Assembly: GCA_922989275.2 (NCBI GenBank)
Contig: OV277861.1
Location: 98,308,993-98,372,992 of the forward strand
Direction of reading: 5' to 3'
DNA length: 64,000 nucleotides
From: Gari tellinella
Lineage: Eukaryota; Mollusca; Bivalvia; Cardiida; Psammobiidae
Shown here: in pieces, positions 1-64,000 of the stretch
How positions within the stretch are numbered: position 1 is the first letter of the stretch
Layout of the letters: every line of letters starts with the position of its first letter
Notes under the pieces: generated by a model
What the model saw: the letters and a program-made list of their open reading frames with translations, nothing else
The model's database searches: none
Told to the model about the DNA's origin: nothing
Program-made: the position numbers and the translations under genes

Positions 1-127
1 CAGTAAGGAGCCTGATCAGACGCCGTGTTTACCCGGCGTCTGATCAGGCTCAAAACTGTTTGCACTGGAAATAGTATTTTTAGCGTAAAAGCGTTTACTG
101 GGAAAGAACAGCGTTTTATCCACTGTA
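1..127. mobile_element. M1 element, right part, cut by window edge
   Basis: The window opens inside an M1 copy: alpha hairpin (about 5-58), then the TTTAGCGTAAA...GGGAAAGAACAG...CCACTGTA right end with terminal TA. It diverges from the young copies at 39-56 kb. Confidence 0.8.
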
Positions 128-394
128 AGAGCTAAAAAGGAAGGCGGTTTGGTGGTTTTAATCCAAACAGGCTGCTTTGGAACAAATGGGATAAGCCGAA
201 ATCATCTTCCTGTAATCATTATCATGTCATCTCATCATACATCCCTCATCATTTATGGGCGTTTGTCTCGCAGATCCTGGCAAATGTCGTTGGCAGAATA
301 AAACAATTTTACCAACCGCACAATAGTTATGATCCACTAAAACATGTTTTTCTTTTATTTGCACACCGGCCACTCGTGGATTTGCAAACATTTC
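128..394. other. Non-coding, nothing recognised
   Basis: No open frame of note, no tandem structure and no match to the element families in this window. Confidence 0.5.
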
Positions 395-414
395 CACTCA
401 GGGCTCGATATCTC

Positions 415-506
415 ACAGGGCCCCGACACGATTGCCTTTTGAGAAAAAAAACGTCAGAAGTATATCGATTTTTTTCTCTAAAAATAGCAATCGTGTCGGG
501 CCCGTG
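415..506. mobile_element. Mini palindromic element, CAGGGCCCCGACACGATTGC ends
   Basis: Inverted ends of 20 bp (CAGGGCCCCGACACGATTGC at 415-434; GCAATCGTGTCGGGCCCGTG at 487-506) enclose about 50 bp of A/T-rich sequence. I could not see a clear target duplication. It seems to interrupt or abut the K element that follows. Confidence 0.55.
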
Positions 507-674
507 TGCGCAGTCAAGCGTTACCCGTCTAAAACCTTAAAACGTGGCTTAGCCACGTTTTAACTGTGAACTACGGGTATGTTTGACTTAACCTTACATG
601 AAATAATGTAATTAATGTATCGAAATATCGGTTAGTTCGAGTTAAGCGAGTCGAGATATCGAAGTTCGACTGTA
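507..674. mobile_element. K element with gamma palindrome
   Basis: It contains AAACGTGGCTTAGCCACGTT at about 539-558, flanked by the complementary-type ACGGGTATGTTTGACTTAACC segment. It ends in CGATATCGAAGTTCGACTGTA, the K family right end. The left end is unclear because of the element at 415-506. Confidence 0.6.
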
Positions 675-1005
675 GTTGCAACTTCTCTGTCTGACGAGTA
701 AATTGTAACAAACAGTATGCAGACGAGACAGCAGCAGTTTATATTGGTCTACACTTTTAGCAGTGTCAAATTCCTTCTCTTGTCGCATCTCATAATTCTG
801 TTCAGGTTAACTTTATGTTATCCCAATTAACGCGTTCGTGTCCAAAGTACTGCTGTTAATTGTTTACAGTTTGGAACTAGATCAGATGCAGCGTAATTTT
901 GCATCTGACCAGGTGCAAGCCTGTTGGTAATTTATAGTACAATAAATGTTCGATATTTTCAAATACATGCACCTGTCATTTTTAGCTCGCCTATTCGAAG
1001 AATGT

Positions 1006-1034
1006 GGGTGGGTGGGTGGGGGGGGGGGGGGGGG
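1006..1034 (+). repeat. G-quadruplex-prone G tract
   Basis: Four GGG blocks separated by single T run into 17 consecutive G (1018-1034). This is a canonical intramolecular G4 pattern on the plus strand. The 82-aa open frame across it (946-1194) is just poly-Gly from the tract. Confidence 0.85.
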
Positions 1035-1039
1035 CGTCG

Positions 1040-1570
1040 GCATCAGCGTCGGCGTTGGTTTTTCATGGTTAAAGTTTTGGGGTAAGTGTTGTAATGCACT
1101 TGTGCTTCATGACATATTTGCAGTAGGAAGCAGATATTTGGAATGGAGGTGCCCATGTGGGTTGAACATTGATGTTGTGTTGTTAAAATTTTAAAAAAGA
1201 AGTTAAAATTTAGTCAAAATTTTACCTTTTGTGGACTTAGGTTTTTCGGCTGATTTCTCATGGTTAAAGTTTTGGGGCAAGTGTTGTAATACACTATTAC
1301 TACATGAAATATTTGTATTAGGAAGCTGATACATGTATTTGGAATGAAGGTGCCCTCTGGGTTGAACATTGATGTTGCGTAGTTAAAATGTTTTTTAAAT
1401 TTAGTCAAAATTTCACCTGTTTTGGACTTAGAAATTTAGGACTGAAATTTCAAAGTTAGTTATGGAGTAAGTGTTGGAATGCACTTATACTACATGGCAT
1501 ATTTACATTAGTAAGCTGATATTAATTTGGAATGGAAGTTCCCTGTGGCTTGAATATCAATGTACTGATA
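1040..1570 (+). repeat. Tandem repeat, about 190-195 bp, three copies
   Basis: Markers recur: CATGGTTAAAGTTTTGGGG at 1064 and 1259, GTAAGTGTTGnAATGCAC three times, and GGTTGAACATTGATGTTG. Spacing is 195 then about 188 bp. The third copy is more diverged. The upstream GCGTCGGCATCAGCGTCGGCG sits next to the G tract. Confidence 0.8.
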
Positions 1571-1751
1571 TACTTTTCTATTGATAGTTACCTATTTAAG
1601 AAAGGTTTAATTAGGCGAGCTTTGCTGATCTCCGACAGCTCTTGTACATTTAACCCATTTATGCAGAGACAGTGTATACACTGACTCTGATTTATGCCTT
1701 GATGAACTCTCTATGTATCCTTGCTGAGATATATCATTGTACATGTAGATA

Positions 1752-2078
1752 TACAGTACTGAACCTTATTAAATTAACAATTTTTGCGATTCGCTTGCAA
1801 TTCGATGGAAATTCGTTTGCAATTCGATGGCAATTTGCTTGCGATTCAAAATAGTAACTTTACCCTCGGGTAAGTTTTTTTGAATGGTGTATCTCACAAA
1901 TGTTCGCAAATATGCCTCCGTTAATTTTTTCGATTCCATGTTTGTCACAACCGCTTCGGAAAATTTGCGTAAGAATATTCAAGTGTAGGATTTGTTTTTT
2001 GAAGCGCCCGATTCGATGGCAATTCGATGGCAATTCGCTTGCGATTATCAATTTAATTTAATAAGGTTCAGTACTGTA
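1752..2078. mobile_element. F element copy 1 (TA-flanked)
   Basis: Perfect inverted ends of about 26 bp begin TACAGTACTGAACCTTATTA. Inside each end lie direct copies of an ATTCGATGGCAATTCGATGG block. The terminal TA and size (327 bp) fit a Tc1/mariner-type MITE. The second copy is at 4215-4530. Confidence 0.85.
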
Positions 2079-2229
2079 CAAGGGTGATCTAAAGACACTG
2101 CAGTGTTTGTCCATACAGCAAAATAGTTCAAATGATCTAGCAAACAGTGCATACATTGTAACATGGCGTCTCACCTGGCTCTACCGTGACTGTTTGCCAA
2201 TGTCCACCTTATAGACACTAGGTTATAAA

Positions 2230-2398
2230 ACTCTTTACCCCATAATATGTGCCTAGTTTTGAAACTTCAACCTGCTTTAAGCTGCAATCTGCTACGCCAT
2301 GAAATATATTTATAACTGTATCAATACGAGCTTATTTACTTCACTGAGGGAATAAATTTACAGGCGTTGAAAGGCGTATTTATTGGGTAATTAGTTAA
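2230..2398. mobile_element. C element, internally deleted
   Basis: It starts CTCTTTACCCCATAA and continues with half of hairpin beta (CAACCTGCTTTAAGC), the ATAACTGTAT...TTCACTGAGGGAATAAAT segment and a right end before TTAA at 2395-2398. The other beta arm is missing. Confidence 0.65.
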
Positions 2399-2413
2399 AT
2401 GGCTAAGTTTCGT

Positions 2414-2652
2414 TTAACTCATTTGTCTTTAACAAATGTGTACATGTGAAGAGTACGCTTGTCCTATGCAAACAGTGAAGTTCCTGATCAGAGGGCTCCT
2501 ACAGGAGCCCTCTGATCAGGGACTTCACTGTTTGTCATTTTGCACTTTTTCACAAAAAAACAAACAAACTTAAATACTAGTAGTCTAGAATGGACCCGCT
2601 TTTATTGCAACTGGAATTGTCCATTGGAAGTTTCAGGGGATAATGAGTGAAA
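2414..2652. mobile_element. A element inserted in an M1 remnant
   Basis: TTAACTCATTTG start (TTAA 2414-2417) and GGGGATAATGAG end (TTAA decayed to TGAA, 2649-2652). It carries the alpha variant hairpin GATCAGAGGGCTCC at 2468-2534. Flanks read CGT[TTAA] and [..AA]ACGGGAAAG, that is the M1 sequence CGTTTAAACGGGAAAG split at its TTAA. Confidence 0.8.
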
Positions 2653-2680
2653 CGGGAAAGAATAGCGTTGTCCCACTGTA
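2653..2680. mobile_element. M1 right-end remnant
   Basis: ACGGGAAAGAATAGCG...CCACTGTA is the M1 right end left over after the A insertion at 2414-2652. The rest of this M1 copy is gone. Confidence 0.6.
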
Positions 2681-3110
2681 TAGCGGAGTTTGCTGATGGA
2701 TGATACCTGAGAAAAAGATGACAATTGACAACTGAAACATGAATGTATACTAAAGATAGGGTTAAGCAATATGAAGCCATCTGACAATATTCCCACGGCC
2801 TGAAGAATCACCGTTATGAATAAATTAACGGAAATACTGTAAAAGTTGTATATGAAAACGGTGTAATTCAAGTTTGATTAAAGCTCGCCACCCGACACCT
2901 TATTTCCTGCCCAGCGCGCGGCTTATCGGGTAGAAATCAAGAGTAACCAGACTCCGGGTGAAATGCAGGGCACCCCACAACAAAAGTGCAATTAATTCCA
3001 CCAGAGACATAGACCCCTTTCGGTAAGTACCCGGGGTCGTAAGGGAACAAACACATATTATTTAATTGGCACATCTTGCTTAATAACAGAAAATTCGAAA
3101 CCAGTTAAAA
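2681..3110. other. Non-coding, partly GC-richer
   Basis: The block at 2880-3055 is GC-richer and not repeated elsewhere in the window. The minus frames at 2577-2871 have no recognisable domain and run through the A element, so they were not called. Confidence 0.4.
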
Positions 3111-3320
3111 TACAATAAAACTTGTGTATAGCGACCACTCAATGAAAACATGGCATTCTATCAAATACATGTTACTGTTACATTGTAGGATAAGTAATGC
3201 AAAAAACCTCCTATATGACATTTCTGCATTAAATTTGTCCTGCATTAAACTGACACATTAACACTGACACATTAACACAGCAGGCCTTTGAGTGGCCGCT
3301 CTACACAAGGTTTACTGTTT
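3111..3320. mobile_element. I element (CTnTGTRTAGnGRCCACTCA ends)
   Basis: Imperfect inverted ends: ACAATAAAACTTGTGTATAG at the left and the complement of CTACACAAGGTTTACTGTTT at the right, followed inward by GCGACCACTCAATG / CTTTGAGTGGCCGC. Palindromic interior with TTCTGCATTAA/TTAACACTG. This is the I group of TA elements. Confidence 0.6.
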
Positions 3321-3408
3321 AATGCAATCAATCATTTTCAAACCAGAGAAATCTGAGTAGAACACATATCCCGAGAAGAGTTCAAGAAATCTGTCCACAT
3401 CACTTCAT

Positions 3409-3720
3409 ACAGTAAAGATGATGTACTTGCTGTGAAGAAACGGTTTTCCTCTCCCAAACAAACGCGTTTATGCTAAAACAAGGCTGCCATTTCTCCGGAT
3501 TTTTTCTAAGTCTTCGGATTTTTATCCTAGCCTTAAGGCGAATTCTGCTTTACTTTCAACCTGTTTTAAGCAGTCATGTGTCTTCAAAACAAGAAACAGT
3601 CTATGGGGTAAAGGTACGATTAGTAAAATTGCGTCTGAAAATTTAAAATCTTAGGATTTTTATGATCAACTTATGGCATCCCTGCTAAAACCGTTATGTC
3701 CATTTCGCAATTTGTCCGTT
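3409..3720. mobile_element. Decayed M1 relative split by an E element
   Basis: TTCCTCTCCCAAACAAACGCGTTTATGCTAAAA before 3479 is M1-like. CTAAAACCGTTATGTCC resumes after 3684. The E insertion duplicated CTAAAA. Confidence 0.55.
3479..3684. mobile_element. E element, partial hairpin beta
   Basis: CAAGGCTGCCATTTCTCCGG start and CTTATGGCATCCCTG end. Exact 6-bp duplication CTAAAA (3473-3478 and 3685-3690). Only one beta arm (TTCTGCTTTACTTTCAACC) remains inside. Confidence 0.85.
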
Positions 3721-3860
3721 GCTGATATGATATAGGAACTAAGTTCCGAACAAGCTTCTTATATAATTCGAAGGACATTATCAAGGTCACAGTCAACATG
3801 AAAATGACATGAGACATTACGCCATCCAAAGATGTACTCACGCACTAAAATGTCTATCCA

Positions 3861-4164
3861 CAGGGCTGCCATTTCTCCAGATTTTTCCGAAATCCTCGGA
3901 TTTTCTTAAACCTACGGATATTTTCCGAAATATTCGGATTTCTCCTCTTACTTTTAAAACTTTGATGTTTTTACTTTTAATTGGGGAACATTGATATGGG
4001 TGTTATCAAACAGCTTAGATCAAGATCAGTCGCCGCGCTAAGTGGCGTCTGATCTGGATCCAAACTGTTTACATAATTATGTTAGTGTTATAGAACCTGG
4101 TAGCAAAAGGTCAAAGAAAATATGGAAATTTTTGGATTTCAGTGAGCAACTTATGGTAGCCCTG
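3861..4164. mobile_element. E element carrying hairpin alpha
   Basis: CAGGGCTGCCATTTCTCC start and CTTATGGTAGCCCTG end, flanked by TATCCA/TATCCT (5 of 6 match). The interior holds alpha (about 4007-4072, CAAACAGCTTAGATCAAGATCAG...) instead of the beta hairpin of other E copies. Confidence 0.85.
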
Positions 4165-4214
4165 TATCCTTCTGGTGTGTTATAGGACATATGGCTCGCA
4201 CAAGTCTTTGCTAT

Positions 4215-4530
4215 TACAGTACTGAACCTTATTAAATTAACAATTTTTGCGATTCGATTGCAATTCGATGGCAATTCGATGGCAATTCGCTTGCGATTCA
4301 AAATAGTAACTTTACCCTCGGGTAAGTTTTCTTGAATGGTGTATCTCACAAATGTTCGCAAATATGCCTTCGTTATTTTTTTCGATCCCAAATTTGTCAA
4401 AACCGCTTCAAAAAATTCGCGTAAAAATATTCAAACGTAGGATTTGTTTTTTGAAGCGCCCGATTCGATGGCAATTCGATGGCAATTCGCTTGCGATTAT
4501 CAATTTAATTTATTAAGGTTCAGTACTGTA
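4215..4530. mobile_element. F element copy 2 (TA-flanked)
   Basis: Same ends as 1752-2078. Internal direct repeats are at 4248-4296 and 4461-4498. The two copies are collinear except for a slightly shorter left block here. Confidence 0.85.
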
Positions 4531-5393
4531 CCACTGAGGGCAACGCTCAAAATCTAGGACACACTGACCTTGAAATGACAAGCGATACTCTGTCATCCCA
4601 AGATGTATTCACACACACATTTTGGTGTCCAAAACTGATGTTGTATAGGAAATATGCACAGGACAAGCTTTTTCTATAATTGCAGTCAAAGGCCAAGGTC
4701 AAAGATACAGAGGACCTGAAACCTTTATGTAACATCTTGCCATCCTGAGATATAAACTCACACCAGATTTGGTATCTCTAGCCGATGTGATGTAGAAAAT
4801 AAATTGCGGACAAATATCTTTATAATACGGGTCAATGTCAAGGACACAGTGACCTGAAATGACACTCCACAATCCCATAATGTACTAACAAACAATAGTT
4901 GGTATCAATAGCTGCTGTGGCCTTAAAAGAGTTCATCATCATATAAATACACAAATAAATACTATATTCAACAAGTTAGTACTGATTTATATAGTGATAT
5001 GAATACATGCTTTAATATTGCCTGCTGTTGTTAACGAAATATGCTTCAGCAAAATCTATTCTATTATTGAGGTCAAAGATTAATATCAAGGTAGCATTGA
5101 ATGTTCCATGGTACGTGACACAAAACCATCCAATATGTACTCAAACACTCCATTTGGCAAATCTAGCTGATATGTAATAGCCAGTTTACTCCAGACAAGC
5201 TTTTCCAATAATTGAGACCAAATGTCAATGTCAAGAGCACAGTGACTTGAAGGTAGCATGCGACAATCGGACATCCAAAGATGTACACACATACTAAATT
5301 TGGTATCCTTACATGATATGGCATAGGAAATATGCTGCAAACAAGCCTTTATATTAATTGAGGTCAAAAATCATTGTTAAGGTATCCGTGACC

Positions 5394-5620
5394 TTAACCC
5401 ATTTGTGCCCACGATCTAAAATATGGGATATGGGCAAACAGTGTAGACCCTAATCAGACGCCGCATTATGCGGTGTCTGACCAGATTCTACACTGTTTAA
5501 TGATAGGGTTTCAATATAAAACAAAATCAAAATGAAAATTTTGACCAGGCACCCCTAAGGAAAATATGGACAAATCCAATATATAAGCATGGAAGAATCC
5601 ACTGGGCACAAATGGGTTAA
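5394..5620. mobile_element. B element with alpha hairpin, TTAA-flanked
   Basis: TTAA at 5394-5397 and 5617-5620. Inverted ends are CCCATTTGTGCCCACG and TGGGCACAAATGGG. Alpha lies at about 5433-5498 with apex GCCGCATTATGCGG. TTAA target and CCC start fit piggyBac-type MITEs. Confidence 0.9.
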
Positions 5621-5850
5621 ATGACATGCCACCCAAAGATGTACTGAAACACACGAAATTTGCTTCTCTAGCTGATATAGTGTAGGAAATATGCTTCTGA
5701 CAACTTTTCATAAATGAGGCCAAAGTATTAGGTCACGGTGACCTGAAAATGTTACTAGACATTCCGTCTTCCCAAAATGTTTTCACACTATAGTATACAC
5801 TGCTGGTGTTGTACTGGAAATATTCACCGGGTAAGCCTTTTCTATATCTT

Positions 5851-6621
5851 TTTCTTTAATTGAATTGAACGGTTTAGACCACAATGACTTGAACATTTTA
5901 TATCGTAGGCCTAATATCAAAATCTCTTATAGCCAGTTTTTAAAATTTTACAGGAGAGAAGTTTTTTGTCTAGCTATTTCAAACATTGACAAAATCTCTA
6001 TAAATTTGAAATGTATAATTAAGAAATCATACTATAATATGTCACTAACAGATTTTCGACTATGTTCAAAGGATAATTGAGTAATACTTTAATGATTGTT
6101 GAATGCGACTCTTTGATATCACTTTAACACAAATTTATGAATATATCAAATCAAAATATCGTATATAGCTCAAATTCCTTTCCATAAATGTACATAGGTA
6201 AAACCTCGTATTTCAAAAAACATAACAGAAAATGACATTTAAAGGCTATGTAACTAGACAAATGAATAGTAAAAACCTACACTCAAACAATACCTATAAT
6301 TCTATTGTTTCATGTCGTTCCAAAGACTGAGAGATACAGACACATCACACAACTACACTTTTTTTCTGACCAAGTACGATGTTTTGAAATTAAGACGTTT
6401 TCACTAATCAGTATACGACATTTCATCAGGTGACTGTTTAGAGCCTTTCTCATTGGGATAGATGTACGGGGTTTTGTCAGAATCTGCGTATAGGCGCAAT
6501 CTTTCCTAAGTTATGAAAAGGTGATTTTCTGAAAATACTTCGCCATCCCAAAATGTAACCGCACATCAAATTTGGTACCCGCAGTTGATGTGCCTTTCAG
6601 TACTCAATACAGATGTTTGCA
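5851..6621. other. Non-coding AT-rich stretch
   Basis: No gene recognised. A stray unit of the 135-bp repeat is near 6540-6590. The 71-aa frame at 5865-6080 is low-complexity AT-rich translation and was not called. Confidence 0.4.
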
Positions 6622-6817
6622 TAGACCAGACTGAAAGTGAAAGAGAATACACCCTAAGCGCATTCTGCTTTACTTTCAGTCTGCTTTAAGCTACCATCTG
6701 ATGATATAGAATTTTAGCTCTTAATGTGCACGTTCATCTCGTGTTTATAGTGAAACTATTTTATTCAGTGGATGAATAAATTAAGTGTAAAGGCGTAGTT
6801 ATGGTGTTATGGCTTAA
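6622..6817. mobile_element. C element, left end lost
   Basis: Right beta arm (GCGCATTCTGCTTTACTTTC), CATCTGATGATATAG, ACTATTTTATTCAGTGGATG and right end to TTAA (6814-6817). The next A element starts with this same TTAA. Confidence 0.75.
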
Positions 6818-7064
6818 CTCAGTATCCCCTGAAACTTCAAATGGGCAATTCCAGTTTGCAATAAAGGCGGAGCCATTTAAGACTATTTAGGATTTTTGTT
6901 TTATATAAGATGAAACATGACAAACAGTGAAGTCCCTGATCAGAGGGCTCCTGCAGGAGCCCTCTGATCAGGGACTTCCCTGTTTGCATAGAACAAGTGT
7001 ACTTCTCACAAGTACACCTTTGGTAAAGGACGCATATATGCGTCACTAGGGCTCAATGAGTTAA
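6814..7064. mobile_element. A element, full length
   Basis: TTAA at 6814-6817 and 7061-7064. Alpha variant hairpin at about 6921-6987 has GATCAGAGGGCTCCTGCAGG at the apex. The ends CTCAGTATCCCCTGAAAC / GGGCTCAATGAG identify A (here in reverse). Confidence 0.9.
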
Positions 7065-7393
7065 AACAAATTTAGGATTGCACAAGTTTTACTGTGAATG
7101 TGTGTGACGTCTTGTAACAATGCTCATTGCCTATACACGAATCACCTGCTCAACTCACCGAACAGCCGTTTAATAAAACACATCATTTAACCTTCATATT
7201 GTCACACTATTTTATGTTTTCGATAAATTATTGTCGTTTGCAGATTTTTCCCACAGCGTTTCATTAATTTTAAGAAATATCACTTCATTAGTGAATCAGT
7301 ATAGGACTGTGTCCATACGCCTAGTTGCTCGGCATGAAATCAAGTCGCAATATGTAAGCAAATATCAGTGCGTAAATCTTGGCAGAATAAGGG

Positions 7394-7616
7394 CTAACCC
7401 CTTCACTGTCACGACGTCATCTGATTAAAACAATTGCCGTCTGCTTTTATTCTCAAATTTAGATTTAAAGTAAATTGACTAAAGTAATAATCGTATGAGC
7501 GTCAAAAAGTTTGAATCCTGATCAGACGCCGCCTTACGCGGCGTCAGATACGGAATCAAACTGTTTGCAAAAAATCATTGTAGAATCTACATGGGGTAAG
7601 GTAGTAAAGGGTTTAA
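7394..7616. mobile_element. D element with alpha hairpin
   Basis: CTAACCCCTTCACTGTCACG left end with decayed TTAA, TTGCCGTCTGCTTTTATTC, alpha at 7501-7568 (GCCGCCTTACGCGGCG apex), and right end to TTAA at 7613-7616. Confidence 0.85.
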
Positions 7617-7765
7617 ACGTTTCATGACGAAAACTGAGTCAAATTAACTTTAATTTCGTAACCAATATATGAGTTTACGCGTACACTCTCGTGGAAAATT
7701 GAAGCTTGTCAAATTGGGTGCTCATTAACCTTCAACACTAGCGTGAGCTGATTTGTAATAAACGT

Positions 7766-7970
7766 TATACATACAATCGAAATTCGATACTACGACCTCA
7801 CTTTAATCGATCTAACCAGTATTTCGTAATTTGAATTTTGATAAGTCGATCTCGGTAAAGTCAAACATTCCCGTATTTCAAAGTTAGAACGTGGCTAAGC
7901 CACGTTTTAACTTTGAAATATGGGTATGTTCGAACAAACGCGAGTTCGTATAATCGAGTTTTTACTGTTA
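7766..7970. mobile_element. K element with gamma palindrome
   Basis: The palindrome centred near 7895 has arms TATTTCAAAGTTAGAACGTG and its complement, flanked by TCAAACATTCCCG / TGGGTATGTTCGA. It ends CGAGTTTTTACTGTTA. Confidence 0.75.
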
Positions 7971-9009
7971 TTATAAACAGTTTTGATCCAGATACGAGTC
8001 CCAGTGACTCGAAGTGTCAACTAGATTCAAAGTGTATGCCAATCTCACACCATTTCTGCTAAAGAAGTGGCGAATCGATATACTTATATTATGGAACAGT
8101 GGCAGACACTAAAGCTTGCTAATGAAAAATATCCAGCATGCTAAAACTCGATTGAAATCTAGATCATTATTACTAATGTTACGAACTACAAACGTCACCT
8201 GTATCAATGATTCGCTCGAATAAGGACAATACATTAAAAGGGGCTGTTGCAAAAGAGTCATTTTGGGCCTGTTCTGTTCCCTTTTTGAAAGCATTGATTC
8301 AAAGTAATAGGACGGAAACAGGTGTTGGACTACATCGTCTGTCAATCATATGTACATTATACATAATATTCTTACATAATCATACTTCATCAGAGCCCTG
8401 CTAGTATATGCTAGCGCTGAAGATTTGATGGTTTTGTTAAGTTCACATGTGTCCTTCGTCATCGTCCAACGCCGTCGTCAGTCGTTTTGTTTTGCTTAAA
8501 ATGCATGTTTATTTATTTTATTATCATGCTTAGCTCAACTTTTGGAAAAGTTTAGCTATTATCGTCACCCTGTGTCGTTTTTGTTGGGCTTTAGTTTATT
8601 CTTTGTAAGACAACATTTCTCAATGACTGATCAAAAACAAATTAAGATGGACATCATTGTTTTATTAAAGCGAGTTTTTTGGAAATACAATAGTGTCTTC
8701 TCCAAAGTAAAAAAGGTAGAAATTTTCAATGTTTTTTTTTTACCGAGATAACGGATCAGATTTATTGCGTTTGAGATGAAAACAATATTAAGGAACCAAG
8801 CTAACAAGAATCGAAGCTGTTTGTAAAATCGACTGCTATAACCTATGGCGGTAATGGTCTGAACGTTATATAAAACAATTCATATCTTATCTTCATGGCA
8901 GATATAGGAATATGTTCGTTTTGCAAGAACAGCGACGAAAAGGTTGTTCAAAGTTCGTTAAGTCTGTGTGTTACAGTTTAAACGCAAATAAATCTCAATA
9001 AAAACGAAC
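7971..9009. other. Non-coding, no gene recognised
   Basis: A CGTCATCGTCCAACGCCGTC segment near 8458 resembles the block at 12.35 kb and is probably the end of a dispersed repeat. Short frames at 8109-8751 overlap on both strands without recognisable domains and were not called. Confidence 0.4.
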
Positions 9010-9185
9010 ATGACAACTTTGACAACGCGACGTCTGATCAGGATACAAACTGTTTGACACTCGTTTTGTAATTTCTTATGTCATACAATTATACTGCCTT
9101 ACTGTTTTTTTTTTTTTTTACTTCGAAACGACATTGCAGACAACAGAATTGAAGCAGACGACAATAAAGCGGTGATGGGGAAAAA
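9010..9185 (-). mobile_element. D element remnant, reverse, half hairpin alpha
   Basis: One alpha arm remains (GCGACGTCTGATCAGGATAC, then AAACTGTTTGACACTCGTTT). The reverse of the D sequence follows, GAAGCAGACGACAATAAAGC. Confidence 0.55.
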
Positions 9186-9246
9186 GTCTCCCGAATAATT
9201 TGATCATGAATTTCTTTCCAGTGTAAGTGCGAACTTTCTTGGTGTT

Positions 9247-9434
9247 GCCTACGAACACACGGCATCCCATCAGGGTCTGCATATTTTGCTACTTTGCGGT
9301 AGTTTCGCTACCGGACAAATTATGTTTTCTTTCGACACTGTCAAAACAAAAAAAGAGTGAAAGCCTACGAACACACGGCATCCCATCAGGGTCTGCATAC
9401 TTTGCTACTTTGCGGTAGTTTCGCTACCGGACAT
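9247..9434 (+). repeat. Direct duplication, about 70 bp, 117 bp apart
   Basis: CCTACGAACACACGGCATCC through GTAGTTTCGCTACCGGACA is present at about 9247-9315 and again at 9364-9434 with one or two differences. Confidence 0.85.
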
Positions 9435-11072
9435 CACGACTTATTTTAACTGATAATGAGACGTACAAACATGTTACACCTATTACCCCATAAACACGAC
9501 TTTAATTTATTCCTCGTCTTGATAAAATAGTTCTACTTCATACAATCATGAATATGCAACATAATAAATATTGCCTATATCCTAGCAGATGGTATCCTAT
9601 AAGGCTAAAAGTCTACTTTGTGATAAGCGACTTCATAATATAAGACAAGCTTCAAGGTACAAGTCACTTTATTGAAAGTCGTGGGTTAACAAACATTATT
9701 TATATCAGCCAGGAGCTATTTACAGACTTAAGCACATATTCCTTAAATAAAACATTTAAAACTTACAACCGACCTGTTAAAGAAACTATATTGTCATGTT
9801 AAAAGAAGCTAGTGCTTGAGAGCATCATAGACTATAGATGTCAATAGAATTGTTCAGTAAATATGTATAGTCAAACTATTCATAGTCAACACTGTATGAA
9901 GCTACCATTTAAACATGTTCCCAACTGTCTAGTATACAGTTTATTTGCTAAATGCTGAAAACAACAATGCACCAAGTTCATGTATAAGCTTTCTGAATGA
10001 CTTTCACCCCACACTCAGTGGCACCTGTCGATGCAGTATTTGGTACACGTGATTGCCTTATTCAGGATAAAAAAAATAATCCTGGGCTTTCTGCATTATT
10101 CAAGTGCGTTAAGCAATCACTTGTCTTAATAATATATTTCCATGCTATCTAATTGAGCGGTCGCTTAATACAAGAATGACTGTGCATTGTTGAAGGATAA
10201 AATTAAGAAATAGTTCCTAATTTAGTGACTGATAAAACACATTCTCTCTCAAAGTGCTTTTTCGAATATCTTTTCGCAAGTCACCTCAAACCCTGACTCA
10301 TAACATGCTTTCCAAAAAAATAATTTTATATAATTATACATTCATCAATGTTCTCATATTGTATTGCAGTAAAGCCTCTCCTCAACGATGCTGAAAACAA
10401 GTAGCATTGGCAGTATTAATTAAGTGGTAGTTAAATACAGAATCAAAGTAATGCAAAAAGCTCATTCATTACTTTTATACTGTATTTAGCAATAAACTGG
10501 CTTAAAGACCGCCATCCTTTCATTCCGTCTTGCCGTAAAAGGGAATCTACATTGTTCGAAGGAATGATGAAGAAAAGATTCCCTTTCATGACAAAGCTGG
10601 GTTATCACATTGCACACAAAGAAGCGGGTGATTTGTGATTAGACAACTATCATATTAAGCGCAAAGGTTATATTTTAAAGTGTAAGGTTCGTAGTTTTAT
10701 TGTCCGTTGTTTGATACATCTATAAACCTTACAGTATATTACCTTTCTTATAATGTTTTAATATTCAAATGTTAAATTCAGGGGTTATATACTTTCAAAT
10801 GCAGCATCGGGTTTCCAAATCTTAAAAGTATAAAAATGCAACGCGGATCTACCAACAAAGGAGACTTCGCAAAACTATCCACTGCACGAAATATGTGATG
10901 GTGACATCGAAACAATGAACGCCTAGATTATAATAATAGCTGCGAGCTGCGTGCTGTATTCGTCTTATACACGAGCTCAAAGCACTGAATAGTAGATGGA
11001 TTCTCATTTCTCATTGTACTGATAAATCCGTATTAATTATTAAAGAATATGTTTTCCTCAAAGATATAACAC
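9435..11072. other. Long AT-rich non-coding stretch
   Basis: No tandem repeat, no clear family member and no open frame of interest. Weak inverted similarity around 9997-10200 may be an old I-type element. If 11073-11315 is a terminal exon, the part next to 11072 would be its 3' UTR or downstream DNA. Confidence 0.4.
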
Positions 11073-11315
11073 TTAATACTTTTTATTGCTGATTCGTCCA
11101 CTCCTGTGGTCATCGTCAAAGCTAGTGACGCCATGACAACTTTTCTTTCCCGGAGTTGGTCCTCGGAACTCTCCGACAAGTTTCCACGGGTTGACTAAAA
11201 GAGCGTCGTAAATCCCGGAAAGGAAGGTCACCTGGTCCCTGTTCATTACTGTCCCTGTGGCCGAACTTAAGAGTTTTGCCTCCTTATTTCGTTCTTCGAT
11301 CAATTTCCCTTTCCT
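11073..11315 (-). CDS. Candidate 3'-terminal coding exon, unknown protein
   Basis: The family is not recognised. On the minus strand a frame opens immediately after TAG (11318-11316), which fits a 3' splice acceptor (ACAATAG then AGGAAAGGG), and runs 80 codons to TAA at 11075-11073. The N-terminal half is polar and charged (about residues 1-20). The middle has a hydrophobic run (QVTFLSGIYDALLVNPWKLV), then a Gly/Pro/Lys region (GPTPGKK), one Cys, an acidic DDD and a basic tail ending NKKY. Composition and base content (near 48% GC against an AT-rich surrounding) are unlike the hairpin-derived frames. There is no initiating ATG with good context, so earlier exons would lie to the right, beyond a half M1 copy at 11.4 kb. 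The polypyrimidine tract is weak. It could still be chance open frame. Confidence 0.4.
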   Translation of the reverse strand, partial: RKGKLIEERNKEAKLLSSATGTVMNRDQVTFLSGIYDALLVNPWKLVGEFRGPTPGKKSCHGVTSFDDDHRSGRISNKKY

Positions 11316-11389
11316 CTATTGTCGTCCGTTTATCGAAACTAAATACTTAGTAGATACGCAATAGAAGAAGGCGGGTTATTTTGTATCTT

Positions 11390-11479
11390 ATCTAGCTCCA
11401 AACTGTTTGCAATAGACATAAGCGCTTAAGTATATTAATTATGTTTATTGGGAATAAATTAACTTCTTCTTAACTGTAC
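11390..11479. mobile_element. M1 element, right half only
   Basis: One alpha arm (CTAGCTCCAAACTGTTTGCA) followed by TTTATTGGGAATAAAT...CTTCTTAACTGTA, the M1 right end. The left half is missing. Confidence 0.6.
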
Positions 11480-11701
11480 AGTCAAACTTCTATTGATAAA
11501 AAACGAACACTCAGTGAAATATATAGACAAGAAGTGGAAGAATTAATAAAAGGCGTTAAAATACGTATCGAAAGAGTAAAAGGTTAATGCAGTATATTAA
11601 TAATACAGAAAGCTATGGTGGAAGCGGGCTGTGCCATTTTATCCTGCATTAGGCAAACACATGTAATGGGTACTATACATGGGATTTCGTTGAATGCACG
11701 C

Positions 11702-11953
11702 GTAACCCTTTACCCCATAGTTTGTTTCTAGTTTGGAAGACAAGTGACTACTTAAAGCAGGTTGAAAGTAAAGCAGAATGCGCCTTCAGGCGCATTCTGC
11801 TTTCCGTTCAGCATGCTTTAAGCTACCATTTGATAGGATATAGAAAATATTTCTTAAGGTGCATTTTTATGACTGTTTCATTTGGAACTATTTTCTTTGA
11901 CGGATGAATAAAATTAATGCGCTAAAAGTCGCTTCTATAAGGTAAAGGGTTAA
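11702..11953. mobile_element. C element with complete beta hairpin
   Basis: GTAACCCTTTACCCCATAGT start, right end GGGGTAAAGGGTTAA type (TTAA 11950-11953). Beta hairpin 11752-11822 with apex GCGCCTTCAGGCGC. The 61-aa plus frame inside it is an artefact. Confidence 0.9.
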
Positions 11954-12169
11954 AACCGAAACACACACGACTTATTTATATTAAAATTGTGAGTCGCAAG
12001 TAGATTTAATGTTGCGACCTCTAATAGAAATCGTAGGTCCGCACCTGGAATGCATAAAACTTTCGGTTATTACTCTTTGTTCGATGTAATAAATGTGATG
12101 ATACCCTATCTGTCCTATATGTTAATTCGTTTGCTTTCACTGCTTTATCCGCGAATACAATACTTATGC

Positions 12170-12238
12170 GCAAACAGGTTGGATCTTAATCAGACGCTGT
12201 GTGACCCGTCGCCTGGTTAGGATCTCCAATCTATTTGA
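12170..12238. repeat. Alpha hairpin, decayed, D-like context
   Basis: GCAAACAGGTTGGATCTTAA ... CAATCTATTTGACACTCATT. The flank GACACTCATT is that of reverse D elements, but the D ends are not visible. Confidence 0.6.
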
Positions 12239-12299
12239 CACTCATTACAATATACAATTAGGTAGTTTATCTATTACATTGTATTCAAATGTGATATAT

Positions 12300-12433
12300 A
12301 ATCAAAGCCCTTGGCTTTTTAGGTCACTTGGCACACATATAGTGATCGCACTACGTCCGTCGTCGTCGTTCGTCCTTTGAACGTTGTCGGCCGTCGTTTT
12401 GTTTTGTTTTTCATAATCGACATACAGCTAGAA
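12300..12433 (+). repeat. CGTCCGTCGTCG-containing dispersed repeat fragment
   Basis: AAAGCCCTTGGCTTTTTAGG ... GTCCGTCGTCGTCGTTCGTCC. A weaker relative lies near 8450-8510. The G element at 12434 interrupts it or adjoins it. Confidence 0.45.
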
Positions 12434-12683
12434 CCTGGGGTCCGTTTCATAAAACTTCTTACGACAAATTTTGTCGTAAGTCAGATTATAAAAGTATCAA
12501 ATTATTTTTATTTCTCCGTCTTATCCTGTATTGTGACATCTTTTTGGAATCGTCTTGAAAAGACGATTCCAAAAAGATGTCACAAGACAGGGTTAGATAA
12601 AAAAAATCAGAGATTATATGTATTTTAAAGTTTTGACTTACGACACCATTTGTCGTAAGATGTTTTATGAAACGGGCCCCAGG
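12434..12683. mobile_element. G element with delta hairpin
   Basis: Inverted ends CCTGGGGTCCGTTTCATAAA / AAACGGGCCCCAGG, then the sub-terminal palindrome ACGACAAATTTTGTCGT. The centre is GGAATCGTCTTGAAAAGACG flanked by GTGACATCTTTTT arms. The two 67-83 aa frames in it are mirror artefacts. Confidence 0.9.
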
Positions 12684-13769
12684 TGTCATTTAAATCTGCA
12701 TGCTCTGAAATGAATGTAATGCACAGTGGTAAAAGCTGACCACACTCTTAAATGTAAGGCACACCGTATGATTTATATACCTTTTAAAAAATAGTGAAAT
12801 ACCTGATGATGTAAATGGCTTATATGCTGAATCAGTGTTCCAATCTTCGAAAGGTTGCCTAAGATAGATATTGAGAAATGTTCGTCAAGTTACAAAGAAA
12901 TTAAACTAATAATAATACATGTAATTAAAAACGGCACACGCGACAGGGTGACGACAACAGCTCGACTTTTTGAAAAGTTGACCTACACATGATAATAAAA
13001 ACACCAATAAACATCATTTAAAGAACAAATCAAACAAATACAATGGTTGGGATTTGGACATCTGACCTATGTTTCTCAGTCCTTAGAATCCTACGCGTTA
13101 AACATAAGGCTATCGTGGCACATGTTACTCAACTTACGTTTATGAGATATATAACGTCTATCAATATTCAAGCGATATCCTCGCGCAGGTTGTATATGTC
13201 CTTAACAAAATTTGAGTTAGTACGCATTTTGATGTAAATAAAGAAGAAATATAGTTTATGTAGGTTTAGTTTAAAAGGCTTATCTAGTAGACTCTGTCTA
13301 AAAGTCATTAATGCTTCGTTATTTCTTTCCATTGCAAGTGCGATCTTCTTGGTGTTTTAGGTTTGTTCAATTTTTATGAACTGACTTCTTGAATTATGTT
13401 TTTCCGTCTACGTCGGCAAACAAAACAGACGACATCGTATTTAAAGCTGGTGACGTCACGAAGTGCATGTTTCAGTCTTGTTGGATTGTTTGTTTTACTA
13501 AAATATCCTTCATGCAGATGCCTAGTTACTTGTTGTAATTTTTGGATTCTATCTGTTTGCCTCGTAGAATCGTGTGATTGCATTTGGTGTCTGCAAATGG
13601 TATCACAATTTAGTTCAAATATACTTTAAGAAGAACGTCAATCATTTTGTTAGCTTAAATACACGTTTGTTGTGAACCCCACCCCCACTCCTTCCGTTCG
13701 TATTATTTGGATTCCATCTGTTTGCCACTTTATGACAATTCAGAACAAGAATACTTGGGAATCGTTATA
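12684..13769. other. Non-coding, no gene recognised
   Basis: Frames at 13374-13583 (minus) and 13396-13629 (plus) overlap each other and neither shows a domain. No tandem structure seen. Confidence 0.4.
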
Positions 13770-13977
13770 TACAGTAAAATCTCCATATTTCGACGAATAA
13801 GTTGTGTTAATTATTAGGCGCTTACGACAGGTTATTGCTTAAAGCAATGTGGCATTAAAAAACCCAGGATGCTCCTTTAGGGTTTTTGTAATGTCACCTA
13901 ACTACCGACTGTCTTTTATACAATCAATTAGCCGTTTTAGTTGTCGTAATAGATAATCTTTATTGTAATTTGGCTTA
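13770..13977. mobile_element. I element (TA-flanked)
   Basis: TACAGTAAAATCTCCATATTTCG at the left, TTGTCGTAATAGATAATCTTTATTGTA at the right. The interior GCTTAAAGCAATGTGGCATT / AATGTCACCT pairs as a hairpin. Confidence 0.65.
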
Positions 13978-14274
13978 CATTTTCAGGGCTGAAGAACATT
14001 GGACCATGTTGCTAGTCATCTGCGCTATTTATCAGTCGCTTGTTTTATTTTTCTGTCTACAAACAAAATGATTTAAAACATTATTCAAAATAAATATTTT
14101 CAAATAATATTTTGAAATATACACTTGACCTTTCCCCCGGTGTGGTATCGTGTGATTTAGATTGTTGTTTGCAAATGTAATCAATGAAATGGTGTTTTAT
14201 CTAATTTTAAATCAAGGAAACTTAAAGACGAACGCCAAATAGGTTTTTGGTTTGTTTTGTAAAAGGATAGCCCC

Positions 14275-14820
14275 ACTTAAAGTATCATTTTCGCAATACC
14301 AACTCGAAGCTATAGTTAGTCTCTGGTATGACTCGACCATGCAGTGATCGACTTTTGAAGCACCATGCTCGTAATGCCAACGTAAAACTATAGTTAATCT
14401 CTGACATGGCTCGACAAATGATCGAACTCTTGAAGCACCGCGCTCGTTATGCCAACGTGAAGCTAAAGTTAGTCTCTGGTATGGTTTGATAAGTGAACCA
14501 ACTCTAGAAGCAACACGCTCGTAATGTCAACGGGAAGCTATAGTTAATCTCTGGTATGGTTCGACAAGTGATCGTACTCTTGAAGCACCGCGTTCGTAAT
14601 ACCAACGTGAAGCTATAGTTAGTCTCTGGTATGAGCAAACCAGTGATCGAACACTTGAAGCACCGTGCTCGTAATGCCAACGTGAGGCTGCTATAGTTAG
14701 TCTCTGGTATGATGCGACCAGTGATCGAACTCTTGAAGCACTGCGCTTGTAATGCCAGTATGAAACTAACGTTAGTATCTGATATAGCTAGACCAGTGAC
14801 TGAACCCTTAAAGCAACCCT
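14275..14820 (-). repeat. Tandem repeat, 75-bp unit, about seven copies
   Basis: GAAGCACCGCGCTCGTAATG and TAGTTAGTCTCTGGTATG recur at 14358, 14432, 14507, 14582, 14657 and 14734, so the period is 74-78 bp. A period divisible by 3 leaves one minus frame open (14836-14504), giving a 25-residue peptide repeat (IPETNYS...LALRARCFK). Copies outside that span have lost the frame. Confidence 0.85.
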
Positions 14821-15649
14821 GATAGATTCGGATCATAGAGGTTTACCTTGTTTAATCAACTCAGAATAGTTAATGTATGTGCCCATCGGATAAATGGTAA
14901 AAAGATACATCGCAAACAACCATATCAAATATCGCTTGAGAAGGGTACTTTTAAGGCGATCGAGTTTCGCCTTCAACTGTATTTGTAGTATTGGAAACAT
15001 TTTATTTTGATTTGCTCTAAACTAAAAGAGCTCCGAAAGTTATGCATTAAGAAAAAATTATTATGACCGACCAAGTATGTAAAAATTATTTGCTATGTAA
15101 GAAGACCATCATGCATTCCATACAATGACTGGTGTTTTGCTACTGCTCGTCAGAGGCACAGGGACATGTCACTTCATCCCACATAAATTCTACATTACCA
15201 ATTCTATGATAACAGAAATGCATTACATGTATTACAGCAAATGCACAACACAGTAAAACGTCTGGTTAAAAATGCCATTTTTAGGCAATACACTTTGGTA
15301 CTATAGTTCTAGGCACTACTTTCAAATGAGAGCATTTCCGGTCTATTTGGTGTTCCCTAACCTCTAACAGGTCAGACTCGGTAGGTACCTAGATTTTTGG
15401 CGCTAACATTGAATGTAGTCAAGACGTTATACAATACTATCTGGTAGGGTCTTCGAAAACGATATAGGGGCCCATTAACTGTTGAATATTTCCCATTCTC
15501 TCTGAACACAATCACCTTCCCGTGTTGGCTCGATATCAGACCATGATTAGGTAGGCCGAACGGCCACAAATTGTTACAAATATTCCACAAACAATTCATT
15601 GTAACACTGTAAGAAAGCATTATCATCTTGGTTATCTGAAACTATCGAA
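14821..15649. other. Non-coding, no gene recognised
   Basis: The 84-aa minus frame at 15372-15626 has no recognisable domain and an ordinary length for chance. Confidence 0.4.
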
Positions 15650-15863
15650 TTAACCCCTTCACTGCCACGACGTCATTAATTTAAAAAAAAATTGTCGTCT
15701 GCTTTTATTTCTTAAATTTAAATCTTAGGATTTTTTACTTAAAATATTGAAATGAGTGTCAAGCAGTGTGGATCCGGATCTGACGCCGCGTTACGCGGCG
15801 TCTGATCAGGATCCAAACTGTTTGCAAATAAGTATTGTTCTCGGGTAGGCAGTGGAGGGGTTA
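15650..15863. mobile_element. D element with alpha hairpin
   Basis: TTAACCCCTTCACTGCCACG start (TTAA 15650-15653), TTGTCGTCTGCTTTTATTTC, alpha 15759-15825 with apex GCCGCGTTACGCGGCG, and a right end decayed to TTAT. It is the best D reference copy here. Confidence 0.9.
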
Positions 15864-16153
15864 TTGCCGATCTTTACCTTTGTATTGCTGAGGAGCAACC
15901 TAACACTCTCGCGGTTTAAAATACCGTTTGTCTAAAAACGTCATTTTCTTTTATATCTCAAACTCTTTTTTGACGCATTTTAAGCAGAGAAACATAGGAC
16001 TGAGCGTTAAGCAGTTTGAATCCTTGTCAAACATCACACATACTGTTTCGTGTGTTTTAGGAAATTTAGGCAATCACTTAGACGCAAACTTCGGTTCTGC
16101 GGAATAATGTAGCGAGCTCAAGAAAAATAAGGAATGCCTCTCATTTTTTTACA

Positions 16154-16405
16154 ATTTCAACCCTAGCGACGAGGATACTGATCATTAACAAACAGTGTAC
16201 CTGTTGAAAGAGTATACAATTTGGCCAAGGCAAACAGGATATACCCTCTGCAGAGGGCTCCTGCAGGAGCCCTCTGATCAGGGTCTGCATTGTTTGTCAT
16301 TTTTGCAATATTTTGTTAAAATCAAGAAAAAAATAGTCATAAATGGGTTGGATTTAATTGTAATCTGTAATTGTCCATTTAAAGTTTCAGGGTTGAATGA
16401 GTTAA
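16154..16405. mobile_element. A element, diverged, sharing TTAA with next element
   Basis: CCCTAGCGACGAGGATACT left region, alpha variant at about 16230-16297, and GTTTCAGGGTTGAATGAG before TTAA (16402-16405). A D-like CCCTTTCACTGTCG starts directly at this TTAA. Confidence 0.75.
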
Positions 16406-16599
16406 CCCTTTCACTGTCGTTTGCGACTTGACTGGTATTGGTATTATGTATCTGTTCTCAATTCAAATTATTTGACGCTCGGATTTAGGTTTGTTATATT
16501 CAAAAATATAAAATTCTTGAATTGACAAATATTGCACTTGACAATAAATACGAAAGACTCAAGCAGGAAACGTAACACAAACAATACACCCACCTCTCA

Positions 16600-16660
16600 A
16601 GCAGAACACACACACACAGTCATACCACAACAAACACACAAACACACGCAATACCATTCC
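16600..16660. repeat. CA-rich simple sequence
   Basis: AGAACACACACACACAGTC then ACAACAAACACACAAACACACG. Imperfect (CA)n and CAAA tract. Confidence 0.7.
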
Positions 16661-16856
16661 TTCATCTACACACTAAATAGAAAACAACACGCAAGACAAA
16701 CATAAAGCTAAGTGAAAGCTAACTTTGAAGCATAAGGAAATCATGACCAGTAGAACTATTTGAGACCTTAAAATGGCATTAGTCTCAGCCTTAATACAAA
16801 TGAGAGCCTTGTGGACGGATGCCACTCTGAAGATAAGACGGTTCATTCTTATATTA

Positions 16857-17360
16857 AACATTTACACCATAGATACTCATTTTTACGCATTTAATTAATG
16901 TCTCCACTGAAGAAAATAGTTCCAATTTATACAGTAAATGATTATACTCTATGTGCAACATCATAAATACTTTCTACAGTGTAGAAGATGTGAATGCAGG
17001 ATGTAAGTAAAGCAGAGTGCGCCCTTAACCCTTTACCCAATAACCCGTTTATAACATTATATACAGGTGATCACTTAAAGCAGGTTGAAAGTAAAGCAGA
17101 ATGTGCCTTAAGGCACATTCTGCTTTACTTTCAGCCTGCTTTAAACTATCATCTGCTAGGCTATATAAAAATATTTGATATTGTAATTGTTCATGCGGGT
17201 ATTAACTGGAACTATTTTCTTCAGCGGATGAATAAATAAAATACGCTAAACGTCGCTTCTATGGGGGAAAGGGTTAAGGCGCATTCTGCTTTACCTTCAA
17301 CCTGTTTTAGGTGGTCACCTGTCTACAAACGAATATACAGGCTATGAGGTAAAGGGTTAA
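16857..17360. mobile_element. C element split at its hairpin apex (outer copy)
   Basis: Left part CCATAGATACTCATTTTTACG to AAAGCAGAGTGCGCCC (to 17024). Right part GGCGCATTCTGCTTTACC to GAGGTAAAGGGTTAA (17274-17360). The halves join at GCGCC-TTAA-GGCGC, the beta apex, where the inner C copy sits. Confidence 0.9.
17025..17277. mobile_element. C element nested in the TTAA apex of another C (inner copy)
   Basis: TTAACCCTTTACCCAATAAC start and GGGGGAAAGGGTTAA end, with TTAA at 17025-17028 and 17274-17277. Complete beta hairpin at about 17083-17150 with apex GTGCCTTAAGGCAC. Confidence 0.92.
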
Positions 17361-17559
17361 GATGACACTACCGTCACCATTTTTCTTAATTTTATTGTAT
17401 TCAGATATAAAAGCGTTTTCCCGTTATTTAACCTTTTTATCAAAATTTGACACGCGTTTATAAAAGTTTAGATCCTGACAAGAAACAGAATAAGTAAGAT
17501 GGAGTGACCTGTCCTTGCTCAGTAAATCCATTTCGTTGGGTAATTTTTTAATAATTCCA

Positions 17560-17695
17560 ATTGCCACTTAAGTGTAGTCCATTTTGAGTATCTAGGGTTA
17601 ATTTTAATAATGCAGAATGACAAACAGGAGCCCTCTGATCAGGGTTTACAATGTTTGCATAGGACAGGTTAAGTTTTCAGCCCTTTGAGTTAAAT
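17560..17695. mobile_element. A element, internally deleted
   Basis: One alpha-variant arm (ACAGGAGCCCTCTGATCAGG, 17627-17646) lies between GACAAACAG and ATGTTTGCATAGGACAG. It ends AGCCCTTTGAG at TTAA near 17692. The other arm is lost. Confidence 0.65.
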
Positions 17696-17839
17696 AAACG
17701 AAACAAACTTAGTTGAAAAAATAATAAGCAGACGACGACTTTTTAACAGACAATAAATCAATCTGTTAATAGCTATTTTAACGAATGGTAATGGGCAGGG
17801 GGAAGGGGTAGTTTGTCAAGATAATTAAATACTTTTCAA

Positions 17840-18252
17840 TACCATGGAAATAAGTATAATTTGCTCTGGGCGGATGGCGTATACAAAGACTGCGTTCTTT
17901 TCATACATCAACTGCTCGGCGTGGATACAGACTAGGATATTCGATCCCAATCACCAGAATTTGTCACAATGTAACAAAAACGAATCTCAGTATACATGTG
18001 CCTTGTCGTGAGAAAATGATACTGAAAACAGTTTATATCCTCATCATTTGGGAAGTAGACTGCTCTGTGTGTAATTTGTATCGTCCTGTAAGAAGAAATA
18101 GACCACACTGGTTCGGCAAAACGAACCGGCTCCAGCTTAACGCTTCGGTTTCCGTTAATCTCACGCAACGGCTCCCGTTCAAAGTCGGCGTCAGTTGTTA
18201 AATCGACACATGTGAGTATACACATATTATGTTTGTCCTTGTAGGTATGCAT
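17840..18252. other. Complex, GC-richer non-repetitive block
   Basis: Both strands are open over part of it (minus 18252-17932, 106 codons; plus 17998-18201). No domain was recognised in either. GGTTCGGCAAAACGAACC is a short inverted repeat. It could be an exon or regulatory DNA, and the sequence alone does not decide. Confidence 0.3.
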
Positions 18253-18306
18253 GCATCAGTATGTGAGACACTCCGTAAGAGTCGTTTTGGTCTTCATGTA
18301 AAGCAA

Positions 18307-18590
18307 GGGGCCTCCATGGCCTAGTGGTATAGTCACTGTGACTAACATCACCAAGCTTCTCACCGCTGTGAGTCCGAATCCCAGTAGGGTCGTTCGGATT
18401 TTTCATGTGGGGAAGCCTTCCAGCTGGCTTGCGGAAGGTCGGTGGTTCTACCCAGTTGCCGATGTGTGCCTGAAACAGTGCATAAAGGACTTCTAAGGTC
18501 TTCCTCCACCTATAATTAGCTGGACGTCGCGATATGACTGAAATACTGTTGAAAGCGACGTACAATCAAAACAAATCAAAACAAATCATT
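18307..18590 (+). mobile_element. tRNA-derived SINE
   Basis: A-box-like TGGCCTAGTGG (about 18317) and B-box-like GAGTCCGAATCC (about 18370) form a tRNA-type pol III head. The body has CATGTGGGGAAGCCTTCCAG and GGAAGGTCGGTGGTTCTACC, and the 3' part is GTCGCGATATGACTG...GAAAGCGACG with an AATCAAAAC-rich tail. The body resembles the central domain of the MetaSINE group described from bivalves; this is from memory and was not searched. The 112-aa minus frame over it is an artefact. Confidence 0.75.
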
Positions 18591-18689
18591 TAAAGCAATA
18601 TCCAAGGACAAACACCATATTTGTATACATAACATAATCTTTATTCGGCATAAAGTTGCACAAAGCACATATATAGCCGTACATGTATA

Positions 18690-19576
18690 TACAGTGATGC
18701 TCACTTATAACGAACTTGGATAAGATGAAAAACTGCTTAATACGAAATAAAAATAATTCCCCGACCGCTTCCTTCTTTATTTCAATGGCTTCATGCTTGC
18801 TTAAGATGAAAACTGGATATAACGAAAAACTGGATAAGACAAACTGATTTCTAGGTCCCTAAACTGGATTTTACCTGTAAAATAGTTCTGTTAATACAAC
18901 ATGCCGGTCATTATCACAGTTTGACAAGTGGCTTACAAAGGTGACAGTACTTAATTGCTTAGCTGCTCATCACCTCAGATAACAAAACATTACCCAACCA
19001 CCATGTTTTGTATATATGCTATTGATAGGATTTTCAAACAACTGGAAATAATTAGTTTACTTGGCACATTATTTGTTTGGATCCAGATCAGATGCTTAAT
19101 AACTGGGTGTCTGATCAGACTTCTTGCTGTTTGACACCTGTATTCTGCAAAAAGATAACAACCACTGATGCTATATCAACATAGTAGATCTATATCAAAA
19201 ACTTTTTTATATTAATAAAGTTTACTTATTAAATATTCATAATAGGTTGAGTTTTGTATTAATACAATACAGGGAACAGGTTAAATTTTCAAGAAGAAAA
19301 ATGGCATTTCTTATGTCATAGCCAATCTTATTTTGTTATTATTTAATTATTCTATTTGGTGCAATTAAAAGAAATATTTAAGATTTAATTTCTATGCATT
19401 TCTATCTATCTTTCTTTCTTTCTAATCAATTATGTACTAAAAGTATGATGAGTAAAAATTTCTTTATATGTAAACTATTCACAAAGAAATTTCGTTGTTT
19501 GGATAAGACGAAGTTTGGATAAGACGAACTAATTTGCAAGATCCCCTGAATTTCGTTATAAGTGAGCATCACTGTA
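18690..19576. mobile_element. H element, 887 bp, TA-flanked, with alpha hairpin
   Basis: Inverted ends of more than 20 bp: ACAGTGATGCTCACTTATAA at the left and its exact complement at the right, with TA at both borders. The inner ends repeat GGATAAGACGAA. It has no transposase frame. A decayed alpha hairpin lies at about 19075-19138. A short relative is at 57229-57401. Confidence 0.85.
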
Positions 19577-19729
19577 GCAGTATTGTGAAAAAACAGATTT
19601 ATATGACAAATTTAAATATATGTAAACCACATACATTATGTGAAACAACCATAAATAATTCTTTCATAAGCATTTACAGAGAAAGAAAATATGGAACATC
19701 GTTTACAATATTTACGAACCAAACTGAAT

Positions 19730-19925
19730 TTATACATACGGTCAAACTTCGAAATCCCGAACTCGCATAAGTCAAACATGGTCGTATTTCAAAGCCAAAA
19801 CGTGCACAAGTCACGTTTCAACTCCGAAATAAGGATCTGCTCGACCCAAGCGTGGACAAATTTTATCTATACAAATACTGGAAACCGAATGAACTGACTT
19901 CGAGATATCGAAGTTCGACTGATCA
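19730..19925. mobile_element. K element, diverged
   Basis: ACGGTCAAACTTCGAAATCC left, gamma palindrome decayed (CAAAACGTGCACAAGTCACG), right end GAGATATCGAAGTTCGACTG. It abuts the LINE 3' end at 19936. Confidence 0.6.
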
Positions 19926-19935
19926 AATAATTCTT

Positions 19936-21290
19936 AAAGATCAGTCAGATTCTGACCTTAGAATTGAAGCAAAATATATAAATTTTGACAAATTTGTGAG
20001 AGTCGTTACCGATTCTGTTGACATAAGTGATATAAATTTATTCAGCGTTGGCCAGTGACAATAGTACGGTTTAAAGTACTTGAATCGTAGCATTCTGTAT
20101 TTCGGACAAACAAGTAAGAAGTGATATTCGTCTTCAATGACGTTTAAATTACAGTGTTTACATTTTCTATCTTGTATGGCAATATTATTGAGTCTGCCAG
20201 TTTCAATACTTAGTTGATGTGACGAAAGTCTAAATTTTGTAAATGCGATTCTATATTTATTGACACTTATACAGTTAAGATATGTTTCTATGTTAAAACT
20301 ATGTTTGTACATGCAATAAGACCCAAGTCGTCTAGAGTTATTAACACTTGTATACCAACTTTGCTTATAAATATCGCGAATACGCTGTTTTATCATATGA
20401 TAAATAGGCGGATTAAACATAAAGTCATTTTGACATCGCCAAATGTCACTCATTCCGATTTCCTAAAGTATCGTTTTGATTTGAAAAGCCCAATTTGTAT
20501 TGTGATAATATCATTATCTGCGTCAGTTCTCAACATATTGTATAAAGGTTTTACAAATGGGTTATTTGACGTTAACATTTTTAACCAGTATTTTACCATA
20601 GTAAGTTTTCTTTGTATTAACATAGGATACCTTCCTGATTCTCCGTATAAACCAACAAGGTTTGTAGACTTTTTTACACATAATAGTTTCCTTAAAAACT
20701 TGCAATGTATCAATTCTATATCCTTACTTTCATGGTAACCCCATACAGCTGACCTATAATTGAGTATTGAACCTACAAGAGTATCAAATAATTTACATTT
20801 TTCTTTGACAGATAATTCAAGTTGATTAAAAACAATAAACAAGTTGTGTAATGCACGATTGCTATGTTTTGCTAGTCTATTTTGGGTTCTTGCCCAGTTT
20901 CCATTTTTAAACAAATGTATCCCAAGATACTTAAAAGAATCTACACTCTCTAAAATTGTATTGTTAATTGTAAAATTATGTCTACTGTGTCGGCCTTTTT
21001 CAAAGATCACTATTTTTGTCTTTGAAGTATTAATTGTAAGGCCCCATGTCAAGCAATAACGTTCAAGATCATTTAAGAGCGACTGTAGAGCTTGTGGCGT
21101 TTCAGCAAAAAGTACTGCGTTATCACAGAAGAGCAAGATATACATCTTGATTTCATTGGTGCTAAATAGACCATCAATATTTGTCTTAGTGTTTTGCAAC
21201 AAATCATTCACAAAAACAAAACCATAAGACTGGAGCTCGGATCTCCCTGCTTGACACCCTTATTTGATAATAGAAACTCATACTTTTAGC
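19936..21290 (-). pseudogene. Dead LINE: reverse transcriptase C-terminal half
   Basis: On the minus strand, 21289 to 21215 encodes KYEFLLSNKGVKQGDP (RT motif with GVKQGD). A frameshift follows, then a 253-codon frame (from 21211) containing ILLFCDNAVLFAE, the position of the catalytic F/YADD box, then LTINTSKTKIVIF and YLGIHLF. A second frameshift at 20450-20453 (overlapping ATGA) leads to a 170-codon frame with a C-terminal zinc-knuckle-like CKHCN...EDEYHFLLVCPKY. This order matches ORF2 of CR1/Jockey-type LINEs. The second catalytic Asp is Asn and the preceding Ala is Cys, so catalysis is expected to be lost. With two frameshifts and a 5' cut at an M1 fragment, it is a fossil. The host's own RT function is not implied. 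Confidence 0.9.
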
Positions 21291-21340
21291 TTCAACGCGT
21301 TTATTTGGAAAGAATAAAGTCTTCTCCACTGTAAAAACTG
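21291..21340. mobile_element. M1 end fragment at the LINE break
   Basis: TTTATTTGGAAAGAATAAAG followed by TCTTCTCCACTGTA is an M1 right end. It marks the truncated 5' side of the LINE remnant. Confidence 0.65.
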
Positions 21341-21344
21341 CTTG

Positions 21345-21468
21345 GGACAACTGTTTGACATTCATTTAAATATTTCTTAAGTCAAAATACCTAAAATCTA
21401 AATTTGAGTAATAAAAGCAGACGACATTTATTTTTAAATTGATGACGTCGTGGCTGTGCAGGAGTTAA
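21345..21468 (-). mobile_element. D element remnant, reverse
   Basis: CAACTGTTTGACATTCATTT, AATAAAAGCAGACGACATTT and GATGACGTCGTGGCTGTGCA up to TTAA at 21465-21468. The hairpin is reduced to one tip. Confidence 0.65.
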
Positions 21469-21534
21469 AGGGATATAAAAGTGGAAAGGTTAAGATCCCA
21501 AATGCCAATGACCTGTCCGCCAAACTATACAGTA

Positions 21535-21655
21535 GATACCCTATATATCGTACTCGTTTAAATAGAACATATCGAACATACAATATTTCAAAATAGCTCA
21601 GTTATGTTGTAATTTTGAAATACGGATGTGGTCGACTTCAGCGAGCAGAGGGTTA
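21535..21655. mobile_element. K-type element, decayed
   Basis: TCGAACATACAATATTTCAA ... AATTTTGAAATACGGATGTG is the gamma frame with a degenerate centre. Confidence 0.45.
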
Positions 21656-21661
21656 TCTAAT

Positions 21662-21892
21662 TTAAAACCCATTTGTGCCCACGATCCCAAATATGGGACA
21701 TAGGCAAACAGTGTAGACTCTGATCAGACGCCGCATTATGCGGCGTCTGATCAGAGTCTACACAGTTTGCTGATATGAATTTCAATATAAAACAAAATGA
21801 AAATGAAAATTTTGACCAGGCATCCCTTTGATAAAAAATGGACTAATCCAATATATAAACATGGAAGAATCCACTGGGCGCAAATGAGTTAA
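21662..21892. mobile_element. B element with near-perfect alpha hairpin
   Basis: CCCATTTGTGCCCACGATCC start, GGGCGCAAATGAG end, TTAA on both sides (21662-21665; 21889-21892). Alpha 21708-21773 has arms GTAGACTCTGATCAGACGCC and complement. Confidence 0.9.
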
Positions 21893-22188
21893 ACTGGAAA
21901 AAAACCTCACAGGAAATCCGACATTGGCGAGTTTATCTTGTTCCACTGTATTAGTATGCAGTCAAGCTTGTGTTGATGGGGTACTCTTTGGACCACTGAG
22001 TTGTCTTCATTATTGCTGGTTGCCTGTTGAAAGGTTAAATAATGCATACAACTCAAACATTTCTTTGGTGCGAGTCTGATCGGCTGTTTCCGCCAAAACA
22101 CGCCGAGAGCTGAATACAACGCCCTGTAGCGCACCGCCAAAATTGTTTGCTGCATCATACCATCTTGCATTAAACAGTGACTTATGTT

Positions 22189-22368
22189 AAGGTTGAGGAC
22201 ATCTAATAAGATCGGACCAAAATCGGCACTCCACGTATAGCGACCGGCCAACGTCGGCTTTAACGTGGTTAGAAATGGACAGACAGTTGACGTGAAAGGC
22301 CGATCGCTCTCCGTAGAGTGCCGATATGGACCAAAATTTACTCGATCTCATTAGGGGTACTCGACCTT
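22189..22368. mobile_element. N element
   Basis: Inverted ends AAGGTTGAGGACATCTAATA / TCATTAGGGGTACTCGACCTT. The interior palindrome has CGATCGCTCTCCGTAGAGTG. A second copy at 52797-53208 is split by an E element. The 114- and 79-aa minus frames here derive from it. Confidence 0.75.
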
Positions 22369-22646
22369 GAAGACATCTCTTCGCTACTTCAATTAGTGGT
22401 CGCTGGATGCAATATTGACTGTACATAAATAGGTTAATAGGATTAAGGTGTCACCCATCTTACAAATGTGTTTTTAAATCAATTTGAATGTAAACTAATA
22501 AATGTTTCTTTAAAAATATTCATGACAGTAATCCTATTTATGTTCTTTATTCTTTATACAATAGAACAAACGTATTTCTATCATAAGCACGTCGGTAAAA
22601 TATATCATCACTGTTAATCCTTTCGATGCAAAATTATTCGTAAGTT

Positions 22647-23093
22647 TTTACCCCTTCACAGCTATATTGTCTTCTGCTTAACTCTTTGAACCCTAGTCAC
22701 GCATATAAGCGTCCTTTGCAAATAGTGTAACTGTGAGGAGTACACTTGTCCTGTGCAAACAGTGAAGACCCAGATCAGAGGGCTCCGAAAGGAGCCATCT
22801 GATCAGGGTCTTCACTGTTTGTCATAATGCCAAACAATGACAAAAACAACCCTTAAAAGTCAGAAGTGGACTAGACTAAAATGGATACTGGAATTGTCCA
22901 TTTAAAGTTTTAGGGAGGAAATAGTTAAATATTGTTGTCTCAAAGTAAGATTTCAGGTAGACCTAGTATGGCTTGGGAAATATTAATACGGGTGCCAAAC
23001 AGATTGGATTCCAATCACGTGACGAGGCGTCTGATCGGGATCCAAACTGTTTGCAAAGTCAGCTTTACGCGACTTTTGCGGTGAAAAGGTTAA
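22647..23093. mobile_element. D element split by an A element
   Basis: ACCCCTTCACAGCTATATTG then TCTTCTGC before TTAA 22678. It resumes after 22928 with ATATTGTTGTCTCAAAGTAA, has an alpha remnant (22998-23056) and ends GGTGAAAAGGTTAA (23090-23093). Confidence 0.75.
22678..22928. mobile_element. A element nested in D
   Basis: TTAA at 22678-22681 and 22925-22928. CTCTTTGAACCCTAGTCACG start. Alpha variant at 22758-22824 has CAGAGGGCTCCGAAAGGAGC. Nearly identical to the copy at 33830-34080. Confidence 0.9.
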
Positions 23094-23299
23094 TGGATTC
23101 ATAAAGTTATTCATGGATTAAATTTTTGCTTTAACAAAGTATAAAACCTAACAGCATCCCTCTGATATCACACATGTGGGCGGACTTTGTCAGAATCTTT
23201 CTAGCAAATATAAAGTGCTTATACTTTAAGATGTCACCTTTGACAGAGAATTGTGAAGCTATGTGTGTACTTATTTTCGGTTTATATTAAACCCGTTAT
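23094..23299. other. Non-coding, nothing recognised
   Basis: No family member or open frame of note. Confidence 0.4.
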
Positions 23300-23375
23300 T
23301 ATATACAATACGATACGATACAATACAGTAAAAACAACACAATACATTACAGTACAGTACAACCTAATACATTGT
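23300..23375. repeat. AATAC/ACAGT simple repeat
   Basis: ACAATACGATACGATACAAT, then AATACATTACAGTACAGTAC. Imperfect 5-bp repeat. Confidence 0.7.
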
Positions 23376-23564
23376 ACGTTATTTGCATTTTGTACAACTG
23401 CCTCTTCTCCTCAACCCAAACTACCAATCTAGTGTCACTGAAGTGAATATACATGTAATACATGTAGTGCACATATTGCTTTATAAACTAAAACAAGGAC
23501 ACTGAGCAATATCATAGAAATGTAAACCATCTGAGAATTTTAAATGTGAGGAACTATACCGTTT

Positions 23565-24083
23565 GTCAATTTCCCCAGTAGTCAGTGGCACGTCTGTACT
23601 GTCTGTCAATTGTCCGGGTAAACTATGACGAGACTGCAATACACTTGCCCAAGTAAACAGGAGGGTTTGTACTGTTGGTCAGTGTCTCAGTTAACAGTGA
23701 CACAATGCATGTTGGTCAATTGTTCGAGTAAACAGCACGCCATTGTACTGTTGGTTAATTGTTCGAGTAAATAAAGACATATTGTTCTATTTGTCAATTG
23801 TTCGAATACACAGTGACACACTGAACTGTTGGTTAATAATTGTCCGAGTAAACAGTGACACACTGTACTGTTAGTCAATGGTCGAGTTAATAGTATAAAT
23901 ACACTACAATATACAGCCACACTGTGCTGCTGGTAAACTGTACTGCTGGTGGTAAACTGTACTGCTGGTAAACTGTCCTGCTGGTGGTAAACTGTACTGC
24001 TGGTAAACTGTCCTGCTGGTGGTAAACTGTACTGGTGGAAAACTGTACTGCTGGTAAATCGCCCGAGTAAACAGTGACGCACT
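23565..24083. repeat. Left, diverged edge of the minisatellite
   Basis: Units are recognisable by GAGTAAACAGTGACAC and TGTACTGTTGGTCAATTG, but with many substitutions and uneven spacing. At 23925-24055 there is a local sub-array of about 15 bp (CTGCTGGTAAACTGTACTGC). Open minus frames here are Gln/Ser-rich artefacts. Confidence 0.85.
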
Positions 24084-24799
24084 TTATAGGAGTAACAAAA
24101 ATAGTATCAACATACTTAAATACATTCAGCTGTAAAGAATCAGACAACGAGCTACAACTCCCTTTCGTACCACACTTTTATGATCGAGTCTTAAAAACAA
24201 AGTCCGGTAGTAGAGTATTTTACGATATCCTAAATGTTAATAACGCTGAACCTACAAGTAAAGCAAAATGGAACTCATTATATGATTGTACCCAAATACA
24301 GTGGAAATTATTCTACAGTATACCATTTAATATAACACAAGATAGTAATTTACAGTGGTTACAGGTACGTATATTGCATCGAATCTTACCGGTGAACAAA
24401 TATCTCGCAACACTCAAGTTACGAGACAATAATCTTTGTCCACTATGTAACATGCATCCTGAAACACTTTCGCATTTATTCTTCCACTGTGATAAAACAC
24501 AAATCTTTCTAAAACAAGTCGAAACTATACTTAACACAATTAACGTTAACATTCAGTTTACGGAAACGTCTATGGTTTTTGGTGAAAAATGTGAGAAGAT
24601 AAATCTACTTAATCTTTACATAAAACAATACATATATAGTACAAGACAATTCATTCACGCTATTAACTTAAATGGTTTTAAAAAACATTTGGAACGCAAC
24701 ATAGAAGCAAATAAGCTGAGTTCAGAAAATAAAATGAGCGTAGAAAAATTTGAAAATAAGTGGGAAATAGTGAGAGGAGTTTACATGGCAATTACTTAA
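24084..24799 (+). pseudogene. LINE ORF2 C-terminal fragment
   Basis: The frame encodes about 237 residues from the insertion junction to TAA at 24799. It has no RT or endonuclease domain left. Visible are a Trp-rich block (WNSLYDCTQIQWKLFYSIPF), LQWLQVRILHRILPVNKYL, and a zinc-knuckle-like CPLCNMHPETLSHLFFHC (C-x2-C-x8-H-x4-C). These are typical of the region after the RT in L1/Tx1-like LINEs of invertebrates; the clade assignment is from memory. The frame has no internal stop, unlike the fossil at 20-21 kb, so the insertion is younger. It cannot move by itself. Its start is set by truncation, not by a Met codon. Upstream codons are minisatellite. Confidence 0.85.
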
Positions 24800-24825
24800 A
24801 TACAACCGCATCTAAATACGCTTTA

Positions 24826-24850
24826 CCCTTCTCATGCCTAATGAGAAGGG
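24826..24850 (+). other. Perfect stem-loop in LINE 3' UTR
   Basis: CCCTTCTCAT-GCCTA-ATGAGAAGGG: a 10-bp perfect stem and 5-nt loop 26 bases after the stop codon. In several LINE groups the RT recognises a 3' UTR stem-loop. That role here is inferred. Confidence 0.75.
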
Positions 24851-25131
24851 AGAGGTACACAAAATTGTTTTGTTAAAGACTCAATTCGAGGCATGTCACT
24901 TATCCTTTTTTTCTTCTATCGCATCCCTTTTTTCTTAAAAAAAACCCGTAACACTTTATCACTTTATAATTAATCATAGGAAATACTACCGTGTCAATAT
25001 TGAACTCAGTATTAATATTATGTATTGAATGTATGCATTTATATATTGTACGGTGTTGTACAGGATGGCTCTCCGACCTGCCAACACCTATTACGGAGAA
25101 AATAAAGTGTTAAAAAAACCCCAAAAAAACC

Positions 25132-28100
25132 CAGTGACGCACTATACAGTTTGGCCAGTTGTCCGAGTAAATAGTGACGCATTATACTGATGGTTAGTTG
25201 TCCGAGTAAACAGTGACGCACTATACTGTTGGTAAGTAGTCCGAGTAAACATTGACGCGTTATACTGTTTGGTTAGTTGTCCTAGTAAACAGTGACGCAC
25301 TAAACTGTTGGTAATTAGTCCGAGTAAACAGTGACGCATTATACTGATGGTTAGTTGTCCGAGTAAACAGTGACGGACTAAACTGTTGGTAATTAGTACT
25401 AGTAAACAATGACGCATTATACTGATGGTTAGTTATCCGAGTAAACAGTGACGCACTATACTGTTGGTAACTAGTCCGTGTAAACGGTGACGCGTTATAC
25501 TGTTCTTTAGTTGTTCGAGTAAACAGTGACGCACTATACTGTTGATAATTAGTCCGAGTAAACAGTGACGCATTATACTGATGGTTAGTTGTCCGAGTAA
25601 ACAGTGACGGACTATACTGTTGGTAATTAGTACTAGTAAACAACGACGCATTATACTGATGGTTAGTTATCCGAGTAAACAGTGACGCACTATACTGTTG
25701 GTAATTAATCCGAGTAAAAAGTGACGCGTTATACTGTTTGGTTAGTTGTCCGAGTAAACAGTGACGCACTATACTGTTGGTAATTAGTCCGAGTAAACAG
25801 TGACGCGTTATACTGTTTGGTTAGTTGTTCGAGTAAACAGTGACGCACTATACTGTTGGTAATTAGTCCGAGTAAACAGTGACGCGTTATACTGTTTGGT
25901 TAGTTGTCCGAGTAAACAGTGACGCACTTTACTGTTGGTAACTAGTCCGTGTAAACGGTGACGCGTTATACTGTTTGGTTAGTTGTTCGAGTAAACAGTG
26001 ACGCGTTATACTGTTTGGTTAGTTGTCCGAGTAAACAGTGACGCACTATACTGTTGGTAACTAGTCCGTGTAAACGGTGACGCGTTATACTGTTCTTTAG
26101 TTGTTCGAGTAAACAGTGACGCACTATACTGTTGATAATTAGTCCGAGTAAACAGTGACGCATTATACTGATGGTTAGTTGTCCGAGTAAACAGTGACGG
26201 ACTATACTGTTGGTAATTAGTACTAGTAAACAACGACGCATTATACTGATGGTTAGTTATCCGAGTAAACAGTGACGCACTATACTGTTGGTAATTAGTC
26301 CGAGTAAACAGTGACGCATCATACTGATGGTTAGTTGTCCGAGTAAACAGTGACGCACTATACTGTTGGTAATTAATCCGAGTAAAAAGTGACGCGTTAT
26401 ACTGTTTGGTTAGTTGTCCGAGTAAACAGTGACGCACTGTACTGTTGGTAATTAGTCCGAGTAAACAGTGACGCATCATACTGATGGTTAGTTGTCCGAG
26501 TAAACAGTGACGCACTATACTGTTGGTAATTAATCCGAATAAACAGTGACGCGTTATACTGTTTGGTTAGTTGTCCGAGTAAACAGTGACGCACTATACT
26601 GTTTGTAATTAGTCCGAGTAAACAGTGACGCTATACTGTTTGGTTAGTTGTCCGAGTAAACAGTGACGAACTATACTGTTGGTAATTAGTCCAAGTAAAC
26701 AGTGACGCGTTATACTGTTTGGTTAGTTGTCCGAGTAAACAGTGACGCACTATACTGTTGGTTATTAGTTCGAGTAAACAGTGACGCGTTAAACTGTTTG
26801 GTTAGTTGTCCGAGTAAACAGTGACGCACTATACTGTTGGTAATTAGTCCGAGTAAACAGTGACGCGATATACTGTTTGGTTAGTTGTCCGAATAAACGG
26901 TGACGTACTATACTGTTGGTAATTAGCCCAAGTAAACAGTGACGCGTTATACTTTTTGGTTAGTTGTCCGAGTAAACAGTGACGCACTATACTGTTGGTA
27001 ATTACCGTAGTCCGAGTAAACAGTGACGCACTATACTGTTGGTAATTAGTCCGAGTAAACAGTGACGCAATATACTGTTGGTAAGTTAACCGAGTAAACA
27101 TTACGCACTATACTGTTGGTCAGTTTGCCGATCAAGCAGTGAGGCACTTTATTGTAAGTCATTTGTCCGAGTTAACAGTTACGCACTATACTGTTGGTCA
27201 GTTGTTCGAGTAAACAGTGACGCATTATACTATTTGTTAATTGCCCCCAGTCAACGGTGACGCACTATACTGTTGGTAATTAGTCCGAGTAAACAGTGAC
27301 GCGTTAAACTGTTTGGTTAGTTGTCCGAATAAATGGTGACGCACTATATTGTTGTAATTAGTCCGAGTAAACAGTGACGCGTTATACTGTTTGGTTAGTT
27401 GTCCGAATAAACGGTGACGCACTATACTGTTGTTAATTAGTTCGAGTAAACAGTGACGCGTTATACTGTTTGGATAGTTGTCCGAGTAAACAGTGACGCA
27501 CTATACTGTTGGTAATTAGTCCGAGTCAACAGTGACGCGTAATACTGTTTGGTTAGTTGTCCGAGTAAACAGTGACGCACTATACTGTTGGTAATTAGTC
27601 CGAGTAAACAGTGACGCGTTATACTGTTGGTTAGTTGTCCGAGTAAACAGTGACGCGATATACTGTTTGGTTAGTTGTCCGAGTAAACAGTGACGCATTA
27701 TACTGTTGGTAATAAGTCCGAGTAAACAGTGACTCGTTATACTGTTGGTTAGTTTTCCTAGTAAACAGTGACGCACTTTACTGCTGGTAATTAGTCCGAG
27801 TAAACAGTGACGCGTTATACTGTTTGGTTAGTTGTCCGAGTAAACAGTGACGCACTATACTGTTGGTAATTAGTCCGAGTAAACAGTGACGCGTGGTACT
27901 GTTTGGTTAGTTGTCCGAGTAAACAGTGACGCACTATACTGTTGGTAATTAGTCCGAGTAAACAGTGACGCGTTATACTGTTTGGTTAGTTGTCCGAGTA
28001 AACAGTGACGGACTAAACTGTTGGTAATTAGTACTAGTAAACAATGACGCATTATACTGATGGTTAGTTATCCGAGTAAACAGTGACGCACTATACTGTT

Positions 28101-31100
28101 GGTAATTAGTCCGAGTAAACAGTGACGCATCATACTGATGGTTAGTTGTCCGAGTAAACAGTGACGCACTATACTGTTGGTAATTAATCCGAGTAAAAAG
28201 TGACGCGTTATACTGTTTGGTTAGTTGTCCGAGTAAACAGTGACGCACTATACTGTTGGTAATTAGTCCGAGTAAACAGTGACGCGTGGTACTGTTTGGT
28301 TAGTTGTCCGAGTAAACAGTGACGCACTATACTGTTGGTAATTACCGTAGTCCGAGTAAACAGTGACGCACTATACTGTTGGTAATTAGTCCGAGTAAAT
28401 AGTGACGCAATATACTGTTGGTAAGTTAACCGAGTAAACATTACGCACTATACTGTTGGTCAGTTTGCCGATCAAGCAGTGAGGCACTTTATTGTAAGTC
28501 ATTTGTCCGAGTTAACAGTTACGCACTATACTGTTGGTCAGTTGTTCGAGTAAACAGTGACGCATTATACTATTGGTTAATTGCCCCCAGTCAACGGTGA
28601 CGCACTATAGTGTTGGTAATTAGTCCGAGTAAACAGTGACGCGTTAAACTGTTTGGTTAGTTGTCCGAATAAATGGTGACGCACTATATTGTTGTAATTA
28701 GTCCGAGTAAACAGTGACGCGTTATACTGTTTGGTTAGTTGTCCGAATAAACGGTGACGCACTATACTGTTGTTAATTAGTTCGAGTAAACAGTGACGCG
28801 TTATACTGTTTGGATAGTTGTCCGAGTAAACAGTGACGCACTATACTGTTGGTAATTAGTCCGAGTCAACAGTGACGCGTTATACTGTTTGGTTAGTTGT
28901 CCGAGTAAACAGTGACGCACTATACTGTTGGTAATTAGTCCGAGTAAACAGTGACGCGTTATACTGTTGGTTAGTTGTCCGAGTAAACAGTGACGCGATA
29001 TACTGTTTGGTTAGTTGTCCGAGTAAACAGTGACGCATTATACTGTTGGTAATAAGTCCGAGTAAACAGTGACGCGTTATACTGTTGGTTAGTTTTCCTA
29101 GTAAACAGTGACGCACTTTACTGCTGGTAATTAGTCCGAGTAAACAGTGACGCGTTATACTGTTTGGTTAGTTGTCCGAGTAAACAGTGACGCACTATAC
29201 TGTTGGTAATTAGTCCGAGTAAACAGTGACGCGTGATACTGTTTGGTTAGTTGTCCGAGTAAACAGTGACGCACTATACTGTTGGTAATTAGTCCGAGTA
29301 AACAGTGACGCGTTATACTGTTTGGTTAGTTGTCCGAGTAAACAGTGACGCACTTTACTGTTGGTAACTAGTCCGTGTTAACGGTGACGCGTTATACTGT
29401 TTGGTTAGTTGTTCGAGTAAACAGTGACGCGGTATACTGTTTGGTTAGTTGTCCGAGTAAACAGTGATGCACTATACTGTTGGTAACTAGTCCGTGTAAA
29501 CGGTGACGCGTTATACTGTTGGTTAGTTGTTCGAGTAAACAGTGACGCACTATACTGTTGATAATTAGTCCGAGTAAACAGTGATGCAATTAGTCCGAGT
29601 AAACAGTGACGCGGTATACTGTTTGGTTAGTTGTCCGAGTAAACAGTGACGCACTATACTGTTGGTAATTAGTCTGAGTAAACAGTGACGCGTTATACTG
29701 TTTGGTTAGTTGTCCGAGTAAACAGTGACGCACTATACTGTTGGTAATTAGTCCGAGTAAACAGTGACGCGTTAAACTGTTTGGTTAGTTGTCCGAATAA
29801 ATGGTGACGCACTATATTGTTGTAATTAGTCCGAGTAAACAGTGACGCGTTATACTGTTTGGTTAGTTGTCCGAATAAACGGTGACGCACTATACTGTTG
29901 TTAATTAGTTCGAGTAAACAGTGACGCGTTATACTGTTTGGATGGTTGTCCGAGTAAACAGTGACGCACTATACTGTTGGTAATTAGTCCGAGTCAACAG
30001 TGACGCGTTATACTGTTTGGTTAGTTGTCCGAGTAAACAGTGACGCACTATACTGTTGGTAATTAGTCCGAGTAAACAGTGACGCGTTATACTGTTGGTT
30101 AGTTGTCCGAGTGAACAGTGACGCACTTTACTGTTGGTAATTAGTCCGAGTAAACAATGACGCGTTATACTGTTTGGTTAGTTGTCCAAGTAAACAGTGA
30201 CGCACTATACTGTTGGTAATTAGTCCGAGTAAACAGTGACGTGTTATACTGTTTGGTTAGTTGTCCGAATAAACGGTGACGCACTATACTGTTGGTAATT
30301 GGTCCGAGTAAACAGTGACGCGATATACTGTTTGGTTAGTTGTCCGAATAAACGGTGACGTACTATACTGTTGGTAATTAGCCCAAGTAAACAGTGACGC
30401 GTTATACTTTTTGGTTAGTTGTCCGAGTAAACAGTGACGCACTATACTGTTGGTAATTACCGTAGTCCGAGTAAACAGTGACGCACTATACTGTTGGTAA
30501 TTAGTCCGAGTAAACAGTGACGCAATATACTGTTGGTAAGTTAACCGAGTAAACATTACGCACTATACTGTTGGTCAGTTTGCCGATCAAGCAGTGAGGC
30601 ACTTTATTGTAAGTCATTTGTCCGAGTTAACAGTTACGCACTATACTGTTGGTCAGTTGTTCGAGTAAACAGTGACGCATTATACTATTGGTTAATTGCC
30701 CCCAGTCAACGGTGACGCACTATACTGTTGGTAATTAGTCCGAGTAAACAGTGACGCGTTAAACTGTTTGGTTAGTTGTCCGAATAAATGGTGACGCACT
30801 ATATTGTTGTAATTAGTCCGAGTAAACAGTGACGCGTTATACTGTTTGGTTAGTTGTCCGAATAAACGGTGACGCACTATACTGTTGTTAATTAGTTCGA
30901 GTAAACAGTGACGCGTTATACTGTTTGGAAAGTTGTCCGAGTAAACAGTGACGCACTATACTGTTGGTAATTAGTCCGAGTCAACAGTGACGCGTTATAC
31001 TGTTTGGTTAGTTGTCCGAGTAAACAGTGACGCACTATACTGTTGGTAATTAGTCCGAGTAAACAGTGACGCGTTATACTGTTGGTTAGTTGTCCGAGTA

Positions 31101-32180
31101 AACAGTGACGCACTTTACTGTTGGTAATTAGTCCGAGTAAACAATGACGCGTTATACTGTTTGGTAAGTTGTCCAAGTAAACAGTGACGCACTATACTGT
31201 TGGTAATTAGTCCGAGTAAACAGTGACGTGTTATACTGTTTGGTTAGTTGTTCGAATAAACGGTGACGCACTATACTGTTGGTAATTAGTCCGAATAAAC
31301 AGTGACGCGATATACTGTTGAGTTAGTTGTCCGAATAAACGGTGACGCACTATACTGTTGGTAATTAGCCCAAGTAAACAGTGACGCGTTATACTTTTTG
31401 GTTAGTTGTCCGAGTAAACAGTGACGCACTATACTGTTGGTCATTACCGTAGTCCGAGTAAACAGTGACGCACTATACTGTTGGTAATTAGTCCGAGTAA
31501 ACAGTGGCGCAATATACTGTTGGTAAGTTAACCGAGTAAAAATTACGCACTATACTGTTGGTCAGTTTGCCGATCAAGCAGTGAGGCACTTTATTGTAAG
31601 TCATTTGTCCGAGTTAACAGTTACGCACTATACTGTTGGTCAGTTGTTCGAGTAAACAGTGACGCATTATACTATTGGTTAATTGTCCGAGTCAACGGTG
31701 ACGCACTATAATGTCGGTCATTTGTCCGAGTTAACAGTGACGCATTATACTGATGTTCAGTTGTCCGAGTAGACAGTGACGAGCTTTTTTGTTTATCAGT
31801 TGGCCGAGTAAACAGTGACGCACTATACTGTTGGTCTATTGTCCCAGTCAACGGTGACGCACTATACTGTTGGTCATTTGTCCAGTAAACAGTGACGCAC
31901 TATACTATCGGTTAGTTGTACGAGTAAACAGTTACGCACTACTCTGTTAGCCAATTTGACGAGTAAACAGTTACGAACTTTACTGTTGGTCAGTTTTCCA
32001 AGTAAACAGTGACGTGTAATGTTGGTAAGTTGCCCGAGTAAACAGTGACGCATTTTACTGTCGGTCAGTTGTCCGGATAAACAGTGACACAATGTACGGT
32101 TGGCCAATTGGACGAGTTACCAGTTACGCACTGAACTGTTGGTCAGTTGGCCGAGTAAGCAGCGACATACTATACTATTT
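25132..32180. repeat. Minisatellite, 39+40-bp dimer, with higher-order repeats
   Basis: Two unit types alternate: GTAAACAGTGACGCACTATA + CTGTTGGTAATTAGTCCGA (39) and GTAAACAGTGACGCGTTATA + CTGTTTGGTTAGTTGTCCGA (40). Variant markers show longer repeats: ATTACCGTAGTCCGAG at 27001, 28341, 30456 and 31443, and CAGTTTGCCGATCAAGCAGT at 27121, 28461, 30576 and 31563, both with spacings 1340, 2115 and 987. The centre is homogeneous, and from about 31680 units diverge again. Many minus frames stay open for up to 510 bp (RHCLLGQLT, NASLFTRTNYQQYS). As the same unit is read in several frames, they are not genes. Confidence 0.95.
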
Positions 32181-32473
32181 GGGCGTGTTCGATTATCAGT
32201 CCGGAATTGACGGGATTGACGGAATCGAAATCGAATGGTCCGGAATTCAATTCTAGAACTGTTCTATCAATTCTGCCCCAGGAGGTGGTTTGAGCAGAAT
32301 TGTGACGTATCATCATGGTTCCCGGCACAATTTGCCAACGCTTCGACAGCAAATTTATACTAAGCAGGGAACCAGACTACCATATTTGCAATGGTTCAAT
32401 TCCGTTTCTATTCGATTTACTAATTCCATGGAATCGTTCCAAACAGTTCTGGAACTGATAATCGAACACGCTC
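32181..32473. mobile_element. Small element with GCGTGTTCGATTATCAGT ends, inside the array
   Basis: Left GGGCGTGTTCGATTATCAGT, right the complement of GAGCGTGTTCGATTATCAGT, 293 bp apart. Minisatellite continues on both sides. The ends resemble PIF/Harbinger-type G-rich starts, but I see no certain target duplication. Confidence 0.75.
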
Positions 32474-32535
32474 TAAGTCAGTTGTCCGAGTAAACAATTG
32501 CCCATTTGGACGAGTAAACAGTTACGCACTGCATC
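32474..32535. repeat. Right edge of the minisatellite
   Basis: TCAGTTGTCCGAGTAAACAA and GACGAGTAAACAGTTACGCA are the last two decayed units. Confidence 0.75.
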
Positions 32536-33198
32536 AATACATGTAAAGCTTTCCAGAACGCTTTGATATTTACACAGCTGTTGTCCTGAACCATTCCTAA
32601 TCCACCCATATAACACAACCTCGATATAACCTTGACATTGACCTGCTTTGCAATAAATATTCAAATCTAATGTAAAACATACCATTTAGGGCATATGCGT
32701 TTGTTGAACGAATCGTTTTGATTGTTATGTCTTAGTCGGCAGGTTAAAGTTTTAACGTACACTTTTCACAAGTAGCCATGCTGCGTAAGAAATAACATTC
32801 AATGGGGATAAAATAAGTACTATTAATCCTCGTTATTACGACAGCTTTAAAGAATGTGTTCGTTGTGTAAGACCAGTGAACTGGGAGAACACGATGAAAG
32901 TAAAGCAGAAAGCTAACACAAAAACCTACTGTATTCCGGCTGTACGGTGTCCTTATATTACAGTTTGCGTATAACGCGACCGATATTTTTGTTTTGTGTC
33001 AATGGCTTGGTTATACTGTTACTATAAATCAAAGTGACGCTGTATATATATTCTTATATCTGAAAATGCAATATTCATTTTTATGCCATCATAGGCTTAC
33101 TTAATTCTAACTTGTGATGTATCATTGATATGAAAAGATTTCGCAGTTTTATGTTTGAAGCTTAGCATGAATTCATTATCATGAATTATACAAACATG
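32536..33198. other. Non-coding, nothing recognised
   Basis: AT-rich, no repeats shared with the rest of the window and no convincing frame. Confidence 0.4.
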
Positions 33199-33400
33199 TA
33201 CAGTAAATCCTCTCTATTACGACCACTAAATCGTGTTGATTTTAGGCGTTAACGACAGATGACTGTTTAAAGAAATGTGGCAGTAAAACAGAAAGCTCTT
33301 CATGAACTTTTCGCTTTACTGTCACATTGCCTTAATCTCTCATCTGTCTTACAATCAATAAACCTTCGTTTTTTTGTGGTAATGGAGAGTTTTTACTGTT
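33199..33400. mobile_element. I element, TA-flanked
   Basis: TACAGTAAATCCTCTCTATT at the left, GGTAATGGAGAGTTTTTACTGT at the right. Interior hairpin GGCAGTAAAACAGAAAGCTC / GCTTTACTGTCACATTGCC, a beta-like arm pair. Confidence 0.8.
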
Positions 33401-33412
33401 TATGTTTTTTAA

Positions 33413-33669
33413 CAGGGCTGCCATTTCTCCGGACTTTTCCTGTTCTTCGGATTTTTTTTCTAGTACATGGTAGTTTAAAGCAGGCTGAAAGTAAAGCATA
33501 TTGCGCCTTAAGGCGCATTTTGCTTTACTTCCAGCCTGCTTTAAGCAGCCATATGTCAACAAAAACTAGAAACAGGCGATGGGGTAAAGGTACGATTCGT
33601 AAAATTGCACTTGAAAAATGCAAATTTGGAAATCTTAGGATTTTTCATGTCAACTTATGGTAGACATGC
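33413..33669. mobile_element. E element with beta hairpin
   Basis: CAGGGCTGCCATTTCTCCGG start and CAACTTATGGTAGACATGC end. Exact 6-bp duplication TTTTAA (33407-33412; 33670-33675). Complete beta hairpin at about 33473-33544 with apex GCGCCTTAAGGCGC. Confidence 0.9.
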
Positions 33670-33702
33670 TTTTAACTGAAACCTTTTCTCTCAATGTGTG
33701 GT

Positions 33703-34150
33703 ACAGTAGCAATTCAGTAAACAAACTATGATACTTATTTGGTGTTAAGGCAGGTGTCTATACTTAAAGCAAGGTGAAGGTAAAGCAGAACGTTACTTTT
33801 GGAGCTTTCAATTTTAGTGTCATCTTCCTTTAACCCTTTGAGCCCTAGTCCCGCATATAGGCGTGCTTTTCAAACAGTGTACATGTGAATAGTACACTTG
33901 TCCTATGCAAACAGTGAAGACCCAGATCAGAGGGCTCCGGAAGGAGCCCTCTGATCAGGGTCTTCACTGTTTGTCACAATGCCAAACATTGACAAAAACA
34001 ACCCTTAAAAGTCAGAAATGGACTAGACTAAAATGGAAACTGGAATTGTCCATTCAAAGTTTCAGGGAGGAAAGAGTTAAGCTACCATCCGTCTGTCAAA
34101 CAGCACATTGACCTTCATATTAGTGGTCGTAATAGAGAGTTCTTATAGTA
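33703..34150. mobile_element. I element split by an A element
   Basis: Left half GTATCTATACTTAAAGCAAGG-like arm to CATCTTCC (33829). Right half GCTACCATCCGTCTGTCAAA to GGTCGTAATAGAGAGTTC...ATAGTA. The break is at TTAA in the hairpin arm. Confidence 0.65.
33830..34080. mobile_element. A element nested in I
   Basis: TTAACCCTTTGAGCCCTAGT start and GGGAGGAAAGAGTTAA end. TTAA at 33830-33833 and 34077-34080. Alpha variant hairpin 33908-33976 with GGGCTCCGGAAGGAGCCC apex. Confidence 0.92.
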
Positions 34151-34379
34151 TTTATAATCAGTTTTTGTTCAGATCAGACGCTGAGTAACTGTACGCATCA
34201 CATATACATTCATTGTGTGACACTGTTAAAATGTATATTTTAAAGGAATCTTTTGCATGCATTTTCACCTAGAAGTAGTGCAGACATTAATGTGGTCAGC
34301 AGAAAAAAGTTCAATGTAATAAAAGTTGAGTCAAGAAAAACGTTACTTACTCAAAATAAGAATATTCTAAAAAGGGACA

Positions 34380-34628
34380 TAAACCTTTACTCCAAAGAAA
34401 CGACTTTTAGCACGTGTAATTTGTTCCCCAACTGAAAAATATAGTTCAAATTGATACAGTCATGAATACGTATTATAATATTTTTTCTATATTCTAGCGG
34501 ATGGTAGATTAAAGCAAGGTGAAAGTAAAGCAGAATGCGCCTTAAGGCGCGTTTTGCTTTACTTTCAACCTGTTTTATGTGGTCACCCATCTCACATACT
34601 TGAAAAGTGCCATGGAGTAAAGGGTTAA
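34380..34628. mobile_element. C element, reverse
   Basis: ATAAACCTTTACTCCAAAG start (TTAA decayed), complete beta hairpin at about 34505-34577 (GCGCCTTAAGGCGC apex), end GGAGTAAAGGGTTAA. Confidence 0.85.
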
Positions 34629-34789
34629 AATAGTAAACTTATCAAATTGTTCATTTTCTGATATTTTGGCCTCAATATCAAAAGAAATCATGTCCTAATA
34701 CATGTAACATTTTATGTTAGCCATAAGATCAAAGATGATTATTATGTGACGTGTACATGATTTTCTTCGGTAAATGCCCGTAGAGGTAG

Positions 34790-34875
34790 ACTTATTAGAA
34801 ATGGGCATATAATAATTTTATCGTAAGCGACCACGAATTGAAATAGCATGGAGATATATGAAAACAGGTGACAGT
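34790..34875. mobile_element. I element, left part
   Basis: TTTTATCGTAAGCGACCACG, then AAACAGGTGACAG directly before the TTAA of the C element at 34876. The right part of the I copy is not found. Confidence 0.4.
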
Positions 34876-35129
34876 TTAACCCATTACTCTATCGATATCC
34901 ATATTAACACATTCTAATTTATCCCTCCACTGAAGAAAATTAGTTCCATTCCATACAGTCATGAAACTGTATCATAAGAAATGTTTTTTGTATTCTAGCA
35001 GATGGTTGCTTAAAACAGAGTGAAAATAAAGCAGAATACGCCATACGGCGCATTCTGCTATACTTTCAACCTGCTTTAAGCAGTCGCCTGCTTTCAAACC
35101 TAGAAACAGACTATGGGGTAATGGATTAA
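34876..35129. mobile_element. C element, reverse
   Basis: TTAACCCATTACTCTATCG start, beta hairpin at about 35010-35080 (apex GCCATACGGCGC), and GGGGTAATGGATTAA end. TTAA at 34876-34879 and 35126-35129. Confidence 0.9.
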
Positions 35130-35247
35130 TGCATGATGCATGTACCACAAGAACTGTATCATAGTAAGTGACAAATACCCCATGCAAGTGTTGTATTGAA
35201 ATTGTGAAGCTGCAGTGCATTTTGTTGTTGAAAGCATACGATACTTT

Positions 35248-35448
35248 TTACTATCTTCACTGCCATGATGTCATAAATTAAAACAATTGTCGTCTGCTTA
35301 TATTTTTTTCAAATTTAAAGTCTAGATTTTGATTTGTAAAATATGGAATGAGTATCAAACAGTTTGGACCCTGATTAGACGCCGCGTGAAGGGTTCAAAT
35401 TGTTTGCAAATAACTAGGGTACCAACAGTAAGGCCTTGATAGGGTTAA
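35248..35448. mobile_element. D element, shortened alpha
   Basis: ATCTTCACTGCCATGATGTC, TTGTCGTCTGCTTATATTT, and alpha 35353-35409 lacking most of the right arm (CGCCGCGTGAAGGGTTCAAA). TTAA at 35445-35448. Confidence 0.8.
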
Positions 35449-35478
35449 TATAAGTATGGCGATTTATCCATTATATAC

Positions 35479-35543
35479 GGCTCCATAGCTCAGTGGTTAG
35501 AGCGCCTGTCTAGTAAACAGAGGGTTCGATCCCCTCTGGAGCC
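35479..35543 (+). tRNA. tRNA-Thr(AGT)-like gene lacking the variable loop
   Basis: A 65-nt cloverleaf-like sequence. The acceptor stem GGCTCCA/TGGAGCC is perfect (7 bp), the D arm is GCTC-AGTGGTTA-GAGC, and the anticodon arm CCTGT-CTAGTAA-ACA carries anticodon AGT. The T arm GAGGG-TTCGATC-CCCTC is perfect. The T arm follows the anticodon stem directly, so about 7-8 nt (variable loop and 3' edge of the anticodon stem) are missing compared with a normal 72-73-nt tRNA. Internal A and B boxes are intact and a TTTT pol III stop follows at 35544. Either a pseudogene with a small deletion or a source copy for SINE-like DNA. Confidence 0.75.
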
Positions 35544-35758
35544 TTTTAGCATTTTTCGCATTTCTAGAGTAAATTGGTATTGTGCGACAAAATTGACCTG
35601 ACGTTGGTGACCTCTTTTAGCATAATTTCACACTTTGTTGCATTTCTAAATATAGCTTCGGAACTATTCGTTATCATTTATACGAGAACGCACATTGTAA
35701 CCACATCGGTACCGAAAAAATGTAGGATTGCCCGGTTCCACAAATATCGATAGGTAAT

Positions 35759-35830
35759 TAGCGCAAGTGGTAAGGAAGACGACTATACATTATTTTTCCG
35801 TACAGTCAGTGGTTCAAATCCCATGCAATA
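35759..35830 (+). pseudogene. tRNA-like pseudogene or SINE head
   Basis: A box TAGCGCAAGTGG (35759-35770) and B box GGTTCAAATCC (35811-35821) at tRNA spacing. The T stem and acceptor stem do not pair well, so it is not a functional tRNA. Confidence 0.45.
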
Positions 35831-35999
35831 CTCACATTTTTTCACATTTTTTTAAATAATTTATACTGTCTCTTTTAAGTATTCATACAACATCTATTTC
35901 GATTCGAACACGATTCTTTGTTATTTTTAAAAAATATATGTCATAGCGTCTGTTTGGTCTATAAAATAACATTTTATGAAATAAAAATATTTTCCTCTA

Positions 36000-36035
36000 T
36001 ATCGGGATTCGAACCCGGAACCTCGAGTTCAACGT
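36000..36035 (-). pseudogene. tRNA-like 3' half
   Basis: Minus strand reads CCGGGTTCGAATCCCG, a perfect T arm and B box (GGTTCGAATCC). I could not fold a matching acceptor or anticodon arm. A C10 run (36065-36074) lies next to it. Confidence 0.45.
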
Positions 36036-36179
36036 CAGGTCAATATTGTCGGACTATATTTCTTCCCCCCCCCTTTATATCTAAAAACGTTTTTTCCCAA
36101 ATAACCACTGTCCTCGCGGGTAAAGCAGCGAATGGGTTAGATAAACTGATAAACAGCAATTAAACAGTTAGTCATAGCA

Positions 36180-36420
36180 ATCGTCATACCAAGATGCACT
36201 CGCACACAAAACTTTTGGAAATATAACTGAAGTTATGAAGTTAAGTAATTATGCTTTAGACAAGTATCATATGTAATTGAGAAAAAAAAGCCAAGGCCAC
36301 AGTGACCTGAATATGGTAATTGACACTCTACCATCTCAAGATGTAAAATCCCAAAATTTGGTATCCCCATCTGAGGTGGTACCGTATAGAAAATAGGCAT
36401 GGTCAAACTTTCTCCATGCT
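36180..36420. repeat. Two units of the degenerate 135-bp repeat
   Basis: CATACCAAGATGCACTCGCA and CCATCTCAAGATGTAAAATC with CCACAGTGACCTGAATATGG between them. Same family as 3690-5850. Confidence 0.7.
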
Positions 36421-36494
36421 CTCTCTATCCGTTACTCAGTCTTCATCCGCTGATAAAAGCAACACTCATTAATATCATAGGGTATTACTAGTTC

Positions 36495-36672
36495 TTTAAA
36501 CCGCTTTAAGGCCCTTTCTTCTACTTCACTTTAAGCCACTTTTAAGCAACCATCTGCTAGAATATAACCAATATTTCTTATGGTACATGTTCATAACTGT
36601 ATAAATTGGAACTATTTTCTTCACTGGAGGAATACATTAAATTGATGGCGAGTCATTGGGGGAAATGGTTAA
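36495..36672. mobile_element. C element, decayed left half
   Basis: Beta arms decayed (AAACCGCTTTAAGGCCCTTT, CACTTTTAAGCAACCATCTG). The right half is intact to GGGGGAAATGGTTAA (36669-36672). Confidence 0.7.
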
Positions 36673-37112
36673 ACTGTTTATTGCGCCATTATTGCAGTGA
36701 AATGTTTGGCGAAAAAGCTATGGGACTGTATAAAACTAGCATATGAACTTTAATCGTACCTTTTGCTGACGAATACTGATTAGCTAACTAAAGTTTAGAA
36801 TACCAGTGCATGTATGCAAACATGGGGGGTATTCGCTCAAGCAAATTGTTCATCACCTGTTTGAAGTTATTCAATAGATATTTATGACCGTTAATAAAAT
36901 TGTGGCTTTTCTCGTGAATGGCCAACTAAAATGCACAGTATAGACACTTCACGTTGATACAAAGTTATTCAGCAATTTTCCCAGTCATAACAGTGCTTTT
37001 TGTGGTAATTGTGTTTGATTTATGGCTGTCTCACCTCTATCAGACTGTTATCATAAATGCAATAAGTTTGAGGGCAACTTCATTAAGCTCAATTAAAATG
37101 CACACTACCGTT
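36673..37112. other. Non-coding, nothing recognised
   Basis: No element ends, no tandem repeat, no frame. Confidence 0.4.
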
Positions 37113-37550
37113 TTAACCCTTTCCACGTCATAAGCACAGGGGGTCCGTTTCATAAAACTTCGTACGACAAATGTTGTCGTAAGTCAGAATATAAAAGTCT
37201 CAATTATTATTTATTTCTCCATCTAATCCGGTCTTGTGACATTTCTTTGGAATCGTCTTGAAAAGACGATTTCAAAGAGATGTGACAAGACAGGAATAGA
37301 TAGAGAAATCAGAAATTAAATGAAATTTAAAGTTTTGACTTACGACCGTTTTTGTCGTACGAAGCTTTATGAAACCAATAAGAGTCTTTGCAAAGAGTTT
37401 GAATAATGATCGTTAAGCGGTGCTTGACCAGGATCCACACTGATTGACACTCGTAGCAGTATTCATTGAATCAAAGCGCCTTTAATCAAACTGACAAATA
37501 TCGCAGACACAATATCAATGCAGACGATATTACTGCAATGAAATGATTAA
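37113..37550. mobile_element. D element split by a G element
   Basis: TTAACCCTTTCCACGTCATA left end (TTAA 37113-37116). After 37376 it continues with an alpha remnant (GCGGTGCTTGACCAGGATCC) and GCAGACGATATTACTGCAAT to TTAA 37547-37550. Confidence 0.7.
37139..37376. mobile_element. G element with delta hairpin, nested in D
   Basis: GGGGGTCCGTTTCATAAAAC start, GACTTACGACCG...GTCGTACGAAGC end. The delta centre is GGAATCGTCTTGAAAAGACG. Confidence 0.85.
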
Positions 37551-37748
37551 CACATTTGCGCCCAGTGGATTCTTCCATGTTTATATATTGGATTAGTCCA
37601 TTTTTTATCAAAGGGATGCCTGGTCAAAAAATTCATTTTCATTTTGTTTTATATTGAAATTCCTATCAGCAAACAGTGATGATTCTGATCAGAGTCTACT
37701 ATGTTTGCCTATTTCCCATATATGGGATCGTGGGCACAAATGGGTTAA
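37547..37748 (-). mobile_element. B element, reverse, hairpin collapsed
   Basis: TTAACACATTTGCGCCCAGT start and GGGCACAAATGGGTTAA end. Alpha is reduced to GCAAACAGTGATGATTCTGA...CTATGTTTGC (37670-37708). It shares the left TTAA with the D element. Confidence 0.85.
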
Positions 37749-37776
37749 AGTAGACGATAAAATTTAAAGAGTTTAA

Positions 37777-37947
37777 TACAGTGGAGAATCTGTTATAATT
37801 CATGTTTATCTTGGTGGCAAACAGTATGGAGCCTGATCAGACGCCGGGTTACCCGGCGTCTGATCTGGCTCCAAACTGTTTGCACTGCAAAAAATAGTTT
37901 TAGCGTAAACGCGTTTATTGGGAAAGAATAACAGATTCTCCACTGTA
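37777..37947. mobile_element. M1 element, internal deletion outside the hairpin
   Basis: TACAGTGGAGAATCTGTTAT and CAGATTCTCCACTGTA ends with intact alpha (37820-37885). About 80 bp between the left end and ATTCATGTTTATC are missing. Confidence 0.9.
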
Positions 37948-38751
37948 GTTACATGTACTTGGTGCATATTAGAATACACCTAATACATAACTCCATTGAC
38001 GGTGTTATGTCGCGGCATTTTATCAAACTATTCAAGCTGTCAAGATCTGATGATGAAGATCTGTCTTCAATCAAAATTAATATATGTAAACCAAATACCA
38101 CATGTATATTAACCCACTTCCCCCATAGAAGCGCCTAAAATTGCTTTTGATTTATTCCTCCACTAAAGAAACTACATGTAGTTCCAAACTTAATTATGAG
38201 TTTAAATTAATATATTGTGCTACAAGCCTATAAGAAAGTCAAAGTTCCAAGAACAGGAAGTCTGCAAATAACCCTCTCCTTTCTCGGACAAAAACATATG
38301 TTCTACTAGCTCACAGAAAAGTCTAAAGGAATGTTGTGATTTTATAGAGGCTAACTTAATGACCCCTATAGCTTTTAGCGAATATACTCGTCGCTCAAGT
38401 TAAAAGTATTACTTACAGTCATGGCTTTGTGCAGTACAATAAAACTTTTTATAGCTGCACCATATCATAACCCTTGTGAATCATCTTCTTTTAACTGTTT
38501 AATTGAGCCGAGAGTTGTCTATATCGTTTACAACTTGATGCTGATCAAACTATATAGACCAAACAGTTTCCTATATCGTATCGTATATGATTTAGATGAT
38601 GATGTAACGTGAATTGACCATTACTGTATACAGCAAAATGGCAGTAACAAGATCACACGCAAACTCCCGTTTCTGATAAATGTAAAATACATCGCCAAAG
38701 CAACAAGGTATGGTACTGGTTTTATAAGAGACATATAATGTCTTATGTATA
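37948..38751. other. Non-coding with a C left half
   Basis: At 38109-38200 a C left half (TTAACCCACTTCCCCCATAG ... TATTCCTCCACTAAAG) without a right end. The remainder is unrecognised; short frames at 37953-38138 and 38421-38612 are not convincing. Confidence 0.5.
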
Positions 38752-38950
38752 TACAGTATAAGAACGGGAAAGAATTACGTCTTCACCACTGTATGGCAAA
38801 ACGACAAACAGTGCAACTCCTGGTCAGAGGGTTCCTGTATGAGTTCTTTGATCAGGGTATGCATTGTTTGTATAATACGTGTTTACTTTTCATAGGGACG
38901 ATGTTGGTAAAAGACGAGTATACTCATCGCTAGGCTTTAGTGTGTTTATA
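38752..38950. mobile_element. M1 end fragment followed by decayed A element
   Basis: CGGGAAAGAATTACGTCTTC...CCACTGTA is an M1 end (to 38796). Then an A-type alpha variant (38806-38871, CAGAGGGTTCCTG) and the A right region TCATCGCTAGGCTTTAGTG. Confidence 0.6.
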
Positions 38951-39030
38951 GACATATAGCTGGTTTTGTGCTGTACAATTAAACTATGTATAACTGCACT
39001 CTTTCCTGACCACTGTTAATCAGCTTCTGG

Positions 39031-39280
39031 TATAGTGGAGAATCTGTTATTCTTTCCCAATAAACGCGTTTACGCTAAAACTATTATTTACAGTGCAAAC
39101 AGTTTGGAGCCAGATCAGACGCCGGGTAACCCGGCGTCTGATCAGGCTCCAAACTGTTTGCCACCAAGATAAACATGAATTATCAGAATTGTCCAAAAGT
39201 TGTACTTTTCTACGTTTTAGTGTTTTGCGTTTGCGTACGTTTGCGTTTAAACGGGAAAGAATAACAGATTCTCCACTGTA
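39031..39280 (-). mobile_element. M1 element, full length 250 bp
   Basis: TATAGTGGAGAATCTGTTAT and its complement at the other end, alpha 39092-39161 with apex GCCGGGTAACCCGGC and one conserved T/A asymmetry in the stem (CCAGATCAG opposite CTGATCAGG). The overlapping frames on both strands are hairpin artefacts. Confidence 0.95.
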
Positions 39281-39369
39281 TAAAGGTTTAATTGAGCTGT
39301 AATTTGTCTGTATTGTATATAAATTTGATTCTGACGTACACTGTATGGACCAAAACATTGCCTCTATCG

Positions 39370-39860
39370 TAAAAACCTTAGATGTTGATGTTGATGTAAC
39401 GTTAAGTCGTTAAGTGGCCAACTGTATAGACAAAACAAGTTTCCTATATCGCATACAACTAAGGTGTTGATGTGACATTTAGTGTCTAAACTGTATATAC
39501 AAACAATGTCCTATACCATAATTATACCACTAAGATGCTGATGTAACGTTAAGTCGTTAAGTGGCCAACTGTATAGACAAAACAAGTTTCCTATATCGCA
39601 TACAACTAAGGTGTTGATGTGACATTTAGTGTCTAAACTGTATATACAAACAATGTCCTATACCATAATTATACCACTAAGATGCTGATGTAACGTTAAG
39701 TCGTTAAGTGGCCAACTGTATAGACAAAACAAGTTCCTATATCGCATACAACTAAGGTGTTGATGTGACATTTAGTGTCTAAACTGTATATACAAACAAT
39801 GCCCTATACCATAATTATACCACTAAGATGCTGATGTAACGTTAAGTGGCCAAACTGTAT
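39370..39860. repeat. Tandem repeat, 147 bp, 3.3 copies
   Basis: TAACGTTAAGTCGTTAAGTG at 39397, 39544 and 39691 (spacing 147), then a shortened copy at 39837. Each unit is two related halves of about 73 bp (GTGGCCAACTGTATAGACAA and GTGTCTAAACTGTATATACA). Confidence 0.92.
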
Positions 39861-40114
39861 AGAATAAGCGATTTCATGTATTTAAGGCGCATTCTGCTAT
39901 ATTTTCTGCCTGCTTTAAAGCCGCATTGTGTTTTTGAGAAACCTGGATAAAACGGTTGTTTGAAGTCCCATTTGAACTACATTGGACGTGATTCTTTCAC
40001 AAATACCGGCTTTATCTAAGAAATTCGCTTTTTAATTTTAATTTTTATTTTTTTTATGCAGCACAAATTAAAAAGCCTCCCTTGTGAATGGAAAGAAAGA
40101 CAACTCGGTAAATA

Positions 40115-40307
40115 CAGGGCTCCAGATAACGGAAGTATTTCGAAAACTAAAAATCTTTATTTCTGCTTTTAAACCCAATGATGTCATACTCATTAAAATT
40201 GTCTCGAAGAGACGGTTTAATCATTAGTAACACCATAGTGTTCGGTGCTGAAATGAGTGAGAAAATGTTGGATTAGTTCAGATTACTCCCGTTTACATGG
40301 AGCTCTG
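40115..40307. mobile_element. Q element copy 1
   Basis: CAGGGCTCCAGATAACGG start and CCCGTTTACATGGAGCTCTG end. Interior TTGTCTCGAAGAGACGG palindrome. Confidence 0.7.
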
Positions 40308-40319
40308 AAAATGAACCGG

Positions 40320-40531
40320 TTAACCCTTATTCTGCTGCACAGACGTCTGCTTTGACATTGTCGTCTGCAAAATTTGTTCAGTTTAGATTTATGCATTGTT
40401 TTAATGAAACAAACCTGAAGACGAGTGTCAAACAGTTTGGATCCAGATGAGACGCCGCGTGACGCGGCGTCTTTCTAGATTCAAACAGTTTGTAAACTCC
40501 GTAAAGTTACGACCAGTAGGCACAGGGTTAA
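40320..40531. mobile_element. D element with alpha hairpin
   Basis: TTAACCCTTATTCTGCTGCA start, AAGACGAGTGTCAAACAG, alpha 40427-40494 (GCCGCGTGACGCGGCG apex), TTAA 40528-40531. Confidence 0.85.
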
Positions 40532-40569
40532 ACTATGAGATAAAGTCAAAATGTGTAAATATTATTCAC

Positions 40570-40586
40570 GGGGGGGGGGGGGGGGG
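40570..40586 (+). repeat. Run of 17 G
   Basis: Homopolymer G17. A likely assembly or length-variation hotspot, like 1018-1034. Confidence 0.9.
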
Positions 40587-40599
40587 TGTACGGTTAAAA

Positions 40600-41590
40600 C
40601 AAATACGGAGAATCTTTACCTTGAGCTTGCTGAAAATTACTGTTTCAGCCTTGTCCGCTCTCAAACACTTCCTTTTGGATCTTCACCAAACTTGCTACAA
40701 ATGTTTAGTAGTATAGAATCTAGGTCAGGTTCAATAACTAGCAAAATCGCATGAGGCATGTCTGAGTAATTGTCCTTGAATAATTAAAAAATGACTGTTT
40801 CAGCATTTCCTGCTCTCTAACACAAATACTTTTTATTGGATCTTCACCAAACTTGCTGACAATGTGTATTGGTATTAAATCTAGGTCAAGAAAAAAATCT
40901 GATAAACAAACTGTATGTGTTAGACAGCAAAAAATGCTGAAACATTAATTTTTAATACCTAAAGGTCTAAAACTCAGACATGCCTTTTGCGATTTTAGTA
41001 GTATTAAAACCAAACCTTGAATTTATATAAATAAACATTTTCAGCAAGTTTAGTGAATATCCGATAAAAAAAGTATGTTTTAGAGTGCAAAAGTGACTGA
41101 AACAGTCATTTTTTATTAATAAACAGGCAATAACTCAGATATACCTTATGCGATTTTAGTAGTAATCAAACTAAACCTTGATTTTATATCAATAAACATT
41201 TTCAGCAAGTTTGGTGAAGATCCAATAAAACGTATTTGTGTTAGAGAGCAAAACTTGCTGAAAACAGTCATTTTTAATACATAAAGGGCAAAAACTCAGA
41301 TATGCCACATGCGATTTTAGTAATAATTAAACTAGCCTAAATTTTATATGAATAAATATTTTCAGCAGGTTTGGTGAATATCCGATAAAAGCTGTTTGTT
41401 TTAGAGTGCAAAAATGACTGAAAAAGTCATTTTTTATTAATTAACAGACAATAACTCAAAAATACCTTATGCGATTTTAGTAGTAATGAAACTGAACCTT
41501 GATTTTATATCAATGAACATTTTCAGCAAGTTTGTGGACGATCGGATAAAAATTAGTTGAGTTAGAGAGCGGACAAAAAAGTATGATAGT
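40600..41590. repeat. 161-bp tandem repeat with an inverted arm
   Basis: GCGATTTTAG recurs at 40989, 41150, 41311 and 41471 (period 160-161). Two further units lie to the left in the opposite direction (GATCTTCACCAAACTTGC near 40679 and 40839, period 160). The unit carries AACATTTTCAGCAAGTTTGG and AAAAACTCAGATATGCC. The right border has GACTGATGGATGGACGGGCG. Confidence 0.9.
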
Positions 41591-41861
41591 CTAACTGACT
41601 GATGGATGGACGGGCGGAGGTAGATACGGTTGCCCCAGTGAAGTTGATTTCGGCTGTATCACGTGATACTAAGCCGTGTGGTAATGTTTATGACAGACGT
41701 TCTATTTTCGGTTTGTTATGATTTTAAATTGCCCTTTTTGGTGATTTAGGTCCGTCTTCATCATTTCATAGATCAGTTTGGCCCATAAGAATGTTCAAAC
41801 ATTATTATTAACCGTAATTGTATTTCAGGCATTAAGAAAAGGTCTGAAAACACAATGGGAC

Positions 41862-42031
41862 TTTAAGCTTCCACATTCTAGGATATAAAAATATTTCTTA
41901 TGGTTTATGAAATAAATATATAATAAATAATAATAAATAAATAATATATGACTATATAAAATCGAACTATTTTCTTCAGTGGAGGAATAAATTAAATGTG
42001 CTACAAGGCGCTTCTATGGGAGAAATGATTA
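41862..42031. mobile_element. C element, right half, with AT-rich expansion
   Basis: TCTAGGATATAAAAATATTT, an AATAATAAATAAATAA expansion, ACTATTTTCTTCAGTGGAGG, and a right end at ATTAAG (42028). Confidence 0.65.
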
Positions 42032-42289
42032 AGTGGTCATAGAGTATAGATAAAACAGTAAGTAATGTGACCACATGCAAACGTCCTTTTCTGAAATGCC
42101 AAAAAAATAATAAAAGTCAAATATAATACAGATATATTTCTATGTTTGTACGACACATGCTATGTCCTATAAAATTATGTGCCGTATTAGAAAATATACT
42201 TATATCACCTGACCGCAAACCGTTGAAAAAATGAAGCACATAAAAATACTGACAGTATGCACATTTGATCTAATTTGATTTAACCATAT

Positions 42290-42451
42290 CAGAGCTCCAG
42301 ATAAGGTTGGTTGTCAAAAGCTAAACTTTGCATTTATAACCCCCATGTGGGCACTAATAATTAGAATCAGTGGAACGCCTCGGATTTAGTGCTGAAATGA
42401 ATGAGGAAATATTGGATTTGTAAAGTTGACTCCCTCTTATCTGGAGCTCTG
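42290..42451. mobile_element. Q element copy 2
   Basis: CAGAGCTCCAGATAAGG start, CCCTCTTATCTGGAGCTCTG end. Flanks CCATAT and TCATAT match at 5 of 6 positions, as in E elements. Confidence 0.75.
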
Positions 42452-42706
42452 TCATATTTATTGCAAATGTTCAAGTACATGTACATTTTATTTATATAAA
42501 CAGTTTCTACAATATATATATACACACAAGGGCAATAACTAACTATGTTATACAGTGTATCGAAAAGAGATCATGTCACAAGTTATACCAACATTAGCAA
42601 AGGGCCTGTCCTTGACGTCAAGCGTAAGTACAAGTTAGAATGTGATTCTGTCATACAGAAGTAAACCATCTTTGCAACACAACATACACAAAACTTCACT
42701 CAATTA
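42452..42706. other. Non-coding, nothing recognised
   Basis: No family match and no frame. Confidence 0.4.
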
Positions 42707-42799
42707 AAAGAGGGTATTTTGCTTTATGCTTTACTGTCAGTCTGCTTTAAGCAACGTTGTCTTCAATATTGAACACCAGCTATGGGGGAAAAGGTTTAA
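42707..42799. mobile_element. C element, one half
   Basis: Beta arm ATGCTTTACTGTCAGTCTGC, then AGCTATGGGGGAAAAGGTTTAA. Its TTAA (42796-42799) starts the next A element. Confidence 0.7.
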
Positions 42800-43051
42800 C
42801 TCATTGTGCCCTAGTGTCGCACATATGCGTCCTTTACCAAAAGTGTACCTGTAAAGAAAAGAGTACACTTGTCTAATTCAAACAGTGAAGTCCCTGAATA
42901 GAGGGCTCCTGCAGTGGCCCTCTAACCAGGGACTTCACTGTTTGTCATTTTGCAATATATTATAGACAACAACCCTAAATAGTCTTAAATGGACCAGCCT
43001 TTATTGTAAACTGGAATTGTCCATTGGTAGTTTCAGGGGATAATGAGTTAA
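42796..43051. mobile_element. A element, full length
   Basis: TTAACTCATTGTGCCCTAGT start, alpha variant at 42879-42947 (AGAGGGCTCCTGCAGTGGCC), GGGGATAATGAGTTAA end (TTAA 43048-43051). Confidence 0.9.
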
Positions 43052-43177
43052 AGTCGAAATCAACTATATGCTAGTCATTTTGAGAGGATGACAGAACTTA
43101 ACATGTAGGAAGATCATTGAAGAAGACTCCTTTCATGGCGTTTGTATCACTTTAACATTGCAATAACTAGACACATC

Positions 43178-43406
43178 TTAACCCATTTGCGCCTAGTGGA
43201 TTCGTCAATGTTTTATATTGGATTAGTCCATTTTTTATCAAAGGGATGCCTGGTTAAAATTTTCATTTTCATTGTGTTTATATATTGAAATTCCTATCAG
43301 CAAACAGTGTAGACTCTGATCAGACGCCGCATGATGCGGCGTCTGATCAGAGTCTTCACTGTATACCTATGTCCCATATATGTGATATCGGGCACAAATG
43401 GGGTAA
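43178..43406 (-). mobile_element. B element, reverse, perfect alpha
   Basis: TTAACCCATTTGCGCCTAGT start, alpha 43301-43365 (GCCGCATGATGCGGC apex), GGGCACAAATGGGGTAA end. Confidence 0.9.
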
Positions 43407-43984
43407 GAAATGCCCATGGATACTTGCTTATTTGAATGTTTACTAATGGGTTTGACTGCGCTTGCGACGAGCATCATCTCTCAGTTATAGATAAGCTAAG
43501 CTGTTGGTGGACAATGGATAAATCCAAAAGAGATAACAGATAAGAGATAAAAAGATAATGATTTCATCCTTCAGAATATGAAACAATTGCCACACGAGGA
43601 AATACCACTGATAAACTTACAATAATAGTATTAGCCCTCATGGTGTTTTAGAAAGCATATACCAGGTATTTCAACGCTTTACCGATGACTGTAAAATCCT
43701 TATTACTTTTTGCAAGCATTGTGGATCTTGATGAGACGCCAAATATCCAAATTGTTTGACACTCTGCCCTTTTTTAACATGTTTAAAAGTCTCATTTAAA
43801 ATAAAAGAACTCGACAATATGTGCAAACTAAAACAATAAGTATCTTGCAAAGAGTAAGACATTTGTTTTTAAAGATGAAAAGATCTTCAATTTAAAATAT
43901 TTGTATTCAAAACAATTGGAGCCAAGGGTTTTAAGAATCTAAGCACGCGCAGGCTTATGTCCAATAATACCCAATTGTTTGTAT
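43407..43984. other. Non-coding with a D-type remnant
   Basis: AAGCATTGTGGATCTTGATGAGACGCC and TTGTTTGACACTCTGCCC at 43705-43770 are alpha/D remnants. Nothing else recognised. Confidence 0.4.
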
Positions 43985-44345
43985 CTTCGTGACCTTTCGA
44001 ATCTCAGAGGCAAAACCCCGGACAATAAACTGTCTCTTTGGAATGTGCGTGCTTTGTTTTGTGTCCGTATCGAAAATCGGCAAAAGGAGGATGTCCCGCA
44101 ATCTTACATCTTACCAACGGGCTCGAATTTCTGGGTTTGAAAAGAAGCCCACTTTTTGTTGGGACTGAACCGTAACGGTGAGATAACGTACCCCCGCTAG
44201 TCCCTGTCACTGAGGCGCTGATACAGTGATGGATTCCCTGTATCTATGTAACAAACCAACCTGAATCAATGTCACATAGACGCTGTCACTACGGACAGGA
44301 GGCGGGGTTTCAACTCATTGTAAAAAATTGAAATAGTGACGTTTC
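43985..44345. other. Complex GC-richer island upstream of the SNAG exon
   Basis: Non-repetitive, balanced base composition, unlike the elements around it. A minus frame (44210-44004) is open but shows no domain or splice layout I trust. Contains CACTACGGACAGGAGGCGGGG. Candidate regulatory DNA or exon. Confidence 0.3.
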
Positions 44346-44624
44346 CCCATTACATGTGCGAGTATGTTTGTTAAATTGTTAGTGTCGACCATACTAGATT
44401 TTATACAGTTTTCAAAGATAATAAATTCATTGAAATTCAAACGTTAATGGTTTCAGTCATGCCTAAGTCAATTTTATCATAAGCAAATAATTTATGGTTG
44501 GATATTGTAAATGCGTTTGTTATAACTGTTATTTTTTCTGTATGGCTGTTGAATTGATACATGGCAGGTTACATTCGATCTCTGTTAGTAGATTTGTTGG
44601 AAAACAGTTTGCAAAATGACACAT

Positions 44625-44862
44625 TTAACCATTTACTCCATAAATACACGTTAATTTATTCCTCAACTAAAGAAAGTGGTTCCAATTTATACAGTCATGA
44701 ATATTGATCATAATTAAAAATACTATATTCTAGCTGATGGTAGTTAAAATAATACTGAAAGTAAAGCAAATGCGCATTCAGATTCATTCTGCTTTACTTG
44801 CAGTATGCTTTAAGTCATCATTAGCCTTCAACACTTGAAACAGGACTATGGAGTAACAGGTA
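44625..44862 (-). mobile_element. C element cut by M1 near its right end
   Basis: TTAACCATTTACTCCATAAA start, beta hairpin decayed (AAATGCGCATTCAGATTCAT), GGACTATGGAGTAACAGG then M1 at TA. Confidence 0.75.
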
Positions 44863-45110
44863 CAGTGGAGAATCTGTTATTCTTTCCCGTTTAAACACAA
44901 ACGTACGCAAACGCAAAACACTAAAACGTAGAAAAGAACAATTTTTGGACAATTCTGATATTTCATGTTTATCTTGGTGGCAAACAGTTTGGAGCCTGAT
45001 CAGACGCCGGGTTACCCGGCGTCTGATCTGGCTCCAAACTGTTTGCACTGCAAATAATAGTTTTAGCGTAAACGCGTTTATTGGGAAAGAATAACAGATT
45101 CTCCACTGTA
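44861..45110 (+). mobile_element. M1 element, full length 250 bp
   Basis: TACAGTGGAGAATCTGTTAT to CAGATTCTCCACTGTA. Alpha 44980-45046. One of six nearly identical 250-bp copies. Confidence 0.95.
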
Positions 45111-45878
45111 TTTCACTCGTGATTCTTTATACCGAATACGGAATAAGGAATATTCAGTATCTGACATACATATTATATGACATTTAGTATACTATTATTA
45201 TACTTAATACAGACAAACTTGCACCAAACTTTTATTCACAACTTTAGAGTTGTTTTTGCAATGTACAATGTATTGCAAAATGACAAACAGTGCTAACCAT
45301 GACTAGATGGCTCTCTGATCATCGTTTATTATTGTAAACATATAGGATACAAGTATTCTTCGCAGGTAAACTGCTTGTAAATGACGAGTATTCTCGTCTC
45401 TAGGTATCAATGATTTAATTAATCTTTGTATGACATCCCAACAGCCATTTAGAACGTTATGTCCAATCTGATCTCGGTCTCCTTCATACTTACTCTTTTA
45501 TGACATCACCAATTTTAAACAATATTCATTTTTGGTATATTTTGTAGTTTGACTTAAGAAATGTAAATCTGATTGCTAACCGTTTAGGATCCTTATCAGA
45601 CGCCGCGTTATGTAACAAGTAAAACAGCCGACATGTCGATATATTACTGATGATCATTGTAAAATAAAACAGCACTCATTTCGAATTAAAATGTCAGTCT
45701 GATGTTTGTTTATTTTGTTTTATTTTGTAGAATTATGTTCGATTGTAGAGCCTCTAAGATAATGCATTACATGTCCATTTTACAGTTATCAAGCTAGGCA
45801 GCTCTGCAAATATGTCCTGCATTCTTGGACGTGGTGCAGTACAAACGCTTTGAGCTAACAGGCAGTTACAATGATAGT
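45111..45878. other. Non-coding with decayed A and D remnants
   Basis: 45264-45420 keeps A landmarks (GACAAACAGTGCTAACCATG, ACGAGTATTCTCGTCTCTAG). 45581-45615 keeps an alpha arm (CCTTATCAGACGCCGCGTTA). No gene seen. Confidence 0.5.
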
Positions 45879-46082
45879 TTAACCAGCGACGTCATAGCCT
45901 ATTTCTAGTTTTGAAATGAAGTGACCACTTGAAGCAGATAGAAAATAAAGCAAAATGCACACAAGGCACATTTTGCTTACTTTCAGCCAGCTTTTAGCTA
46001 CTAGATGCTAGAAATAGAAACTATTTATCATGATGATATTAATGGCTGTGTAAATAGAAACTATTTTATTCAGTGAAGAAAA
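45879..46082. mobile_element. C element, right end lost to J
   Basis: TTAACCAGCGACGTCATAGC start, decayed beta hairpin (45930-45990). It stops at TTTTATTCAGTGAAG where the J element begins. Confidence 0.7.
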
Positions 46083-46425
46083 ACAGTGCTCCCTCTCCAC
46101 AACGACACCCATTGGGAGACAACAATTATGTGCGTTGTTCGGAGGGAGTCGTTATAGGGAGGGAAATTGGCATACATTTGCAAACAGCTTGAACCCAGAT
46201 CGGACGCCGCGTTACGCGGCGTCTGATCTGGATTCAAATTGTGTTTTCCTGTCAAAATGTTCAACATGTAACTTTGAGAAAAAACAGCAGACCACAGATT
46301 TAAGCAGACGATATTGCAGCAGTAAAAGCGCTGGATATAATGCTTCTGTTTAGGGAAATGCGACAATGGTCGCTGTTAGGAGGTAGTCGTTGTTAGGAGG
46401 GCAGTTGTATGGAGGGAGCGCTGTA
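46083..46425. mobile_element. J element with alpha hairpin
   Basis: ACAGTGCTCCCTCTCCACAA left and GGAGGGAGCGCTGTA right, with repeated GGAGGGAGTCGTTATAGGG-like blocks inside both ends. Alpha 46188-46247 (GCCGCGTTACGCGGCG). Confidence 0.8.
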
Positions 46426-46474
46426 GATTCACGTTCATCCTGAATGAAGATGCGTCCTAAATGAGCTTTATACA

Positions 46475-46703
46475 TTAACTCATGTGTGCCCACGATCCCA
46501 TATATGGGACAGAGGCAAACAAGAGATACTCTGATCAGACGCCGCATTATGCGGCGTGTGATCAGAGACTACACTGTTTGCTGATGGCCACTTCAATATA
46601 AAACGAAACAAAAATTAAATTTTAGACCAGGCCACCCTTAGATAAAGAATGGTTTAATCCAATATATAAGAATGGATGAATCCACTGGGCACAAATGGGT
46701 TAA
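46475..46703 (+). mobile_element. B element
   Basis: TTAACTCATGTGTGCCCACG start, alpha 46516-46582, GGGCACAAATGGGTTAA end. TTAA 46475-46478 and 46700-46703. Confidence 0.9.
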
Positions 46704-46878
46704 TTTCGTCCTGAAGTAAGCTGCAATTTGTCTCATGAAAGGACAATTAGGCTTGGTTTGCTATTCAGGGAAGATGGATAATTTCATGTCGAGCCTCAGC
46801 AACTATAGCTCGCTTAACACCAAGTACTGTCATCCCGTCATCCGTGTGCACTTTTTTTCAATTTTAAAGTGTGGATAA

Positions 46879-47130
46879 ATTGACTCGTTCGTCCCTGAAA
46901 CTTAAAATGAAACATTCCAGTATCCAATAAAGTCATGTTCATTCAAATTTTAGTATTTCCAGTTTGTTAGGTTTTTCGTTGTTTTTTTAAATGTGCAGAC
47001 TCTGATCAGATGGGTCCTATAGCAGTCCTTTAATCAAGGAATACATTGTTGGCATAGGAAAAATGCATTCTTCAAATAAACACTGTTTGTTAAAGACAAG
47101 CAAACTCGTCGCTAGGGTTCGATGTGTTAA
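46879..47130 (-). mobile_element. A element, reverse, decayed
   Basis: CTCGTTCGTCCCTGAAACTT left, alpha variant decayed (GATCAGATGGGTCC), TCGTCGCTAGGGTTCGATGTG to TTAA 47127-47130. Confidence 0.7.
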
Positions 47131-47768
47131 TAATGTTCTTATCTATTTTATATACTATAGATTCTTTACTATACATTGTACATCTTCCTAGGAAAAATGC
47201 ATCGATCCTATTACTTTATCACTTTATAACTTTCCAATTTTTTGTCCAATTTCAACACAATTTTCAGGTGTTATATATAGAGGTTTATTCTATAGGTTCT
47301 AATGTGACTTACACGTCTAAATGTCCCATCCAGGAGCATTGGCAAGAATGATGAAATATAACTTTTTTCACAGAGAACTGCAAAAGTTACACATTGTGGT
47401 TTTGAGTTAACGAACATGCTTTACAATTTGATAATGGGTAGAGTTGAACTCTGAAAGGTAAAGCATTGATTTTACCAACGAATAATATCGTTATGAACAT
47501 TGAAATGTAGAATTCAATGAAATCTCAGAAATCTCACATTTTGATATTTGCCTCCAGTTTTCGCCTACAGAATTTGAACAAGTGTAAAACTTTTCAGTAT
47601 CTGTGAATGGAACCCTTGGCAATAAGTTTTCCAAGTGCCGATGAAATTGAACAAAAGTGTTGAAAGTACATGTAAGAAAGATGCATTGGTACCTATGAAG
47701 GTGTATGCTATTGGTGCATGGCAAACTTCGAGTAGTGTATATACATATATATAGTATAACAGTGTTGT
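47131..47768. other. Non-coding, no gene recognised
   Basis: A 101-codon minus frame (47796-47491) and a 75-codon plus frame lack recognisable domains. The minus frame runs into an I element. Confidence 0.4.
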
Positions 47769-47912
47769 TACAGTAAAACCTCTCTATAACAACCACTAAA
47801 GTGTGATTATTTACTAGGTGTTTTCGACAGATGACTGCTTTAAGCTATCACCTGTTGTTATACAATCAATTAGCCATCCTTTTAGTGGTCGTAATAGAGA
47901 TGTTTTACTGTA
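47769..47912. mobile_element. I element, short, TA-flanked
   Basis: TACAGTAAAACCTCTCTATA left, GTCGTAATAGAGATGTTTTACTGTA right. The beta-like hairpin is shortened to GACTGCTTTAAGCTATCACC. Confidence 0.85.
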
Positions 47913-48127
47913 TAACAGTATACAATGTTGTTATGTGTTCTGGTTCTTTGGGATATATCATTGGTATCAACGCATTTATAATTGAAAAGTAAGTAAGTAA
48001 CGTTGCACTGTTCAGTATTGATGAAAATTTAACCGAATCTGCAATTTGCCGTATTTGCTTGTTGTCGATGCTTTCGAATGATCTCTACTCATTCAGAATT
48101 TATAAAAAGTTTCAAATAGGCTCGTTT

Positions 48128-48275
48128 TTAACCCAATTAAGTATTGTGTCTACTTAAGTGGACATTGGCAAACATTGTAGACACGGATGAAACGCCGTTT
48201 AACGCATCAGGGTCTGCACTGTTTGCTATTTCATACGAAATATTCGTTGCTATGGTTCAGTCAATTTAAGTGTGA
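48128..48275. mobile_element. P element with alpha hairpin
   Basis: TTAACCCAATTAAGTATTGT, GTGTCTACTTAAGTGGACATTGG, alpha 48160-48221 (GAAACGCCGTTTAACGCATC). The right end is not clear. Same family as 60486-60698. Confidence 0.7.
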
Positions 48276-48420
48276 GGCGAGATAGGCGGAGAGTAGCACA
48301 TCTCGAGTGACAGGTTTAAATACCACTAAGATACATTTTCGGGTAAAATCACGTTATCTGTGGTATATTGTCGTAAAGTGAGGTTAATACTTAAACCGTA
48401 ACAATACCGTTACCATGACA

Positions 48421-48510
48421 TCTGGGGGCGGGTCCGGCGGTTTAACCGCGGTGAGGTCTGATTGGGCGCTGTGTCGTTAAAGTCACGGGTGGGTGACCAC
48501 GTGGCCAACC
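48421..48510 (+). promoter_or_regulatory. GC-rich promoter-like block upstream of the SNAG exon
   Basis: A local GC-rich island in AT-rich DNA with a GC box (GGGGGCGGGTC, 48424-48434), an inverted CCAAT box (ATTGGGC, 48461-48467) and an E box (CACGTG, 48498-48503), about 370-440 bp before the exon ATG. It fits a TATA-less promoter. The start site is not visible. Confidence 0.5.
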
Positions 48511-48867
48511 TATCATCCGTTATTGTCAGCCTCCTAAAATACAGTTAAATGTCCGAAAAACGGAGGATTCCTAAGCTGTTGATCATCCTCTTGTGTATAT
48601 GAAACACCTGTTGTATGAGCGAATCGTTTGAAATAGAAAGTGTTAAGATAATCCAAAGATAGAGTCGCGCTTTAACAGGACTAGTGTTAATTAAAAGAGC
48701 CTTTATTTTTTTTATAAATAATATATATTTAAAAAAAATTTACTTTAATTAGTGTACATGTAATTAGCAAGCAACTTGCTGAACCTTGTATTGAACTGTC
48801 TGAAAGTACTTCAAAATATGATTTTATGACCTGATACTGTGATAAAAGGTTCATAAGGACGTAAAAG

Positions 48868-48970
48868 ATGCCTAAATCATTCCTTGTCAATCGTTCTGCG
48901 AGGCGGCGAAAGGAAGGCGATGAGTCTCCAGTTGTTATGGCAACGAAGCTGACGGATTCTTCTCTTAAAG
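48868..48970 (+). CDS. First coding exon of a SNAG-domain transcription factor
   Basis: ATG at 48868 (context AAAGATGCC) opens a peptide starting MPKSFLVNR. This is a SNAG repressor motif (family consensus near MPRSFLVKK, found only at the extreme N-terminus of GFI1, Snail/Scratch, INSM and OVO-type zinc-finger proteins, where it recruits LSD1-CoREST-type corepressors). Then come a basic stretch (SARRRKEGDE) and LTDSSLK. At 48970/48971 the frame meets a 5' splice site (TTAAAG/GTATGG), so the exon has 34 codons plus one base (phase 1). Beyond the donor the frame stays open only into AT-rich sequence ending at 49068, which I take as intron. No C2H2 zinc-finger exon was found in the next 15 kb, so the intron is long or the rest is outside. 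The GC-rich block at 48.42-48.51 kb is the likely promoter. Which SNAG subfamily is undecided. Confidence 0.75.
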
Positions 48971-49103
48971 GTATGGACAAATTAGGAGATATCTTTTTTG
49001 TATACTCATATCGAAGCTTTCAGTATTACTGTCGTCTGCTTTCAGCTGTCGTATGTTTTATGTCTTGATCATTTTGTTTGGCTGTTTTACATGAGTTAGA
49101 AAA

Positions 49104-49217
49104 TACTGTGGGGAAGTCGTTTATTTTAAACGCAAACGAAACGCAAACGCAATGTACTAAAATGCCAAAAACTCCAACGGTTTGCAATTGGGAAAGAATA
49201 ACTTCTTCTTTACTGTA
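49104..49217. mobile_element. M1-like short element
   Basis: TACTGTGGGGAAGTCGTTTA left, GGGAAAGAATAACTTCTTCTTTACTGTA right. The ACGCAAACG series is present and alpha is reduced to CGGTTTGCA. Confidence 0.75.
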
Positions 49218-49219
49218 GG

Positions 49220-49469
49220 TACAGTGGATAATCTGTTATTCTTTCCCGTTTAAACGCAAACGTACGCAAACGCAAAGCGCTAAAACGTAGAAAAGAACAA
49301 CTTTTGGACAGTTCTGATATTTAATGTTTATCTTGGTGGCAAACAGTTTTGAGCCTGATCAGACGCCGGGTTACCCGGCGTCTGATGTGGCTCCAAACTG
49401 TTTGCACTGCAAATAATAGTTTTAGCGTAAACGCGTTTATTGGGAAAGAATAACAGATTCTCCTCTGTA
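49220..49469 (+). mobile_element. M1 element, full length 250 bp
   Basis: TACAGTGGATAATCTGTTAT to CAGATTCTCCTCTGTA, alpha 49338-49406. It is next to a remnant I end (49470-49519, TTAGTGGTCATAATACAGAG). Confidence 0.93.
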
Positions 49470-49669
49470 CAACCAATTAGCATTCGTTTAGTGGTCATAA
49501 TACAGAGATTTTACTGTAATAAACAATATTTAAAGCAAACAGCAGTGTACATGTGTAGGAAAAAAAAACCCAAGAAGGTTTAAACGAGTGTTCTGCTTCA
49601 TCCTTGCTCGGCAGTAAGTAATCACCCCACCTTAGAACAAAATTCAAGTTATTTCAAGGAATGGCATCG

Positions 49670-49900
49670 TACAGTGGAGAATAAACGCGTTTACGCTAAA
49701 ACTATTATTTGCAGTGCAAACAGTTTGGAGCCAGATCAGACGCCGGGTAACCCGGCGTCTGATCAGGCTCCAAACTGTTTGCCACCAAGATAAACATGAA
49801 ATATCAGAATTGTCCAAAAGTTGTTCTTTTCTACGTTATAGTGCTTTGCGTTTGCGTACTTTGCGTTTAAACGGGAAAGAATAACAAATTCTCCACTGTA
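49670..49900 (-). mobile_element. M1 element, left end shortened
   Basis: TACAGTGGAGA joins directly to ATAAACGCGTTTACGC (about 19 bp lost). The rest is as in the full copies, with alpha 49715-49784. Confidence 0.93.
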
Positions 49901-50286
49901 CAGTAAATACTATTCAATAAAATCTATCAGTAATGATACGGACATCGGCGTCAGTATAGACACTTTTTGAAATAGGTTTACAGTCAACAAATATAATGAC
50001 ATTGCAAACAGGGTTGACCCATGTCAAATACGTAGCTACACCAGTTGTGTCTGATCAGGATGTTTGATGAATAGGCCCAACGGTGTACTGTGTTCGAGTG
50101 TCATCCAATAAAACACTCATCCGTCTTGTCATGAATCATGTGATAGATTGATTCATGTTTACTTTCTTCCAAGTAACTTTATTCTTTTAGTAGTGAGGCC
50201 TTTCTGTGCACTGAGAAATAGTATAGACACATGAGAGATTGTGAATATTTGCAATCAAAATAGTTTCCTCTTTGCCATTTGTCTGA

Positions 50287-50772
50287 TACAGTGGATCAGG
50301 CGTAATTCCTTCCCGTTTAAACGCAAACGAAACCTAAACAAATTCAAATTAAATATAGAAATTCATTCAACTTTCAACAGTTTTGACTATACGTGTGAAT
50401 ACAGCACCCTTTTCTACAACGACTCCCAATGGGAGGCAAAAACTGTTTGCGTTGTTCGGAGGGAGCCGTTATAGGGAGGGACATTAGTTTCCATTTGTAA
50501 ACAGCTTGAATCCAGATAAGACGCGACGTCACGCGGCGTCTTATCTGAATTCAAGCAGTTTGTCAATCGTCATTAAGGTTTTGCGGCGAGGGTCATTGTA
50601 AGGAGGGAGTCGTTGTTGAGAGGGCCATTGTAGGGAGGGAAAATTGTAGTTGCAAAAAGTCTAGCGCATGATCAGACGCATTCATATGATCTGGCTCCAA
50701 ACTGTTTGCAATGGAAATTATTGTTTCAGAGTAAACGCGTTTATTGGGAAAGCATAACATCTTCTCCACTAT
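50287..50772. mobile_element. M1 element, diverged, split by J
   Basis: TACAGTGGATCAGGCGTAAT and the ACGCAAACG series before 50401. After 50648, alpha remnant (GCATGATCAGACGCATTCAT) and AAAGCATAACATCTTCTCCACTA. Confidence 0.75.
50401..50648. mobile_element. J element nested in M1
   Basis: ACAGCACCCTTTTCTACAAC left, TTGTAGGGAGGGAAAATTGTA right. Alpha 50508-50567 (GCGACGTCACGCGGCGTC). Confidence 0.75.
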
Positions 50773-50789
50773 TAATACCCCTATGAATG

Positions 50790-51039
50790 TACAGTGGAGA
50801 ATCTGTTATTCTTTCCCGTTTAAGCGCAAACGTACGCAAACGCAAAACACTAAAACGTAGGAAAGTACAACTTTTTGACAACTCTGATAATTCATGTTTA
50901 TCTTGGTGGCAAACAGTTTGGAGCATGATCAGACGCCGGGTTACCCGGCGTCTGATCTGGCTCCAAACTGTTTGCACTGCAAATAATAGTTTTAGCGTAA
51001 ACGCGTTTATTGGGAAAGAATAACAGATTCTCCACTGTA
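50790..51039 (+). mobile_element. M1 element, full length 250 bp
   Basis: TACAGTGGAGAATCTGTTAT to CAGATTCTCCACTGTA, alpha 50907-50976 with a single private change (GCATGATC). Confidence 0.95.
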
Positions 51040-51304
51040 CTTGACAACGTTTACCAATACTAGAATATTGCATTCGAACATAATAAATCAGGTGTAAGTG
51101 GGTGTAAATTGATTGTGCAAATAATACTGTTTGCACTTTTATTCATTCAAGTTTCATAATGCATTCTAGAATAAGGTTGCAATTGAAATACCAAAAGTAC
51201 ATTTACTGTTAAACTTGTATTAATCGACCAATAAAAGGGGCAGTATACTTCTAGTCTGTATGAAGGACAGATGTAATGTAGAAAGCTCCTATTGGAGCCT
51301 GTCT

Positions 51305-51806
51305 TTAACCCATATTCCATAGATACTCATTTTTAAGCATTTACTTCATTCATCCATTGAGGAAATAAGTTCCAATTGATACAATCATGAATATCTATGA
51401 TGAGAAATATTTTCTGTATTCTTTAAGATTGAAGCTTAACTCGGGCTGAAAGTAAAGCAGAATGCGCCTTAAAGGCGAATTCTGCTTTACTTTCAACCTG
51501 CTTTAAGTAGTTATATCAATCTTCAATACTAGAAAAATACAGTGGATAATCTGTTATTCTTTCCCGTTTAAACGCAAACGTACGCAAACGCAAAGCACTA
51601 AAACGTAGAAAAGTACAACTTTTGGACAATTCTGATAATTCATGTTTATCTTGGTGGCAAACAGTTTGGAGCCTGATCAGACGCCGGGTTACCCGGCGTC
51701 TGATCTGGCTCCAAACTGTTTGCACTGCAAATAATAGTTTTAGCGTAAACGCGTTTATTGGGAACGAATAACAGAATCTCCACTGTACCATGGAGTAAAT
51801 GGTTAA
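51305..51806 (-). mobile_element. C element split by M1
   Basis: TTAACCCATATTCCATAGAT start, beta hairpin 51440-51507, CTTCAATACTAGAAAAA then M1. It resumes CCATGGAGTAAATGGTTAA (51788-51806). Confidence 0.9.
51538..51787 (+). mobile_element. M1 element nested in C, 250 bp
   Basis: TA at both borders. Without it the C element reads continuously, so the TA target duplication is directly visible. Alpha 51656-51725. Confidence 0.95.
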
Positions 51807-51992
51807 ATGCAACCGGGTTCAGTAAATGATTAATGCAGGTTTTACTGTTGGTGGTTTCAAGGACATGTTCTGATGGAAACGATAATGTAACCAACCCTGG
51901 CGACTTCCGTTATAAACAAACATAAATGATATGGGCTGGTGTAATCCAATCATTTGCAGGTATTTAATACGTTTAAAGTCCCGCTATATGTA

Positions 51993-52221
51993 TTAACCCA
52001 TTTGTGCCCATGATCCCATATATGGGACAAAGGCAAACAGTGTAGACTCTGATCAGACGCCGCAATATGCGGCGTCAGGTCAGAGTCTACACTGTTTGCT
52101 GATAGGAATTTCAATATAAAACAAAAGGAAAATGAAAATTTTGACCAGGCATCCCTTTGATATAAAATGGATTAATCCAATATATAAGCATGGACAAATC
52201 CACTGGGTATAATTGGGTTAA
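51993..52221 (+). mobile_element. B element
   Basis: TTAACCCATTTGTGCCCATG start, alpha 52034-52100 (GCCGCAATATGCGGC), end TATAATTGGGTTAA. Confidence 0.9.
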
Positions 52222-52249
52222 GACCACTCATTTGGTGATGACGTAAAAA

Positions 52250-52392
52250 GCACGTGACCACATAAAGCAGATTCAAACTGATTCAGACTGCTCTAAGTAT
52301 TAATGTATATAATTCATTATTGTATAAAGTCGAACTATATTTCTCAGTGTTGGAATATATTAAAAACGTATATTTTGGTAAATGGGTTAGAA
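52250..52392. mobile_element. C element remnant
   Basis: Decayed beta arms (AAAGCAGATTCAAACTGATT) and the right region ATTTCTCAGTGTTGG to GGTAAATGGGTTAG. Confidence 0.5.
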
Positions 52393-52796
52393 GTTTTGAC
52401 TGTCAAATCTTAATTAAGGCATGCATTTAAAATGTCGAATGGACAATACTGTATCTAATTGACAATTTTCTAGAGCACTTATTATTAGAAAGAATCATGT
52501 TCTCAACTCATAATGTTTAACATGCTAACAAGTCTTCTACAGATATAAATGATCTACCTTTTTGAATTCAGTCACAGTTCTTATATCAAGTGGAGCAATG
52601 TTGTCTCTTAACCCATTAACTGCAAGTACATCGTTTCCTTTTTTTCTCAAAGTCAAAAGCTAGCGAGCATGACTGAAACTACTATTGATACTAATGTCAA
52701 ACGTGACTATTGGAACTTGGTCAAACGATCAGTAAATCTGCGTCTGATGAGGATAAAATGCTTGTAACTGTCAGTAAGTCCGAGTCAAGGTTGAGG

Positions 52797-53208
52797 ACCC
52801 CTAATAAGATCTAACTTAAATCGGTACATGTACTCTCCGTACAGCAATCGGCCGTTGTTGCGAATCGCGCTTTAAAAATGGTCGATCGCTCTCCCAGGGC
52901 TGCCATTTTTCCGGATTTTTCCTAAATCTTCGGATATTTTTTCTGGTACATGGTAGCTTAAAGCAGGCTGAAAGTAAAGCCGAATGCGCCTTAAGGCGCA
53001 TTCGGCTTTTCTTCCATCCTGCGTTAAGTAGTCACATGTCAACAAAGCTTGAAACAGGCTATGTGGTAAAGGTACGTAAAATCGCACTTAAAAATGCAAA
53101 TTTGGAAATCTTAGGATTTTCCATGTCAACTTATGGCAGCCCTGCTCTCCGTAGTGTACCGATATTGACCAACATTAGCCCGACCTCATTAGGGGTCCTC
53201 GTCCTCAA
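52797..53208. mobile_element. N element split by E
   Basis: AAGGTTGAGGACCCCTAATA left, GATCGCTCTCC before 52895, and CTCTCCGTAGTGTACCGATA after 53144 to CATTAGGGGTCCTCGTCCT. Same layout as 22189-22368. Confidence 0.85.
52895..53144. mobile_element. E element with beta hairpin, nested in N
   Basis: CAGGGCTGCCATTTTTCCGG start, ACTTATGGCAGCCCTG end, exact 6-bp duplication CTCTCC (52889-52894; 53145-53150). Complete beta hairpin near 52961-53029, apex GCGCCTTAAGGCGC. The unoccupied N copy at 22.2 kb has a single CTCTCC. Confidence 0.95.
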
Positions 53209-53334
53209 TTCCAGTAAAAAGACACATGTTTCAAAATGCTATAAGGATATGTAGGTTATTTCTAAACCCGATTAGTTTTATATTGTTTTATTGGAATAAC
53301 TGTATATGAGAGTCGAATACGTAAATTTGGAACC

Positions 53335-53520
53335 ATACAAAAAGCCAAACGACTCTTGTCTGATAGATTGGATCTCAGTCACATCACTCTTTCCTGTCGC
53401 GGAGAAGGGTTGAGGGGAAATAATGATCTGAAGAAAAGGGGACTCGTGTCAAGATGAATGCAATTTGAGATGCAGTTTCCGGTGTATTATGCATGCTTAG
53501 GGTCAAAACCACAGACCTTC
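53335..53520. other. Complex non-repetitive island
   Basis: Holds TTATGCATGC and a RUNX-like AACCACAG. It is not shared with other parts of the window. A possible intronic regulatory element of the SNAG gene, as inference only. Confidence 0.25.
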
Positions 53521-53889
53521 AGCTCGATAAAAACGCCGTTTTGATAATGAATGCATTGCGCACTGTGGTTGTGTAATTGAATTGAAGCAAAATTAAAGAT
53601 GCGATCTCATGTTTTATAGTGAAAAGGTTGAATGAAATTGTCAGACAACTGGAGGAATTATTGACCATGCAAATATCAATCTCCAGTGAGCTTTTCATCA
53701 TTTGACAGCATCGAAAAATACATGAAGTGGTTATCACTATACAATGTACATGTATAAGGCGTTTTAGTTTGCGTTTTACATGGGTTTTAAGTAATGAATG
53801 TATTAAATTTCGAATATGTGTACGCTGTTTAAGAGTTAAAACAACTCTTTGTGTGCTAGCGGCGGATATGTTCCAAAGTGATAACCTTT

Positions 53890-54030
53890 GCTAAAAGTTT
53901 GGATCAAGATCAACGCGGCATCTCATCAGGATCCAAACTGCTTGACACTCTGACCCTATTATGAAAAAAGCATTTGAAAACTCTATTTTTAGAACAGTAC
54001 CAGACGACAGTTGATGCAGACGGAAGAGTT
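53890..54030 (-). mobile_element. D-type remnant, reverse, alpha decayed
   Basis: AAGTTTGGATCAAGATCAAC, CTCATCAGGATCCAAACTGC, TTGACACTCTGACCC. Then ACCAGACGACAGTTGATGCA. Confidence 0.55.
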
Positions 54031-54096
54031 ACCCAGCATGCAAAGAGTTTAAATGATAGTTTGAAGGTTCCTCATTGTCGATCATTTATACATAGT

Positions 54097-54280
54097 TACA
54101 GTGGAGAATCTGTTATTCTTTCCCGTTTAAACGCAAACGTACGCAAACGCACGCAAACGCAAAGCACTAAAACGTAGAAAAGTACAACTTTTGGACAATT
54201 CTGATAATTCATGTTTACTGTAAATAATAGGTTTAGCGTAAACGCGTTTATTGGGAAAGAATAACACATTCTCTACTGTA
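54097..54280 (+). mobile_element. M1 element lacking the alpha hairpin
   Basis: Both ends are intact (TACAGTGGAGAATCTGTTAT; ACATTCTCTACTGTA). At 54214-54220 ATTCATGTTTA joins directly to CTGTAAATAATAGG, so the whole alpha cassette and short flanks are absent. Extra ACGCAAACGC units lie in the left half. Confidence 0.9.
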
Positions 54281-54340
54281 GTTACATGAAGTCATATTGT
54301 TTAGCCACAGCGGCAAACATTGTTGTAAGGAGGGGGTTCA

Positions 54341-54590
54341 TACAGTGGAGAATGTGTTATTCTTTCCCAATAAACGCATTTACGCTAAAACTATTATTTG
54401 CAGTGCAAACAGTTTGGAGCCAGATCAGACGCCGGGTAACCCGGCGTCTGATCAGGCTCCAAACTGTTTGCCACCAAGATAAACAAGAATTATCAGATTT
54501 GTCCAAAAGTTGTTCTTTTCTACGTTTTAGTGCTTTGCGTTTGCGTACGTTTGCGTTTAAACGGGAAAGAATAACAGATTCTCCACTGTA
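54341..54590 (-). mobile_element. M1 element, full length 250 bp, inside a J remnant
   Basis: TACAGTGGAGAATGTGTTAT to CAGATTCTCCACTGTA, alpha 54404-54473. Flanks TTGTAAGGAGGGGG and CCTTGTAGGGAGGG are J-end fragments. Confidence 0.93.
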
Positions 54591-55059
54591 GTAATTTCGG
54601 ATGGTCCTTGTAGGGAGGGAACACTCTAACGGATGATCAGATACTTTGGACAAGATAATATTTTCTTTCTATGTTCCGTTAAACATTGATTTGAACAACT
54701 TGTTTAGATTTCATTATACCGGACTTAGCATAGAATGTATTAACCCTTACCCTGTCGATCTTAATTTGAATAGAATTTGCAAACAAGTTGGATCCAACAG
54801 CAAACATCAAATGTCAATTAATCCGGAGTCTGGATCCAATCTGATTGACGCATATCTTTACGTTTCTTTTGGACATGAAAAAACAAACAAACCTGTTATA
54901 TATTAACAGGCAATGCCACACCACCGTTATTTCAGCAAATGGAAGTTTAAATATAAACATACCCTAAATCTGTAATTCTCATTATTTTTAATGAATATAC
55001 AAGTTACCTGTAAAAACTTGAGATAATATTTGGATTGGCTATCCGTAATCATTTTCTTA
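54591..55059. other. Non-coding with a decayed D element
   Basis: TTAACCCTTACCCTGTCGAT (54739) and GCAAACAAGTTGGATCCAAC keep D/alpha landmarks. The 86-aa frame across them is an artefact. Confidence 0.45.
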
Positions 55060-55350
55060 GATTTGGGATAGTTCGTGACCGCCCCCAGGGCAATGTCACA
55101 TCCCATAGTGATGTGATGTTGCGGGATTTGAAACTGACAGCGAATTCTCTGACTGTTTACTCTCACGTGGGATGAATAGCTGAGGCAGGTAATTGATGAT
55201 GGCCATGAGTGCTTCTAACGGACACAGCGGTAATTACGGGACACACACATTTGGGTGCCATCGGTCATTATCCTTGCACAGTGACACTGATGAGCGTTGC
55301 TTTGGTAACACATTAGTTTTGTTACACGACACCAACTCCCCTATCAGATG
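55060..55350. other. Complex island, candidate enhancer or conserved non-coding element
   Basis: Non-repetitive, GC-balanced block in the presumed first intron of the SNAG gene. Visible site-like words are GACCGCCCCC (GLI-like), CACGTG (E box, 55165-55170), TAATTGATGATGG (homeodomain-like) and an internal near-palindrome CACATCcc...GATGTG. Confidence 0.3.
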
Positions 55351-55412
55351 TAATATAATTTAATTTAATAAGCACATAAATATATAAATTAATTACTAAA
55401 TACTGCCAGAGT

Positions 55413-55595
55413 ATTAACCCTTAACCACATAATCTAACTCTGCTTCACTTTCAGCCTGCGTTTAGCTACAATCTTCTAGAAAACAGACAATATTTCCTAT
55501 GGTACATATTCATGCCTGTATAAACTGGAACTATTTTACTCATTGGAGCAATAAATTAAAGGCGTAAAAAGGCGTATTTATGAAGTAATGGGCTA
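55413..55595. mobile_element. C element, left half shortened
   Basis: TTAACCCTTAACCACATAAT start, one beta arm (CTGCTTCACTTTCAGCCTGC), right half to GAAGTAATGGGCTAA. Confidence 0.8.
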
Positions 55596-56098
55596 AGTAT
55601 TATACCAGTTATTGTATGCATATAACTTTTTTCAAACCGCAGACGATCATATAGACGCCCAATCAATACATGTACAGTCGAGTGTCTATATATGCGTCGG
55701 ATCACGTTTAAATCAAACATACCTGTACTACTGCACTAATATTACTAGACCTCGTACGTGATTTAAATCGAGCATGTCTTTTATATCAAAGTTCCACCTG
55801 TTTGGAAGTTGACGACTTTTAAGTTTACTTTGAAACATGGGTAGTGTAAATGTAGAATTAGTTCTGTATGTTAGACTGTATCATTCTGTATCTTAAATAC
55901 GTTATCCTTTATGTACAATTATACATGTATTCAGCGACACTTTAAAACAAGGATATATCTTCTTCTAAACTAAGAAACTGCTTGGTGTATGCCACTCCTT
56001 ATGGGGCTTCTTCATTGCGCTTGCCCTGCACCAAGCACTGTCTGTTTTATCCAATTGGCTACTAAATAGGCATTAAAATATCGCCTTAAATTTATTCC
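55596..56098. other. Non-coding, weak K-like palindrome
   Basis: ATATCAAAGTTCCACCTG ... AGTTTACTTTGAAACATGGG at 55786-55850 resembles a decayed gamma frame. No gene recognised. Confidence 0.4.
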
Positions 56099-56348
56099 TA
56101 CAGTGGAGAATCTGTTATTCTTTCCCGTTTAAACGCAAACGTACGCAAACGCAAAGCACTAAAACGTAGAAAAGAACAACTTTTGGACAATTCTGATAAT
56201 TCTTGTTTATCTTGGTGGCAAACAGTTTGGAGCCTGATCAGACGCCGGGTTACCCGGCGTCTGATCTGGCTCCAAACTGTTTGCACTGCAAATAATAGTT
56301 TTAGCGTAAACGCGTTTATTGGGAAAGAATAACAGATTCTCCACTGTA
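56099..56348 (+). mobile_element. M1 element, full length 250 bp
   Basis: TACAGTGGAGAATCTGTTAT to CAGATTCTCCACTGTA, alpha 56219-56285. The left flank ATTTATTCC is C-like, and C sequence with beta arms resumes at 56360-56510, so it probably sits in a C copy. Confidence 0.95.
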
Positions 56349-56511
56349 TCATACAGAAATTTCTATTTTATACAGCCATGAACATTCGAAAACATGCAAG
56401 TGATCATTTAAAGCAGATTGAAAGTAAAGAAGAATGCGCACTTTACTTTCAGACTACTTTAAGTTACCATATGCTAATAAAAAGAAATGAAATTTATTTC
56501 TTATGGTATGC
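56349..56511. mobile_element. C element remnant
   Basis: TTTATACAGCCATGAACATT, beta hairpin without apex (GAAAGTAAAGAAGAATGCGC then ACTTTACTTTCAGACTAC), CATATGCTAATAAAAAG. Confidence 0.65.
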
Positions 56512-56517
56512 TAGGGG

Positions 56518-56773
56518 CGGGGCTGCCATAAGTTGACATGAAAAATCCTAAGATTTCCAAATTTGCATTTTTCAAGTACGATTTTACGAATCGTACCTTT
56601 ACCCCATATCCTGTTTCTAGTTTTGTTGACATGCGACTACTTAAAGCAGATTGTAAGTAAAGCAGAATGCGCCTTAAGGCGCAATCTGCTTTACTTTCAG
56701 CCTGCTTTAAGCTACCATGTACTGGGGGAAAAATCCGAAGATTTAGGAAAATTCCGGAGAAATGGCAGCCCTG
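56518..56773 (-). mobile_element. E element with beta hairpin, reverse
   Basis: CGGGGCTGCCATAAGTTGAC start, CGGAGAAATGGCAGCCCTG end. Flanks TAGGGG / TATGGG match 5 of 6. Complete beta hairpin near 56641-56713. Confidence 0.88.
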
Positions 56774-57228
56774 TATGGGGTAAAGGGTGAAATACCTCTC
56801 TGTGCCAATCGGCAGTGCAATATGGGATTGACTGTCGTTCTCTTGCAATGCACATACAATGTGTTACTTGGTTACAGGTCCCTATTCAACAGATATAACA
56901 GTGATAATAAAAACTGTCACTTTTATAATTTGATATGTTTTATTAATGCAGGCTGACACGTAGATATATGCCATTACTGTAACAATGGCTTGCTATTTGG
57001 GAAATAAAAAACCCATCGCCACATTGTTAAAATTTTAACATATATTTGCCATTAATATCGTCTAAAATTTGAAAATATGACACAAATAGTATTATCACTG
57101 TTCTTTAAGGATATAAATCACGTCTAACTTTCCATCATTACGAAATCATAGCAGCGGAACTTAAGTGCATCCTTTGTTCCCACTCAAACCAGCAAATAAA
57201 TACTTTTTCACAACAGAATACAGTGAAG
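56774..57228. other. Non-coding, nothing recognised
   Basis: The 64-aa frame at 56762-56956 starts inside the E element and has no domain. Confidence 0.4.
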
Positions 57229-57401
57229 CTTGCTTATAACGAAGCCGTTGGGGCCGTCTGAGTTCTTTCGTTATATAAAAATTTCGATATAATATTATCA
57301 GGTCAATTTACTATACATTAATATGAGGTGGGAATAATATGTTTTTTGGTATATCCAATATTTCGTTATATCCAATATCATTATAAGCAAGCTTAACTGT
57401 A
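57229..57401. mobile_element. Short H-related element, TA-flanked
   Basis: TACAGTGAAGCTTGCTTATA left, ATTATAAGCAAGCTTAACTGTA right. Inner TTCGTTATATCCAATA repeats match the H style of 18690-19576. Confidence 0.8.
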
Positions 57402-57747
57402 AACACAGTGTAACGTTTATGAACTGTTTTGATATAGACCAGAAACCAAGTATACCCTTCGCACGACTAAGAATGATATCAACTGATCTTATCATCCCGA
57501 TTTACCGAAAATAACCAAGTTGTATCTGTGATTTGCAGAATATCAGAATATTAAGTTGTGAGCAGACTGTAAATTGTAAATGGTTGAGGAATGAGGGTAT
57601 CTTAGATACAGTCAAGCCATTATCAATCAGTGGCCAGAAATTGAATATGCACTGCTCTAATATGACACATATACCCTCAATGCAACCGAAACAAATGCGC
57701 ACAGAACTCTTTCCGAGATTTTCTTCCAAACTGTTATATTGTTTTTT

Positions 57748-57939
57748 TTAAACCTCTTCACTGCCATAACGTCATACACTTTTAAGAATTGTGGTCTGCT
57801 TTTGTTTCTCAAATTTAAATTTTAGGTAATTTTACCTAAAAAGCTATTGAAATGAATTGCAAGCAGTTTGGATTCTGACCAGGGTCCAAACTGTTTGCAA
57901 CAACCGTTGTTCTCGTGGGTAAAGCAAAAAAGGTGTTAA
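57748..57939. mobile_element. D element, alpha shortened
   Basis: TTAAACCTCTTCACTGCCAT start, TTGTGGTCTGCTTTTGTTTC, alpha 57857-57900 with most of the apex lost. TTAA 57936-57939. Confidence 0.8.
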
Positions 57940-58636
57940 GCAGTGATTTATCTCAAAGACTATTCCAAAAAGATTCTACACATGAGGCGTGACAGTATTG
58001 CAATATTAGTAAAGTACCTAACGGCTATTCATTTTTATGTAATTTTAAAGTCAGTTAACTTTTTGTGAAAGAAACAGATTTATTTTACATTCGGATGATG
58101 GATGACTGCAAAATAGTTGATCAAATACAGGGCCAACGATTAGGAACACTTCGTCGACAACCGGGGATGTATCGTTTTCAAACTCCAATCTATTTTATTA
58201 ATAGCCTGTCACTGAGTCCAATTATCGAACGAGTATACTTAAACATCTGCAATCTATGGGCAGATTTGTGATAAAATATTACAAACAGTTTGTATCCAGA
58301 TGAGACGCCGAATAACTCGGTGTCTCATCTGGATTCAGACTGTTTGACAATGGTTTCTGAAAGAAAATGCAGATAAAGTAATTTTGAGAATCGTTGCAGA
58401 TGAAAAGTTTTGCAGTCGACAATTTCATGTACATGGCGAACTTAAGGTTAACATCTGCAGAAATATCGTACTGTTACTACTTTGTACAAAACATTGTTGT
58501 CACATGATTTCATAAACACGAGACATACGTACTTAATCAACATTCTTCAAATGGCATGTTGTTGTTGGTACCAAGAAGGGTTTGCGTCAGCTTGAAACCA
58601 TAATTATATAAATGCATCCTCCCACGCATTGTGACC
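57940..58636. other. Non-coding with one free alpha hairpin
   Basis: Alpha 58281-58347 has arms CAGATGAGACGCCGAATAAC and complement. No family ends were found around it. The 68-aa frame at 58065-58271 has no recognisable domain. Confidence 0.5.
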
Positions 58637-58808
58637 CCGGGGTCCGTTTTATGAACGTCGTACGACAAAAACGGTCGTAAGTCAAAACTTTAAAGTAAAT
58701 CTAACTTTTAAATTCTCCATCTAATCCTGTCTTGTGACCTTTTTTCGGAATCGTCTTTTCAAGACGATTCCAAAGAGATGTCAATAAACAGGATAAGTTG
58801 GAGAAATA
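58637..58808. mobile_element. G element, right end missing, delta hairpin
   Basis: GGGGTCCGTTTTATGAACGT, GACAAAAACGGTCGTAAGTC, delta GGAATCGTCTTTTCAAGACG. The right terminal repeat is lost. Confidence 0.8.
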
Positions 58809-59112
58809 AAAACTTATTTGGTTATAAAGCTTTTGAATTTGATTGGTCATTAAGAACGAACTCAAGCCCAACTCAAAGTCTTTAAGACATTGAACCAAGA
58901 TGTATTGATTTCAAAGAAAATAATTTGTTTTCTGTTTATTTTTTTATTCAGATAAGTAGGTTTGTTATATTAATTATCATTAATTGCGTTATGTCTTTGA
59001 ACAACGTTGATAACTTTGCTTATCATTTCTCTGTATGCTCTTGTTCTAAACAAGTCCGTCAATGTTTGTATGCATTTACCCATGTGTCAGGCCACCACTG
59101 AATGAAGAAGAC

Positions 59113-59344
59113 TCCTGGGGCCCGTTTTACTAAACTACTTACGCAAAATTTTTGCGTAAGTCAAAATTTTAAATTTTAATATATATTTTTTATTATCACT
59201 TGCAACAAACAGCATATAGCTTTTAGCGCGTCCTCTGATCTGGCTATTTGCTGTTTACAAAATTTGTGATCGAAAAATAAGAGTAAAACGTTTTTGAGTT
59301 ACGCAAAAAATTTGCGTAAGAAGTTTAGTAAAACGGGCCCCAGG
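59113..59344. mobile_element. G element carrying an alpha-like hairpin
   Basis: Perfect G ends: CCTGGGGCCCGTTTTACTAA and complement, with TTACGCAAAATTTTTGCGTAAG sub-terminal palindromes. The centre (59202-59260) reads CAACAAACAGCATATAGC ... GATCTGGCTATTTGCTGTTT, alpha-like, with no delta. Confidence 0.85.
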
Positions 59345-59566
59345 TGATTATCTAATACAAGTGACCCGCTAATGTGCAACATAATTAATATAGAAAACTT
59401 CGTAAGCAGCGTTTTGTGCCAGTTTTGATCTGCATTAAAATGTCACTATTTTCCTAAAGACATATAGAGTATTCATTTCATAATTTCCTTACATTTTATC
59501 TGTCTTTAGATTTTGATAAACATGAAAGAATAACGTCCCTATTGTACTACAGAATATAAACTGAAA

Positions 59567-59796
59567 TACAGTGGAGAACACGATATTCTTTCTCAATAAA
59601 CGCGATTTTGTACTTAATCATATAACATGTATGTCCTTTGCAAACAGGTTGGAGCCTAATCAGACTCCAAACTGTTTTCAACTCAGGTTAAAATAAATCG
59701 TTAGAAATTTAACAAAATTGTTATTTTTACATTTTGTTTGCATTGCGTTTGAGTTTCGTTTGCGTTTAAACGGGAAACAATAACTTCTCCGCTGTA
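59567..59796. mobile_element. M1 element, diverged
   Basis: TACAGTGGAGAACACGATAT left, GGGAAACAATAACTTCTCCGCTGTA right. Alpha shortened (59641-59682, GGAGCCTAATCAGACTCCAA). Confidence 0.85.
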
Positions 59797-59806
59797 TAAT
59801 TGCAAG

Positions 59807-60059
59807 TGCAGTGAAGAAAACGTTATTATTTCCCGTTTAAACACAAAAGAAACGCAAACGCAAATCGCTAAAATGTAGGAAATTACCATTTTGTAACATT
59901 TATAATTATTGATTTTTATATCTGAGTGGCAAACAGCTTGGAGCCTGATCAGACGCCGGGTCACCCGGCGTCTGATCTGGCTCCAAACTGTTTGCACTGG
60001 AAATAATAGTTTAAGCGTAAACGCGTTTTTTGGGAAAGAATAACGTTTTCTCCACTATA
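59807..60059. mobile_element. M1 element, diverged, intact alpha
   Basis: TGCAGTGAAGAAAACGTTAT left, TAACGTTTTCTCCACTATA right. Alpha 59931-60000 (GCCGGGTCACCCGGC). Confidence 0.88.
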
Positions 60060-60485
60060 ACTGATGTATCGCTGAAGTCACGCCATTCGCCTATCACTTT
60101 TGTATAATCTTGATTCGCAATTTGAGTCATTTAAGTTTTATCCACCCGAACTTTACTCATACCGTACCGCTACCCACTGAACACAGTTTGTTTGATTTGC
60201 GCCTTTCTAAAACAAGCAAAATAATATATTATATTGTGTATGGATCTTGGATCAATCGTGTCACCGGCCTTGAGTCTACATTTAGCAATACTCTTGGCGT
60301 TGACTTAAGTAGGCGCATTGCAGACTGCAGCAAGATAAGCACAGTGAAGATGTTCCGGGTAATGTTAAAGGTCAAGAATATATCCCGTTACTATTAAAGT
60401 ATTTATTTCCATCTTACCACAGGTGTCTAGGTCTTATATTACTCATAATGAAAGTCACTCAACCTTTAGAATGCTACACAGCTGT
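60060..60485. other. Open frame without recognisable product
   Basis: A 95-codon plus frame (60110-60397) crosses non-repetitive DNA of fairly balanced composition (SWINRVTGLESTFSNTLGVD). No domain, no splice sites I would defend. Left uncalled. Confidence 0.25.
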
Positions 60486-60698
60486 TTAAACCCACTAACG
60501 CTTAGTGTCTACTTAAGGTGACAATGGCAAACAGTGCAGACCGCTATGCGGCATCTCACCAGGGTCTCCACTGTTTGCTATAGCATACGAAATATGTTGT
60601 TGTATGGACCAATACTGTAATGTCTTAAGATCACCCTTGTACAACTGCAATGAAATCTTCCAGCAAGTTTATTGCAGTATTCAGGCATTATGGGTTAA
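60486..60698. mobile_element. P element with alpha hairpin, TTAA-flanked
   Basis: TTAAACCCACTAACGCTTAG start and GGCATTATGGGTTAA end (TTAA 60486-60489; 60695-60698). Alpha 60530-60581 (GACCGCTATGCGGCATC). Confidence 0.8.
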
Positions 60699-60858
60699 GA
60701 TAAAAGTTAACAGGTGCTGTAGATACTCAATGTAGATTTAGTTGTCCTTAGTATTGGACAACACCATACAGGAGAAAAGAGTTTGGATGCAGATGAGATG
60801 TCGGGTAACTGTTCACCTCAGTTCGGTTCAAATTGGTTGGAACGGTATAAGAGCATAC

Positions 60859-61050
60859 ACGAAAACCCCCTATATTACGACCACGTAAAAGAAATATAAT
60901 GGATTTTATGAAAAACAGGTAACAGCTTAAATCAAGGTTAAAGTAAAACAGAAAGCTCCTATAGGAGCTTTCTGTTTAACTTTCGCCTTGCTTTAAGCAG
61001 TCACCTGTGACAAAAAACCTTATAATTAACACTGTTTAGTGGTCGTAATT
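60859..61050. mobile_element. I element with beta-variant hairpin
   Basis: ACGAAAACCCCCTATATTACG left, TTTAGTGGTCGTAATTTTGA right. Hairpin about 60919-60995 has arms AAAGTAAAACAGAAAGCTCC and complement, apex TATAGG. Confidence 0.8.
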
Positions 61051-61184
61051 TTGACAAGTAGCGTGCACAAGTTAAAACGGTAGATATATGTATAATTGTG
61101 ACACACGATCTGTCAGTTTATCTTTGTTATATTCTAAATTTAGTTCTGAATAAATTTACCAAATAAAGTCAAAATTCAACATTC

Positions 61185-61325
61185 GCCGAACTCGCATTAG
61201 GTCGAACATATCAGTATTTCAAAGTTAAAAATAAGGGTAAAGCATGGATAGTGTTCGCCGGACACAAACAATTTTCAATAAAGTCGAAGTTTAGAAAAGC
61301 GGGTTAGTTCGACAAAAACGATTTT
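61185..61325. mobile_element. K-type element, decayed
   Basis: CCGAACTCGCATTAGGTCGA, CAGTATTTCAAAGTTAAAAA, GGGTTAGTTCGACAAAAACG. The palindrome centre is lost. Confidence 0.5.
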
Positions 61326-61433
61326 ACGGAATCCTGTTAATACCTACAACACTTTCGTCTGGCAAAACTTTTTCAACAATAAAAAAATACGAACATTCAG
61401 ATTCGATTGTCTCATTCTTTTCTCAGTCCTGCA

Positions 61434-61745
61434 TTAACCCTCTCGACGCCAACGCAGTTCGATAAATGTATGTTGACATGAATTCCCACAGCAAACTTCA
61501 AAATTTGAAAGCGAAAATCGACATTGCCTTTCTGTTTTTATTCTTTTAGATAACCCAAGTAGTCAGTGTAAAAAGGACGAAAATGCAACTTCAATTTTCG
61601 CATTCCTTTATCAGTGCGGAATCCTCCCGACGCCAACGCAGTTCTGTATTAATTCACTCAGTAAACCTAAAACGTTGAAGCGAAAATCGACCTTGTATAT
61701 TTGTTATCATGCTGACTACTCGGGTCATCTAAAAGAAGTATACTA
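61434..61745. repeat. Direct plus inverted duplication
   Basis: CGACGCCAACGCAGTTC at 61444 and 61629 (185 bp apart). GCGAAAATCGAC follows each. A 26-bp inverted pair starts TTCTTTTAGATAACCCAAGT at 61541 with its complement at 61712-61737 (two mismatches). Confidence 0.8.
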
Positions 61746-62364
61746 AGTCAATGACATCTGCAAAAAGTATTGCCTGTAACAGTTCTCAGAGTTGGTTTGC
61801 TTGAATACTCGTTCATTTACATATCACTTTAGCGTCAAAAAGTTTGAATCCAGATGAGATGATAAGTCACTCTCAGCCATTTCCAAACTGTTTTCAAACG
61901 TATCACAAATCTTCCCGTAGCGCACAGAATGCTAAGGGAAGTGGTAAGGGATATTTTGATATAATTTATTCATGTTAGAAAGGTTTATTCGATTCCGTCC
62001 CAAGCCTAGAACCATAACATTACTTACATTCTTAGCCATGCGTTAATAACAGGTTTAATCCCGAATATAACGATGAAACGTTTCTATTGAAAGCATAACA
62101 AATGTACCGCGTTAGAAGAAATAACTGTAAAACGAACCTCAAATATTTCAAAACTTTCTTTGATATACAACTATACATTTTCTAGCAATAAGGAAAATGA
62201 ACAAGGGAATCCTGGTGTCATATTACTGCTATATTGCTTTAGTAATGATACATAAAATATGAGTCCAACTTTGCAATTTGGCGTCGCCAGTCTGAAATGC
62301 GTATGGAGCTGGTTTTTGTGGTTTTGAGTTTTTTTGTTATGTTTTTTTTGTTTTGTATTTTTTA

Positions 62365-62683
62365 ATAGTGAAGACGCTATTCTTTCCCGTTTACACATAA
62401 ACCAAACGTAAACGCATTGCAATAAGATATTGCAAATGTCGTGTTTTAGCAATTTCTTATTATATTTTCAATTAAGTGGCATGCAGTTTGAAGCCTGTCT
62501 CCAACCTGTTAGCAATGATTTTAATTGAGCCATGCCAAGAGAAAACCTATTTGCACTATAAACAGTGTAGATCGAGAAAAGGCGGCTGGTCTTGATCTAC
62601 ACAGTTGGATACCCACATGCATCTAAAGCATTTTACCCAAAACGCATTAATTGGGAAGACTTAAGGTCTTCTCCACTATATTT
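62365..62683. mobile_element. M1-related element, two hairpin remnants
   Basis: AGTGAAGACGCTATTCTTTC left, GGGAAGACTTAAGGTCTTCTCCACTATA right. Inside are an alpha remnant (GCAGTTTGAAGCCTGTCTCC) and a second short hairpin at 62574-62613 (AGTGTAGATCGAG ... TTGATCTACAC). Confidence 0.6.
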
Positions 62684-64000
62684 TTATCAATTATCAATTA
62701 CATGTACATTTTGACTCTCAAACCTGCATGGGTGGACAGGTTCTGCATTAGATGTCAATATATTCTACATCTTTCTGAAATAAAACGAATTTAAACTTTA
62801 AAATATCCCAGTATCACAGCAGAGTGATCCATTCAGATGTCGTATTACCGACTCTGCATGAGGCAAACAAGACGACGATGATTTCTTTTTTGCCATAATA
62901 TCATTATCTTAGCCCTTACCTTGCACAGTTAGTTTCGTATCCTACCAGACTCCAAAATTCCGCAACATCATAACAAGACTAGAAGGCATATAAATTTCGT
63001 AAACAAAATGAAACTAGTTTTAAGCTTTATAAAAGCAAATCATTACCATATTGAAGCATACGGCAATTTACAAAATAATTATGCAAAACTTTCTCCAACT
63101 TTGATTCATATATATTATTTTTCTGAAGAAAAAAAATGTGGCGATAAAATTTGCCAATTGATGAGTTTTTTGCTGGAAACTCTTTCCCTGTTGATTTCCT
63201 ATTGTTCGAGCTTATATGGTTGTGATGAGGCAGCGCCAAGCAAATAGGTAAATAATGATTTCAGAATTCGGTAAGACGACGAAATATACTATTTGCAAGT
63301 CTCTAACCAGCACGACGCCACTAATCCTCCGAATTTTTGTTTTCGATCGAGCGAGTTTCGTTTAACGGATGAGTATATTCGCTTTCAGCGCGATTATGCT
63401 TGATTTACCAAGACCAAAATTTAACATGAAATTTGAAATTAGATTAAATTTTCTGAAACATTTGTAAAGGGTCAGCTTATATGTCACTTTCTTGTGACAG
63501 GGTGAAATCTCCTCACTTATTTTACATAAAATTAGACGACTGTCGAAACGAATCGATCAATTTCCATGAAAGACATGTTGTGAATATTAATTAGACTATG
63601 ATATCAGTGTCCTATTAAAGAAGATAAACGATTGCGTATTCGAAGATTCAAGATAACAAAATTGTGCTGAATAATGTTATAAGTATATTATATTATCAGC
63701 TCACGACTTAAATCCATGCTGCTGTATGGAAGTAGAACATCTTTAAACTAAACTAACTGGTCATTTACATGTCATATATCAAACATGGTTGAGAACATTT
63801 AAACTCCATAGTATTTTAGATGATTATAAGTCAAATTATGCTTTTCGGTGGATTACCACGAAATAGCAGTGGATCATCACTTGGTAATCCACTGCAGTGG
63901 ATTATCACCAATCGCTATTATTATGAATTTTCCCCGTAGGGCTCCCCAAAAATCGTAGTCAATCGTGTCTTATCGTTAAATTCCGGCAGTCCGATTTGTC
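62684..64000. other. Non-coding to window end, no gene recognised
   Basis: Mirror-overlapping frames at 63008-63247 have no domain. A short palindromic cluster AGTGGATCATCACTTGG / GTGGATTATCACCAATCG lies at 63865-63920. Otherwise nothing seen. Confidence 0.4.

Follow-up and report, generated by a model that had tools for sequence, protein, structure and literature searches.

One near-perfect palindrome of 67 bases, here called alpha, occupies the mid-position of short transposons (MITEs) that belong to about three insertion types within a single, probably clam-like genome. The material was a stretch of 64,000 nucleotides (the window) together with a 200-kb sample of the 1.6-Gb genome to which it belongs. 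We favour, at a probability of roughly 0.55, an account in which the hairpin spread between element types by nesting, has since been inherited together with the ends of its carriers, and aids their propagation.

The hairpin and its carriers

An iterated profile detected 55–56 alpha loci in the window at E ≤ 0.01, with all matches above E 0.01 dropped, and the roughly 45 palindromes of a preliminary description of this DNA are thus a fair undercount of a real repeat. Profile search of the 200-kb sample yielded 140 alpha hairpins, whereas one shuffled copy of the window and sample yielded none, and one perfect inner form of alpha was counted 169,896 times genome-wide. Within the window, GATCAGACGCC occurs 32 times (shuffle mean 0.02), GCAAACAGT 43 times (shuffle mean 1.02), and GATCAGAGGGCTCC 10 times when up to one mismatch is allowed. 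Alpha as a known RNA was rejected, as Rfam at gathering scores returned a single tRNA as its only match in the window and none to alpha. In viral contigs, neither a half-hairpin pattern nor a retrotransposon protein used as a query found any locus; two matches in bacterial contigs are regarded as chance. The elements of the window with and without alpha are as follows.

44861..45110, minus strand: M element (TA, TIR CAGTGGAGAATCTGTTATTCTTTCCC), alpha at 44980-45046
37777-37947, 39031-39280, 49220-49469, 50790-51039, 51538-51787, 54341-54590, 56099-56348, 59807-60059: further alpha-bearing M copies
49673-49900: alpha-bearing M copy with a shortened left end
54097..54280, minus strand: M element without alpha, with a gap of ~76 bp spanning the hairpin (by eye)
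62361..62680, minus strand: old element of M type bearing two degenerate hairpins (by eye)
21655..21895, plus strand: A element (TTAACCCATTTGTGCCC-type ends), alpha at 21704-21770, right limit by eye
5395-5622, 43174-43405, 46476-46708, 51994-52221: further A copies; also 37545-37748, with half a hairpin
33832..34080, plus strand: B element (TTAACTCATTGAGCCCTAG-type ends), alpha at 33907-33974, right limit by eye
2431-2652, 6809-7061, 16230-16414, 17552-17657, 22681-22928, 42799-43052, 46873-47127: further B copies
15636..15900, minus strand: D element (TTAACCCCTTCACTGCC-type ends), alpha at 15759-15825, limits approximate
7392-7568, 35255-35407, 57751-57898: further D copies
40320..40531, plus strand: P element (TTAACCC ends) with a D-related right arm, alpha at 40428-40494, limits by eye
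60477..60706, plus strand: F-type TTAA element with a reduced alpha at 60527-60577; relatives at 48126-48225 and 2074-2194
46032..46426, minus strand: J element (TA, CAGTGCTCCCTC-type ends) with a D-type right arm, alpha at 46180-46242
50369-50651: second J copy
3862..4163, plus strand: E element (AGGGCTGCC ends, decayed 8-bp duplication), alpha at 4007-4070
52896..53143, plus strand: E element lacking alpha, with another palindrome (beta) instead
56519-56772 (minus strand), 3480-3683, 33414-33667: other beta-bearing E elements without alpha

The paired ends of the carriers lie ~180–370 bp apart, and the carriers combine high copy number, terminal inverted repeats and a target duplication, as MITEs do. 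All six open reading frames of at least 150 amino acids in the window fall outside the listed elements; some M copies are overlapped by frames shorter than 150 amino acids. In the enlarged sample, where two of the window's M copies are counted a second time through sampled locus L001, TA flanks both sides of 75 of the 82 M elements with readable ends and of five of the six J elements, a Tc1/mariner-type target duplication. A loose TTAA motif is present at both ends in 13/26 B and 4/7 A elements, and at one end or more in 22/26 and 7/7, respectively. The piggyBac/Kolobok-type TTAA duplication is accordingly assigned to A and B from these counts, and to D, P and F by eye. Among nine end-paired E copies, the flanking bases are identical at all eight positions in the copy at 3480 and at 7/8 in the copies at 52896 and in locus L045, while the alpha-bearing copy at 3862 keeps 5/8 and the remainder 4–6/8. 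The duplication is better read as 8 bp than as the 6 bp proposed earlier, and E is a candidate hAT-like inserter.

The carriers thus comprise TTAA elements (A, B, D, P, F), TA elements (M, J) and probably 8-bp hAT-like elements (E). The preliminary description had reported TA borders for M1 elements, TTAA borders for A, B, D and P, and a common core within elements of differing insertion chemistry, all of which is borne out. Its nine families with different ends reduce to three insertion types, since ends of the TTAACYC type are common to A, B, D, P and F (by eye).

Co-inheritance and proposed nested insertion

The end family of a copy could be predicted from its hairpin sequence alone in 178 of 181 cases, against 57–72 of 181 with permuted labels; hairpins with more than 25 alignment gaps (12/193) were excluded. 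Among copies with two assigned arms, 165/171 fit a family and 6/171 are discordant. In this count each of the five left arms that pair with the D right arm, J included, forms a family of its own, and only loci with both arms assigned enter; 28 of the 57 D hairpins have just a right arm assigned. Free exchange among the present families was rejected on these figures, which do not sustain the earlier proposal of a freely exchanged module. The disagreement between cores and ends that had been predicted with it does exist at the deep level, where the M core is closest to that of D (6/67 differences) although their ends differ in type.

Exchange of alpha as a module, in which breakage or template switching at the palindrome would attach it to new ends, alone or together with one arm, is unlikely in our judgement. 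Besides the deep grouping of M with D, it draws on the D right arm, which is joined to five left-arm clusters (14, 11, 8, 5 and 2 loci), and on the left junctions of J and M, which lie no more than about 10 bases from the edge of the hairpin (by eye), as a break or template switch there would also produce. The core–end linkage weighs against it, as does the right side of J and of old M copies, where common sequence extends beyond the hairpin, as would be expected had a longer segment been captured.

Nesting followed by co-amplification is also how nested MITEs and composite elements without autonomy arise in general. Relative to these, alpha differs in being one donor core that recurs in several recipient superfamilies and evolves more slowly. 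Similar TTAA elements bearing this hairpin may also be present in other clams and in Dreissena. Alpha may be the ancient core of one TTAA-inserting MITE superfamily (A, B, D, P and perhaps F). A D/P-type member would then have landed in, or been captured by, ancestors of J, M and a few E elements, which would explain why TA elements and a small subset of E carry alpha. Its TTAA ends would have been lost wholly or partly, the outer ends would have amplified the composite, and core and ends would have been inherited together since.

Arm comparisons bear on this account; M, D, J, A and B were represented by automatic consensuses, whereas E, P and F were compared with arm consensuses typed by eye. 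The similarity of the J and D right arms was reached by none of 3000 shuffles, and a J left arm was assigned at 15 loci, accompanied by a D right arm at 11 of them and by an unassigned right arm at four. The insert in E resembles D2 (p 0.001–0.0015) but not D5 (p 0.7), J (p 0.08–0.10) or P (p 0.2–0.3), and comparison of its terminus with P gave p 0.013 in one copy and 0.18 in the other; another E copy, L035:5153, repeats the right flank of the alpha insert (0/2000 shuffles). In an anchored test, the right arm of old M copies resembled those of D (p 0.002–0.005) and J (p 0.006–0.009). A plainly D-like M right arm was rejected, as it failed the unanchored test (D2, p 0.41–0.51; J, p 0.24–0.27) and the consensus of all M copies showed no homology to D (p 0.07–0.32) or J (p 0.21–0.33), so the trace is weak and confined to older copies and the anchored test. 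No D left arm or D terminus was recognisable in M.

M ends pair 107 elements, of which 100 carry alpha (70/77 among those not fetched with an M query), and six of the seven alpha-less pairs retain hairpin remnants (by eye); since the M-end models were built from alpha-bearing copies, an alpha-less M ancestor could be missed by these counts. Nesting is visible at L038:5054, where an E element interrupts a B element in its hairpin region (by eye). Of the non-TTAA carriers, J is accounted for by nested insertion, E agrees with it in part and M could plausibly have arisen that way; for M and E we regard it as likely, on weak to moderate support. A common origin of the TTAA families is likewise weakly to moderately supported and is not firm, because arm similarity is weak for A–D and B–D (p 0.01–0.06), not significant for A–J, B–J and A–B, and absent between F and the other families. 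A–J and B–J gave low p values with consensuses typed by eye (0.007–0.01 for A–J), and the non-significant automatic results are those relied on.

The copies without recognised arms bear on a further possibility, that alpha is a tiny palindromic transposon with many insertions of its own. Palindromes do occur inside MITEs, as beta does in 8/9 end-paired E copies. The preliminary description had suggested a search for alpha alone with its own target duplication, and among 83 armless copies no significant excess of abutting 4–8-base direct repeats was found at the hairpin edges (observed count reached in 14–45 of 100 shuffles of partners). These copies are also older (median score 26 versus 55). 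Self-mobility of alpha was rejected, and we consider it very improbable. A TTAAC[CT]C-type end is in place in 17/83 of the armless copies, compared with 15.3% at random positions, which is a point against the nesting account.

Conservation and pairing of the hairpin

Of 30 stem pairs, 10 vary between the family consensuses, nearly always with compensation, and six of the ten changed pairs involve transversions. No G-T is found in pairs 2–31 of the M, D, J and A consensuses, and GCAAACAG and GATCAGA are identical across all five family consensuses. Shared (inherited) variants per column are scarcer in the hairpin than in the flanks, at ratios of 0.40 for M (p 0.0004) and 0.53 for B (p 0.00003); the loci were found with a hairpin profile, which biases such ratios towards intact hairpins, and those relied on exclude sets containing copies fetched with a hairpin-bearing query. 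The M counts used 44 and 30 of 63 copies, with those of low flank similarity left out. Singletons are also scarcer in the hairpin (ratio 0.55–0.81), so the constraint is not cleanly limited to source lineages.

Passive inheritance of a functionless palindrome, kept perfect by arm-to-arm copying (quasipalindrome correction), would explain why both arms change together between families, transversions included, and suits the missing G-T pairs better than selection on RNA does. Such copying does not require the identity of GCAAACAG and GATCAGA in five consensuses, and compensated changes within M copies number 3 against 1.6 expected, so no correction is seen after insertion; we hold this alternative to be possible but rather unlikely. 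Under the nesting account, amplifying lineages would have preserved the palindrome through paired changes on both arms while it changed at a lower rate than the flanks; the most likely reason is that a hairpin formed by the DNA aids propagation of the element. The tests above support co-inheritance, the presence of the D arm in J, slower evolution and compensation, whereas the role of the hairpin in propagation is inferred.

Comparison with known systems

It is not settled why certain MITEs become very abundant. In the present case, successful families of about three insertion types are marked by an internal hairpin that is less variable than the sequence around it and stays paired through double changes, so that ends with and without the hairpin could be compared directly. 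Annotation that clusters elements by internal sequence could merge unrelated superfamilies in this genome. Among the literature matches listed (titles and abstract starts, with subscription journals thinly covered), there was no description of this hairpin.

Internal sequences of mPing and mPong alter the frequency of MITE transposition, but these are rice Ping/Pong-type elements and not a hairpin common to several superfamilies (PMC9921582). The bivalve pearl-family MITEs CvA and DTC84 have modular interiors, with a conserved palindrome near the repeat junction in DTC84 (PMC5139131); their modules are tandem satellite-like repeats rather than one central hairpin, and the likeness is one of description only.

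A close parallel is the highly conserved V domain of SINEs carried inside the Tc1/mariner MITE MER6, likewise a conserved internal domain in elements moved by different machinery (PMC6887750). The explanation given there, fusion of two elements followed by amplification by the outer one, is similar to the nesting view (PMC6887750). Alpha differs in being a 67-base near-perfect palindrome with a TTAA DNA element, not a SINE, as its proposed donor, and in occurring in about three insertion types within one genome. Its carriers are not SINEs, since M, J, A and B end in inverted repeats and show TA or TTAA duplications; like the conserved domains of SINEs, alpha is more conserved than the rest of the element and common to families with different ends. 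Alpha might even be a selfish, transposase-independent amplification module, repeatedly acquired by elements with unrelated transposases, that raises the success of any cut-and-paste carrier, with selection keeping the palindrome. We find this proposal doubtful; if true, alpha would be the DNA-transposon counterpart of SINE conserved domains.

Abundance of the alpha hairpin and its element families

The window (C6:98308993-98372992 of the 1.6-Gb genome, ~0.6 Mb from the contig end) is rich in alpha, a 67-base near-perfect palindromic hairpin in the middle of several MITE families. Exact GATCAGACGCC occurs 32 times in the window (0.02 expected). The alpha profile has 55 matches there and 140 in twenty 10-kb stretches sampled across the genome, two of which carry no match, whereas a single dinucleotide-shuffled version of window and stretches has none; the palindrome is therefore real and dense, as first described. 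Extrapolated arithmetically from the sample, the whole genome would hold ~1.1 million copies (standard error about 0.2 million). The perfect inner form of the D/M/A type alone is found at 169,896 genome places, and its reversed control at 0. Since this form was counted 19 times in the random stretches (21.3 expected) and 11 times in the window (6.8 expected), the genome sample looks representative.

The preliminary description placed alpha in at least nine families with different ends. The ends do differ, but the nine reduce to about three insertion types. Families M (CAGTGGAGAA..TTCTCCACTG) and J (CAGTGCTCCCTC-type ends) insert at TA; TTAACYC-type ends are common to A, B, D, P, and F; and E, with AGGGCTGCC ends, has an 8-bp duplication that is clearest in its alpha-less copies. 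Clusters of the arms (the flanks of the hairpin) were built without the hairpin, and their profiles then assigned arms in an enlarged sample. Redone without the locus overlapping the window (L001), this covered 332 loci in 354,968 bases, with 92 hairpins in M, 57 in D (28 with the right arm alone assigned), 26 in B, 11 in J, and 7 in A. The 83 loci with no assigned arm have profile scores that point to greater age. By eye, a few resemble additional TTAA families, but taken together 17 of the 83 have a TTAAC[CT]C-type end in place, barely above the 15.3% at random positions, compared with 62 of 118 A/B/D loci.

Cores, ends, and probable ancient transfers

Alpha is a fixed component of M, A, and B, not a guest coming and going, because nearly all paired ends enclose it or a remnant. 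The pairing of M ends left the hairpin out but used end models derived from alpha-bearing copies; it delimits 107 elements, of which 100 carry alpha (70 of 77 among those not fetched by the M query). By eye, six of the seven without alpha retain part of the hairpin. Two losses are close to the young M form:

54097-54280: M element with clean loss of alpha; junction found once in the sample
L047:8111-8296 (locus of the enlarged sample): M element with half of alpha lost

Alpha is present in 28 of 29 paired B elements, the remaining one having an E inserted in its hairpin region, and in seven of eight distinct paired A elements, the eighth having half a hairpin. A nested MITE is directly visible by eye at L038:5054-5515, where an E with a different palindrome, beta (AAAGCAGGCTGAAAGTAAAGC..GCTTTACTTTCAGCCTGCTTT), lies in the B hairpin region. 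A short motif found beta in 8/9 end-paired E copies of the sample, which is read as nesting as well. In the window, it occurs in these E elements:

3480-3683: E element with beta
33414-33667: E element with beta
52896-53143: E element with beta
56519-56772: E element with beta

By eye, beta is also seen near 33700, 44700, 51880, and 56400. It lies outside E elements too, and may be a small palindromic element in its own right.

Core (hairpin) and ends were also compared directly. Nearest to the M core is that of D (6/67 differences), as it is to the J core (7 differences), and the outer stem of A is nearest to that of B (5/50). The disagreement between cores and ends sought under the initial proposal of a mobile or exchangeable module is thus found at the deep level: by core, the TA-inserting M and J stand next to D, which has TTAA insertion. 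Present copies agree: in leave-one-out profiles, the hairpin alone gives the correct end family in 178 of 181 (57-72 with permuted labels). Among two-arm loci, 165 of 171 fit a family and six do not, in a count that accepts as legitimate all five left arms paired with the D right arm (arm clusters D5, 14 loci; D11, 8; D10, 5; c12, 2; and J, 11). By eye, the short TTAA left partners look like a single arm that has diverged, unlike the J left arm. This picture is what a small number of ancient transfers with subsequent descent would produce.

In J, the sequence to the right of alpha includes a D right arm and what looks by eye like the decayed remains of a D terminus; this arm homology was reached by no shuffle, and one of two random-genomic controls gave 0.0003. 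The E insert resembles the right arm of cluster D2 (p 0.001-0.0015), with no resemblance to D5, J, or P in the same comparison. Its right flank recurs at L035:5153 (0/2000 shuffles) and is followed there by an E right end; a left E end was not recognised. For the terminus of the insert, similarity to P reaches p 0.013 in one copy and is not significant in the other (0.18). The beginning of the D right arm is shared by old M copies (p 0.002-0.005 against both shuffles and random genomic stretches; p 0.006-0.009 for J) but not by the all-M consensus. These values belong to a set of twelve comparisons, so a D/P-type origin of alpha in M is likely but not certain. In both J and M, the left junction is near the edge of the hairpin, a position that would also allow a break at the palindrome. 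Arm similarity is weak for A-D and B-D (p 0.01-0.06), not significant for A-J, B-J, and A-B, and absent for F.

We propose that the hairpin first belonged to an old TTAA MITE lineage, from which A, B, D, P, and perhaps F diverged. A D/P-type copy would have entered the ancestors of J, and probably also those of E and M, and the composites would then have amplified by their outer ends.

Probable constraint on the hairpin

With DNA parameters, five single alpha copies each form one long stem of -27 to -40 kcal/mol (z -8.6 to -15). When the consensuses of five families are compared, 10 of the 30 pairs within the outermost one vary between families, with both sides changed and pairing retained. 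Exceptions are an A-A position in M and three pairs in B, which has a stem longer by one base. Transversions occur in six of the ten changed pairs. G-T is absent from pairs 2-31 of the M, D, J, and A consensuses; J and B have one as their outermost pair. These transversion-rich changes and the lack of G-T at family level favour a DNA palindrome over an RNA fold. In an alignment of nine hand-chosen sequences (four consensuses and five copies), where G-U cells appear in single copies, the covariation score is 0.239, compared with 0.107 in shuffles (0/500) and at most 0.05 when slid. M copies have 138 one-sided changes and three compensated ones (1.6 expected). The excess of compensated changes in the mixed D group (51, with 11.6 expected) and in B (14, with 3.0 expected) is read as subfamily structure, in B also as alignment register.

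Per-column variant frequencies were compared between hairpin and flanks in copies not fetched with the hairpin query. For variants in at least two copies, the hairpin/flank ratio is 0.40 in M (n = 44, p 0.0004) and 0.53 in B (n = 25, p 0.00003); for singletons, it is 0.71 (p 0.07) and 0.81 (p 0.19). Neither ratio is significant in A (n = 7; shared 0.27, singletons 0.71), and the 30 M copies nearest the young form give 0.58 for shared variants (p 0.20) and 0.55 for singletons (p 0.03). Every locus was found by the hairpin profile, which favours intact hairpins, and the contrast between shared variants and singletons is not clean; constraint on source lineages is nevertheless the better reading. 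The strongest rival, passive inheritance with occasional arm copying, explains the retained pairing, but leaves the unchanged GCAAACAG and GATCAGA blocks unexplained. Under constraint, intact palindromes would fare better in amplifying lineages, and the hairpin would thereby be retained. Excision, donor-site repair, replication, and silencing escape are candidate routes of this benefit.

Neighbouring features and comparison with known systems

The window also contains:

20450-21259: non-LTR retrotransposon fragment with RVT_1 (Pfam); reverse transcriptase part 20450-21256
24071-24799: non-LTR retrotransposon fragment with zf-RVT
25132-32176: 7-kb array with 39/79/236-bp periods and strong GC skew
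35479-35544: tRNA-like sequence (49 bits in Rfam), close to an old D element
40916-41570: tandem repeat, period 161 bp

The reverse transcriptase part shares 63% identity with Ruditapes philippinarum, the one named organism among 120 of 250 matches listed, so the window probably comes from a bivalve. The sequence at 35479-35544, in which ARAGORN with the bacterial code found no tRNA, could be a tRNA gene or the head of a SINE. In length, the 161-bp period comes near the number in the name of BIV160, an old bivalve satellite.

BIV160 is named in PMC5139131, which also describes modular bivalve MITEs with a palindrome. PMC8905726 (Mercenaria) contains no words starting with mite, hairpin, or inverted repeat; in PMC10294476 (bivalves), the whole word hairpin is absent and no word starting with palindromic was counted. 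According to PMC9921582, internal sequences regulate the mobility of mPing/mPong, Ping/Pong-type elements of rice. The nearest precedent found for alpha is the V domain of SINEs, present inside the MITE MER6 according to PMC6887750. Alpha works like such a V-type domain; however, it is not a SINE domain, and its carriers are inverted-repeat DNA elements.
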